DNA from: Chloranthus sessilifolius
Taxonomy: Eukaryota > Streptophyta > Magnoliopsida > Chloranthales > Chloranthaceae
Direction of reading: 5' to 3'
DNA length: 64,000 bases
Assembly (NCBI GenBank): GCA_021018995.1
Contig: CM037589.1
Coordinates: 63,515,068-63,579,067, forward strand
Shown: piece by piece, positions 1-64,000 of the stretch
Layout: every line of letters starts with the position of its first letter
Numbering within the stretch: the first letter of the stretch is position 1
Notes under the pieces: generated by a model
The model's database searches: none
What the model saw: the letters and a program-made list of their open reading frames with translations, nothing else
What the model was told of the DNA's origin: nothing
Position numbers and translations under genes: made by a program

Positions 1-761
1 TTACGGTTTGTAAAAGGCTTATAGTTTTCGGATTGGTTTATGATTTAGAAAAGGGTATTGGGATCGAAAGGAACAATTAGGCTAAGGTTTAGAGAAGCAA
101 ACACAAATCGAGAGATAGCAAATATAATCGAACAAAGCAAATTGATGACAAAGATAAAAGAAGATATATGGGAATCACTCCCTTGGTCTCACACCAAACT
201 CATCTCATGCAGAGAATACTCAAGCATAAAAGCATTCAAATATTCAATCAACTAATTACATTGTTTAGCTTAAAGACCTTATATAGGAGGTCTTACAATA
301 AAAGAAAACCCTAAAACGAATATTAAATAAAAGACAAATAAACCCCAAAAACTTAAGTTTGAAACTAGACTTCTAAAACAAGTCGGCGCGATTTCGATCA
401 ATCGAAATTGGAATTCGATCGATCGAAATTGAAATTCGATCGAAAGTGAAAATTGATCGATCGATCGAAATTCATATGTATAAAATATCACCGTCGACAT
501 TCGATCAATTAAATTTAAATTTCGATCGATCGATTATATGATTCGATCGATCGAAATATCACTCCGGAACTTAGTGTTTCTGTCAACCTAATTCGATCGA
601 TCGAAATAGGATTTCGATCGATCGAATTTGCCGCGTGCTCCTTCCATTCTCCAGAATTCTCATCTTTCGCCTAAATTTGACTTCCATTCCGCTTCTTCTT
701 TCTACGCCGGTAGAAACGATGTGGTCCGAATCCAATGTCCATGTATGTGGCGTCCCCGTCA
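1..761 (-). repeat. Chromovirus LTR, family A, reverse orientation, cut by the window start
   Basis: Read on the minus strand, this begins at 761 with TGACGGGGACGCC and then follows the same block order as the LTRs at 29853, 35605, 47169 and 49008. The shared blocks are the ACATACATGGACAT leader, a CCTATATAAG TATA region, the GGTTTGGTGTGAGACCAAGG block and the CCTTTTCTAAA block. Its 3' end lies beyond the left edge. The sequence to the right of 761 is not purine-rich on the minus strand, so it does not look like the inside of an element ending in a 3' LTR. A solo LTR or 5' LTR is more likely. It probably sits in an upstream intron or the 5' flank of the PECT gene. Confidence 0.85.
365..640. 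repeat. TTCGATCGATCGAA-type palindromic array inside the LTR
   Basis: About nine copies of the self-complementary core TCGATCGA, usually written as TTCGATCGATCGAA with AATT flanks, lie at irregular spacing of 15-60 bp. The array occupies the same slot, between the LTR leader and the TATA region, that holds different palindromes in the other family A copies. Confidence 0.85.
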
Positions 762-1788
762 TATTAGGAGGTGGATGGTTAGTGATATTTAGTGGGAATG
801 AAGCACGTATGATCAGAATAACACCTCATGAAGTTCATGGCTTGAATAACAGTACTGTAGCGAGGGAACCGGACCCTCAGAGATTGCTTCAATGCATAGA
901 TCGACTTGAGAAATCGACACACCTTCCCTGAATGCTGCCCTTGAAGCTAATAGCCAGGAGGGGGTGCCAATTTGATTTTAGGTTAGGGTTAAGAAGGGGA
1001 AGAAGAGGAAAGAGAGAGAGAATAGAATGACTTAGTGAGGGTTAGGAGAACCTACTAGCTTTTTATACTAATAAGGGAAAGTACTACTCACACCCATAAG
1101 TAATACACTCACCCCATAAGTGGCACACCTATCTAGGCCTATTGCACACACATATACTAATAAGTAGTAACTACTATATACACACCAATGGCACACCTAT
1201 CTAGGCTATTACACACACACACACACACACTAATAACTACTATATACATACAAATAAGTGAAGCTATTGGGCTGAGTGGTCCTTTGGATACCTATCTATT
1301 TTTTACAAGCTCTCAACGCATGACAAAATATTTTCCTGGAATTTTCTGACAAAACTGGAATCATTTAAAGATCGATCATGTGATAAATCACAGTCAACTA
1401 ATAATAGAATGTAGGAATAAGGGCAAATGAAATCTGAACAAATTGTTGAAGAAGATAAGTATGCTCCTATTATTTTTTGCATGAGAGAAAGAGAGGCGTA
1501 GTGAACCAAATAAAACTGGATTCCCTAACACTATTCATCACTTGTGGCATCTCACAATATATTTCTCCATTTTCTTGCTAGACATTCAGTTCATCACCAT
1601 CCATAAAGGTAAAAAGCAATTGATTATGTAGCTCAGGTGTGAGGAACAGGATTTTTTGTTCGTTGGAGCTCCTATAACAGTGAAGATGATAACAATATTC
1701 TTTTCTCCTTCCGAGGATATTTTTGAGTAAACTCTGCTTTTCGTCTTCATTACTATATTGTTAACTTGTTCTTTGTTGCTATCCTCAG
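762..1788. other. No gene recognised; low-complexity and possible decayed LTR sequence
   Basis: Holds a (CA)n run near 1211-1230, GA-rich tracts near 1000-1020 and a repeated phrase, CACACCTATCTAGG, near 1125 and 1193. A short open frame across the LTR border (to 931) has no recognised domain. I looked here for the exon that should precede the PECT exon at 1789 (the one carrying the HAGH-type motif) and did not find it. Confidence 0.5.
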
Positions 1789-4380
1789 ATCCTTAAGAGT
1801 GCAAGGCAGCTTGGAGATTTTCTCCTCGTAGGAATCCACAGTGACCAAACAATCAGGTACATCTTTTAAAATTTTCGCTTGCAACATTCATTTTTTTGTG
1901 TTTTTGTGTTAAAGTTTCTTGGTATCATCTCCTTCTTGGGACTACTTACCATTACTAAGTTCTCCTTTTCATGTTAATTTATGGAGGTTTCTATTATGTA
2001 CTTTTGTTCATGAAGACCAATTGCTTTTCTACTCAGTAATCACAGAGGAGCCCATCATCCAATTATGCATCTTCATGAGCGCAGTCTTAGTGTCCTGGCG
2101 TGCCGGTACGTTGATGAAATCATTATTGGTGCACCCTGGGAAGTTACAAAAGATGTGGTATGTAACTTCAGTTTAACTGAACTACTGAAAAAAAGACAAA
2201 CTGTAGTCGCCACTTTTGTCAGCATTTCTAATCGGAGTAAAATAACCTGATTTGTTTCATACCAAACTCCATTTCTTGAGATTCGATGACTAAGGATTGC
2301 TTGATTTTTTAAAATTGATGCATATACTTTAATCTAGCCTCATTTAGTGGTGTCAATCTGAAAATTTACATAGAAAATTCAGTAATTTAAAATGACTGGT
2401 ATTTTATTACAGTGGAATTACCGTATTAAAAGTTAACACTGTAGTCCGTTTTTTCATATACACAATCAAAAATTTTGAATACTTGATCTACTTGAGTACT
2501 TGATTAAGTTTCTTTCAGATTTTTAAAAAACCTAGTTGCTCCTATAATTTCATGCAAATTCTCACATAGCAGTTTTATTGCTTCTTTTTCTGCAGTGATG
2601 AGATTTGAGACCGGTTTATGAAAAATAAGGTTTATTAATCCTGTTGACACTTTTTGTATTGGTTGAGCAGATAACAACCTTTAATATTTCCTTGGTTGTG
2701 CATGGGACAATCGCGGAGAGCAATCATGTGTCAATCGTAAGCTAAACACTCGTACTTCATTGATGAAATTGCATTTCCCATTCGCACGTTCAAAAAGAAC
2801 AAAATTATTTTCCTTCTTTATGTATAGATGAGTTCTTAGTGAAATCTATTGCATCTTGTAGGGTGAATGTGATCCATACGCAGCTCCCAAGAGCATGGGA
2901 ATTTTTCGGATGCTTGAAAGCCCTAGAAATATAACAACTACTTCAATAGCAAAGAGGATAATTGCTAATTATGAACTTTACAAGGTATTTCTTAGTTTGA
3001 AATATTTCTTTTTACAGTTTCCTGCTAGTCTCTGCACCTTGTTTGCGTGCACAAGCCACACTATCTGCAATGCTCCCAGTTTTGAAAATCTTGAAAGCTG
3101 AAATATAGGTATATTTAAGTATGTGGGTGCTGGACCGGCTGGCTTTAAAATACAATGGTGTGCCTACTGCCAATCCTGACTCCAAGTCAACAGCTTGGAT
3201 AGTGCTCGATCCGCGTTCCTTTCCTGGCGGTCAAGTGATAACTATGACTATACTATACCCTTACTTGGTCGTTACGTATAGCCTGCCCACCACCAGTGGA
3301 AGCAAGCTACCCCTGCTTCAAAAGAATGTGCAAGCACAGGGCAGAAGTGACTGGCTACCTATAAAGTTGCCTCACTGCTTACTTTCTATATATCTGTATT
3401 CATGATCAGCTGCATGCACTAGTTATGAATCAGGTATAGAAGGGAGGGGAACTAGAAATTTATATGTAAAAGGCCTGATGGCCAAGTGATTATCGTCCAA
3501 AAGAAAACAGATTGGTTTGTACACCTAGGCCACGCATGATTATGACCAAAGCCATGAGCTTCCTCATATGATCACGTGTGAACGTCATAGTGGGACGTAT
3601 TCTACATTCTAGATTAGTGCCCAGGAGGCCGGTTTAGAATTCTATGCTAAGGGCTAAGGCAAAAGTGAATCTAGGAATGCTAATGGGTCCAAATCAAGGC
3701 AACTCCGTACATGACTCATTTAAGGCAGGTCCATACTCGACTTACTTAATAATTGGGTATAAATTTTGGATTTGGACCTGACCCATTTACTAATGAGTCG
3801 GGTCCAGAATGGGTCCAAGTCAAAATAGGCAAACCCATTAGGATTCGAGATTCAATCAAATATTTATAGTGTCTATTCATTTCCTACGCAATAAAAATGG
3901 GGAGTTTTATAATGTGTATAACTTTTTTAGAATGATGTTAAATTGTATATTTGTCTCTGTCTCCAACTGGATCCATTCCAAGCGGGTCTAATCTCGGGTT
4001 GGGTGAGTCAACGTGAACCTGCAGCAACAAAATATACATTTAGGGTTAATGGGATATCGCCGACTTCACTAGTATTGCATCTAGTGAAGCCAATCTCTCA
4101 CCATCAAAATCCGAGATGATCTGATTGCAGGGTAGATGTCAGCTTTTGACATGTCATAGGCTCATAGCGTTTAAAATGCTATTACAATTTTCTTTTAACA
4201 CGGTGGATCCGGTAATGGGAGTCTTTTTTTACATTTTATTATGTAATATATAGCTTCAGTGACAATAAAAACTCACATTACAAGTATTATAACTTGTTTC
4301 TCATGCAGAAGCGCAACGAGAAAAAGGAAAAGAGCGAGAACAGGTACTATGCAGAGAAGAAATTCATTTTCGGAGACTAA
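1789..4380 (+). CDS. PECT1: Ethanolamine-phosphate cytidylyltransferase, C-terminal part (5 exons visible)
   Basis: Exons 1789-1856, 2037-2157, 2671-2736, 2862-2984 and 4309-4380 (450 nt, 149 codons plus TAA) join in phase at GT-AG borders. The peptide includes ARQLGDFLLVGIHSDQT, LHERSLSVLACRYVDE, IIGAPWEVTKDV, ISLVVHGT and SMGIFRMLESP, and ends KKFIFGD. This matches the second cytidylyltransferase domain and tail of plant PECT1 (about 420 residues in Arabidopsis). PECT makes CDP-ethanolamine from CTP and phosphoethanolamine in phosphatidylethanolamine synthesis; the Arabidopsis enzyme is on the outer mitochondrial membrane. The first visible exon starts exactly where the family sequence continues from the HxGH motif, so the N-terminal two thirds is missing. 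No stop or frameshift is seen in the visible exons. I infer that the upstream exons lie left of the window behind a long intron. A 5'-truncated pseudogene is the alternative. The last intron is 1.3 kb. Confidence 0.85.
3288..3328. repeat. 41-bp segment repeated exactly at 28763-28803
   Basis: This stretch, starting CACCACCAGTGG and ending AAAAGAATG, lies in the last PECT intron. It is identical to a stretch in an intron of the ABC1K gene 25 kb away. Identity stops sharply on both sides. It contains a small hairpin (GAAGCA, 9-nt loop, TGCTTC). Confidence 0.8.
3674..3855. mobile_element. Possible small hAT-like remnant in the PECT intron
   Basis: The left end GAATGCTAATGGGT and the reverse complement of the right end GAATCCTAATGGGT match at 13 of 14 positions. 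The interior is rich in GGGTCC/GACCC. I could not fix a target duplication, so the assignment is weak. Confidence 0.3.
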
Positions 4381-6012
4381 ATGCGCAAATTGACAGTTCT
4401 TGCCCGTTCCCGTTAACCGCCATGACTTTGATACTGCTTGACAAGGAGAGATTATGTTGTATTCTGGGTTGTGAGCAAGGTAGAAGATGTGATTTATGCA
4501 GCAACCTGAAGGTTTGTAGAATGTAGCAAGTGTAGCCTTTCCCCTTTAGAGGAATATAATAATTTTTTGAGTAAATTTTTGCTTTGTGAATGTTTAATTA
4601 GTTGTTACAGCCATATCTATATCTGCAAACAATCAGGGCAGCCCCATTCTCTTTTATTGTTCAGGCGTACTCTGTTATTCACTTTTCTGAAGCTTCTCCT
4701 ACTTTCCTGAACTGATAGAAAACTTTGATTCCACTTTCATTTGTAACCCGTGTAGAGTGATATATATATTTCATCCTTTGAAATTATATTTGGACATTTT
4801 TCCATTTTATTATGGAGTCTACCTAGTGAAGCAGTTTAAGGAGAACCCGTCAGCTGTACAGCGAGTGAACCTAGAGACACAGACTTCAATGCGCATAAAA
4901 ATTCATGCACATCTTGTTGCCTAGGATGAGTCTGCAATGAGCCATTGCTCATTGTAGACGTTCTTTTAAGAATTATGTCTACAGTGGATCATCTAGACAG
5001 ATTTTGTAGACATATTCTAGCTGAATTAAAGGTTGCAACTTGCAACCTTTTGAGGTCTCAGGTTCAATCCTAGCTTACCCAGCAAAAAAGAGTTCATCCA
5101 TTATTGTAGTATAACTGTAAATTTCATCCATATATTTTATAGGTAATGGAAATATGATGCATTGTAAAGGTGTGGTATATTACAGGAAGCATGCATTGTA
5201 AAGATGCTATAGCCTTAATAGTGTACAAAATTCGCTGTACAATTGAATATCCTTTCATTTTATTTGTAGGGTGAGTTTTTTACAGTTTAAGCCTGCTTCT
5301 TTTGCTTAATATGAGAGAGAGCGAGAGAGAGAGGGGGGGGGGGGGACCTCTAGTCAAGTTCTAAACCCTCCACGCCAATATCCTTCTATTCCTAAAGCAA
5401 AAATGAAGTCAACATTTTCCCGCCCTCCCGACATACAAAAAGTCAAAGAATTAATTAGAAAGGGAAACACAAGCCTCTCTTAAATGACCTTCACTTTAAT
5501 ACTCCAAATTTGTGTTTCATAATTTAATATACTTAAATTTTATTAAATATGCAATGAATAAAACTCTAATGCTTCCCTTCACAGACGTTTTAGTTCAACA
5601 ATTCCTTTATTTCCAGTTTCTCAAAAATTTAAATGCAAGTCAATCTTAAATCACCTTCAATTCAATATCTTAAAATTATTGCTCCACTATTTAATATATT
5701 TAAAACTAATTAAATTTGTGATTATAAAAGTAAAAATGTCTCTCGAGTCCCGTCCTAATCGTAGGCCCTTCATCTTCAACTAATGATTATTAAATCTATT
5801 TTTTTAAGAACAATGACCATTACACATCTAGGATTAGTCGTGGATTCGTGTGACATTTTATATTCTTCTAGCCCCTTCTCTTAAAAATGAGACCTTTTCG
5901 CTTTCTACAGGACTTAGATAGATAAAACAATGTTTCAGAGGTGGATATACATTGAATGATTTTCCATTAATGGTAACTCTCCATCTTCAACTAATGGCTA
6001 GTAAAACTAGTG
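4381..6012. other. Intergenic; no gene
   Basis: Contains the presumed PECT 3' UTR, a GA/G-rich tract at 5310-5345 and AT-rich sequence. A B-box-like string (GGTCTCAGGTTCAATCC, near 5054) could be a decayed SINE. I see no coding exon. Confidence 0.6.
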
Positions 6013-6020
6013 CCAGTTAC

Positions 6021-6261
6021 CAAGGTGTCAAACTCGGTTTCGGGTATCAGTCCATGGAGGACTGATATGAATTGACCGATACGTATCGGCGGATACCGAT
6101 ATGGATTGGCACTTAAAAAAAAAAAGACATGTCTCTGCTCAAACCGATACCGATACCGAGTTGGGGGATTGATACGTATCGGCACCAATATGTGTCGGTT
6201 TGCCGAAAAATCGATATGTATCACCGCTAGGTATCGGTATTGGCCGATTTTTTATACCTTG
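6021..6261. mobile_element. hAT-like MITE, GATACGTATCGG-rich
   Basis: The ends are CAAGGTGTCAAAC and (reverse complement of the right end) CAAGGTATAAAA. Flanks CCAGTTAC (6013-6020) and ACAGTTAC (6262-6269) match at 7 of 8 bases, as expected for the 8-bp target duplication of hAT elements. The 241-bp interior is made of GATACGTATCGG-type palindromes and has no coding potential. Related copies occur near 15530-15740 and 16148-16385. Confidence 0.75.
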
Positions 6262-7389
6262 ACAGTTACACATTTAGGCTTCTATAAAATGTTATTTGCA
6301 TTGACTAGCTACAATGTCAATTTATCCAATTTGGAAAAGCAGGTAAACCAATTTTTTATACATATATTTTTTTGTTTAATAGTTTTTATGATTTTTAGTG
6401 ATATTATTTATATTTAACTTTTATATCATTTGAAATATAATAATTTATGATCTAACTAAAATTACATAAACATGCAAAATATAAAAAGAGCCTTAATTGT
6501 GTCTTCTATTTTCTGAATAATTGATTTTTATTGTGTTTCTAAATTATTTGTAAGCCATGTGGACCGTGGAGGTGATTACGTTGTCACTATATTTGGTCCA
6601 TTCTTATATAATTTATGCTTAGAATGGAACACTTGTGCCTCCTAGGGATATACATTTTTCTGGTCAGCTATAATATATTTACCTTCTCAAGAATTGCTAA
6701 AAAAATATTTATTTATGGCGATTTGAAATGAAGTATTTCTGTTTGTAGGCAAATGTTGGACTTGGGAAAATGTTTGATGAAATTCTCGAATGAGATATTG
6801 TTCATTGGAATGCTTGTTTTCATGTTAAGTGTTGAACAAATAGTTATGATAAGCAGACAGATGTCAAATTTTACTTAGGTACTTGAAACAAGGTTAAATT
6901 TTACTTACCTACTTTAAACAAAACTACAGATAGATTATGGATTTGAAATATGGATGGATAAGCACTTAAGCAGAGAGAGGTCAGATTTTACTTGGGTATT
7001 TTAAACAACGTTGACGACAGTAGTTAGATTATTCTGGATGTAAAAATATAGATATTCTTATATTTGGCTTGGATGACTTGAAAGGAGATTAGAGAGATTC
7101 TAAATGGTCATCAAGTCATGAGCAATTGGTTACCGATATTGAATGTTATTCTCCACTGAATTTTGTTACTAAGTGCTCTCTCTCTCTCTCTCTCTCTCCC
7201 CCACGTGCATCACACGTCCCCTTCACTAGTATAAATACATGAAAAAAAAAAAAGAGAGTCTGGCAGCAGCCATCAGATAAGTCCTTGTTGTTACTACAAT
7301 GCCCACAAGGCCTTCATCATCAACAGCACATTGTCTCATCTATTTGGGTTCGGCTTTGCATGAGCATTGTATGTGTAAATTCTGTAGTT

Positions 7390-8219
7390 GAGATTGCATC
7401 AGCATCACTCGTGATGTGGATTTCTAATTAATATCTGTACTTGAGATCAGTGATTTAAATATCGGACAGGGCTGATTGGTTCGACCCGAACCAGGAGCCG
7501 GTTCGGTTTGATAAAACATCTGAGTTTATATTCTTTTTTGGGTCCAATCGGTGAACCGTCCAGATTTTGGTGAATCGCCGGGTTCATCATGTTCACAAAA
7601 AATCAGTTTTTTTTATTTAAAGTTTAGTTTCTTTTCCTATTTCGAAATTTAAACATTTTTTTATTTCTAGATTTTCTATTCTTAGAAAAAAAAAATTAAA
7701 CACTTAAATAAATAGCTTAGAAAAAAAGTTAGGATAAACTTTAATTTAACTAGAAAATTTTTTAAAAGATATTTCAAAAAAGGCAAGAATCCTAAGTCAA
7801 CCAAGATTTTTTTTTAATATAAAATTAATCCTTACTCTCGAAATTAAATAAAAATAAACCAAAAAATAAAAAATTGAAACCACTAGCATCCTTTGATTAA
7901 AAATACTAGGAAAAAATAATAAGAAAATTTTCTCTTGGTGATTGAAGAGTAAATGACTTGGTGAATGTCATATTTATATAATTTTTTTTTATTATGATAT
8001 TAAATTAAATCAATATTTAATGAATGAAAAGAGAATGGACATTTGAATTTATTATTAGTTTTAATGTTTTACACAAGCTTATAAATATCTATTTTAATAT
8101 TTTTTATTATCTTTTATATTATATAAATATATATACAATGGGTTTGGCGTCCTGTCCAGTGTTTAAAACATTGGTCGAGATTGCATCAGCATCACCACAC
8201 CAGTGATGTGGATTTCTAA
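7390..8219. repeat. Insert of about 750 bp flanked by a duplicated segment of about 40 bp
   Basis: GAGATTGCATCAGCATCAC at 7390 and at 8177, each followed by GTGATGTGGATTTCTAA, brackets an AT-rich segment. The inner borders of that segment are themselves inverted: CAGTGATTTAAATA against the reverse complement of TGTTTAAAACATTG. The segment starts with GGTTCGACCCGAACC-type palindromes, typical of decayed MITEs. The duplicated flank is far too long for an ordinary target-site duplication. Confidence 0.6.
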
Positions 8220-8413
8220 CAAGCCCAATTCCTAAGGTATAAGTAAAAATGCCTAGCACAGACATTTTCAGTTCCCCCATCATATGCTAAACATCCCCAA
8301 CCAATCACAACTGAAAATTATTGTGTGAAAGATTGGGACGAAAAAGAATTTCTATCTCTGATTTGAATCAAACAATGGAGATTCTTTTTCGTCCAGCGTT
8401 TAACAGAATCAAG

Positions 8414-8529
8414 GGATTTTGAGATCTTGGTAGGACCTCAATCGTTCAAATTGTAGTTCAACATGGCACGCGGATTTTGAGATCTTGGTAGGAACTCCAT
8501 CGTTCATATTGTAGTTCAACATGGCATCC
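8414..8529. repeat. 58-bp tandem duplication
   Basis: GGATTTTGAGATCTTGGTAG starts at 8414 and again at 8472. The two units, each ending in TTGTAGTTCAACATGGCA plus a short tail, differ at only a few bases. Confidence 0.85.
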
Positions 8530-9241
8530 ATAAAGCAGACATCCAGAAAAGAGATTCGGAGAACCATATTTTACGTATGCCATAATTATGTTATAGTTTG
8601 AGATGTGCGTAATCACAATTAGACCGTCCGTTAGCATTTCCTTATTTTTTTGTCTATTGAAAATAGGTGTCAAGAGGATGAGAGGGGCTACTAGGACTTC
8701 CCAAAGCTTTTAAATAAATAAATAAAATAAAATATAATATAATATAATATGAAACTCTTTCTAAAGAAATTTGAGACAGCTGTTAATGTCTCTAGAATAT
8801 GTTGCTAGTTGTATTGACATAAATATAACCACCAAACGGGCCAAAGAAAAACGCATTTGGTACCAAAGACCACATTTTACTCAAAGAAGAAACTTATATC
8901 CCAACTTGAGAAAATGATGGGATTCCCATTACCCACAAAAATAAATCTCAGTATTTGCTTCCTCCATCTGCTCTGCTATTGCTACGTCCCAAAATGTGAT
9001 GGGATTTATTTAAGGCAAGGGAGATAATGATGATCTATAACCATCAGATTCAATAAGAATGATCACATCAGCATCGTACAATATTGCTGCTCCTCAGTCA
9101 ACCACCACCCATTTTCATTCAGAGAAAATGGCTCCTATCATAATGTAAGATTTGATACTCCTTTTCCTATGTGGACTCTTAAGATCTGACGAAGATTGAA
9201 ACAAAAAAAATAATCTCCATCGTTCGTCTGATTCGAAGCAG

Positions 9242-10210
9242 TCAAATGATCTGTCCATCACAAAAAACCAATCTCCCTCCCTTCTCACACAACCCTTGCT
9301 CCCCAATCCCACTACCAACTTTTCCGTAACTATATCTCAACTCCATTTTACCCAAAACCCTATGAAACTCCCTTATACACTCCCCTCTCCTCTTTCTATG
9401 CCCCTCCTTCTCCCTCGTACTCAATCCTACATCTCTCACCTCTCTTTCTCCTCCCTCGTTCCTCCCATCTCCCCAATCCCTCACCCTCTTCCCCTCCACC
9501 AATATCGGCCCCTCCTTCACTCTATCTGCAACCACCAAATTCATCAATATATCTTCGCAATTCCCCAATTTATCCACCAAATTCCTCGCTTTTCTCATCC
9601 CACTCCCTCCATTACAGCTATACTCGTAAAGATAATCTTTCTTCAATATCATAAATTTAGTCAGTATGATCGAATACCTGTCCGGATGAACGGTGTAGAT
9701 CCACGTTTTCTTCCCCAAATCCAGATCATGCGATCTAGCAAAAAACCCTATCAGATGGTTATGCCGATTCTTCCAGATCTTGAATGCGAATTCGACGGAT
9801 TCCAGATCGATCTCGACGTCGTCGTCGCAGATTGCGACGGCGCGGGTGAGGATCGAGGGGTGAGGGAGGAATCGGGAGTTGAGGCTGTCAGTGGGTTGGC
9901 GAAGGACAGTAATTGGAGCTCCGAAGCTCTGGAGATTGGTTTCTAGGGTTTGGGTTAGGGTTTGAGGAGGGGTGTTTGGGTTTCCCCAGAGGATTATGAC
10001 GGCGGCAACAGATGGTGATGATGAGTAGGAGGAGGCGATCGAACGGAGGAGAGGGATGCGGGTTTCGGAGAAACCGTTGATGAGGATGGTGAGTTGGTCT
10101 GGAGAAAGGGTTTTGGGATGAGGGAGGGTTTTAGGGTCGCAGGGGTTGGAGGAGAGAGAAAGGAGAGGAAAGAAAGCGAAGAGGAGGATGGAAGTTGCTA
10201 AAAATGCCAT
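9242..10210 (-). CDS. GT64-family glycosyltransferase (exostosin-like, C3 type)
   Basis: An intronless frame of 322 codons. Residues 1-21 form a hydrophobic signal or signal-anchor segment (MAFLATSILLFAFFPLLSL), as in Golgi type II glycosyltransferases. The rest is one GT64 domain: LINGFSETRIPLLR (about 43-56), VIILWGNPNTP (71-81), NSRFLPHPSILTRAV (111-125), the metal-binding DDD of ICDDDVEID (129-131), HDLDLGKKTWIYTVHPDRYS (161-180), CEDILMN (218-224) and VRDWGDGRNE (243-252), ending EQGLCEKGGRLVFCDGQII. This matches the plant group 'glycosyltransferase family protein 64 C3' (Arabidopsis At1g80290 type) over its full length. Its relatives GMT1 and GINT1 add sugars to GIPC sphingolipids; the substrate of this group is not known to me. 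A second in-frame ATG lies 10 codons upstream in a repeated AAAATGGCATTTTT context. I prefer the inner one because it puts the hydrophobic segment at the N terminus. Confidence 0.9.
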   Translation of the reverse strand: MAFLATSILLFAFFPLLSLSSNPCDPKTLPHPKTLSPDQLTILINGFSETRIPLLRSIASSYSSSPSVAAVIILWGNPNTPPQTLTQTLETNLQSFGAPITVLRQPTDSLNSRFLPHPSILTRAVAICDDDVEIDLESVEFAFKIWKNRHNHLIGFFARSHDLDLGKKTWIYTVHPDRYSIILTKFMILKKDYLYEYSCNGGSGMRKARNLVDKLGNCEDILMNLVVADRVKEGPILVEGKRVRDWGDGRNEGGEREVRDVGLSTREKEGHRKRRGECIREFHRVLGKMELRYSYGKVGSGIGEQGLCEKGGRLVFCDGQII

Positions 10211-12777
10211 TTTTTTTTGTATGTAAAATAAAAATGCCATTTTTTCAGTGTATTGAAAAAATTAAATAAGCTCCGTTAGTTGGAGAGAGATGCAAGGGTC
10301 AGAGATAGGGAGGGACAATACTGGCTTCGGCACCCAAAAAATTGTTTACGTCCGCCTTATTTAAATTTTAAAAGGGAGAAACTACTTGCACGGTTTCGTT
10401 TGTTTATGCACTCTCTAATATAGAGATAGCAAGTAATTTTTTGATAATTGGTTTTCATGTAAATTTTGGGTGTAAAATGATTATTTTTTTAGCTATAAAA
10501 TTTTCTTTTAAAATTTTCTTTTTGATATTTTTTTAACATTACAACCAAAATAACAACTTTTGTAATATATTTAAATTAATATGAAAATTGACATTGCCTC
10601 GTCATCTTTGTTAGTATCCGACTTCATCGGACATAATGAGCAACCGTGGAGCCTTTATTTTTCTGATGGAGTGGGTATCTCATGAAGATCGACTGTGTCT
10701 TTAAAATAACTTTCGATGATATAAGTGCACAAAGAATGGTTAAAACCCCAAACCCCCCCATAATAAAATTCATGTAATAGGATCATTCAAGAATTATTTA
10801 ATCAAACCAAATCAAGCAAAAAATGCACGTTTCTTCGGTGTGAAGGAGGAATTTTTTCCTATAAACCCTTTAAATAAAGGAACACCAAATCAAAATCAAA
10901 GCTCAGCTTAAATATGCTTATATATAAGTCTAATAATCTCAATAACCAGGGGTGAAAGAAAATACCTTTCCATCCAAAAAAGTTAAGAGCCGGAAAAAGA
11001 AGTTTTATGGGAGTGGGTGGGAAGAGGGGATTTAATCTCTTTCCATCCATTTTTTTTATACTTTCAATAAATCGATCATTTAGGGATCGTCTTTTGCTTG
11101 GAGGTTTCGGCTCTCAATGTTTCTCTTTATTTTTTCCTTATTTTAGGGGTACAATATGAGAATTTTATCCTTTCATTGGTGAGAGTCTTCTTTTCCGAGG
11201 AGATCGACTCTACGAAGGCCTTTTTGCAATCCATACTTGTTTCTGAAATGGTTTTGATCACGGATTTTACCGATGTTTTGATGGCTTCATTGTTGCAAGA
11301 ACGCATGCACTATTTCTACGCCATGAGACATTGTTTAAAAGGTTTGATCGAAGCGATTTGTGAAGCTTTTGGTCGATGTTTGCCCTCGTTTCTAACGTGG
11401 TGAAAGTTTTTATGGATCGTGAATTTGTCGATGGTGGTGGCTTCTCTTCGAATGGATCTTCGGTGTTGATTACCGGCGGATCATGGTGGTAGATTCTTGA
11501 ATTTTTAACTTACTTTCAAGGTCTCTAAAATCCATGTCGGTGTTAAATGAGTCTTAAATATCATTTAATATATTTTAATATTAGTTATTATAATTACTAC
11601 TATTGTGACCCTCTACTCTGTAACCATTCTCCATTTCAAATGAAAATGATAAAATTTCATATCAAAAAAAAAAATCTCAATAACCAGAAATCTCCCAAAA
11701 CATGTCTGATAAAACCCCAAACCCTATAAAAACTACATGTAATGGGATCATTGAAGAATTATGTAATAAGACCTGAATTATTTAATAAGACCTATTTGAA
11801 AATTTTTATTTTTTTTTAAAAAGCAAAGCAAAACAAAACTTTAAACCCTATAAAATTTACATGTAATCAGATCAACTTGAACGGCAAATCCAGATGAACA
11901 CCAAACAAACAAAATAAAAAGATGATTATGCTATAAGAAATTGATGAAGTGGCGTACCTTGGTAGGTTTCAGAAAACCTAGAAACGTATGAAGGGTCACA
12001 GAAGATTAATTAATTAAACGCCGGTAAAATAATAAGTTTTTTTTATAGCAGTTGTGGTGGGGGGGGGGGGATGCAATTTTCATCTCTTACGAGGCCTGGG
12101 CTTCCTTAAAGAGGGGGCCATTTTGTGTCATTATATAAAAAATATTTAATTCAATCTCTCACTTTTCTTTTCTTTTTTCTGAAATTATAAATTATTTTTA
12201 TTAAACAAAGAAAAAGTATGATTGAGCTAGAATTCCAATTGAAAAGTATAAATTTATTAACGCCCACTAAATCTTGGAGGGCACCTACTCCAATAGCGAT
12301 TGACTGCTTTTCAATTAGACGATGCAGATCATTTTCACCCCAATCTTTCACATAAGAGATTTTGAGATCATGAGCGAATTATTAGACGGTCATTTTTATT
12401 TCACATGGCATGCATACCAAAATATTAATAAAAAAATCACACAGCATAGATGATGCTGAAACTTACTTTTCACTTACTCGGCAGCTCCAAGGTCATCGGG
12501 TGTTAATAAAGATAGAAAATCTAAACCTTGGCTTGGTTGCGATTTTTACCGACTTCTCTTTGTCTCTCTCCTTTCCTTTTTCCCTAAAGAGCATATCCAA
12601 CAGATTCTTTATAAGCGAAAAAAACACTAAAATTGCTATTTTAGCAATTGAAAACACGAAAATTTTATTTCAGCAGATTCGCTATTAATAGCAAATCTTA
12701 CTTTGTTCGTTATTAATAAAATATGATTAAATCTCTCTCTCTCTCTCATTTTCTCTCTCTATTTATCTCTCCCAACT

Positions 12778-12780
<3 letters not shown>

Positions 12781-12832
<52 letters not shown>
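12781..12832. repeat. (AT)n microsatellite upstream of SAUR
   Basis: Uninterrupted TA dinucleotides, about 190 bp upstream of the SAUR start codon. Confidence 0.95.
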
Positions 12833-12834
<2 letters not shown>

Positions 12835-12899
12835 GATAGAAATAAAAATATATTATTTTAAGAGAGGAGCAGCTAAAATTAAATAGCTATCCTTCCTAC

Positions 12900-12906
12900 T
12901 ATAAAC
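12900..12906 (+). promoter_or_regulatory. Candidate TATA box of the SAUR gene
   Basis: TATAAAC lies 120 bp before the SAUR ATG in a locally TA-rich setting, which would give a 5' UTR of roughly 90 nt. No TGTCTC/GAGACA auxin element is visible between it and the ATG. The assignment rests on position and consensus only. Confidence 0.35.
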
Positions 12907-13025
12907 TTATTAAAAAAGCAACAACTAAAATAGAGAGTGGGCTCAAAAGACAAAAGGTGATTTTAGCTATCCTTTCTAGAGATCTCTCTAGAGGAAGAAA
13001 AAAATAAACTCTCCCCTCTCTAGTC

Positions 13026-13349
13026 ATGGTGAGTAAGCTAAAGCAATTAATGCAGCGATGGAAGGGTATTCCTGAAGGTTTTTTGGCGGTTTACGTTGGA
13101 CCGAAGCGCCGCCGGTTCTTGATCCCGACTCGGTTCCTCAACATATCGGTCTTCGTTTCCTTATTAAAGAAAGCCGAAGAAGAGTTGGGGTACCAAGCCA
13201 AGGGCGGGCTCGTTTTGCCTTGCGAAGTGGATTTCTTTAAATGGCTTTTGAACGTGTTGGAGAAAGATGATCAGAGGCTACGTGGGTTGGAGTTGGATGA
13301 GGTTTTGAAGGCTTTTTCTCAAGTTTCAATGCAGAAAACTAGAGTTTGA
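13026..13349 (+). CDS. SAUR-like auxin-responsive protein
   Basis: An intronless frame of 107 codons, usual for the SAUR family. The conserved domain spans about residues 14-94: IPEGFLAVYVGPKRRRFLIP, TRFLNISVFVSLLKKAEEEL, GGLVLPCEVDFFKWLLNVLE and a GLELDEVL tail. The N terminus is short and basic with no transmembrane segment. SAUR proteins are small, short-lived regulators of cell expansion; well-studied members inhibit PP2C.D phosphatases and so keep plasma-membrane H+-ATPases active. That role is inferred from family knowledge. The GFLAVYVG motif with a GLELDE ending suggests the SAUR71/72-like branch, though I cannot place it firmly. No other SAUR copy lies in the window, although these genes often occur in tandem. 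Confidence 0.92.
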   Translation: MVSKLKQLMQRWKGIPEGFLAVYVGPKRRRFLIPTRFLNISVFVSLLKKAEEELGYQAKGGLVLPCEVDFFKWLLNVLEKDDQRLRGLELDEVLKAFSQVSMQKTRV

Positions 13350-14395
13350 TTAATAGGATTACTTTGATTTTATTTCTACCTTTTTGAAGGGTTTTCGACT
13401 AAAGGTTTGTAGAGAGCCCAGTGGAAGTTGGTATTTTTTCATCTTTTGAATTTTTAATGATATAATGAATATTTTGATGATATATTTGGGATTTATTGGT
13501 GGCCTTCTTTTTCTTTTCGTTTCTTCTCTTAATATATGTGAGTTTCAGTATAAGATTCCTTGTAACACATAACGTACACTTTTTGTGCAAGTGTACCCCA
13601 TGCTCCGGTGTGCTGCAGTAGCATGTCCAGGAGATCCACACCATCCACATAGAGTGACTTGGATCAGATGATACTGACCGTCCCATTTGCACTGAATGGA
13701 AGGCGGTAAACGTGGAAGGTGTTGTCTCAGATCTTGATGTTTATGCTGTTTGTTTTGGGGTCAAATAATGATCAGATGGTCCTGCACGGTCTACTTTGCG
13801 TGTAAACTCTGATAAACTCTTCTCACATAAATTTTAATCCGTAGTTTTTAAATATCAGCCATATTGGATCACACGGCTGATATGTACCACGTTAATATGA
13901 GGTCAAATATCGGACCATATCAGCCCATATATGGTAATCAAGTCTGTTAAGGGTCAAACCAAACACTTGTACGTGCATGACGAGCACTATGTAAGGCTCC
14001 TTTTCATTGGCATCTTTAGGGGAGTCGAAGGGTCAGGTCAGGTCAGCGCCCAATATCTGACCGGAGTTTTTTATCGGGTTGGTCATATGAACTTGACCTG
14101 TCGGGTCGGGACAAGCATGATGCATTCAACCTGACCTTCAAGTTGGGTCGAGGAAAATTTTGGTTCGTCGAACCGACTGACATGATATTTTTTATATACA
14201 AGTTGGTTGTCGGGTCAGGTCGGAGGTCATGAGCTGAGTAGGACATATAAATTTTGGCCTTTGGATCCCCGATCCATTGACAGCCCTAGGCCTAGTATAA
14301 AGAATCTTATAATGTAAAGCGCTAATTATTATTACCTCAAATAATCTATCTTTTGTGGGTCCACTTAAATTTGGGGTGGGGCTAGATGCATCCAA

Positions 14396-14443
<48 letters not shown>

Positions 14444-15159
14444 TATGGGTAATGGTTTTTACGCTCAAGCTCGAGTCATGAGTTTATATCTCATGACTAA
14501 CTTCATGACTCAGAGTTATATAATTATTTTCATATATATATATATATATATATTTGTTTATAATGGTTTAAGTAATAAATTTTTTAATTTAATTTTTTTT
14601 TTTTTTCTTGGAGAGAATAAGATTTTTAAATCTTAGTCATAGGGAATTTAGGTTTTCATTTTAATATTAAGAGATGGAACTTAGAGTTAAGAAAGGCTCA
14701 AAATTGTTTAACTATTGTTGGATCTTTTATTCTTGCCACTTGTCAAACCTACATTGTCTTCTCTTTTTCTTTATAGAATAATAAAATCACCTGTTAGTCT
14801 ATTTTTTGAATCTTTTTGTGAAAATATTATCCAAATTCTCTCATAGTCATCTTTTCATAATTTCATAATTATAATCTCACATCCCTACGTTTTAGGCAAA
14901 CCTTCGAGCGCCGACCTGTAATCGACACGTCTTCCGATGATTTGGAACACCATTATATGCCTCGATTTCTGTCGGATCGTAGCATCGCTGATTTTTTTTA
15001 TATCACAAAAAAACTAGGGCTTTTAAGTTTGGTAAGGGTCATATATATATATATATATATACACACACTTAGTGGACCCTCCACGTGAGAGTCATTTATT
15101 TGGAGAATAAATCGTTATAATATAAATTTTAAAAATATTTTTTATATTTAATAAAAAAA
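13350..15159. other. Intergenic; no gene; decayed DNA-element sequence
   Basis: After the SAUR 3' end comes a GGGTCAGGTCAGG / GTCGGGTCGGG-rich stretch (about 14020-14290) ending CCATTGACAGCCCTA. That is the terminal motif of the hAT-like element at 20896, so this is probably an old relative. (AT)n microsatellites lie at 14399-14440, 14533-14553 and 15042-15060. No exon is seen. Confidence 0.5.
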
Positions 15160-16560
15160 TCATTGGACATAAATATTTCGGTAAAAATTTTGGTTTGTAT
15201 GGGACCGAAATCGAATCTAATATTTTCACTGAAATTTTGGGATTTCGATCAAAAATTTTTGATGAAAGTAGTGGGCCAGGTCAAAGTTTCAATGGTCATA
15301 CTTTTTTTGTTTTGTTTTAATATTTATCGGCCTTCAAAATATCGGTCGATAATTTGGTGATTAGTAAATTATTGGCGGATTACTTCAAATCCTCGATCGA
15401 GAATTTGAAGGCCACTATTTTTGATCGAAAATTTCGGGATTTCGTTTCGGTGGGGGCCTGAAACCAATGCGTTTCAATCGAAATTTTGATCCATGATCCC
15501 AACTAAAATGAAGTCTTTATCGTTTGGGATAAAGGTGTTAAACTCAGCCCTTTTAAACAAAAAAAAAACACACACAAGGTCTCGGCGCAAACTAATATGT
15601 ATCAGTCGATACTCGATACGTATCGACCGATACGGATACCAATACCAAGTTGGGGACCGTGAAGTATTAGAACCAATACGTATCGGTTTGCTGAAAAACC
15701 AATACGTATCGTCGTTATGTGATGGTATCGTACAAGATGTCATACCTTATAGCATGGATCAAAATTTTGACCGAAATTCTGTGGGCCAGGTTGAAATTTC
15801 AATTTCAGTTGAGACCGAAACCGAAATCGAAACCGAAATTTCGGTATTTCGGTCAAAAATCCCGAACGAAATTTCGGCCAAAATCTTGTGGGCCACGCCA
15901 AAATTTCAGTGCCCATATTTTATTTTATTTTGTTTGAAAACCTAAAATTATCGGCTAATAATTTGCTAATCATCAAATTATATATTGATAATTTGGTGAT
16001 TAGCAAATTATTGGCCGAGAATTTGAAGGCCATAATTTTTGATCGAAACTTTCGGGATTTCGTTTCGGTGGGGTCCGAAACCGATGCGTTTTGGCCAAAA
16101 TTTTTATTCATAACCCCAACTAAAATGAAGTCTTTATTGTTTGGGATCAAGGTGTCAAACTCGATATCGGTATCGGGTATCAGCCCATGGATGATTGATA
16201 CGAATCGGCCGATACGTATCGGCCAAACCCGATACATATCGGTCGATACGGGCCTGTATCCACCGACGCCGATACAGAGTTGGAGGACCAGGAAGTATCA
16301 GAACCGATACGTATCGATTTGCTGAAAAACCGATATGTATCGTTGTTATGTATAAGTATCGCGAAGGATGTCATACCTCATAACATAGATCAAAATTTCA
16401 GCCGAAGTCCCAATATTTCAGTCGGAACGAATCGGTTTCGAACCCCACCGAAATTTTGGGATTTGGGCCGAAAATCCCGGACCAAATTTCAGCCTAGCCA
16501 GGTTGAACTTTCAGTGCCCATATATATATATTAATTTAAAAAAAACCCCAAATTATCGGC
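15160..16560. repeat. Field of decayed CCGAAATTTCGG / GATACGTATCGG repeat elements
   Basis: Dozens of short near-palindromes (CCGAAATTTCGG, AATTATCGGCCGATAATT, GATACGTATCGG) fill this interval. At least two sub-elements with AAGGTGTYAAAC left ends and GATGTCATACCT right ends (15530-15740, 16148-16385) sit inside larger ones bordered by GATCAAAATTTTG-like ends, which suggests nested MITEs of the families seen intact at 6021, 21801 and 22362. No protein domain is present. Confidence 0.65.
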
Positions 16561-16599
16561 CGGTAATTTGAAGGTTGATAATTTTGGGTTAAAAAAATA

Positions 16600-18180
16600 T
16601 ATTCATTGGGCACCGAAATTTCGGTTGGGACTAAAATCGCCAATAGCTTCAAATTATTGGTCGATAATTGTGGGTGTAAAAAAAAAAATCATTGGGCACC
16701 AAAAAAAATCATTGGTACACACCCAAAAAAGTGGCCTTCAAATCAATTTTGAGCGTGCATGTGATGTTAAGGTCACTTTTCTGAGATGTGTGCTACATGA
16801 AATAAAACACTGATCGTTTAATAGTACGCCCATAATATCAAGATCCATCATGTAAAAGATTGAGAGGATAAACGATCTCCATCGTCTTATTCAACACAGT
16901 TCATGTGTTTCAATGTGGGTGAACTCATCGATTCGAGGGGCGGATTTAAAGGCACTCAAAACCAAAAATCAAAAAACCAAAAGGGGAGGATTTAGTTTTG
17001 TCTTGTAGCGATAGATATATAATATTATAAAACCCAAAAAAGATAGAACCCGAAATCGAAAAACCCAAAAAAAGATAGAACCCAAAATTTTGTCGATTTC
17101 AAATCCCACCGAAATTTCAAGATTTGAGCCGAAAATTTCGGACCAAATTTCGGCCAAGCCAGGTTGAACTTTCGGTGCCCATATATATATATTTTTTTAT
17201 TTTTATTTTTTAAAACCCAAATTATTGATCGAAAATTTGATGATTAGCAAATTATCAGCCGATAATTTGAAGGTGAATAAGTTTTTGTTTAAAAAATATA
17301 ATTATTGGGCACTGAAATTTTAGTGAAAATTTTGGTTGGGACTGAAACCACCGATAACTTCAAATTATCGGCCGATAATTTTGCATGTAAAAAAAAAATC
17401 ATTGGGCACCGAAAAAATCATTGGTACACACCCAAAAAAGTGACCCTCAAATCAATTTTGAGCGTGCACGTGATGTTAAGGTCACTTTTCTAAGATGTGT
17501 GCTACATGAAATAAAACACTGATTGTCTGATAGTACGCCCATGATATCAGGATCCATCATGTGAAAGATTGAGAGGATAACCGATCTCCGTCGTCTTATT
17601 CAACGCAGTTCATGTGTTTCAGTGTAGGTGAACTCATCGATTCGAAGGTGGATTTAAAGGTACTCAAAACCAAAAACCAAAAAACCAAAAGGGGAGGATT
17701 TTGTTTTGTCTTGTAGCGATGCAAATTATCGGCCGATAATTTTGGGTTTTAAAAAAATAATTATTGGCCATCGAAATTTCAGTGAAAATTTTGGTTGGGG
17801 CTGAAACCCCTGATAATTTCAAATTATCGGCCGATAATTTTGGGTGTAAAAAAAAAAAAATCATTGAGCACCGAACAAAATCATTGGTACACACTCAAAA
17901 GAGTGACCTTCAAATCAATTTGAGCGTATACGTGATGTTAAGGTCACTTTTTTAAAATATGTGCTACATGAAAAAAAACACTGCTCATCTGATAATATGC
18001 TCATGAGATCAAGATCCATCATGTGAAAGATTGGGAGAATAAATGATCTCCATCATCTAATTCAACACAGTCCATATATTTCAATGTGGGTGAACTCAAG
18101 GATTCGAGGGTGAATTTAAAGGTACTAAAAACCATAAACCAAAAATACCAAAAGGGTAGGATTTTGTTGTTTTTTAGGGA
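16600..18180. repeat. Unit of about 430 bp present three times in direct orientation
   Basis: The block starting ATTGGGCACCGAAATTT and running through TCATTGGTACACACCC, GTGATGTTAAGGTCACTTTT, GATCCATCATGTGAAAGATT and GGTGAACTCA(T/A)(C/G)GATTCG to ACCAAAAGGGGAGGATTT(A/T)GTT occurs at about 16600-17010, 17305-17720 and 17760-18180. About 290 bp of extra sequence separates units 1 and 2. Units 2 and 3 are almost adjacent. Confidence 0.8.
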
Positions 18181-20887
18181 TAGAACCCAAAATCAGAAGG
18201 AGAGATTTTGTAGTGTAGTTTAAAGGTTTTTTTTGTTTTTGTTTTTTTTTTCTTTTGATTAGAAAGGTTATTGTATAGATGAACTTTGCTTTTGCATTTT
18301 TAAAGGCTATTATATAGGTAAATATATAATATTATAAAACCTAAGAAGATAAAACGAATTTGATAATAGACTTATGATCACAAGATCTTTAGGTAAAAGA
18401 TTGGGAAGACTCCCAACGATTTTTTCCATTGTTTTAGTGAGTGGCCATAAGGTAAAGTGGGGTGGTAGTAAGATCAGCCTTAATCATGGTTAAGCCCCCG
18501 ATTGACTTTGATAAGATGATCCTCACCATCCCATTGTGACCTTGCACTGAAGGTGATCAATGTAGAAGGTGTTGTATCAGATGTTTATGTTTATGGTTTT
18601 TTCTTTGGCGTCAGATTACGGGCCACAGAACCATGATTTGCAAACTATTCCTGATTTTTTTTTTAAATTTATGATTTTAAAATTTTTTATAGCTTTAACG
18701 TTATTTGTTTTTTTTTTTCTCTTTGATTTTTCTTCCGAATATTTTTTCGAACTTTCTAGATTTTATCAGACATTTTTCCTAACCCCAACTTATTGACTAT
18801 TGGTACATTCATTTCGCTGTACTGCCCAAATAATACGCTTATAATGAAAAAAACACGTCTCAATGGTTGCTTATTTTTATGCAGCGATCAGTTCACAGTA
18901 ATCGAAGCCTGCATAATATTGTTCATTTTGCAGGTATTTTTTAAGTCTTAAGAGTAACCCAAGGCATAAAGATCAATGGAAACAATACATCCGAAGTTAG
19001 ATCATATGTCATCTAAAATGATCGTGAGTTGCATCCCAGTCTCTTTTAAGGTTTTAGAAGAAAAATTAAGACATTTTCCCTTTAATTTTTTGGGTTAAAG
19101 ATTGGAATTTTCCACTCAAAAATTGTCATTGAAAATGTTTACCTCTACAAAGTACCAACAAAATAAATGATGTAAAACTAATTTTTTTAGAACTGGATTT
19201 TGGGTTCAACTACATTTGCAGCCCTTCAAAACAGGAGAATTTTAACGGCACGTCATCCTATAAAAATGAAAATCATAAAAGTCAAGATTCTCTCATATCC
19301 AAGGGCTTCAGATGTGATTGAACTCGAAATCCGTTTCAACCTGATTGGACCTAACTATTGCCAATTTATGCACTCTTAAATTAAGTGCATCTCTAGGAAG
19401 GTTGGAATCCTCTAATAGATTTGGTATATTAGTGAACAGGGTTCACAAAATTGGGCAACAAAATAGACAACTCAGTTTTGAAGTATTTGTCTACACAATC
19501 CAAAGGTGAATAAGTGTGCATTGTGTTTTTTTTCATAGTCATTCGGCACACATACACATGTAACAGTTGAGGAGTAGCGTGAGGGAATACCAACTATAGT
19601 GGTAATGGTTAACTATCAGAATTCAAACCACTCCTTGTAAAGATAATGGTGAGAAGGTGAGGGTCAACTAACATAACTCAACCACACCATATAAAGACAA
19701 GGGTGGGAACTGCCTAATAAGGGCTAATGCCTCTTTGGTTGTGCACTGTGTTTTGTAAAAATAAAAATGCAACAATCGAGGGGAGAGATTATGATTTGCA
19801 ACCCAAGTATATGTAAAAGGCTTGAGGACAGGGTTTTGGGTTCAGTAAAGATCACTTGTGAGATTCATATACGTCTATATATATATGCTCGTTCTACTTC
19901 TATCCAGCGCCCACAAATTCAGTTTGTTCTGAATAGGGGCTTTTGACAAATGGTGTAAAAGATAAGATGTTAAACCATTTTATGAAACTCAGTGCGTCCC
20001 CACTTATGTGTAAAAAATGAAAAAATAATCTGAAAAATATTTTCAGATAAAAATTGACTGAAAAGGGTTGAACTCTCCTTACCGTCATTTAAGCACCAAA
20101 TGATGTTTTAACGATCATATACCATTTATTGGCTTAAGATCTTGAAAATTCATACTGTTAAAATGAGATGAAGGGCTATGGATAAAAAAATTACACTTCT
20201 TGAGAGATTCTAACCATTCGATTTGTGCACTCTAATATCAACGGTTGTTCTTAATTTTGATGGTTCACATGGCACAATAATAAATCACACTTCAATGGTG
20301 TGAGATTAAAACGTGACAAGATCATTTTAGACACTATTTGGTATTTATATGTCTGTTGGGAGCCATTATCCCGTTTTTAAAAATATTAAAATGTTTGGTT
20401 AATTGGGATTTTTGGTTATTATTATTATTTAATTTTTTTTCACTTTTTTAAGATGAGTCCACTAGATAGGATTTAGGTTGGCCTGTTTTCATGGCATGTG
20501 AGAATGAGTACCTTTGTTTGCACCTATAGGATCACTGGAATAGCATACAGTCCAAAACCCATTGACAACTTTGGATTGTACAATGGAGGTCATTTTTTAC
20601 CTCAATCTTCCGCTTAATTTAATGGATTTTTACCGTCACGCATTTAATTTTTTTTATTCTAAGTAACTTAGATAATAAAAAAATAATGTGCCACATGACA
20701 TAAAAACTGACCTTATTATAGATCCATTAGTTTGAAAATTGATCTATCATCTCATTCCAAGCAGTTAAGAGTTTCATTGTTTCCAACATAGGCACTTTTA
20801 GTAATCTTAACGGCGTGAACAGAAGTACCTTCCAACAATGTATTATGAGACGAAGAGCCAATGCTTTTTCTTTTGTTTTCGATAATG
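18181..20887. other. Intergenic; no gene
   Basis: AT-rich sequence with homopolymer T runs near 18657-18720. I found no exon, RNA gene or bounded element. Confidence 0.6.
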
Positions 20888-20895
20888 GAGAGCTA

Positions 20896-21303
20896 GGGCT
20901 GTCAATGGGTCGGGATTCAGGCCAGGCCTCGATGGGCCGGATTCGGGCCTAATTTTTTTATATTTTCTAAATAGGTCAGGCCAAGCCCAGACAAGAAATC
21001 GAGTCAGGTTCGAGCTACAAAGTGCAAGGCCAGGCCCAGTCCGGCCCGTCTTGGCCCAATAAGCTGAGGTTCTTATTTAAATTTTTTTTTTTTTTAAAAT
21101 ACTATTAAAAATCACTAGAAACCCGGCCCGGACAGGATAGCTAATCAGGCAGGATTCAGGCTACAAAAATTCAAAAATGGGCTGAGCCCAGCCCAGCCCA
21201 GCCTGATTAGCTATCTGGGCCGGGCGAGGCCCAATTCTTTTTTAAAGAAATTGGGTAGGGTGAAAACCCGACCTGGCCCAGCCCAGCCCGTTGACAACCC
21301 TAT
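20896..21303. mobile_element. hAT-like non-autonomous element with exact 8-bp TSD
   Basis: The exact direct repeat GAGAGCTA flanks it at 20888-20895 and 21304-21311. The left end GGGCTGTCAATGGG and right end CCCGTTGACAACCC are inverted repeats. The 408-bp interior is rich in GGCCCGGCCC-type strings on both strands and has no coding frame. An 8-bp TSD is the hAT hallmark, and the intact TSD suggests moderate age. Confidence 0.85.
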
Positions 21304-21800
21304 GAGAGCTAGTACTTGCACATGAGAAGTTAGCCCTTGCATATGGTTTAAACAAAGAATTGAAATTTTGAAACTTGTGTCATATTAAAATACCATCTAA
21401 GCTATATGATTTGAAGGTCAGGTCACGGTCTAAAGATCTTAAGCCAAAACGCTTAAACAGAGGATGTAGGAGTGAAAATATTATTTTACACATTTTGCAT
21501 CCAAACAGCTGATAGAATTCCAAAAACAGCCCTTTCCATGAGTTTTGCAAAAAAAGGCATGAAAGTGTGATTTATCATAATTCCAAGTGGCACCCATCTC
21601 TAATCAATCTAAATTAGAATTCTATCATTGGAATACATCTCAGCACATTAGTGACCCGTCCCATTACCCATCCCATTCGTAAATTTTAATATCAGCCGTT
21701 ACAACTAAAAGCAATGATTAATATAGTCCACAAATTTGATGATTTAAATCTCCCTAAAATCACATTTTTGGGTCTGTTACACTTTAATCTATGATCTATC

Positions 21801-21973
21801 CAAGGATCAAAATTCTAAGTAAAATTTCAGCTGAAAACCAAAAATTTGGCTGAAATTTTGAGTCCCATACAAAATATGACTGAAATTTCGGTCCAAATTA
21901 TCGTTTTGGTGAGGACCGAAACCGATAATTTGGACTGAAATTTTAATCATTTCGGCCAAAATTTTGATTCTTG
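21801..21973. mobile_element. hAT-like MITE, CAAGGATCAAAATT family
   Basis: The exact 8-bp duplication GATCTATC occurs at 21793-21800 and 21974-21981. Terminal inverted repeats are CAAGGATCAAAATT and AATTTTGATTCTTG. The 173-bp interior consists of GAAATTTCGG-like half palindromes and is non-coding. Confidence 0.88.
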
Positions 21974-22361
21974 GATCTATCACTTTGCCAGTTTCGGATC
22001 ACCCACCATTTTGCTGTTTAAAGTACGATCCAGAGTTTTAGAACCATTTTTTTAATTAACAGAGGATAGAATAGACAGTCAAGTGTAATTCAATCCTAAA
22101 TAACTTGATCTATGAACAACATCATTATGGTAAAGGTCGCAATGCCAGAGGAATCATTACGGCAAGGTATAGAGGGGGAGGTCATAAGCATCTATCCCGT
22201 AAAATAGATTTTTGACAGAATGAAAAACACATCTAGCAGAATCGTAGCCATAGAATACGACCCTATTCGAACACACTATGGGGATCGTGAGAAGAGATAT
22301 TTTATATCTTAACTGTTGTCTCAATCTTCCACATAATGAATCTTGAGAACATAGGCATACC

Positions 22362-22481
22362 CAAGGATCAAAATTTCGGGTAAAATTTCAGTTTCAGGCA
22401 TGACCGAAACCAAAAATTTGACCAAAATTTCAGCTGAACTTTTGAGTCCCATACAAAATATGACCGAAATTTTGATCCTTG
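22362..22481. mobile_element. hAT-like MITE, CAAGGATCAAAATT family, second copy
   Basis: The exact 8-bp duplication GGCATACC occurs at 22354-22361 and 22482-22489. Terminal inverted repeats CAAGGATCAAAATTTCGG and CCGAAATTTTGATCCTTG match along almost their whole length, so the 120-bp element could fold into a near-complete hairpin. It is the same family as 21801-21973, only 0.4 kb away. Confidence 0.9.
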
Positions 22482-22489
22482 GGCATACC

Positions 22490-23748
22490 ACACTAGTTAT
22501 TTACCCGTGTGGTACGCATTTAGAAAATAACCTAAAAATCAAGTTTGGACTTGATCTGTGCCATATGCTTTTCACTTTTTAGAAGTGTGCCACGTGGAAT
22601 AAATAATTAACTGAGTGATGATACATGCTTTGTGTGCAGATTCCTTGTGGAAGAATGGGATAAAAAACAATCACGATCGCCCATCACCACTGTCTGATTC
22701 AAAAGAGTCACTGGTTTTCTCTATAAGCGCCCTCGTAATTAGGAGGGTGTGAATAGAGCACCTATTTTGAAAAGGGTACCAATATTTGCTACCAAATATT
22801 CTTTAAGGACAACCAAGGTTTTCCAATCGTACTAGCCATTGATGGCTTATATCAAAGGGTAGAGATGTCTTTTTGTCCCAATCTTCAACAAACAAAGTAA
22901 ATCTCTAGATCATGGCCAACTTACCATAGGGTCAGGTGTTGATTCCATGCGACACATCCGAAGAACCCTTCTCATGGTACACCCATTACCACCGTCATTT
23001 TTGGCGATGTGTGCCATATGGAATGAACGTCTACAGTGCCGGTATCTCATTCATGAAAACACTAGATCCTGGACCGACCAAGAAGACTAGCCGAGGGTCG
23101 GATTGCTTCCTCCAAGTGGCACCCAAATCTCAGTTTGGTGGAGTGGACTCCAACAGAGTCTATCCTAGACCAATGGTAGTTCCTTCTGAAAGAACCCGAC
23201 TCTCTTGGCCATCATTTAAACACCAAGCTAGTGCTTGGATGATCTTTACACCATTAATGGTTTAAGACGTGGATAATCCATACCGTTGATGGATTCATAC
23301 AATGAAGGGGAATCATACCATTAATGCCCAAAAATCACTCACTGGAGAATCTAAACCATCCAATCTAGTCTATAGTTTAGTCTAGCATACAAAGTTGATA
23401 AGACTCCGTGATATACTATGCTAAATTCCAAAATAAATATGAAGTAATTCAAGGTTGGGCATATAACTCAATTGGAAGGTTGACAATACTGCAATGGCAA
23501 GGTCGCAGGCTCAATCCCAACTTATCCTTAAAAAGATAATAACAATAACAGCAATAAATAAAGTAAATAGGAGTTTACTTTTGTATTTCCAAGCAAAAAA
23601 TATAATTTAAATTTGGATACACTAAATATAACATGTAAGAGGGGCCTGATTTGCCACTACAAGTGAAAGTCCCCCCCCATTACAACTCTACTAACATTAA
23701 AACAGGAAAAAGAAAATCGAAAAAAAAGAGTGATTTTTCCTTAACTTT
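22490..23748. other. Downstream flank of the ABC1K gene; no other gene
   Basis: Presumed terminator and 3' UTR region of the minus-strand gene (nearest 23748) and spacer. Open frames here (for example 22936-23265) have no recognised motif. Confidence 0.5.
23455..23530 (+). mobile_element. tRNA-like SINE head, decayed
   Basis: TATAACTCAATTGG resembles a Pol III A box, and GGTCGCAGGCTCAATCC about 35 bp later resembles a B box, followed by A-rich sequence. It cannot fold as a proper tRNA with acceptor pairing. Similar B-box strings stand near 5054, 26850, 40680 and 62852. Confidence 0.4.
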
Positions 23749-26700
23749 TCAACTATTTTGCCCTAAATTTAGTTGCATGTCTGGCCCCTTTTTGCCGAAG
23801 CTAGAGAAATCCTCCGGCAAGGGTACATTAATCTCAGCACAAACCAACTGAATTATTTTTCTAGTCACACCCCCAAGTGACATCTTGTTCACGGTAACAG
23901 CAATAGAAAATTGATGTTCGACATCACAAAAACCAGTTGATCCCCCGATCCCTGAGTGCCCAAAACTTTTCATTTGTCCGCTCGATTCAAACCTCCTAAA
24001 TCCGAGCCCAAACTTGCCATTTGGCAACACTAAATCGTTGTAATCTCCCGTACCCATAAATGCATCATGAATCCTAGGGTTACTATAAATCCTATCAACA
24101 CTTTTGTTTGTATTATTATTATTATTATCATTGCTACTGTTTTCAATGATATGTGAGTTACCATCAACATTAGTATTATGAGCAATAAGTCTATCAGTAC
24201 TATCATTCTGTGGGTTCTTCTGAATAACTGCTTCCTTACTTTTTCTTCCACCTCCCTTCTTCTTATTGGTTTTCATCGATGGGAATTTAGGGATGTGTGG
24301 GTGGCTGCCAAGTGGTATCGAGGAAGGAGTGTGAGGTGGCGGGACCAAGCCACCAGCAGCAAGAGCTGCATAGTATCGTGCAAGTGCACGGGCCGAGCAG
24401 TGGCCGTTGGCAGCAGGAATGATAGCCCGACGCATGTTGAGAGTATTGAAGAGGACAGGAAGGGCTGACAGGCCGCTTAACAAGTTGCTCGGTTGTGATT
24501 CCGAAGCCATGTATGGCCTATTGTTAAACTCGGAGAGCTTGTTGAGATCACTAGTGTCCAGAGTTAGGGTTGCCAGTCGAGATTCCACACCTGATGATGA
24601 AAATGGGAGCTTGTTATTAAAATTCGAGAAGAAGCTTGAGGTCCATTTGTGATTAATGACAAGTGGAATTTGAAATTGATCCCTCAAAAAACCAGAACAG
24701 AGGTCAGACCAGTGTAGCATCTGGTCTAGTTCTCATTGGGTTGACTGCCAATGCTTATATATGAAATAGAAAAATTGGTTCAAACTGGTTTGATTGATCT
24801 GCTAATCTGACCAGATAGGTTCAAGTGGGTGGTTTTTTCTGGCTTTTACGGTAGCGTGATTGAGTCAGAACCGTCAAATTTATGCTCATGCCCCACAACC
24901 AGTTGTGAATCATCTGGTCTGGTCTGGTATTTAAGCACTGCATTAAATTCGTCTGAGAAGTATAGCTGCATTTTAGTTAGCACGAGGGAGGAACACCAAA
25001 CATGTTGGAGAAAATGAGAGGACACCAGTGAGATTCTATTCATAAAAAAACAAAGAAAAAGAGAAAAGTTAACATTCCAGCACACCATTTATTAAGCATT
25101 ACTGTCAGAAACAATGAGCCAAATCATTTGCTTCCCACTTTTTTCTTCAATTTTTCCGTTGGCCTCAAAAAATTCTTGTTTGTGACCATAATTATGTAGC
25201 TTCATGCTCTGATTCTTCCCCGTGAATATATCAGATAAGAAAGGACGATAACCAACAATCTATTGAGACCCCATTTCTATAAAGTTTTTTCAAATTCATT
25301 TTTTCTAGATCATCTTTATATCGATAATTTTTTTATTTTTTTATATTTTCCGTGCCAGCTTAAGAAACAAATTAAAAATATACGTACACATATGGCATGC
25401 AAAGGAAACATGATATGAATGACAAATCAAGATGGTGTAAGAAGTAAAACAAGGAATGAATATTAGGGCTGTCTTCATGCCCAACCGGTTGAACCTATAT
25501 GGGATTCAACCAGTTTTAAACCCCTTGAATGGCAGGGATTCTCGAGTACCTTCACAGGTTGGAGTGAAAGTGCCTAAACACAGCCCATGCAAAAAAAATG
25601 GCAACTGTATGTTCATGATTCTCGAGTACCTTCACAGGTTGGAGTGAAAGTGCCTAAACACAGCCCATGCAAAAAAAATGGCAACTGTATGTTCATGATT
25701 GAATGGATAAGGGTATGCATATATGCGTGCATATGTAACCATAATTTGGTGCAGGTAACTCTTGTGAAAAAATAAGTGAAACTGGAAAGTGTTAACTTTT
25801 GGGTGCTTGCTCTGTGTTAAATCTAGGGGTGTAAATTTGGTTAAATGAACCGAACTGAAACCGAAAAAAGGTTTTCGGGTCGGTTCCAGCCTTACCAAAC
25901 CCGAACTGAAAAATTTCGGCTTCGGTTAATCAAACTTCCCACCACCCTAAACGAAACCAAACCAATCCAGTTTCGGTCAGTTTGGTTTTCGGTCATTTTT
26001 CATTTTTGCATTTTTTATTTTTTCCTTTTTTGAAGAGAAATTTTCTGTTCTTTTTTTGGTTTTCAGGGTCAGCTTCCTCATCCTACCCGGCTGGTTTCAG
26101 TTTTCAGCTACCAAAAATGAAACCAAACTGGGGTGTCTGTTTTCAGTCGGTTTTGGTCCAGTTCGGAATGCTCGGTTTTCGGTTTTAATTTGCACCCCTA
26201 GTATTTCAATGGGAGCTAAAATCAACAACTCAAATCAAATTACAAAGTCCAATGGGAAATTGTGGGAAATAATCATCATCATCATCATCATATCCTTATC
26301 CCATCTTATATGTGGTCAGGTGATTCAGTGAAACATGAATACTTTACATAGAAGTGCATATAGGAAATATTCTCCTGACTTATTTCAATATATGATGAAT
26401 GATGTTTCCCTGAATCATAAATTTGCAGCAATATGGTAAATGAGAGTCAGAACATACCAGGAGGAATGCCAATATATAGTTCACCTTCGATGTTGAGAGG
26501 GCGAATGACTGCTTCTTCCAAAACCTCTTGAAATTTCTTACCAGATGCATGCTGTTTCATTTAAAATTCCAAATCCATTATTATAATAAATTGGAAACTA
26601 AGAAATTGTCAAAAACATTGTGAAAGAGTAAAAGAGAACCTAAAAAATGTAACTGTCACAAAATGCAGGATTGCTGCTCTTCAATATTTTTTGTTTTTGA

Positions 26701-29700
26701 TTGTTGGTTTTTTTATATTATTTTTTATTTAACTAAAATAGAGAAAAAAAAAACCTACAACCTAAGTCCCTCATGATTTTCTGACCCAAACTCAAAACCT
26801 ATTGTTTTAACATTGATTTCATATTTGCAATATTGCAACCTCGAGGTCACAGGTTCGAGCCCCACTTATACCTATAAAAAAACATTGATTCCATATTTAA
26901 AAGATAACTTGAACTACTTTCGAACTATCACTGCAAAAGAAATATCTTTCGAATCTTGTGCAAAATTTAAGTTACTTGAAAAATCAAAGATAATTCTCAC
27001 ATGATTAGAGTATCTTTAAAAAAACGAAAGAGTACCTCTATAATTCCACCACAAAGCCAACCAAAAGATAAGTAGTGATATAGTTGCTCGCAACCGGGTT
27101 CTGTTTCAGGGGCTAACATAGCGATATGATCCAAAGATTCGTCCCAGTCAGTTAGAAGTAAAGGATTTTCCTTAATAATATCACCCATTCCATTGTGCAA
27201 ACCGGATGTATGATTAAGGACATGGTGAACCTGCAACAGAAATGAAAACTATGGGAAATGATAAAAGAAAAAAAAGCATCCAAGTGTAAGTTGATATTAG
27301 AGTTCGCCATTTTAAAAGTAGTTCGGAGAATATAAGTTTTATACCTTTATTGAATCTTTTCTGTTGATTCCAAAATCTGGCCAAATACCCGCAACATTTT
27401 CCTCGAGCTTTAGCTTCCTGTTAAAGAGAACATTCAAAACAGTTTACCTCACTTCCGTTACAGGAGACTTCCAAGCATTGATTCTCTGACCATGAAAAGA
27501 AACACTGAACAGAATACAAAAAAGGTAAAAAAAGGCAGATCATTTGCAACATTGTGGAATGAATCCTCTTCCAAATAGGTGTATGCTATGTTTCATCCTT
27601 GAAAAATGAGTTGACCACCTTTTAATCAATTGCCATACCAATTGGAGGATTTACAATTTTGTTTTGCATTTCTTGGATGCATAGAACAATTCCTCTTTTG
27701 CTGTCATTTTGGTCTCTTGGACGGCGAGCCACTTTTCCTTGTACTTTTATCATTTCAATCCTTCACACAGGGACTGTTTCAGATCTCCTTGGACATGCCC
27801 AACCATTTCAAGTGACATTTTTATAGGTTGTATAGTCCAAATACCAAAATCTTGGTTTTCCATTATAGTAAAATCATTCTCCATGCTCTCATGTTCGCTA
27901 ATGTTGCACTCCATTTATTCATCTTTGATCTGCTGATTTTTAAAATCCTGAATTCTAAGCTCTCTCCTAAGTTCCAAATTGATTATGCCTTCATTCAAGA
28001 CTTGTCAATCACAAAATTTATGACATCTCCTCTAACGAACAAGTTGTAGATATCTTCACAAAGTCCTTGTCTTGTGATCGACATTGGTTTTTGAGGGGGA
28101 GACATTCAGTCATAGTTACCCAAAAACCCTTTTGACTCTCTCGTACCAGTCCCCATGCGTACTTGTACCGGGGACTGCTACAGAACGCTTCATAAAATTT
28201 TTAGAAATGTGTTCAATTTATAATAGAACTCGTTTCATTTTAAACAAAAACGGTTTCTATCTAAGAAGAACCTCGTTTCAATTTATATTGAAACTCGTAT
28301 CTATTAATTGATACGTCTCTCTTAAATATGAAACTAATTTCGTCCTTTTGCTAACCAACTTTTAGAGCCATTAGATTAGGTCAAAATCTCACTTTTACGA
28401 ATTTTATAGTTCATGAAATCTTGAAACGAGCTTCATATGCATATGATCAGAAATTATATGTACATTTTAGATATGTTTCTAGTAATATTTTTTTAATAAG
28501 TAATTTGGATAGTACAGTTTAGTGTGTGTGTGTGTATATATATATATATACTGACAGATAAACGTAATCATTGTTTTTCATCCATTGGTAGACGAGTTCA
28601 ATAAATAATGTGTCTAAACACTGACATTTAGAAACATAAATACTAATACTACAAATGTAATTCTCATTATAACTACACAAAAAAGTACCAATATCTTATA
28701 TATGTCACATCCGTTTCGAATCTATGTTGCATTAGTAGCGGTTATATAACAAATCTATCTCGCACCACCAGTGGAAGCAAGCTACCCCTGCTTCAAAAGA
28801 ATGAGCTAGTGGTTTGCATCACAGAAATTTAAAAAGAGAAGAGTTTGTCTCCTCTCTTCTAGTTCTCTTATTCAGGATATTTCATGCTCTTTGCTCTTGG
28901 ATAGGCAAACTGTGGTTTGCATCACAAATCTTAAAAAGAAAAACAAAAGACTTATGACTACTGCACTTCATATCCTTCGACCCTCAATTTCTGAAATGCT
29001 GCATCTCTTCAAGCTGCCCCAAACGCTGCAAATACATCAATGTTCCTTCCTCATCTGAGATTAGATTTATGCTCTGGCCCCATAGCATCCTATAGAGTTC
29101 TTTTTGAATCTCTTAATTTACATTCCACAGAGATAGGTTTTTTAAATGATGACAATAAATCAGATGGCAAGATGCGTTGACTAAAGGAATAATATAAGCT
29201 CCAAAAAGAAAGGATGTCTCTTCCACATTGGAATCCTTCTTTTGAACCTTTCCAAGCTCCATACCCAGGTGCAACATGAAACTTACATGATTCCTAATTC
29301 CTAGTAGGAAATCCAAGATAAGGATAAATAATCCATCGAAGAACAGGGAAAAGGAAATGATAAGCTGATCTCGCCTAATAAACCAACCAATTAGTTTCCC
29401 CAAAAATTTTAGGGCTAAAGTAAATCAGCTAAAGCCTTTGTATTTTTCAGTGAAGGATGATCCACCTGCTTGTACAACCAAGGTTTAAAAGCACAACTGA
29501 GTAGTGGAAAAGTTCACTGATTTAGCTCAACTCAGATCAAGAAACTCTAGATGAAGAGTTTTAAATAGTTTTATATCATCTGAGGAAACTCGATCAGGAA
29601 CATGAAATAATCAATTGAATAAACAAAAAGCTCTTTGGACTGCAATAGAATATTTTTGAACTACAAAATTTAACACAAAAAAAAAAGATATTCAACCAAA

Positions 29701-30007
29701 TTCCAGGTGATGTGGACCAGGACCCTCATCATGTTAAAGTCAAATTTCAAAATTTCTAACCTGTAAGTAAACATCTCTCCCTAAATATCGTTCAGTTCAT
29801 ATCGCCATCATAGAACCTCTTCCAATACTTAACATGCTTTAAATTGGGTATCTGACGGGGACGCCACATACATGGACATTGGATTCGGACCACATCGTTT
29901 CTACCGGCGTCGAAAGAAGAGGAGGGGGAGCCCGAGTTCGAGTACCCGTGTTTCATCAGTGATGAAACATTTTGAGTGGAGGAGAATGACGGGGAACGTC
30001 AAGGAAA

Positions 30008-30072
<65 letters not shown>

Positions 30073-33000
30073 TGTTCACGATGAACAGTGACGGACGTCC
30101 GTGATTTTGCCCCCTATCTGTCCATAGGTCACGGACGTCCGTGGACGTCGTGACGGGACTTCTAATTTCGAGTTTTTTGTTGCGAAAACTTTCCTTTTAG
30201 TGCTTTATTTCTATTAGAACTCTTTATTTCGAGTTTAATTATTGGTGGCCTATATATTGAGGCTTGTAAAGACTTTTTAATTAGTTATTGAATATTTTGA
30301 ATGCTTTATGCTTGAATATTCTTTGCCTGAGATGGGTTTGGTGTGAGGCCAAGGAAGTGATTCCCAAAAGTCATTGTTATTTTCTCTATTATCTATCACT
30401 GTCTTCTTTGAATCTTTTGCCTTATTGATCCCTGCTTGTTTCTCCTACATCTTAACTTATTGATTTCTTGATCCCTAAAACTATAAATCCCTTTCAGAAT
30501 CCCAAATCAAACAGAGCCCAAAACCCTTTTCTAAGCCATAAATCAAACCATAAGCCCATTACAAAACCACACACCTATTTCCAAAACCCTTATTAGAGCC
30601 TGCGAATCTACGTCGGATCGAAGACGACGCCCAAGCCTGGAAAAAGCTAGAGTTCTATCTCTAGGCCGATCTCACCTCAAATCTAATAGTACTTGCGCAT
30701 CAGACTGGACCCTAACTAGATCTCGCGTGATCTACCAACTTGAATTCTCTGAACCCTAAGGTATTTAAGATAGTTTTGAGATTAAGCTTGATTTAATTTT
30801 ATTTAATTTCGACAAAATCGCATAATATCATAATCACGCATTTTAGGGTCGTTGTACCACATCAATTTTGGTATCAGAGCCAGGTTTTCTAGGCTAGGGC
30901 ATCCTTGCTTGTCATATCTATTTTATTGCATTGTTTTCTTTTGTGGGTTCATATTGCATTCCATATTAGAACCCTAATAGACCTTGTGATCACCATGGAC
31001 TCGAGTGCGATTCTCAATGCCCTTAACGGTATGCGAGAAGAGTTGGGTGCTATTAGTGCACGACTGAATACCATTGAGCAAGCCCAAACATCCCTAGAAG
31101 TTGGTAATGATAGATTACGTGATCTAATCAACCAACTGGAAGCGATGGGTGGGCTGGAAAATCAACACCAAGAGCGTGAATGTCCACACTTTGAACGTAA
31201 TGGTCGCCAAGACAACCGGAACCGTAGGGATCATCGTAGAGATGACTATGACCCCGAAGTTCAACTCCTAAAGAACGTTCGAGTTGAGATTCTCACTTTC
31301 GATGGAAGATGGACCCTACCGTCTTCCTCGATTGGCTTTCAGACATGGACCAATATTTTGATTGGTATGCCATGAATAACGACCGTTGCGTTAGACTCGC
31401 TAAGATGAAGTTGGTTGGTCAAGCTCGACTTTTCTGGCTCAATGTCGAGTGCATTAGGGTGAACGCGGGTTGACTTCTCATTACCCATTGGGACGACATG
31501 AAGGAACGACTTACTGAGAAGTATGTTCCTTTCTCATACCACCAACGCCTCGTCGACTAGTGGCAAAATTTACGCCAAGGTGGTATGCCCGTGACCGATT
31601 ACATTGCCAAATTTGAAGAGTTCATGATGAGGGCAAAAGTATTGGAAGACCCTGAAATTACTCTCTTTAGATTTTGCACCGGATTACGACTTGAATTGCA
31701 AAAAGAATTGATTTCTCACCCCGTAGAAACTCTTGAAAAATGCTATGCCGTTGTGCAAGATCTTGAACGGTACTTGAAAACTACGGTGGTGAAGAGGACC
31801 GAGCCATATTATAATAGTCAACGATCCGGTGAGGGACGATTCATTCCTCCTCCCAAACCCACACAACCTGCCCCTACCAATTCGAGGTTTGAAAAGGGAA
31901 AAAGTGTAGTTGGAGACTCCTCCAGGGTTAACTCTCAAGTAAAGTGCTATAAATGTCATCGGATGGGACACTTTGCTTCCCAATGCCCTATGAAAGAACC
32001 CCAGAGGACTCTCTTCATTGAGGGAGAGGAGGATGATGATGGGGTAGTGGTTGAAGAGGAAGTATTTGAACCGGTTAGCATACCCAGTGATGAAGAGGGT
32101 GATGCTATTAGTCATGCTTTAGTTGTGAGGTGTGCCCTTGCACAACCTCAACGGGATGAAAAGGATGACTGGCGAAGGGAGAACATCTTCCACACCTACT
32201 CCATATTTGGTGAAAAGAATTGTAGGGTCATTGTGGATAGCGGTAGTTGCACTAATGTTATATCAACTCATGTCGTACGCCGCTTAGGGCTTACACCCGA
32301 AGCCCACCCGAGACCTTATAAAGTCGCATGGGTAAATTCTTCGTCCATTCCCGTGTCGAAAAGGTGTCGTGTACCGATTCAGTTAGGTTCTTATTCGGAC
32401 ACCTTATGGTGTGATGTGGTGCCGATGGATGTGGGTCATATCATTTTGGGAAGGTCGTGACTCTACGACATGGACGTAACTCTTTCTGGTCGAACAAACA
32501 TATGCACATTCATGCATAAGGGCAAAAAGATCACTTTACACCCTTTACCTCCCAAAGCACCATCGACCAACACAGTTGAAAAGAAGGGCAAGTCTTCTAA
32601 ATCCATTAATATTGTGAGCCCTTCTGAGTTTGAGAAAGCATCGATAGAAGAGAGTGTGGTGTATGTTGTTGTCACCGTAGAGAGTGCTCCCGAGTCGGTG
32701 AGCGAGTGTCCCAAGGAGGTTGAGCCGATTTTAAAAGAGTTTACGGATGTCTTCCCTGAAGACTTACCAAACGAACTCCCTCTTCTGCGTGATATCCAAC
32801 ACGCAATTGACTTGGTTCTCGGATCTACTTTACCGAACCTGCCCCACTATAAGTTGAATCCGGTTGAGCACGCCGAGTTGACTCGGCAAGTCAATGAGTT
32901 CCTTCAGAAGGGGTTCATCCAAGAGAGTCTGAGCCCGTGTGCCGTACCTACCCTACTCACTCCTAAGAAAGATGGTACATGGCGCATGCGTGTGGATAGC

Positions 33001-36000
33001 CGTGCAATCAACAAGATTACCGTTAAGTATCGATTTCCCATACCAAGGCTCGATGACATGCTTGACATGATGGTTGGTGCCACTATCTTTTCAAAGATCG
33101 ACCTTAAGAGTGGTTACCATCAAGTCCGCATCCGCCCCGGTGATGAGTGGAAAACCACCTTTAAGACTAAGGACGGTTTTTATGAGTGGATGGTCATGCC
33201 ATTTGGGCTTTCTAATGCCCCGAGTACTTTCATGCGACTCATGACCCAAGTGTTGAGGTCGTTTTTAGGCAAATTCTTTGTTGTTTATTTCGATGACATT
33301 TTGATCTATAGTCATAACAATGATCAACACTTGAACCACCTTAGGTTGGTTTGTGAGACCCTCAAGGGCGAGAAGTTGTTTGCAAATCTCAAGAAATGCA
33401 CCTTCATGCAACATTCTGCTGTTTTCTTGGGATTTATTATCTCGGCCGATGGAATGGTCGCGGCCCACGAAAAGGTTAGAGCCATTGTGGAGTGGTCTGA
33501 GCCTACAAACATACACGATGTCCGTAGCTTCCATGGTTTGGCTACTTTTTATCATCGCTTCATCAGAAGCTTTAGTACCATTATGACCCCAATTACTGAT
33601 TGCATGAAAAGGGGGGACTTTAAATGGGGCAAAGCTGCGGCGAAAGCCTTTGCTGAGATCAAACAACAAATGAGTAGTGCACCCGTCATGCGCTTACCGG
33701 ACTTTTCCAAAGTCTTCAAAGTCGCATGCGACGCATCCGAAATAGGCATAAGAGGAGTGCTTAGCCAAGAGGGTCACCCTGTGGCCTATTTTAGTGAAAA
33801 ACTTAACGAGGCGAAGCAAAAATACTCCACCTATGACAAGGAGTTCTATGCGGTCGTTCGATCTCTTTGGTATTGGAAGCATTAACTTAGACTGCATGAA
33901 TTTGTGTTGTTTTCTGACCATGAAGCCTTACGCTTTCTTGCTTCACAGAAGAAGTTGAACCCAAGGCACGCGAAGTGGGTTGAGTACCTTCAAGGGTTCA
34001 CATTCGTGTTAAAGCATAAAGTGGTCTTTGAAAATAGACGTGATGTACTTAGTCAGCGAGTGGTGACTTTGCGCACAATGAGCACCGAGGTCGTCGGGTT
34101 CGAACAGTTAAAGGATGAGTACCCCGAGTGCCCAGATTTTGGGGTTGAGTACATTGCTCTCCTTAGTAACCCGACCAGCACACACTCTGCGTACACCATC
34201 CAGGATGGGTACTTGTTTAAAGGTAATCGCCTTTGCATCCCTCGCACTTCATTGCGTGACTTTCTCATTTGGGAGTTACATGCTGGAGGGATGGCTGGAC
34301 ATTTCAGGCGTAATAAAACTGTTGCGCTCGTAGAGGATAGGTTCTTTTGGCCTAGCCTAATGAGAGATGTCGCTCGGGTTGTCAAACATTGTCGTACTTG
34401 CCAAGTGTTAAAACAGACCAAACAAAATACTGACTTGTACACTCCTTTACCCGTGCCACACACACTGTGGCAAGACCTCTCTATGGATTTCGTGCTTGGA
34501 CTTCCTAAGACCCTTAGGAAGCACGATTCCATTTTTGTCGTAGTGGACCGATTTTCCAAAATGGCCCACTTCATTCCTTGTTCCAAAACCTCCGATGCAG
34601 CTCATATTGCTAAATTATTTTTCGCGGAGGTAGTGTGTCTTCATGAGTTGCCCAAAACTATTGTGTCTTATAGGGATGTTAAATTTACTAGCTATTTTTG
34701 GAAGACCCTTTGGCACATGATGGGCACATTGCTCCAATTCTCAACAGCTTACCACCCTCAAATGGATGGCCAAACCGAAAGCACCAATAGGAGCCTTGGG
34801 AATCTCCTTCGTAGTCTTGTTGGTGATCATGTTAGGACCTGGGATACCATTTTACCCACAGCTGAGTTTGCCTATAATAATTATGTCAATAGGTCCATAG
34901 GCATGAGTCCTTTTGAGGTAGTGCATGGTCATAGGCCTAGGACCCCATTAGATTTGATCCCCATGTCTGCATCCCATAGAGTGTGTGCAGCCGATGCATT
35001 TGCACAACAACACATTCATAGCTTGCATCAGAAATTAAAGAAAATTAATTCAATCAACAATCAATATAAATTATCTGCAGATGCTAACAGGCCTTATAAA
35101 AAATTTCAGGTGGGTGATTATGTGATGGTAGAGTTTGGCACAGGCGATTCCCATCGGGATTAGCAAAAAGCTCAATCCGATTTGGGCCTTTTAGAATTTT
35201 GGCTAAGAGTGGTCCTAATGCATACGTGCTCGAGCTTCCTCCAGGCACGGGGTTAGTTCAACGTTCAATGTGGAGGACTTGGTTCCTTATTTGGGCTTCA
35301 CCCCACCTCCTGAAAACCCACTCCAGCCACTTCCTAGCCCCAGCCCCAATCCATCCTTGCAACCTATACCTCTTCCTTCCCCAAGTAAATAGAGATAAGA
35401 TGAGATAGAGGATATAATCAACGATTATGCCGTCTCTACACATGACGGAGGATTCCAGAAGTACTTGGTTAAATGGGTCGGCAAACCGGAGTCTGAAAAC
35501 ACTTGGGTCCACGAGAATGAAGTTAGTCGCTTGAACCTCGACCTGCTAGACATCTACCATGAGCGCGTTTCATCGGTGATGAAACCTTTTTGGTCCAGGG
35601 GAATTGGCGGGGACGCCACATACATGGACATTACCACAACGTTTCTACCGGCGTCGAAAAAAGAGGAGAGGGAGCCCGAGTCCGAGTACAACATGCGTGT
35701 TTCATCGGTGATGAAACATTTTGAGTGGAGGAGAATGACGGGGTACGTCAAGAAAAAAAAAAAAAAAAAATTACTGTTCACGATGAACAGTGACGGACGT
35801 CCGTGATGAACAGTGACGGACGTCCGTGATGAATAGTGACGGACGTCCGTGATTTGCCCCCTATCTGTCCGTAGGTCACGGACGTCCGTGGGGCACTACG
35901 GACGTCCGTGGACGTCGTGACAGGACTTCTAATTTCGAGTTTTTTGTTACGAAAACTTTCCTTTTAGTGTTTTATTTCTATTAGAACTCTTTATTTCGAG

Positions 36001-37920
36001 TTTAATTATTGGTGGCCTATATATTGAGGCTTGTAAAGACTTTTTAATTAGTTATTGAATATTTTGAATGCTTGAATATTCTTTGCCTGAGATGGGTTTG
36101 GTGTGAGGCCAAGGAAGTGATTCCCAAAAGCCATTGTTATTTTCTCTATTATCTATCACTGTCTTCTTTGAATCTTTTGCCTTATTGATCCTTGCTTGTT
36201 TCTTCTACATCTTAACCTATTGATTTCTTGATCCCTAAAACCATAAATCCCTTTCAGAATCCCAAATCAAACAGAGCCCAAAACCCTTTTCTAGGCCATA
36301 AATCAAACCATAAGCCCATTACAAAACCACACACCTATTTCCAAAGCCCTAGTTAGAGCCAGCGAATCTACGTCGGATCGAAGACGACACCCAAGCCTGG
36401 AAAAAGCTAGAGTTCTATCTCTAGGCCGATCTCACCTCAAATCTAATAGTACTTGCGCATCAGACTGGACCCTAACTGGATCTCGCGTGATCTACCAACT
36501 TGAATTCTCTAAACCCTAAGGTATTTAAGATAGTTTTGAGATTAAGCTTGATTTAATTTTATTTAATTTCGGCAAAATCGCATAATATCATAATCACGCA
36601 TTTTAGGGTCGCTGTCCCGCGTCAGTATCACAAAGGGCACCTAGGGAGAATTTCAAATTCCCAAGAACACCATTATTTTTTGAAATTATCTTTTTAATAT
36701 AAGTTAAAGTTAAGAAAACGATTCTTCATAAAAGAATTTACAGGCCAAATGCATGGACTGATCAAAGTATAATTTTTGACTTTATGAAAATCAACCAAAT
36801 GCTGCTTATAGGAATGTTGAACTATTAGTTTTAGAAATGGACTTGTGTCAAGATTTGGCATCATAAACTGCTAGTTGTTGCTACTAATCCCCATTCTTAC
36901 TAAGGAATGACAAGGGAAATAAGGATTCGTTATGGGCTTGCTTAATCTATTGGCAAGTGGGCTTTTGTACAAGGCTGAAATGGAGCCAAGTCCATTCTCA
37001 TGACATACTTTATATACTTCATTTATTCAATTGGTTCACTGTAATCAATTTTGTATTTGCTCCAACCGAAGTTTACAATAATCAGGATCCATAAAAGAAG
37101 TTACTACAATAGCTTAATACCCAATCTTCCAGTATAGACTGCAAAATTATGCACCTTTCAAAATTCAAGCCACAGAACTGAAAAAGAATAAGATACTGAG
37201 TTATTTTTTTACCCATTATCAACCAGCCAGTGTAACATTCCTGCAGTGATCCCTTTTGTTACTGAGAAAACTGGAAATAGCGAATCAGGCTGAACAGGTC
37301 GGGGATCATATCTTCCGAGCATGCCAGCAGCAGTATCTATTATAACCTTTCCATCTTTGTAGGCAGAAACCTAGAAGAAGTAAAAGTTAACGGAAATCAT
37401 AACAAATACAAGGAGAAGCTAGTGCCATATATTTTCTGCAGCAGACTTTTTAGATCAAAATTTTCCTTCCGAAAAATAAAGCCGCAATCCAATAACATTC
37501 ATCATACATGTACATGTAAAATGAAGCTTATAAGCATAAACAATGAGAAGGATCAAGTATAAAATTTGAAAATTCAATGCGCACAATGTGAGTAAAATCT
37601 TCTCTTAATATCTGCAAAATATTTTTGTGTATCTGACTTTTTTATCATCACAACCAATCAAGCATTTCATTAATGTTTCGAGTACTAAACTGGTTCGCTT
37701 AGTATTCAACTAAGGCTACACTGAAGTAACAAAAGGCATTCAGTCTTTTCTCTTCCAGATTTCACATGCAATATGAACAAATAAATGAAGGACTGGCAAT
37801 CACCATAGAAAACAAATATGAACCAATTTAAATTAGGGATTTTTACCAAACAGGGCACATACTTGCATCTATTGATAGGATGCGGCATTGCTTTAAAATA
37901 ATTATAAACCAGGGAAACTG

Positions 37921-38000
<80 letters not shown>

Positions 38001-41000
38001 TCAACCTAGGTAATTTTTGTTTCCTCATAAGGTAGACAGTTGCCCAGGTTTGTAATTATTTTCGCACCATGCACCGCCCTATCAATAGCTTGAAGTATGT
38101 GCTCCACTTCACAAAATCCCTTTATATTAATATAGTGGGATACAGCCACAAAGAGACCATTGCTTGGTGCAAGTGTGAAGAGGTGGGTTCAAGTTTGGAG
38201 ATCGGCCACTTTGTATGTAAAAGGCCAAACGTTAGGTCAGCACCCCGTACGTACAGGACCAGCACTGGATAATGGTCTTTCTTGGTGTACAACCACAAGT
38301 TTCAACTTTGAGAGAAAAATTGTGAATCTTGATGTTTCCTCTTACAAATTTGGCATCATCATCATCGCCTTGTATCGTCTATTTTGAGTTGGCTTTGTGA
38401 GTCTTATTTATCCACTCAATTCCATTCAGGGATAAACTCTATCTTCCTCCACCATCCTCTGCGTCATTGCTCACCATTTTTCCCAAGTCTTTATCGGTCT
38501 TACAAACTTCACATCAAAGGTTAAAAAACATATGGAAGATTGCAACAAACTATGAAAAAATATGTGCTAGATTTAATTTACCAGACTGGTAAAGAACTAC
38601 GATTTAGAGAAAAATCGAGTGCAAACCAAGTTTCAACAATGAAGACGCTTTTGATTTCCCCCATTTCTTTAACAATGAAGACACTTTTGATTTCCCCCAT
38701 TTCTTTAACAATGAAGATGCACACACCAGCCATTCCTCAAATCGACGCTCCACATCTGGCTATTGTACCCTTCTAGAAGGCATCTGGTCACATTGAAGAG
38801 CAAGAAGCAAATTGTTGTATTTGAGGCAAGCACTGAGTCTTAATATAGGACTACGGCCCATGGGACGTGTGAGGTACTCTAGCTTCGTTCTACCTATGCC
38901 GCTTCATTGTGACAACCAGGGCCACATCCATATTGCTAAGAATTCAGTGCACCATGAGCGCACTAAGCATATTGAGGTTGGTAACTAATTTTCTCGTGAG
39001 AAGATCATGGATGAAATAATTTCTACTCTTAAGGTCCACACCTCACAACAGTTGGTGGGCGTCTTCACCAAGGCCATTGGTCGACTGGCCTTCATGAAGT
39101 ATTGGTCAAGCTGGGCGTCATTAATATTTATGCTCTAGCTTAAGGGGGAGTATTGGTATATCGTATGTATTGTATTAGCGTGTGTGTACACAGAGCAGTT
39201 TCTATATGTGGTTGTGTAAGGACCCAGACCCGACCCATTTTCTTGGCCCAAACCAGGCCCAACCAAAACCCCTTATAACCTTCCTCTTGTTGCCTTGCTT
39301 AACATCAAATCTTTTTCCCTAGTCCCATCCGCTGCAATTAGAGGCTCGAACATGAAACTCCGCTGCAAAGGGATGGAGTTCGAATGCGTGATGCAGTTCG
39401 TCGTCGGCCTAGCGACAGGCCCGCCATCATCACGCAACCTTCTTCACGACACCACCATTCCCCTCTGGTTATAAATAAGAGGCAGCCATCCCCTTTTTCC
39501 TCCACACTCCAAAGAAATCTCTGGTAAGGCATTCTGCCTCAACTTCTTCTTCTTCTTCCTCTTCTTCCTTATCTTCTTTTGTTTGTTCTGGACGACTCGT
39601 TCTCCGGCGACTATCGTCGTCCATTTCTATGCTTGCGCGGCTGTCATAACCATTCGCTACCTCACGACCATCGTTCGCCTTTGCGGTCGCGATCGGCGTC
39701 AACACCGTCGATGGCAATGCCAAACCCAATGACGAAATTCATTTTTGCTCTCTGCATTTTTCCTCTTCTCTCTACCAGTATCCCTTTTCTTCCTCCTGTG
39801 CCATAATCAACCCACAACCCATTTTTCATCTCTGTTTTGTCACAAAACAGTGACCTTGCAAGCCTTTTTATTTTTATCCTATATATATATATTTATTTAT
39901 GTATATATTATATTTATTATTTAAAAAACCTATCCTTTTATTTATTTATTTTATTTTTGCTATTAAAAATATAAGGGTTTATAACCCATATGCTGTTAGG
40001 AATATTTTTAGGCCATTAATCGATTATAAAATATTTTATGAATATATTTATTTATTAGGTTTAATATCAGTTTAATTATTATAAAATATATTTTATCAGT
40101 GATTTCTACTTTATCCGATTTCAAATATTTATATATATCCCTATCATGGGCTATCAAAATGATTTTTAATGTGTTTACCCTTTCGTAATATTTCTGGTAT
40201 TGCGACACGACCCGATCGCCATACTCTATCGGCATGTAATGATGTCATTCGTTCCTGAAATTTGAACCATCCGAGTTGAGACCCTATTGGCTAACCTTCC
40301 TGTGAACCGACTCAACCCCTAACTCATTACCTCTTGCGTATTCACCCAATATTTTCTACTGCATACGTTATGCATCTATATAATTATATGATATTTCTAG
40401 TCGGGATCCCCCATTGGGCAGCATGGGTTTGGGACGAATGCTCGTGCTAGTGCTTTCATATATGAAGTACATATTGCCTACCGCTCTTGTAACATCTTGA
40501 ATCTCCAAACACAAACACGCCCAATTAGATGTTTGCATTTAACAAGGTATACACTGCACACCTTGGATTATCAAAAACATTTTATCTCAAAGATATACAT
40601 TTGGTGTAAAAGGCTCATATATATAATTGCGTGAATACTTACGCAAGCTACGTGATAGCGCAACGATTAGAAGCTTGAGTCGTAAGCAAGAGGTCTAGGG
40701 ATCCAGCCTTGCTGAGTGGATTTTGAACTCTTTTTGGACTTTTAAACAAAGGCCTATACACCTATTTTGGTGTATCAACTTAACACCGACTAAGCTCCCA
40801 GGGATTTTAAAGAAAGACACCGTATGCAGAAATCCAAATCAGAACTCTCGAAAATTTCATCTAAGGAGCCGAGATGAAAACCTCCATCTCTCCTTATTTT
40901 CCCTTTCAGAAACCCTAGCCATCTGATCTCCCTCTCAAATTCTTCTTCTTATCAAGAAGATCTTTGGTCTGTTTTGTGCCTCAAGAAACCTTCAATTTTT

Positions 41001-42937
41001 GACACCATTAAGATCGAAGGGAGCAAGAGATCTTACCATCGGACGAGCGAGAAGTTTAGTAGTTGATCTCCCTTGACGTCCACCATCATAGACTCGGCAT
41101 TCGCAATGTAAGAAGGTGAATTTCGTAGCTCATTAGTACGCATTTCATTCTCTAAAATTTCATACTAGTAGCATGGTTTACTAGGATTGTACTCAAGAAA
41201 TTAAGGTTCGAGTTCTAGAAAAAGGGGACCCAAATGCAAAATCGCATGATTTCTCTCGAGCGAGATCCCCTCAAAAGCTAGGTAAAAAGTTCTGATGAAA
41301 CTCGCTCAAGCGATTTTTGTTGTCACTCGAGCGAGGTAGTGAATACATGACAAGTCGCTCGAGTCATTTGGGAAGTCGCACGAAAGAATTAGAACGAATT
41401 TGGCACCCTTTTTGGTAGAACTTGAGAACCTTCAAATTTGTTATAATCTTGGTCAGTCACTGACCCACTTGTGAATGTGACATAGAATGAGAACTAGATG
41501 CCGTCAATAAGGACCATTTCGTTTCCTTCTCATGACACTAGAACTGAGGTAGGGGAAATTCAATGCACAATTACATTTTGACTTTGATTCATAGATTTTC
41601 ATGATATAATTGAATTGAATTGTAATTATTAGAAATTGATTTCGAACTTGTTTAATCTGGCTGCAAATCGAACATTTGAAATCCTTGAAACATTAATTTG
41701 CATTTGAATCTTTTGAAATATCGAATCCTTTTGGATTGAATACTAATATGAACATTGAACCTTTGAACTTTGAATCTGGAATGGAATAAGAATTACCTAT
41801 GAGTTAGTAACACTTTATTACGTATTAGAACTTGCATTTTGATTTGAGGTTCATGTGAATGAATCCTGTGCTTCGGCACTTTTGGACCGTTTCAACCGTA
41901 TTTGAACCGCACAAGTATCCCTCACAATGAAGGGGCTTGGGCACTTAAAAAATTGTTCATTGAATGACAATGGTTAGGAGGGGATTCCCATCGGTTGTAG
42001 ACTCCCAACGCTATATTTGCGTTGGAGATATTTAAGTTACGGATTTAAGTCATACATGAATTAAGAAGCTGCATGTAAATGTGAAAATGAATAAGTAAAT
42101 AAAAATCATGTGAAACTTCAGATGAAACTCCTTAGATTATGTGATTTCGAATTCAAGATCTTTCAACTTTTGTTTTGATATGAAAAATGCCTTTGAATTT
42201 TAGTCATTGAACCTATGCATTGTTTTGATAAAATGTAATTTGATATTGAAGTTTTCCTATTGAGCTTAGACTGTTAGCTCACCCCGACACTATGTGTCAC
42301 AGGTGCAGATATCGGTCAAGACCCCGAACTTGAGGACGATCCTAATTTCGTGCCAGAAGAAGATCATCTGTCGAAGAGTATTATCCGTAGACGAGTTTGA
42401 TTTTGGACTTGGTACATTGAGTGACCTTTGCAGGATAATTGAATCAGTACTTTCTACTTACACTTGCACACCACTGTTTGTGTGACGTATGGCCGTCACC
42501 GGTGCTTTATTTTGGCTTTGATTTTATGTTCGACGTAAAATGGAATCTTATTTACTGCCAGTTGTTATATCTTTGTTGTTTCCCGTACACATGTGGATGT
42601 ACCAAGTATCTAACGACTCGGTGTTCCTAGAAGTTCCTGTGGGAAGGTCGAGTTGTTTCAACTCTGCCACGGTAAGGTGTGAAATTCATATATATAATGT
42701 GATGTGGTAAGGACTACCTGAATAAGAGGTGAAGTCTAAAAGGGTCATATGTGGTTGTACCATAGATCCGATACTATAGTAGTAGAACCTACACCTATAA
42801 ATGTGTAGCCACTGAATTTAAATTATTTTCTTTTGTTTTCCTTTCAAAGAAAAACTTCATGTTCTTCTATACATACATCTCATTTCCTACTTGATGATAG
42901 CTGCAAATGCAATGCCATGAGAACTAAATAGCGAATT

Positions 42938-42995
<58 letters not shown>

Positions 42996-45340
42996 ACATC
43001 TACTGAAATCATAGGAATGCTCATAAATGAGTTTTGTCTCTCTTATTGACAATTAAGACATAGATTATTAGATATTATTAGGGGCCCACTTGTTGAGTTT
43101 ATCTCACCCCCATTGTTAACATTTCAGTGGCGGATCGAGTTAACCTTCGGGCACTCCTCAAGCAGAGACGTTGGGAGATCTTTTGAATTAGAGTTAGCCG
43201 AGGAGTTGTAAGGTTTTGTGCTAGGTTGCAAGGGACTTTTGAATTGTAATGGTGTTTACGATGAACAATGATTTGTAACAATGATGTACCCTTCTTTTGA
43301 ATTTATGAATGAAATATCTGGTTATGTGTTTTGTTTAACCTTTTAGTTGTGTTTTGATTATGGAATTTGCTCACGTACCGAAATCTGCGGTGTATTGGAT
43401 TTCGGGGTGTGACAGGTTGTATCCACTATTCATTAGTTGCATATTTACATGTTTTTAACGTGATTAATATAAAAGGAGGGCCTGGAGAATCCCTGAGCTC
43501 TATGCCTTTTATCCTCTCTTTCCTCTTCTTTTCCGACCTTCATGCTCACTCATCTAACCCTGACACTTTTTGCCAAAGACAACTCATCTCCCTGGAATTC
43601 CACACAAGTAGAATTTTTCCAGAGGCCCCAATGATATCGAGGACTTCCTAATTCCAACTGCTGTGCAGTGAATATAGACCTAATTTTCAGTGATATGCAA
43701 TTAGACGATTTGGATTCCTGAATTGTGAGGATCTTTAGCTTCTTCTCTGCAATTACTGTTTTTACTGCTGCACACTTGTCTTTGCTACCCAAACCCTTAA
43801 TGTTACTGTCGTCATGGACAGTAACAAGAAATCCCAACTCACATCTTCAGAAACACAACTACATCTGCATGCAACAATAATATTCCCACCTACAGCACCT
43901 GAGGTTTTGATGATCATGTTATTTTATGTTGACTATTGAGTACAGCAATATGGCTACTTGTGGCATCCCCCATGAATGTAGAGCCTCCACATTCCAGAGA
44001 AAAAAGATGGATCCATAATCAACTTCTGATCCGTATGACATCCTCAACATTTCCTAAATCTCTCATATCTTGATCCACAACGTAATTTCAAGAGTTCTCA
44101 GCCTCTCTCATCAACATACTTCATGTGCACTGAGAATCTCTCTTCAATGATATACTGAAATTAATCGTAGGCTACTCGAAATCACTTTTCAACCTTCTAC
44201 AGTTTTAACTAACCCAATTGATGTGGCAATAGTTCTCCCCAACCCTGATATAACTTTCACTCATCCGACTTCCTGACCACAACAGTTTGATCTCTTAGTA
44301 ATCTTTGAAATTTATGGAAATCGACACTCGCAAAAATCACACTCAAAAGATTTCCAGGACGAAGTCAAATGATTTTACTTGTGAATTCCTCATCATCAAA
44401 AGGACTCGCGGGATAGAGGTATCTCCCCTTAATGATATTAATCACACTGGACTCACTACATCAAAGAGGAATGCCGGGATCAAGCTTGTAGTCACACCTC
44501 TTGAACAGAATCATCGGCTTAGTAGTGAAAGTAGTGAAATTTTGAAAGATGCAAGGATGTACCAAAGGTTAGTTGAGAAGTTGATCTACTTAACCATGAC
44601 ACGCCCCAACACAACCTATGCAGTTAGTGTTGTAAGCCAATACATGCACTCTCCGAGGACCACACACTTAGATGTTGTGTACAGGCTTATCAGGTATTTG
44701 AAGAGGAGCCCTAGAAAATGGATCCTTTATAGTAACCATGGGCATTTGGATGTTGAGATACTTACAGATGCAGATTGGGCTGGCACCTTAAGTGATAGGA
44801 GGTCAACTACAAGCTATTGTGCCTTCTTGGGAGGTAACCTTGTCACATGGAAGATAAAAAAGCAACACGTGGTTGCAAATTCTAGTTGTGAAGGAGAACA
44901 TAGGACTTTGTCCCAAGGTGTTAGAGAAGGGATGTGGATTCGGTTCATCCTAGCTGATCATGGTATTAATGTGAATCTACCAATGCTATTATATGGGGAC
45001 AATGAAGCAGCGAATCATATAGCAAAAAATCCTGTCTACCACGAGTGAACTAAGCATATTGAAATTGATTGTTATTTTATAAGAAAAAAGGTGGAATCTC
45101 AGGAGTTTAGTATCCCTCAAGTTAGCACTGAAGATCAATTGGTTGACATTTTGACGAAAGCGGTTGGAGGAAAGCGTTTGGATGATATCACCTTCAAGTT
45201 AGGAAGGATAGACATATATGCACCAACTTGAGGGAAAGTGTTGGTGATTAGTTGGTGTGTGCATTTATGTGTTAGTTACTTTAGTGTCAGTGTGGTTGTG
45301 TTAGTATCATTTGGGGTGCCAGTAACACTTTGTAAGTGAT

Positions 45341-45375
<35 letters not shown>

Positions 45376-48300
45376 CTTCCTCACCCTAACCCTAATCACC
45401 TTATCATACAACTAACTGAATAGACCCTCCCTACATCCGCTTGGCACCCAAACACATGTTTAGGGTGCCACCTGGACAGATATGGCTGTTACATTGAACA
45501 ATGGGGAAGGGTACAGCTCCCAGGCCCTCTCTCTCTCTCTCTATACATATATATACAGGGGGAGAGGTGAAATATATAAAAGGGAAGTTGTGGGAAAGAA
45601 TCTGGGCCAAGCAGGTCATTAAAAACGAAGAGAAAAGAGACTAAAAATAAGGGGAAAACTACATGGTCATTCTCACCCCACATATTATGATATGTGTAGA
45701 AAGTAATAACTATACCTGTAACTTATGCGATAAATTAGTAATCACTAAATAACTCTGAGCAAGTATATAAAACACAAGGTGAACAAGATATATGTAACAT
45801 AGTGTGTACAAACCTCAACATATAGGACTATACCAAAGACGAAATTAAAGATTTGTTGGAACGATTCATGATTTTCATTGGCCATTTGATGATCCTATCA
45901 TGGTTAAATACAAATGGAGCAATGTGATAGCTTGGATTCAAAGAAGTCTCACTCATCTTGATTAATTTCATTTTTTTCTGGCCAGCCTTTAACTGACATG
46001 CTGTTGTAATCATGTTTTCCTTAATAAAATCATAATGATTCATACAAAAAGGAAAAGTATTTCAGTCATGGATGGAAGCTTTTATTATCAACAAAACTTT
46101 AGATTCATCTCAAGGATAAGATACTATGCTCACACATTGAGATGCCCTGCCCACTACGCTATTTTTTAAATTTTAGAATTTTTTGTTGTTTTTTACAAAA
46201 CGTATATCATAGAAAGAAAAACCTGCAGAGGTATAATAAAGAAACTGTGAGGAATGGTCAGCATTCACAGAAAGAAGCTTCTGCATTATGAACAACAAAA
46301 GCTGGAAAGTATACTTATGATCAAAGAAGTAGATGGACAAATCACAAAATTACAGAATTAGAGAGGAGCGATATAGGAAGAAAGGGATGTGCGATCATTA
46401 TTTGATGGTTGGATATTGACTTTTACCTGAATTCCAAGTATTGTGTCATTTCCCAACTCAACTAGGAGTTGCCTCAACTTTGCCTCAACATCAGAGTGAA
46501 CAGGTGTATCATATATCCATTGTGAACTCATTCTTGGTCCACTCTTTAGAATTCTGCTGGCCATAATATACATATACGATTTTGATATGAGAAGAAGAGA
46601 CTATACAGAATGAATTGAACTAAGATCATAAGCAGAAGTACACTAGCAATATGCTCGCAACATATTTACTCACCCCTGTAGAGCAGACTCAGCAAATGGC
46701 CTCATGATATCTAAGTAAACTATGCTAACATTCAGTGTGGATGAAAGCCCTGGAAGGCATATTTCATGTCAAATACAAATTAATAACAATATTTCAATAT
46801 AGAATTAAGGATGAATTTGTTCTAGCACAGACCTCGAAGAAGATTTAAAACACGAGCGAATATAACAGCATCACCTGGAAAAGCATCAACCTAGAAAATA
46901 AAGTTGACATGTTTCTCAATACAGAAACCATGAGGGAATTCTTAAACCAATCAGTTTGAATCTGCATAACTAAAAACATATCAGCTGTAATATCCCATAT
47001 TTTTTATGATTCATACACCAGCTAAAAGTGTACTCAGCAGCACCTTAGATGTACCAAAAAATTTGGATAAGTATGACCAGGGGCAGAAATATCATGAGTA
47101 AAAATGTAATTGGGTATTTTTAAAATTCTTAAGGGAAAAACTGTAATGTGGACCGTAGGGGGAGTTTTTGACGGGGACGCCACATACATGGACATCGGAT
47201 TTGAACCACATCAATTTTACCGGCGTCGGAAGAAGTGTAGAGAAAGCCCGGATACCGTAGCCTTAGAGGAGAAAATGACACAAACTGACAGGAGAACAGC
47301 GCCACAGCAGCGCGCCGTGACAGCTGCCGCAGCACACTGACGACTTCAGATGGGATTTTATAATTTTTGTGAAAACTGCCTTTTATGTTTTATTAGTATT
47401 AGGATTCTTTTATTTTCGGAATTAATTATTGATGGCCTATATATAGAGGCTTGTAAACACCTTTTAGTGAGTTGATTGATTATTGAATGAGAGCTTTTGC
47501 TTTATGAAGAGTCTTCTTCCCCGTGATGGGTTTGGTGTGAGACCAAGGGAGCGATTCCCATATATCTTTTTATTTATCTTTGTCATCAATTTGTTTTGAT
47601 CGATTATATTTGCTATCTCTCAATCTGTGTTTGCTTCTCTAAACCATAGCCTAATTGTTTCCTTTCGATCTCAAACTTAAACCTTTTGAATCCATAGATC
47701 AAACAAAGCCAATACCCTTTTCTAAACCGTAAACCAATTCAAAACCATATTTTACATACCGTAAATCCCTTTCCCCACCCTATTTGGAATCAGTGAAACT
47801 ACATCGGACTAAAGACGAGCGCCTAAGCCTGGAAAAGCTAGAGTCTTATCTTTAGGTCGATCTCGCCTCAACTCTAAAAGTACTTGCGCATCAGATTGGA
47901 CCCTATCTGGATCTCGTGTGATCTACTCATCACAATTCTCCAAACCCTAAGGTATTAAAGATAATTTTGCTATTGAACTTGAATTAATTTAATTAATTTC
48001 GGCAAAATCTGCATCAAATCATATTCACGCATTCTAGGGTCGTTGTCCCTCGTCGGTTTCGGTATTTTCCAAAAAAAAATTGAAGGGAAAAATAGTAATT
48101 TAGCACTAAAGGACAGATTTGGAATATTAAAACGGTCTGTTAAAATTGTAATTTTGACCTTGAGGGTAGTTCTAGTATTTCTTAAATTTAAAGGGCTAAA
48201 ATCGTAATTCTATTCCTAGGGGAAGTATAAAAATTTCTTTAAAAATTGATGGACAAAAGAGTTATGAAAATTTTAAAATAAAATAAATATGTCAAAATTC

Positions 48301-51300
48301 GCCAAATTTTTGAAAAGTTTGTGAATTATTTGTGAATTTGAGGTTCTACGAATTATTCGCAAATTCTTGAAAAAACGTGGGATTTTTAAAATTTTGCGAA
48401 TAATCCACAATTTTTTCAATAAATTGTGATCTTTAATATTTTTATACTTTTTAATCTTATTTTTTTAACTTTTTATGTCCCATTTTTCTCCCCGAACTTG
48501 CAGAATTTAAACCTTGTCGAATTATTGCCCAACTTGGTGGCCATGCCCATACAGAGTGACATAGGTGTGTGTGTGGATGTGCATGTGTGCGCATGCATGT
48601 GTGACATTATGTGCGTGCATTTACAAACACATGTGTGCAATTGGCCAAGAAGGGAGGTGGCCCCTTGGGAAATCTATGTATAAGGGAGAGGGGAGAGGAT
48701 GCAATTCATCCATTCCCATCTAAAAGTGAGGAGACGGAGAAATAGAGGAAGAGAGAGAGAGAGAGGAGGAGAGGAAGAAGAAGGTACATCCAAGGTTCAG
48801 CTAATCAGGCGAGGCATGGTATGGTCCAAATTCAGCTAATCAGGCGAGTTATGCTTTATTAGTCTAGTTTAGTCTAAATTATGCATAATTAAGAGTAGAT
48901 AAGTCTAACTAGATTAAGTAATGCTTATCTTAATTCCTCATCATCATCATAGCCTTATCACATCTATTTGGCTTCGGCTTTGCAATTCCAATTTCTCCAC
49001 TTGTTTCTGACGGGGACGCCACATACATGGACATTGGATTCGGACCACATCGTTTCTATCGGCGTTGGAAGAAGCGTAGAGGAAGCCGGAGTTCCGCGAG
49101 GAGAACAACGCCGCAGGGAATCCTCGCGCGAGCGAGCACTTAAAGTGGCTCGAGCGACGATAATCCTCGCGCGTGCACTATGGCGACGATGTCAGACGCG
49201 CGAGCGATCACTTAAACTCGCTCGAGCGAGCCCTCGCGCGAGCGATGATAATTATCACTCAAGCGAGCTACGACACGGAAAGTTATTCGAAATTTCCTTT
49301 TTTGTGTTTTATTAGTATTAAAACTTTTTATTTCGAACTTAATTATTGGTAGCCTATACATAGAGGCTTGTAAAGACTTTTAATTAGTTGATTGATTATT
49401 TGAATGCTTTTATGCTTGAGTAATCTTTGTCTGAGATGGGTTTGGTGTGAGGTCAAGGGAGTGATTCCCAAAAGCCATTGTTATCTGCTCTATTCTATTT
49501 GCTACTTTCGATCTGTGTTTGCTTTCTAAACCATAGCCTAATTTCTTCCTTGTGATCCCCAAAACCCTAAGCCCTTTTTGAAACCCTAAACCACACAAAG
49601 CCAACACCCGTTCTAAACCATAAACCGAGCCGAAAACCATAAGCCTATTGCAAACTGCAAATCCCTTTCACAACCCAACTTGGAATCCGTGAATCTACAT
49701 CGGACCGAAGATGGGCACCTAAGCCTGGAAAAAAGCTAGAGTTCTATCTCTAGGCCGATCTTGCCTCGACTCGAAAAGTACTTGCGCATCGAACTGAACC
49801 CTACCTGGATCTCGTGTGATCTACCAACCTGAATTCTCTAACCCCTAAGGTATTTAAGATAGTTCTGAGATTAAGCTTAATTTTATTTAATTTCGGCAAA
49901 ATATGTATAAAAATCATATTCCGCATTTTAGGGTTGTCCCGCGTCAGTTTCTGATAAGCGCTAAGCTCTGTGTAACTTCACATCCTTCATATCCCTTCTC
50001 ACGGCTTCCACCCAGATGTTCATTGGTCTTCCTCTTCTCCTACGTCCTTGTGCTTGTAGAGCCTCAACTCTTCGTAGAGAGTCAACCTCTAGCCTCCAAT
50101 GAACATGTCCAAACCAGCTCAAGCGACACTAAGTAATTTTTTCCTTCATAGGTGTCACTCTCAAATTTTCTCTTATGTAGTCATTTCGTATTTAATCCTT
50201 TCTTGTTACTCCACACATCATCTTAGCATATGCATTTCGTCCACATGTATTTTATCTTCTTGTTACTTTTTCGGCCACATATACTCCACGATCTGACTGT
50301 AAAGTAGAGCATTAGTAGCAAAATCTATAGCAATGTGACACTAAATGATTTTCTATTTTGATTAAATCCTCCTCCAAACTTTCATGTTCACTAAATTTGC
50401 ACTCTGTGTATTCAGTCTTTGTTCTACTAATTTTCAAACCCCTTGATTCCAAAGCTTTTTCTTCATACTTATAGCTTTTCATTTATTTCTTTCCTTGTTT
50501 GAGCAATTAAAACTATGTCGTCTACAAATAACATGTATCACATAATCGCTTCTTGTATGTCTATGGTTAATAGATCCATGACCAAGGCAAACAAATAAGG
50601 GCTCAAGGCAAATCCTTGATGCAGCCCAACTCCGATAGGGAACTCACTCATCTCTCTGCACGTCGTTTTAACACTAGTTACTGCCTTCTCATACATGTCT
50701 TGGATATTCTCAATATATAAATTAGGAATTCATTTCTTCCCCAGTGTCCACCATATTATCTGTCTTGACACTATCATAAGCCTTTTCTAAGTCAATAAAG
50801 GTCATATGTAGTTTTTCCTTCTCTAACTTCTCTATAAGTTGCCCCAATAAGAAAATAGCTTTCGTTGTTGACCTTCCCGGCATAAATCCAAAATCCAAAC
50901 TGGTACTCTGGTATTTGATATTGTCATTGTTCAACTATTTTTTCCCAAAGTTTGGCTCGTTAGCTTAATGCCTTAATAGTTGGCACAATCTTGGATGTCT
51001 CATTCGTTCTTATAGAAAGGAACCACAATGCTCTTCCTCCATTCCTCGGTCGTTTTCTTCGTTTTTAATATCTTATTGAATAATTTAGTCACTCAATTCA
51101 GTCCATTCTCTTCTAACACAATCCATGCTTCTATAGGTATCCCATCTAGTGCTAACGTCTTTCTTTTCTTTATCTTTGTTGAGGTTGCTTTTACTTAAAA
51201 TTTTGATATTTCATTGATCATCCCTTGGTTTGGTTCCTCTTCTTCATCCACTTCTTTTGCATATTATGTTTTAAATAGATCTTTAAAGTATTTTTGTTAT

Positions 51301-54300
51301 CTATTTTTTATCTCCTCCGCTTTCACCAAAACACTTTGATCTTCATCCCTAATGCACCTTACTTTGTAATAACCCTAATTTAGTAAACCGTATAAGTCAT
51401 GTGATGTGTGTACAGGATTGTGGTGTATGTGGTTCACAAGGGAACCCATGCAAGTAAACACACTTTGGTGTGTATATGTCTTAACATCAAGAGAGAGTTA
51501 GTGGATAAGGTAACACACAACCCATGTGTTTGTGTAATAGCATGATAGCAATGTCAATTGCTAGAATTGGGAGGGGGGGGGTCTCACACATGAAACCATT
51601 TGCTAGGTTTATGTGTGAGAGTTAGAAAGAGAGAAAGAAAAGAGAAGGGGTTTAAGAGAAGAGGAAGGATCTTTCTTGAATCCATAGGATTTACTCGATT
51701 TTAGTGAGGCATATGTGAAGTAAATGATTACGTGAAGGATCGCCTACGATTGCGTTGGCTAGATCGTTGCATGCGGAGCTCGGTGTAATCGGGGTGGGTT
51801 TTGGAAACCCCCTTTTGTTGCAACAAAGAGAACGATCCGATCTACGAGTAGATCGCCGAGTTAAAGGTAAGAAATCAATGCTCTATGTGTTTAAAGAGTA
51901 TTATTTAATGTTTATTAGGACGTGTGAGAACTATGGATGAGGTGTGATGAAGATCGAGTTGAAGAAAAACTCAGATCTAGAACATCTCTGGTTCTCGCGC
52001 GCACGAGCTCCAGAGCTTGCTCGCGCGAGAACCAGATGATAGTATAAGAAAGCCCATGGGGCTCTGTGACTCGCTCGCGCGAGGACTTAAGTGAAGTGAG
52101 GCTCGCTCGCGCAAGGCCTCGCGTGACACACAACAACAGACCAAATTCCAGTCAATCGCTCGAGGAGTGACATGTTTTGAGCTTGCGCACACGAGCTTCA
52201 GAGCTCGCTCGCGCGAGAAACAAAGTATAAGCTATTTGTTTCTTTTGATCTGAATTCTTTATAAATGCATGCCTTAGGTTCTTTTAAGCACTCCTAAGGG
52301 TGTATTTGGACATTTAAATGTAGGATTAACATATTGATCATACACGTGGACTCCCAAGAGAGCTATGTATGGACGGATTGATCATGACTTGAGGTAGGGG
52401 AATTCAATACCATGACTTCTTAAATGATTATATAGATGAAATGTGAATGAGATAAGCATGTGCGTGCGTGTGTGAATAAGATAAATGCGTGTTAAGCGTG
52501 ATAAGTGTGACAAGCATATAGATATTTGAATGTGATAAGTAAATGTGAACCATGTGATAAGTGAACGTGAACCATGTGACATGTGAATAAAATGAGCAAA
52601 CATGTGAAACTCCAAAGCAAGTTATATTTAATCACACTGATTCAATTACACGGTGAATAACTATAAGTTAGTTGCACGATGATTTAAGGTTTCCATGAAA
52701 TGAATCCCCATGTGTTTAAGTAGTGGACCGGCCAAAGGTCATCGTGATACAAGTGACTCTGTTAACTAAGCTCAGAGGCTTGTGGTAGTGGCTCAAGTGA
52801 CCCTGTTAACTAAGCTCAGGGGCTTGGCAGTGCGCGAATTGTTCATTGAAAGACAGTGTTCTTTTAAGCACTCCTAAGGGTGTATTTGGACATTTAAATG
52901 TAGGATTAACATATTGATCATACACGTGGACTCCTAAGAGAGCTATGTATGGACGGATTGATCATGACTTGAGGTAGAGGAATTCAATACCATGACTTCT
53001 TAAATGATTGTATAGATGAAATGTGAATGAGATAAGCATGTGCGTGCGTGTGTGAATAAGATAAATGCGTGTTAAGCGTGATAAGTGTGACAAGCATATA
53101 GATATTTGAATGTGATAAGTAAATGTGAACCATGTGATAAGTGAACGTGAACCATGTGACATGTGAATAAAATGAGCAAACATGTGAAACTCCAAAGCAA
53201 GTTATATTTAATCACACTGATTCAATTACACGGTGAATAACTATAAGTTAGTTGCACGATGATTTAAGGTTTCCATGAAATGAATCCCCATGTGTTTAAG
53301 TAGTGGACTGACCCAAGGTCATCGTGATACAAGTGACTCTGTTAACTAAGCTCAGAGGCTTGTGGTAGTGGCTCAAGTGACCCTGTTAACTAAGCTCAGG
53401 GGCTTGGCAGTGCGTGAATTGTTCATTGAAAGACAGTGGTTCGGGGATTCCCATCAGTATTACTTGGTCTCCCAATGCTATACATGCTTGGGAGGATAAT
53501 TAAGTTAAGCTTTAAAGTCAATTCGAACATGTGAACCATAAGAAAAGGAGTAAATAAGAACCAGAGAATTAAGCATATGTGTGTTCAATTCAGTTCAGTT
53601 ATTTCAGATGCATATGTATAAAAGATTCAGTTTCGTGATATGTGCTTTAAATTCAGTCATATGATCTATGCTTTATAATATGCTATGCATGTTAGTGATA
53701 TTCGTCTATTGAGCTTCGATGTTAGCTCACCCTTCGACTATACGTCACAGGTATAGAGACGGATTTAGGCCCCAAGGATTCTGACCGTGAGGAAGATCCC
53801 GACTACACACCAGAGGAGGAGTCGGATCTTCTACCAGAGGACTACTTCCCTTAGGGGATAGTATTTGGGTTATTTTGTGAGGTTATAGTACTAGGCTTGG
53901 TATGTCCAGCCTTTTCATTTTGTTTAGAACAATGTGTTATGAAGGATGTATTTAGTTATTGAACCACTATTTGGATGATGATAGTTCATCATCGATGGTT
54001 CGTTTCGATTCTATCGGGCTTATGGTTCACATAAGGACAAAACCGTTAGTTTGTCTTTTTGTCATTTTTTCTTGTGGCTTATTTTATTGAATTGAATTGT
54101 TTTATAGCCATGTAATGATTACTCTATTTGCATTATTAGAGAAATCCGCTTTGTTCTACATGTTGTGGACATACCAAGTGTTCTTAATGACAAGGGATCA
54201 CCTTAACGGGTGATCTGACGGTCCGGGTTTCGGGTTAGGAAACCTGAGCTGTAATAGTTGGTATCAAAGCCCTAGCTTTAGAAAATTCTGACAAGACCTA

Positions 54301-57300
54301 GAATGTGTCTGTTAGTGTGAGATTTTATCAGAATATAGGGACCTCTGTTGATGAAACTTTTGTTTCATATGACAGATCAATATGTATGCTAGGGGAAGAG
54401 ACCGACCTAGAGGAGGTCGTACTAGGAGTGTAAGGGGCAATGAGGATGTTGCCACAAATTCAAATTGGATTCCGATTGGAAATAGGAATCCTCCAAAGGG
54501 GGAAAACCAGGAAAGAGATGGAAATGAGCGGATAGCTCAAGCAATGGAGGCTGTGGCCAATGTAATGGCTCAGCAAACCGCAATGATGACTGCACATACA
54601 AATAATACCCATCAACCACCAACTCCTCCACCGATACTAGTTACACCACCCGTACAGTCTACCTTTGTGGAGTTTAGGAGATTAAGACCTCCAAGCTTTT
54701 ATGGCCAAAATGATCCGTTTGAAGCCGAGAAGTGGCTCAATCAAATAGAGAAGCTACTTGAGAGGCTACCATGCACAGATGAGGAGAAGGTAGGTTGGGC
54801 TTCCTTCCAGTTGGAAGGTGATGCGGATCCGTGGTGGAAGAATGTGTTGAGGGTAAGAGAGCAGGAGAATTCCAATGGGATTTGGACATGGGAAGAGTTT
54901 GTAAGGGTATTCAACAAAGAATACTTTCCCAAACAAATCGAAAATCAATTGGCAATGACTTTTATGAACTTAGAGCAAGGGAGTATGTCAGTGAGAAATT
55001 ATGCCACTGAGTTTACAAGATTGTCCCAATTTGCCCCAGAGTAAGTGTCTATCGAGCAGATGAGGGCAAACAAATTTGAGAGAGGATTAAGACCAATCAT
55101 CAGGGATAGGATTTCCATGTTGGAATTGGAAGCCTACGGGGCCGTAATGAGGAAAGCAATAGTTGTGGAGAGGGACATTGAGGAAATGTACAGGAGGAGG
55201 GACACCCAGGGCAAGGGAAAGACAAGTCAAGGAGGGTTGAGTAGTTATAAACCTATGAACAAGAAACCAAAAAGCAGACAAGCCAAAGTAATTATTTTAA
55301 GCCACCCTTGCCACCACCTACGAAGAACTATCGTTCGTCGGGTCCTACCTTCATGTCAAGGGCATCAGCTACTCAAGGATTTTCACGTGCAGCTTCATCA
55401 AACCCGGTAGAAAAATGTGCAAAGTGTGGGAAGCCACACAAGACCTCCGAGTGTAGAAGGGGCATTGGCGCATGTTTCAAGTGCGGCAAAATTGGGCACA
55501 TGATCAGGGATTGCCCGATGTTGAAGAATGAAGGAAAGGTAACAATTGCAGGACTGAAAAGGCCTACACGACAAGCACGACCCATTGTGCAAGGCCGGGC
55601 ATAGGCAATCACAGCAAGGATGTCAACACAAGCAATGACATAATTCAAGGTATAAATAATTTAATGAAAGTCATTTGAGATTCTTACAAAAATTTTGATG
55701 AAGAAGGTGCATACATAGAAAAGTAGAATTTTTTTTTTGTGTTAATTATGTTGTCATCTATATTTATTGTTGAATGATTAAATTCATAGTGTGTATGTAT
55801 ACGTAGGTACATTGCAATTGTATAGAAAGGAAGACTATCTTTGTTATGTGGCCCGAGTTCTTATAGATCCCGATTCTACACATTCATTTCGGACACCTGA
55901 ATTCGCGGTAAGGGTGAAGATCGTTCCCGAACCATTAGATTTCATCTTGGCTGTATCAGTCCCAACAGAAAGTCCTGTGAGTGTCGATATAGTGTGTAGA
56001 TCAGTTGTGGTTGCAATTGGAGATCTAGAGGATCATGAGTTAAGGGCTGATTTGATTCTATTGGACATGCAAGGATTCGATGTAATCCTTGACATGGATT
56101 GGTTGTCTACTCATGATGCAAGAGTGGATTGTCAGAGAAAGATAGTGAATTTTCCTGAAGAAGGGAGTAGATTGTTTAGGTTCTTCGGCATGCGAGCTAC
56201 GTTTGTGCCACTTATCTTTGCAATACGAGCCGATAGTTTGATGAAAAACAGTTGCAATGGATACCTTGCTTTCTTGAAAGAGCAACGAGAGGAGAAGAAT
56301 GACATCGCAAAGATCTCAGTAGTTTGCGATTTTGCTGATGTATTTCCAAAAGAATTACCAGGACTACCACCTAATAGAGAAGTGGAGTTCGCTATTGATT
56401 TAACTCCAGGTACCGAGCCAGTATCAAAAGCTCCTTACCGAATGGCTCCAGCTGAGCTAAAGGAATTGAAAGCACAGCTACAAGAACTTCTGGATAAAGG
56501 GTTCGTAAGACCTAGTGTGTCTCCTTGGGGAGCACCGGTCTTGTTCGTAAAGAAGGACGGGTCGATGAGATTGCGTGTCGACTATCATCAATTGAACAAA
56601 CTGACAATTAAGAACTGATATCCGCTTCCAAGGATCGATGATCTGTTTGATCAATTACAAGGAGCCAGATTCTTTTCAAAGATTGATTTGAGATCCGGGT
56701 ATCACCAGTTGAAGGTCAAGGGCGAAGATATTTAGAAGACGGCATTTAGGACTAGATATGGGCATTATGAATTCCTAGTGATGCCTTTTGGCTTGACAAA
56801 TGCACCAACATCTTTCATGGACCTCATGAATAGGGTGTTCAAGCCACACCTTGACACGTGTGTCGTAGTATTTGTTGACGACATCCTTATATACTCAAGG
56901 ACAAAGGAAGAACATCAGCAACATTTACGGGTTATAGACATTGCGAGAGCACCAGCTATATGCCAAGCTTAACAAATGTGAATTTTGGTTAGAGCAAGTG
57001 AGCTTTTTGGGACATGTCTCTAAAGCAGGAATCAAAATAGATCCAGCTAAGATAAAGGTCGTGGTACAATGGGAACAACCTAAGATGGTCACAGAAGTGA
57101 GAAGTTTTCTAGGTTTGGTTGGGTACTACAAAAGGTTTGTGGAAGGGTTTTCAAAGCTTTTCGGTCTGCTTACACAATTGATAAGGAAGAATGCAAAGTT
57201 TGAATGGACCGAGACATGCAAGAAGAGCTTTTAAGAATTAAAGAAAAAACTTACTTCGGCACCAGTGCTTGCCATTCCAGACGGCACAGGAGGATTTGTA

Positions 57301-60300
57301 GTGTTCAGTGATGCGTCACACAGCAGCTTGGGTTGTGTACTCAACCAAAACAAGAAGGTTATTGCTTATGGATCCAGACAACTTAAGGATCATGAGAAGA
57401 ACTATCTGACGCATGGCCTCGATTTAGCAGCCGTGATTTTTGCATTGAAGATATGGAGACACTATTTGTATGGTGAAGCCTTTAAGATCTTCATGGACCA
57501 CAAAAGTCTCAAGTATTTATTCACACAGAAAGACTTGAATATGAGACAAAGAAGGTGGATTAAATTTCTTAAAGGCTATGATTGCTCCATACAATATCAT
57601 CCAGGCAAGGTGAACGTTGTTGTCGATGCCTTGAATCGTAAGACTTCGGCCCAGCAGCCAAATTTGATTGTGGAAATTGTTGGAAGATATATCCTTATGA
57701 AATGCGCGGATTGAGGTGAAAGCTCCAGGAGCTTTCCTAGCAAATGTTACGATCAGACCAATGATCTTCGATCAGATTCGTGAGCTACAAATGAAGGACG
57801 CCGAGTTACTGAAAATTCGACAGGGAGTGATGGAGGGTACAAACCGGGATTTCTCTATAAAGAGTGATGCATCACTATTGTACAAGGGGAGGTTGTGTAT
57901 ACCAACAAATGTCGGTCTGCGGCAAACCATTTTGGACGAGGCACATAAGTCACCATATGCTATCCACCCAGGAGGTACTAAAATGTATCAAGATTTGATA
58001 AAGGCTTCTGGTGGAGAGGTTTGAAAAAGGACATCGCTAAGTATGTCTCAAGGTGCTTGATATGTCAATAGGTAAAAGTGGATCACCGACATCCATTTGG
58101 GTTATTACAACCATTACCTATACCGGAATGGAAGTGGGAGTCGATTTCAATGGATTTTATTTTAGGATTGCCATTAAACTATGAGGAAGCACAATGCTAT
58201 TTGGGTGATTGTTGATAGACTCACGAAATCAGCCCATTTCTTGCCCTATAACACTACCTATACTGCAAGTAAACTCGCAAACATGTACATGAGGGGGATT
58301 GTCTGATTGCACGACATTCCCATAAGCATAGTTTCAGATAGAGATCCGTTGTACACTTCTCAATTCTGGCGTTCAAGAGGGGATGGGCACTAGACTAGAC
58401 TTCAGTTCAACGTTTCATCCACAAACAGATGGCCAGACTGAGAGGGTAAACCAGATCATAGAAGATATGCTACGGGCATGTATGCTTGATTTTCAGGGAT
58501 CATGGGATCAACACTTACCATTGATCGAGTTTGCATACAATAATAACTTCCAAACGAGTATTGGCATGGCTCCCTATGAGGCGTTGTACGGTCGAAGATG
58601 TCGATATTTGATGAATTGGGAAGCGACGGGAGAGAAATTTGTATTGAGACCCGAGATATTTGTATGTGGGAGCCCTAACCTACTAGCCAACCCTTGCCTA
58701 TTTCTCACTACAATCGTGCTACGTTGTAGCGCATCGCTTATAAGGAACGCCGTAGCCAACCCCTGCCTACTTCCCAGTACAATCGGGTTCTATTGGGAGG
58801 TTAAGGTTTTTCCTCTTAATGAGTTCTAGAGCTCTTATTGAGGCAGGTGTATAACCTCATAGACATCCCTGAGAAACTCACTTATATGAGCGCGGTGGTG
58901 GGCCACTACCTATGATAATTTGGCAAACTCTCTAGAGAACTCATTAAACCAGGATAAAAGTAGATGGCGATAAAGTGCTGGATGTAGACACTTGTAGAAA
59001 CTGTGGACTTTTATGTGTCCGAAACATATACCTTACTGTCAAAAGAACTTGGTTGCAAGAGGTCACTAAGCTTCTAGTAAGGTATGTGCTTTAGACTATG
59101 AAAAGGTTCAAGTCTATTAGACACCTTTACTTATGCGTGAAATTTCAAGTTTACTCAAATTATTTTTTATTATTTTTTAGAGAATGAGTGGGGGATTGTT
59201 AGTGTAGTTTTGAATAAAATTTGCGTTTCAAACTGTTTCATCTTTCTCTTGTGCTTCTCTCTAGTGTAGCCTACTAGTTTTTAATCCCACATTTGAAAAG
59301 AACAAGAACTTCCTTGTGCTTATATAAGAACCTTGCCCTCTAATTTTGAGAAATCATTAAAGGAAGCCCTCACGCGCAAGTCGAGTCATTCAGGGAAGGC
59401 TGGTCCGGAAGCCCTCTCATATGGGAACATGCATGCCCACGCGCAATGTTTTCAATAGCAAGTAGCCCATGGCATAGCATTCGACCCCTCTAACAGCAAA
59501 GCGTAAGCCTCCAGGGGTGCGGGTGCAACATAAGCTTCACGATTTTTTATAATATTTATTTTTTATAAATATAAATACATTTTTTAAAATAGGAAAAAAG
59601 TATATTAAAAAAATTATAAAAAATGGGAAAAAATTATATGAGTATCATTTTATAAGTAGAACATGGCAAATAAGTTATAGCGTATGCTATAAGCTCTGCT
59701 CCCAACAAAAATAAATTTTAAAGCCCATAGGTTCTAAACTGTAGTGGTAATTTTGTAACTGAAAAAAAATAATAATAAATCTTTAAACTAATATATTATA
59801 GTGTACACTACATAGTTATAGCATATGCTACAAGCTATAACATATGCTATATAGATTGTAGTGTACGCTACAGTCACGCTACGTAGGCTAAAAGCTATAT
59901 GGGTGTGCTACGCAACATTTAGGGTGCACTATACTACGAGGCATATAGCGTATAGCATAGGCTATTTAAAACATTGTTTGCACGTATTGCGCACGAGTGG
60001 GGGTGCCTTGCTAGATAAGGGAAATCTTTGTAATTTTTATTATATTTTTTCCTATTTTCAAGTTTATTTCGTCAAAGAATTATTTCCATTGAGAAGCGAA
60101 ACGACACACGTTGGGAAGTGCTTGTTATTTCTCACATCTTTCCTCAAAAGGTCCAACAGTTCTCACTGAACCGCCAAATTGTGGCCTTTTGTTGGGTGTT
60201 TGATGCGGGACGACACACTAAAACACTAATATGCGAATTTTGGATTAACTTTAGAATGAATTGAATAGCGGAAATATTCAAAATCACACAACACATAAAA

Positions 60301-63067
60301 TTAATTCAATGAAATTGATAAAACAATTAGATTAAAGCCATTTTAGCATTCGCATGCGTGAAAACTTCTCGATCTAGAAAAACGGCTCCGATGAGGGAAC
60401 TCGAGTTTCGTTCTAGTTTAGGGCATCAATTGACAATCGCAATTTCGTCTCTTGACTCCTTAGGGATTTTAAATGAAATAAGGTTTAAAATAATTCATTA
60501 AAAGGGAAACAATTAGGGATTTTGATTTTTATCAACGGAATTAAAGAAAGATAATACCTAACAACATCTAGAGAAAAGACAAAATAAAGAGATAGATTCC
60601 AAGGCTTCACACCAAGGGTTTTCCGAAGTTTCACACCACGGTTGTACGTCAGCTTCGCACCAAGTCGCACGAGAAACGATTGCTCACTCCTCAAGGTTTG
60701 AAGGATTCACTCCCTCGGTTAAAAACTCTTCTCAAGCTTTCTAGGGTTTGCAAAAAACCAACTCTCTTTTCATTCAATAATCAATCAACTAATTAATAAA
60801 GTGTTTACAATGCTTTTATATAGGCTAAGAAAACCCTAAACAGCCTAAAACTCACAATAAAAGAGTCCTAAAATAATAAAAGACTAAAAATGACAATTTT
60901 CAAAAATAAAAATTTTCGTCGCTGGGGCGCTGTGGTACTATTCACAATACTGTTCACAAACGTCTTGTGTCTTATTTTCTGCCTTCTTTTTTGGTTTCTT
61001 CTTTATGCTTTCATCTACCTTGTTTTGTTGGATGTCCCCATCAATGTTTTCTCAAAATCTTAACATACAAAAACTACATTACTCTTCTTCTTTATCTATC
61101 TTCAATCCTTCTTGCCTTTCCACTTTTATTTGAGCAAACAAGTATTTGTGTGCAATCAAAAGTTTGTGCTCCACTAGAGATAAGATGTGAATTGTTGTAT
61201 ACTGGAGGCGTCGTGTTGGAAACCTTGTGCACCTGATCGTCTTTAAGAGAGTGACAGTCCATGCCTCAACTCGCAATTATTGTTCCTTTTGAAAAAGCGT
61301 TCCCATCACAGATCATCTACTTCACGGTAACAATTATCAAGATACAGGTAACTATTATTTATTTATTTATCTGCAACAACACCTACTTCAAGAGGAAATG
61401 AGAGAAGTATGTCGCTTCACAAGTCAATATATGGCTTGAAGTCATCACCCAAAGCGTGGTTCCATCATTTCAGCGAAGTTGTTATAAGCCTAGGATTTCA
61501 GAGATGTCACTCTAACCATATTGTCTTAATTCATTCTAGCTCTAATGGCCACATGATCCTCCTTATATACGTCGATGACATTATATATACCAGACTTGAT
61601 CATACCTTCATTAGTCATGTCAAATGAGAGCGCATTATGAAGCCTAAAACAATTTCTTAGATTATAGGTTGCTCTGTCGAGAATATGAATCTTCCTTTCA
61701 CAAAGAAAGTATGTTGTTTATATACTTAGTGGCACGACAATGCTTCAATGCAAAACAACTACTTCTCCCATGGATCAGAACTCTCCTTGCATGAGAAGGA
61801 TGGTGATCAGCTTTTAGATCCACATAATTATCAAGTATTCCTACTAACTACAAAATCGGGTGAGGGCCTCTATACTCACTAAGCTTTCCCATCGGTCTCT
61901 TCTATCTCTATTCTCATTCCTTCTCTCACCCTAACCCTAATATCATCATCCTAACCCTAAAACCACTTACTCTTGACCCTAATTAACAAGTAATACAGTG
62001 AGTATTGGATCAAAACAAATTAGAATCAAATCATTGTAGGTTTTTAGAACCAAGATTGTGCACAAAAATCTCAAACCGTAGCTGTAATGAAGTTTTAAGA
62101 CGTATTTATTGGAAGCAAGTTGATGTAGATAAGATTCACAGTGTACATAAATCTCAAACAATCAACAAACAATTCACTTGGTTGATTGCAAAGCATAGTT
62201 GTACTCCATTTAGTTCAAGCTCGAATATTACAGTTGAAGACAGTTGTACATCAGTCAACTAGTCAATCTGTTAGTCAACAGTTTGAGATTCATGAATACA
62301 GTGAAATTTGTTTTTAGTGAGACTGAAGCTTCTTGGTTATTTTCGTAGGCTCCAAATAAAATTTGTGGAAATTAAATATAAGGCAATTTACATGTTTTTC
62401 ATATTGCACAGCCAACATTCGATACATCTCAGATAATAAGTACTATGGAAGATGATATTTCAATCTTTGGTTTACATCAATAAATCAACTGGAAGAAAAC
62501 AAATGACAGTGAATTAAAAAATATTACAAGGATAAAATATTTGGACTCACGGGATTAAAGCGTGTAACTTCCTTTTTGCTGAGTTTCATCTTTTCTTGGA
62601 TGACCTTCATATTCTTTGTTCTTTGATTGGCCAAAGATTTCATGTTTTCCTTTACAGAAGGAAAGAATTAACATAAATATGACTTACTATATTTGCATTG
62701 GCGATTTGGGGAAAAAACTACAAAAGAGTATATAGCTCAACTGACTATCGTGTTGTTAATATGCATAGGTTGTTCAAACCCAATACCAATGGACTACAGT
62801 AAAGAGCTGCTCTAGGTTGAACCTGTATCTTAATGGAAGGTGTTTTTTGTTGAAACCTCAAGATCGTAGGTTCAATCCCAGTCTTACTTCAAAAATAAAA
62901 AATAAAAATGAAAGGCACAGACAATGAAGCATACTCACAAGAGCTTCGTTTGCTGGTGTCGAATTGCGAAAAAATGTATTGGTTACCTCCATAGCCTGGT
63001 CTGGCATGTCCAGACGAAACCTAAATCCCATTTCTGCAAAGGATGACAATAGTGCTACATGGTCTCC
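23749..63067 (-). CDS. ABC1 kinase / beta-lactamase-like fusion protein, C-terminal half (10 exons)
   Basis: Exons in gene order: 63067-62939, 62649-62551, 46890-46833, 46749-46674, 46556-46427, 37370-37213, 27417-27345, 27230-27036, 26551-26458 and 24590-23749. Together they give 1854 nt, 617 codons plus stop, all in phase with GT-AG borders. The peptide matches Arabidopsis At5g24810, a fusion of an ABC1/UbiB-type atypical kinase and a class-C beta-lactamase-like serine hydrolase. Exons 1-5 carry the end of the kinase module ([64 protein letters not shown]). Exons 6-10 carry the hydrolase: catalytic-type SVTK (visible residues 200-203), NHTSG (247-251), [12 protein letters not shown] with a candidate YxN-position Tyr, [20 protein letters not shown], and [10 protein letters not shown] as the KTG-like motif. 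A low-complexity K/N-rich linker ([17 protein letters not shown]) sits in the last exon. The substrate is unknown. The kinase core lies past 64000. Introns of 15,660, 9,056 and 9,795 bp are filled with transposons, yet no exon is damaged, so I judge the gene functional. Confidence 0.93.
25537..25700. repeat. 80-bp tandem duplication
   Basis: The unit starting GATTCTCGAGTACCTTCAC at 25537 recurs exactly 80 bp later (25617) and ends with a partial third start (GATT). The two copies look identical, including an A8 run, which suggests a recent event. Confidence 0.92.
25824..26200. mobile_element. hAT-like element, TAGGGGTG termini
   Basis: The left end TAGGGGTGTAAATTTGG and right end AATTTGCACCCCTA form inverted repeats. 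The interior is dominated by ACCGAAAC/GTTTCGGT strings. No clear target duplication remains. It is non-coding. Confidence 0.65.
27940..28105 (+). mobile_element. Ty1/copia 3'-end fossil
   Basis: The translated fragment resembles the end of copia RNase H, including an [16 protein letters not shown] stretch (compare the family's DQLADIFTKxL), followed by a purine tract GAGGGGGAGA. The fragment is broken and old. No paired LTRs were found. Confidence 0.6.
29853..30864 (+). repeat. 5' LTR of the family A chromovirus
   Basis: Starts TGACGGGGAC. The U3 carries a TTTCATCAGTGATGAAAC palindrome, a poly(A)/(TA)n tract at 30007-30070 that is much longer than in the 3' LTR, and ACGGACGTCCGT palindromes at about 30090-30150. 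The candidate TATA box is CCTATATATTGAGG near 30249. Confidence 0.92.
30249..30262 (+). promoter_or_regulatory. LTR TATA box
   Basis: CCTATATATTGAGG is followed by CTTGTAAA. The CCTATATA core and the adjoining GGCTTGTAAA are kept in the family A copies at 36017, 47430 and 49354. This marks the likely U3/R boundary and separates the variable upstream half from the conserved downstream half. Confidence 0.6.
30868..30884 (+). other. Primer binding site, initiator tRNA-Met type
   Basis: TTGGTATCAGAGCCAGG starts four bases after the 5' LTR end. TGGTATCAGAGC is the standard initiator-Met primer site of plant LTR elements. Confidence 0.85.
35605..36624 (+). repeat. 3' LTR of the family A chromovirus
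   Basis: Pairs with 29853-30864. It has more ACGGACGTCCGT units (tandem copies about 35793-35930, spaced about 22 bp) than the 5' copy, and ends GTCCCGCGTCA, the inverted repeat of the LTR start. The chromodomain reading frame runs on past the LTR border, as is known for some chromovirus clades. Confidence 0.92.
37922..37997. repeat. (AT)n microsatellite
   Basis: About 38 uninterrupted TA dinucleotides in the intron, the longest in the window. Similar tracts lie at 30026-30070 and 42942-42987. Confidence 0.95.
38870..39214 (+). mobile_element. Ty1/copia fossil, left piece (RNase H end, purine tract, LTR start)
   Basis: Translated stretches resemble the copia RNase H end ([31 protein letters not shown]), followed by a purine tract AAGGGGGAG and an LTR beginning near 39151. 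The LTR is interrupted at 39214 by the solo LTR described next and resumes at 43415. It is broken and old. Confidence 0.7.
39210..43419 (+). mobile_element. Solo LTR, 4.2 kb, Tekay/Del-like (family B), inside a copia LTR
   Basis: The LTR spans 39215-43414, starts TGTAAGGACCC and ends GGGGTGTGACA, with the exact 5-bp duplication GGTTG at 39210-39214 and 43415-43419. Blocks near 41.93-42.05 kb (ATTGTTCATTGAATGACA, GGGGATTCCCATC) and 42.26-42.30 kb (CTATTGAGCTTAGACTGTTA, GTCACAGGT) are shared with the LTR at 51365-54256, so it belongs to that family. No gag-pol is present. It includes CTCGAGCGAG palindromes (about 41257-41385), a SINE-like A/B-box segment (about 40655-40715) and an (AT)n tract. 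Confidence 0.85.
43415..43520 (+). mobile_element. Ty1/copia fossil, right piece of the interrupted LTR
   Basis: Continues the copia LTR split by the solo LTR: the flank on each side carries the GGTTG duplication. The right border is not clear. Confidence 0.5.
43550..43840 (-). mobile_element. L1-type LINE fragment (endonuclease start)
   Basis: On the minus strand the translation includes [18 protein letters not shown] and [10 protein letters not shown], matching the N-terminal APE-type endonuclease pattern of plant L1 elements (N-x-RGLG-KR-VK ... QET/ESK). Only the start of ORF2 is recognisable, and the remainder is missing. This is a dead fragment. Confidence 0.65.
44305..45410 (+). mobile_element. 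Ty1/copia fossil, 3' part with candidate LTR
   Basis: Encodes the end of the copia RT/RNase H region: [36 protein letters not shown] and [16 protein letters not shown], then a region like [12 protein letters not shown] to about 45230. A purine tract (GAGGGAAAG) precedes a candidate LTR (45239-45410) starting TGTTGG and ending in ACA, which includes a (CT)n tract. It has no 5' half and few internal breaks in what remains. No target duplication was established. Confidence 0.75.
47164..48060 (+). mobile_element. Solo LTR, family A
   Basis: The LTR spans 47169-48055, starting TGACGGGGAC and ending TCCCTCGTCG. Flanks GTTTT (47164-47168) and GTTTC (48056-48060) match at 4 of 5 bases. It has the same TATA block as the other copies. 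The variable slot (about 47270-47345) holds CAGC/GCGC-rich sequence instead of a long palindrome array. It is older than the full element, judging by its weaker ends. Confidence 0.85.
48935..51364 (-). mobile_element. RTE-type LINE remnant, interrupted by a solo LTR
   Basis: Minus strand: the 3' end is at about 48935 (a GAT-type repeat, then the RTE-like ATAGATG-side tail with CATCTATTTGGCTTCGGCTT on the plus strand). It resumes at 49952 and runs to 51364. The reading near 50722-50934 gives [20 protein letters not shown] and [15 protein letters not shown], the conserved RT block of plant RTE elements. The solo LTR 49008-49946 is inserted in the 3' part. The 5' side is cut by the family B LTR beginning at 51365. 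The reading frame is decayed. Confidence 0.8.
49003..49951 (+). mobile_element. Solo LTR, family A, with CTCGCGCGAG array
   Basis: The LTR spans 49008-49946, starts TGACGGGGAC and ends GTCCCGCGTCA, with the exact 5-bp duplication GTTTC at 49003-49007 and 49947-49951. The variable slot (about 49100-49265) carries about seven CTCGCGCGAG / GCTCGAGCGA palindromes, some joined by CACTTAAA spacers. The clean ends and TSD suggest a fairly young insertion and recombination. Confidence 0.92.
51985..52215. repeat. CTCGCGCGAG-type palindrome array in the family B LTR
   Basis: About eight CTCGCGCGAG, CTCGCTCGCGCGAG and close variants within 230 bp, with a GACTTAAGTGA spacer. The same motif and a similar CTTAA spacer fill the slot of the family A solo LTR at 49008, although the two LTRs otherwise do not align. 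Confidence 0.85.
52279..53438. repeat. 580-bp tandem duplication inside the family B LTR
   Basis: Two direct copies, 52279-52858 and 52859-53438, start at TTCTTTTAAGCACTCC and end at AAAGACAGTG. By eye they differ at well under 2% of positions, so the duplication is much younger than the element's coding decay suggests. Confidence 0.93.
58661..59440. other. Unassigned retroelement-like sequence
   Basis: No coding match. GAGTGGGGGATTGTTAGTGTAG near 59187-59206 looks like a polypurine tract joined to an LTR start (TGTTAGTG), and TGCTTATATAAGAAC near 59318 looks like its TATA box, so a decayed LTR element is plausible. Confidence 0.4.
59444..59976. mobile_element. MITE-like element with CAATGTTTT ends
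   Basis: The left end CAATGTTTTCAATAGC and right end GGCTATTTAAAACATTG are inverted repeats. The interior is full of TATAGCGTATGCTATA-type palindromes. No clear target duplication was found. It is non-coding. Confidence 0.6.
60196..61048 (-). mobile_element. Divergent family A-related solo LTR, reverse orientation
   Basis: On the minus strand the LTR (61043-60201) starts TGATGGGGAC, has a TATA block (CCTATATAAAAGC) and ends GTCCCGCATCA. Flanks GTGTT and ATGTT match at 4 of 5 bases. The upstream slot holds GTGAACAGTATTGTG and a CAGCGCCCCAGCG segment rather than a palindrome array. It is more decayed than the other family A copies. Confidence 0.7.
61260..61880 (+). mobile_element. Ty1/copia fossil (RT fragment)
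   Basis: The translation near 61409-61600 reads [20 protein letters not shown] and [11 protein letters not shown], the copia RT signature. A PMDQN-like stretch toward the RNase H junction follows near 61760. It is short, broken and without LTRs. Confidence 0.75.
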
Positions 63068-64000
63068 CTGTGCCGCACGCATCATAAATTGTTACAATCG
63101 AGGGACAAGTCAAATAATATAAATTCATGTAGCTCATTACAAGATCAATAAAAAACGATCTAGGAAAAAATATACCTACACAAAGAAAATATATAAGAAG
63201 AAAACCATTCAGCGATATTTCTGAAATTTGTATACAAACTACAAACAATCATAATTATTAAAAAGCATTGACTAACCACACACAAAGACAATCTAGAAAA
63301 AAGTGTGCTCAATATTCCATAAGACATTTTTTCATCAAGTTGAATTTTGCATGCTCATAAAAATACAGAATGAGTACTCATATATAACCAAGCTACACAA
63401 AAGACCTTGCAAGAGAGGATGTAGTTCAAAATTCTACTCTATTGTGAAATCTAAGAGAGAAGATTTTTAAACATAAAAAGAAGAAACATTGAAAGAAAAA
63501 AGAAAGAAAGATGAAAGAACAGAAAATTTATAATTTATTCATGAAAAATCGCTGATTGGATAGTCACGGAGTGCTCAAGACTTTTAATGGATATAGCATT
63601 AATTTCTCCTACTTTTCTATTTTTAGACAATAGGATCTATTTTTATTACTGTTGAAGACTTTATTTTATTATTTTAGGAAAGTTCTTAGTATTAGGATTT
63701 TTTGTTTAAATTGGAAATTAGATTTATATTAAGTTTTCTAATTTTATGCATTATAAAAGCCTTATCAAAAGGCCAGTAGTGCTAGTCTTTAATTTAGAGT
63801 TGAATGAAATATTTTGTCTGGAGCAGGAAGTCCTACTAGTTACGGTTAATATTAGGTGATCCTGTGGGTTCACTGGTATAGGAATTTTGGTGGGGTATTC
63901 CTTAATTTAACTACCTTGGAAAACTAATTAAGACGTCTTGCAAGTTTTGCTAGTTTTGTGTCAAAACTAATACTCTCTCTAAGTGGTCGTCGTACGCTAA
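63068..64000 (-). other. Upstream intron of the ABC1K gene, continuing past the window
   Basis: The acceptor GCGGCACAG ends at 63068. No upstream kinase exon (invariant HPGN or LLDFG) is seen up to 64000. The part from about 63580 has LTR-like organisation (TTAGTATTAGG, a TATAAAAGCC box, then GTTGAATGAAAT) and may be a further LTR running off the edge. Confidence 0.6.

Follow-up and report, generated by a model that had tools for sequence, protein, structure and literature searches.

The closest described systems, as presented in the available sections of the respective papers, are retrotransposons of plants and fungi. In the Solanaceae elements Tnt1, Retrolyc1 and Retrosol, U3 varies between subfamilies, the other parts are alike, and modular evolution has been proposed (PMC1838419). 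For ONSEN of Arabidopsis, most LTR recombinants fit a first template switch in R (PMC5668417), and Sireviruses carry many palindromic CpG motifs upstream of TATA, which were called Sirevirus-specific (PMC2829016). Crapaud of Podospora is a chromodomain element whose subfamilies differ in U3 before TATA and for which template switching has been suggested (PMC10787394). Among plant chromoviruses, the Del LTRs contain a variable, CpG-rich, poorly conserved stretch in their 5' half, and the eudicot cluster of Del is predominantly without CpG islands (PMC4029996); the grass centromeric recombinant retrotransposons, also chromoviruses, combine LTR parts from different subfamilies, and co-packaging has been proposed for them (PMC4079200).

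The LTRs described here, family A, lie in a window of 64,000 nucleotides of Chloranthus sessilifolius (contig CM037589.1, positions 63,515,068 to 63,579,067), the whole stretch of DNA that was analyzed. Control blocks full of short palindromes seem to have passed from one lineage of these LTRs to another and even across families; the most likely cause is miscopying in the course of reverse transcription. We assign a probability of roughly two in three to the reading that family A LTRs are three-module mosaics whose control blocks were traded within the family and with related families via template switching.

The preliminary description had grouped five LTR copies as sharing both ends and differing in a U3 slot (Table 1). 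A single element has the copies at 29853 and 35605 as its 5' and 3' LTRs, which leaves family A with four insertions in the window; these do have a common leader, a common promoter-to-U5 stretch and unlike arrays before TATA, made of TCGATCGA, ACGGACGTCCGT, CTCGCGCGAG or CAGC/GCGC sequence. The leader word GACGCCACATACATGGAC occurs at 737-754 (minus strand), 29860, 35612, 47176 and 49015 (5 matches in the window versus 0.02 expected), and the LTR 3' end is GTCCCGCGTCA or a variant in all four LTRs whose end lies inside the window. The copy at 60201-61043 has to be removed from family A: in the 3' half it shows 44-50% identity to family A copies, versus 65-79% among family A insertions, and its match is limited to the ends (as judged by eye) and a block around TATA. 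In local alignments of the window slots against 300 shuffles, only the LTR pair of a single insertion is clearly similar; of the remaining pairs, scored singly and uncorrected, the best are 47169/49008 (18 bp; 3 of 300 shuffles reach this score), 47169/60201 (6 of 300) and 35605/49008 (7 of 300).

Table 1. LTR copies and their parts in the window.
Feature	Position	Strand	Details
A1, family A LTR copy, slot type S1 (TCGATCGA)	1-761	-	truncated at window edge
A1 leader	695-761	-	
A1 slot	about 368-694	-	
A1 TATA	near 280-287	-	
E2, single insertion	29853-36624	+	pol interrupted; TSD GTATC at 29848-29852 and 36625-36629
E2 5' LTR, slot type S2	29853-30864	+	
E2 5' LTR leader	29853-29919		att and pol C-terminus
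E2 5' LTR slot	about 29920-30168		
E2 5' LTR (AT)n	30025-30071		
E2 5' LTR TATA	near 30249		
E2 primer binding site TGGTATCAGAGC	30869-30880	+	
E2 chromodomain and pol C-terminus	35399-35602	+	heading toward 3' LTR; Pfam Chromo, E 1.3e-9, 68-residue piece
E2 3' LTR, slot type S2	35605-36624	+	slot about 35664-35935
E2 3' LTR slot, tandem array	35782-35853		23-bp unit, 3.1 copies
U3-internal second copy of pol-end/PPT/LTR-start segment	35695-35743	+	resembles 35563-35612, 82% over 50 bp
A4, solo LTR, slot type S4 (CAGC/GCGC)	47169-48055	+	slot about 47236-47355; TSD GTTTT/GTTTC
A5, solo LTR, slot type S3 (CTCGCGCGAG, GCTCGAGCGAGC)	49008-49946	+	slot about 49075-49272; TSD GTTTC
Solo LTR of a different family (C), GTGAACAG slot	60201-61043	-	TSD GTGTT/ATGTT (4 of 5)

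By its predicted domain order, chromodomain, primer binding site and 5-bp target site duplications, family A is Ty3/gypsy chromovirus-like. Pfam places RVT_1, RT_RNaseH and Integrase_H2C2 in successive frames of E2 pol, in gypsy order, and a chromodomain at its C-terminus; the profile search of the E2 frames gave no match to the integrase core. The gypsy-type domains and their order rule out membership of family A in the Sireviruses, a Ty1/copia lineage. The E2 chromodomain, of the ordinary kind, precedes the 3' LTR, and a basic tail of pol runs into the LTR; in CRM group A a CR motif lies within the 3' LTR, downstream of the PPT. The chromodomain position, the one feature compared, agrees with the description of CRM group C, which has a CRM-clade RT and a type II chromodomain ending near the 3' LTR. 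A place in the Galadriel clade, which is defined by RT phylogeny, would rest on resemblance of the chromodomain, and the primer binding site is presumably of the tRNA-Met type. The pol-end/PPT/LTR-start segment found inside U3 of the 3' LTR is present in the 5' LTR as well (29947-29995), and by eye it resembles another locus, L142.

Genome-wide, the family A leader has 685 exact matches, versus 0 for the control. The census comprises the first 100 of the 685 matches listed plus the five window LTRs; 91 of the 100 lie on one contig, and family A rows were chosen by their first 27 leader bases. Slots were labeled by our own motif rule, with four rows relabeled by eye (L028 to S2; L039, L089 and L108 to S3); the Fst values and the 98-row tree use the labels from before this relabeling, the pol-end and later analyses the relabeled rows. 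The leader, of about 65 bp, holds the attachment site and the last pol codons and is kept by coding constraint, with changes of 86, 68 and 237 at the three codon positions, each of 1212 cells.

Three array types are strongly palindromic in the census, S1 (TCGATCGA), S2 (CGGACGTCCG) and S3 (CTCGAGCGAG/CTCGCGCGAG), with 7.8-, 24- and 13.8-fold excesses of 12-mer palindromes in the three word types. In the window slots, against 1000 dinucleotide shuffles, ten-base palindromes number 12 versus 1.5 in the TCGATCGA slot and 5 versus 0.31 in the 35605 slot (0 shuffles as high in either), 4 versus 0.60 in the 49008 slot (0.6%) and 2 versus 0.23 in the 29853 slot (2.5%); the 47169 slot has zero, and eight-base palindromes are not significant in the 49008 and 29853 slots (6.2% and 19.9% of shuffles). 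Neither 10- nor 12-base palindromes are in excess in the census slots of type S4 (10 rows) or in those left unclassified (21 rows), so palindromes are not required. As with Sirevirus-type repeated motifs, the S1-S3 palindromes are multi-copy and lie upstream of TATA; the CGG-CCG core is present in S2 and absent from S1 and S3. Pattern scans of viral and prokaryote collections returned 0 matches.

The two sides of the expected U3/R boundary have different histories. The promoter tree was built from 56 rows of types S1-S3, each insertion giving one LTR, and from 107 columns, into which the ends of some slots may extend; it recovers S1 (100/100) and S2 (94/83) each as a single clade, with 2 slot-type changes in total, the minimum. 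The U5 tree (53 rows, again one LTR per insertion of types S1-S3) requires 9 changes, and a single clade is rejected for each type (AU p 1.8e-5 for S1, 1.5e-5 for S2, 2.7e-73 for S3). Slot type is strongly discordant with the tree of the 3' part, the outcome by which the preliminary description had proposed to judge replacement. Slot types are nevertheless clustered on the 3'-part trees (27 changes versus a shuffled mean of 58.1 on the 98-row tree; 9 versus 23.7 for U5), and in U5 windows the nearest neighbor is of the same slot type in 0.58-0.89 of rows, with 0.36 expected by chance and LTR pairs included. Up to TATA and across it, windows give an Fst of 0.73-0.86 between S1 and S3; past TATA it runs 0.64, 0.53, 0.23 and -0.13 in successive 10-column steps, then 0.14 or less to column 350, and in 60-column windows 0.13 or less from column 350 to the LTR end. 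Differentiation falls away 20-40 bp after TATA, near the U3/R boundary expected when the transcription start, and hence the start of R, is placed from the TATA position, which is what template switching in R predicts.

These results support movement of the TATA region together with the slot within family A. The slot was thus rightly described as subject to replacement and not only to gradual change, but the unit exchanged within family A is the array plus the core promoter, with a junction near U3/R, rather than a cassette upstream of the promoter. Two copies outside the census, L149 and L152, suggest by their sequence that a slot may also be exchanged without its promoter: their junction lies between slot and promoter, so that transfer through R alone does not explain them. 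In a set of 27 3' LTRs, 9 slot-type changes are required by the U5 tree and equally by the pol-end tree, which is poorly resolved and has 2 of 27 rows (L039 and L020) on long branches; the pol end therefore does not clearly follow U3 in this set, and the expected joint travel of pol and U3 lacks support from this tree.

Related families bear similar cassettes on other R-U5s. In block identities (31 A-S1, 16 A-S2, 19 A-S3, 4 B and 1 D rows), the A-S1 leader, in rows selected by its first 27 bases, is 0.88-0.91 identical to other family A leaders and 0.76 to family B. At bases 68-105, A-S1 is closer to B (0.69) than to A-S3 (0.49), and its promoter is 0.80 identical to B and 0.87 to D, versus 0.69 to A-S3; R and U5 stand at 0.82 and 0.72 to A-S3 and at 0.71 and 0.57 to B. 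L140 and L149 have the R-U5 of the 60201-61043 family with family-A-type slots, and in L140 an S1 array plus promoter is joined to that R-U5. Among LTR-like sequences, family K (L143, L144, L146, L147) was considered as Ty1/copia, and neither a PBS motif nor an informative reading frame was found beside two of its copies. That many LTR families of this genome share one palindromic CpG vocabulary, through trade of U3 cassettes among families with co-packaged RNAs together with independent gain in unrelated families, with a few host factors shaping LTRs genome-wide by selection, is a tentative proposal, held at clearly less than even odds.

The slot also turns over faster than the rest of the LTR, as had been proposed. 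Turnover was scored in 13 LTR pairs: E2 and 12 genome pairs whose members share a strand, lie 5.5-7.7 kb apart and have PPT context at the downstream copy. Excluded were L101/L102 (L101 lacks an anchor), L014/L015 (opposite strands) and the unlike pairs L037/L038 and L085/L086, whose members do not stand as 5' and 3' LTR. Between LTRs of one insertion, gap columns per 100 aligned bases are 21.4 in the slot versus 1.2-3.2 elsewhere (7-18 times), and indel events per 100 are 1.83 versus 0.36-0.56; 21 slot indels measure 8 bp or more, and many contain motif units.

Under the favored reading, the modules are the leader, a U3 control block, which comprises the TATA promoter and an array of short CpG words, many of them palindromes, and R-U5. 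Two different RNAs would be packaged together, and reverse transcriptase would copy R-U5 of one and transfer through R to U3 of the other, possibly with a second switch at the conserved leader. The chimeric LTR would then be copied to both element ends, so that both LTRs of an insertion bear the same chimera, and after insertion the array grows and shrinks by indels, many of them motif units. The arrays may serve as binding sites and thereby determine when transcription of the element occurs.

It is improbable that copies already inserted had their LTRs mixed through DNA gene conversion or unequal recombination. LTR-LTR recombination does occur here, as the solo LTRs with TSDs demonstrate; in the available sections on crapaud, 7 of 150 full copies have disparate ends, ascribed to conversion or ectopic recombination (PMC10787394), and two close same-strand census pairs, L037/L038 and L085/L086, have unlike slots. 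These two pairs are not arranged as 5' and 3' LTR, with PPT context before none or both. Conversion should split pairs, yet 12 of the 13 pairs are nearest neighbors in the U5 tree and 12 of 13 share their slot label; the clustering of the junction near U3/R also argues against it. The view that slot types are ordinary vertical subfamilies, each altered where it stands by slippage and point change, is very improbable. In-place gain and loss of array units is real, slot types do cluster on the U5 tree, and S3 and S4 copies have, by eye, common flanks around unlike arrays; S3, S4 and S5 could have diverged vertically within one U3 background. The U5 discordance, the like cassettes on unlike R-U5s, and slots that fail to align between copies whose flanks do align all speak against it, and for S1-S3 the promoter and U5 trees rule out vertical slippage alone.

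A slot of neutral filler, where the absence of coding and core-promoter constraint lets any repeat grow, is unlikely: it fits the high indel rate and the slots without palindrome excess, but not the three palindromic word types, nor the genome counts of CTCGCTCGAGCGAG (11123 sites, control 1), CACGGACGTCCGTG (2526 sites, control 2) and TTTCGATCGATCGAAAT (5668 strand matches, control 0), nor the recurrence of CACGGACGTCCGTG in an LTR-like family that matches none of families A-D. We equally doubt that what counts is the RNA or DNA structure of the arrays (for packaging, for the 3' end or as a source of small RNAs) and not the binding of protein. Folding of slot RNA exceeds that of shuffles, with a mean z of -3.69 in S1 and in S2 and -1.40 in S3 (8 slots per type), compared with 0.18 to 0.98 in U5 stretches, and maize Sirevirus palindrome clusters show a small-RNA excess in the available part of that study (PMC10760457). 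Any palindromic array folds well, however, so folding does not separate the enhancer and structure hypotheses; S4 slots do not fold above shuffles (mean z -0.28), and perfect short palindromes as fixed repeated words also fit dimer-binding sites. An unmethylated CpG island escaping silencing, a role proposed for Del LTRs by Cruz et al. in the sections available (PMC4029996), has very little probability. CpG observed/expected is indeed 1.6-2.9 in 4 of 5 window slots (0.95 in the 47169 slot) versus 0.18-0.53 downstream, but CpG transitions between paired LTRs affect 56 of 242 sites in the slot (0.231) and 72 of 298 in U5 (0.242), with 14 of 84 in the leader (0.167) and 10 of 36 in the promoter block (0.278). 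Slot CpGs decay like those of U5, so the slot is unprotected after insertion, and a protected island was rejected on this ground.

In family A, the exchange of regulatory modules among retrotransposon families can be read from the sequence, together with candidate donors, junctions and a control region. Whether host factors select the same palindromic words in several LTR families, and which ones do, becomes a testable question. Caution is also advised, as LTR-based classification and dating blend modules of different history.

Set beside the known systems, again as given in the available sections of each paper, family A resembles Tnt1, Retrolyc1 and Retrosol in having unlike U3s and an alike remainder; those elements are Ty1/copia, whereas family A is of Ty3/gypsy chromovirus type with palindromic word arrays, cross-family exchange and a junction near U3/R (PMC1838419). 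The collapse of Fst 20-40 bp after TATA would match an ONSEN-type junction in R if R starts where the TATA position predicts, but ONSEN concerns new insertions of one family and the present case old insertions of different families (PMC5668417). The Sirevirus Usier motif GTCGGACGTCCGAC contains the S2 core CGGACGTCCG; unlike in Sireviruses, the family A motifs sit in the LTRs of a chromodomain Ty3/gypsy element, and a single family has several word types (PMC2829016). Crapaud is likewise a chromodomain element with U3 variation before TATA, but it is fungal and the text of its paper does not mention palindromes, whereas for family A the junction was tested and like cassettes occur in other families (PMC10787394). 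The corresponding sections on Del do not describe swapping, and the slot CpGs of family A decay like the rest of the LTR (PMC4029996). The grass centromeric recombinants belong to the CRM clade, and motif cassettes, present in family A, are not described in the sections on them (PMC4079200). The separate parts are known from Tnt1, ONSEN, Sirevirus and crapaud, and their combination looks new.

Family A consists of chromovirus-like Ty3/gypsy elements, in which domain searches identify an RT, an RNase H, the zinc-binding domain of integrase and a chromodomain. It has a primer site, which we take to be of the tRNA-Met type, and 5-bp target duplications. The genome around the window comprises 2.17 Gb, and the LTR elements and genes of the window are plant-like in our judgement. 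Of the family A copies listed in the preliminary description, those at 29853 and 35605 are the LTRs of a single insertion (E2), and the one at 60201-61043 is a member of another family, its 3' half being 44-50% identical to family A, compared with 65-79% among family A insertions.

Features of the window (positions counted within it)
Feature	Position	Description
Family A LTR	1-761	Truncated by window edge
Family A insertion E2	29853 and 35605	Two LTRs of one insertion
(AT)n run	30025-30071	Pure, 47 bp; in E2 5' LTR, missing from E2 3' LTR, thus gained or lost after insertion
Second pol-end/PPT/LTR-start segment	29947-29995 and 35695-35743	In E2 U3, with inverted repeat GTTTCATC/GATGAAAC; by eye, resembles a stretch in locus L142
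Family A LTR	47169	Solo LTR
Family A LTR	49008	Solo LTR
LTR of another family	60201-61043	
Tandem duplication	25537-25700	Exact, 80 bp, 2 copies, 100% matches; outside the LTRs studied
Reading frame	44305-45048	Presumably resembles a Ty1/copia RNase H fragment
22-bp tandem array, twice	52530-52587 and 53110-53167	580 bp between; possibly part of another repeat
Second gypsy-type element	54382-56618	gag and aspartyl-protease frames

The 27-base leader sequence occurs at 685 places in the genome (reversed control, 0). The census comprises the first 100 of these as listed (91 on contig C1, 9 on C2) and the five window LTRs. In the 101 LTRs where the anchor was found, a motif rule typed the slot, the variable array in U3 between the leader (first ∼65 bp) and TATA, as S1 (TCGATCGA, 31), S2 (CGGACGTCCG, 15), S3 (CTCGAGCGAG, CTCGCGCGAG, 16), S4 (CAGCGCGC, 10), S5 (GTGAACAG, 4) or unclassified (25); relabelling of four rows by eye gave 16 S2, 19 S3 and 21 unclassified. 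Three of the array types are strongly palindromic: perfect palindromes of 12 bases total 91 in S1 against a shuffled mean of 11.7, 24 in S2 against 1.0 and 23 in S3 against 1.7, whereas S5 slots have 1 and S4 and unclassified slots none. In U5 control stretches, palindromes fall below shuffles for nearly all slot types. Folding of the S1 and S2 arrays is likewise stronger than that of shuffled sequences (mean z -3.69 over 8 slots of each type).

The U5 tree retained 98 of 105 rows (L010, L049, L057, L079, L101, L105 and the window LTR at 1-761 were dropped). With six slot labels it requires 27 changes, compared with 58.1 on average after shuffling and a minimum of 5; considering just its well-supported branches, S1 must still have changed no fewer than 5 times and S3 no fewer than 6. 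Restricted to S1-S3 and one LTR per insertion (53 rows), it requires 9 changes (shuffled mean 23.7, minimum 2), and single clades of S1, S3 and S2 are rejected (AU p 1.8e-5, 2.7e-73 and 1.5e-5). In contrast, the TATA-region tree (∼95 bp, 56 rows) requires the minimum of 2 changes, with S1 support of 100/100. Differentiation between S1 and S3 is 0.73-0.86 up to and over TATA, then falls to 0.64, 0.53, 0.23 and -0.13 per 10-column step, and does not exceed 0.14 as far as column 350 or, in coarser windows, 0.13 as far as the LTR end. The tree contrast and this drop indicate that slot and promoter move together and that R-U5 is reshuffled, incompletely. The proposed discordance between slot type and the 3'-part tree holds for U5, where single clades are rejected, but slot-type signal persists there: across U5 windows, a proportion of 0.58-0.89 of rows share their slot type with the nearest neighbour (chance 0.36; both LTRs of pairs included).

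The LTR pairs of 13 two-LTR insertions bear on timing and turnover. In the U5 tree, 12 of the 13 pairs group as nearest neighbours (exception L034/L035), and 12 of 13 share a slot label (exception L074/L075, S4 versus unclassified), so the chimeras were already present at insertion. The suggestion that the slot turns over faster was borne out: gap columns amount to 540 per 2518 aligned bases in the slot, 120/6685 in U5, 68/2133 in the promoter block and 10/822 in the leader, with 46, 30, 12 and 3 indel events, respectively. Substitution rates are less unlike (slot 0.077, U5 0.053, promoter block 0.052, leader 0.057), and CpG transitions number 56/242 in the slot and 72/298 in U5.

The leader is conserved because it continues the pol coding frame, which extends beyond the chromodomain into the first ∼65 bases of the LTR. 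Across leader bases 28-63 of the 101 anchored LTRs, non-CpG differences by codon position 1/2/3 are 86/68/237 (1212 cells each). The first in-frame stop varies with slot type (position 86 or 89 in 28 of 31 S1 copies, position 113 in 9 of 16 S2 copies), so the slot starts about where pol ends. The leader itself follows slot type partially (Fst 0.18-0.44, a level reached by no more than 3 of 500 permutations). Excerpts of earlier reports describe a polyprotein extending into the 3' LTR in CRM group A and some Reina-clade elements (PMC3059260, PMC3605345).

Slot words were read at 20 loci (8 S1, 8 S2, 4 S3), hand-chosen from early matches on C1 and not a random sample. The S1 word TTTCGATCGATCGAAAT has 5668 strand matches (control 0), and the promoter at all 8 loci is S1-like, with 82-90% identity. 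L137 belongs to family A by leader, promoter and U5; L133-L136 and L138 have the related family B leader (74-82%) with weak or absent U5 matches; the leader and U5 of L139 and L140 lack a match to family A references, and L140 joins an S1-like promoter and a different leader to the R-U5 of the 60201-61043 family. By mean block identities (4 B copies and 1 D copy; L136, which lacks the anchor, excluded), family A copies with S1 slots are A in the leader, B-like at bases 68-105, B/D-like in the promoter and A in R-U5. The S2 word CACGGACGTCCGTG has 2526 sites (control 2). L141 and L148 are another related LTR family, and L145 has, by eye, a different gypsy-like leader. L143, L144, L146 and L147, without match to reference blocks of families A-D, are mutually alike over long stretches and form an LTR-like family with ACGGACGTCCGT words, by eye upstream of a TATA-like stretch in L143, L146 and L147; the match between L141 and L143 is confined to 37 bp at the motif. 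In L142, unrelated sequence precedes a stretch starting TGACGGGGAACGTCAAG that matches, by eye, the inner segment of family A S2 slots, over 17 bases in E2 and some 60 in L086. We read this stretch as a putative LTR start belonging to a separate family; family A copies with S2 slots may have taken pol end, PPT and U3 from that family. The S3 word CTCGCTCGAGCGAG has 11123 sites (control 1): L149 sets an S3 array and A-like post-leader on the promoter and R-U5 of the 60201-61043 family, L150 belongs to family A, L151 matches none of the reference blocks, and L152 combines family B R-U5 with an S1-like promoter.

The probable U3/R junction and the matching LTR pairs are as predicted by reverse transcription of two RNAs, whose co-packaging we infer: one RNA would provide R-U5 and the other, reached by a transfer in R, would provide U3, in some cases with a second template switch at the conserved leader. 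With U3 and pol from one RNA and R-U5 from the other, the pol end would be expected to follow slot type better than U5. Among 27 3' LTRs, pol-end and U5 trees require 9 changes each (shuffled mean 14.6 each), and S3 copies split among separate pol groups on a pol-end tree with few supported branches; additional switches within pol would equally weaken the match. The palindromic words before TATA would fit dimer-binding sites.

LTR swapping in soybean is said to have been described by Du et al. in 2010. In excerpted accounts, most Arabidopsis ONSEN LTR recombinants are consistent with a switch in R (PMC5668417), and in maize small RNAs are in excess on Sirevirus palindrome clusters (PMC10760457). 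U3-limited variation, R-region recombination, palindromic repeated motifs and variable LTR CpG islands have each been published singly. Among the titles and abstracts listed by searches of open-licence papers, none reported palindromic word cassettes traded between families of chromoviruses together with a mapped U3/R junction. The parts are known; their combination, a probable cassette exchange among chromovirus families near the U3/R boundary, looks new.
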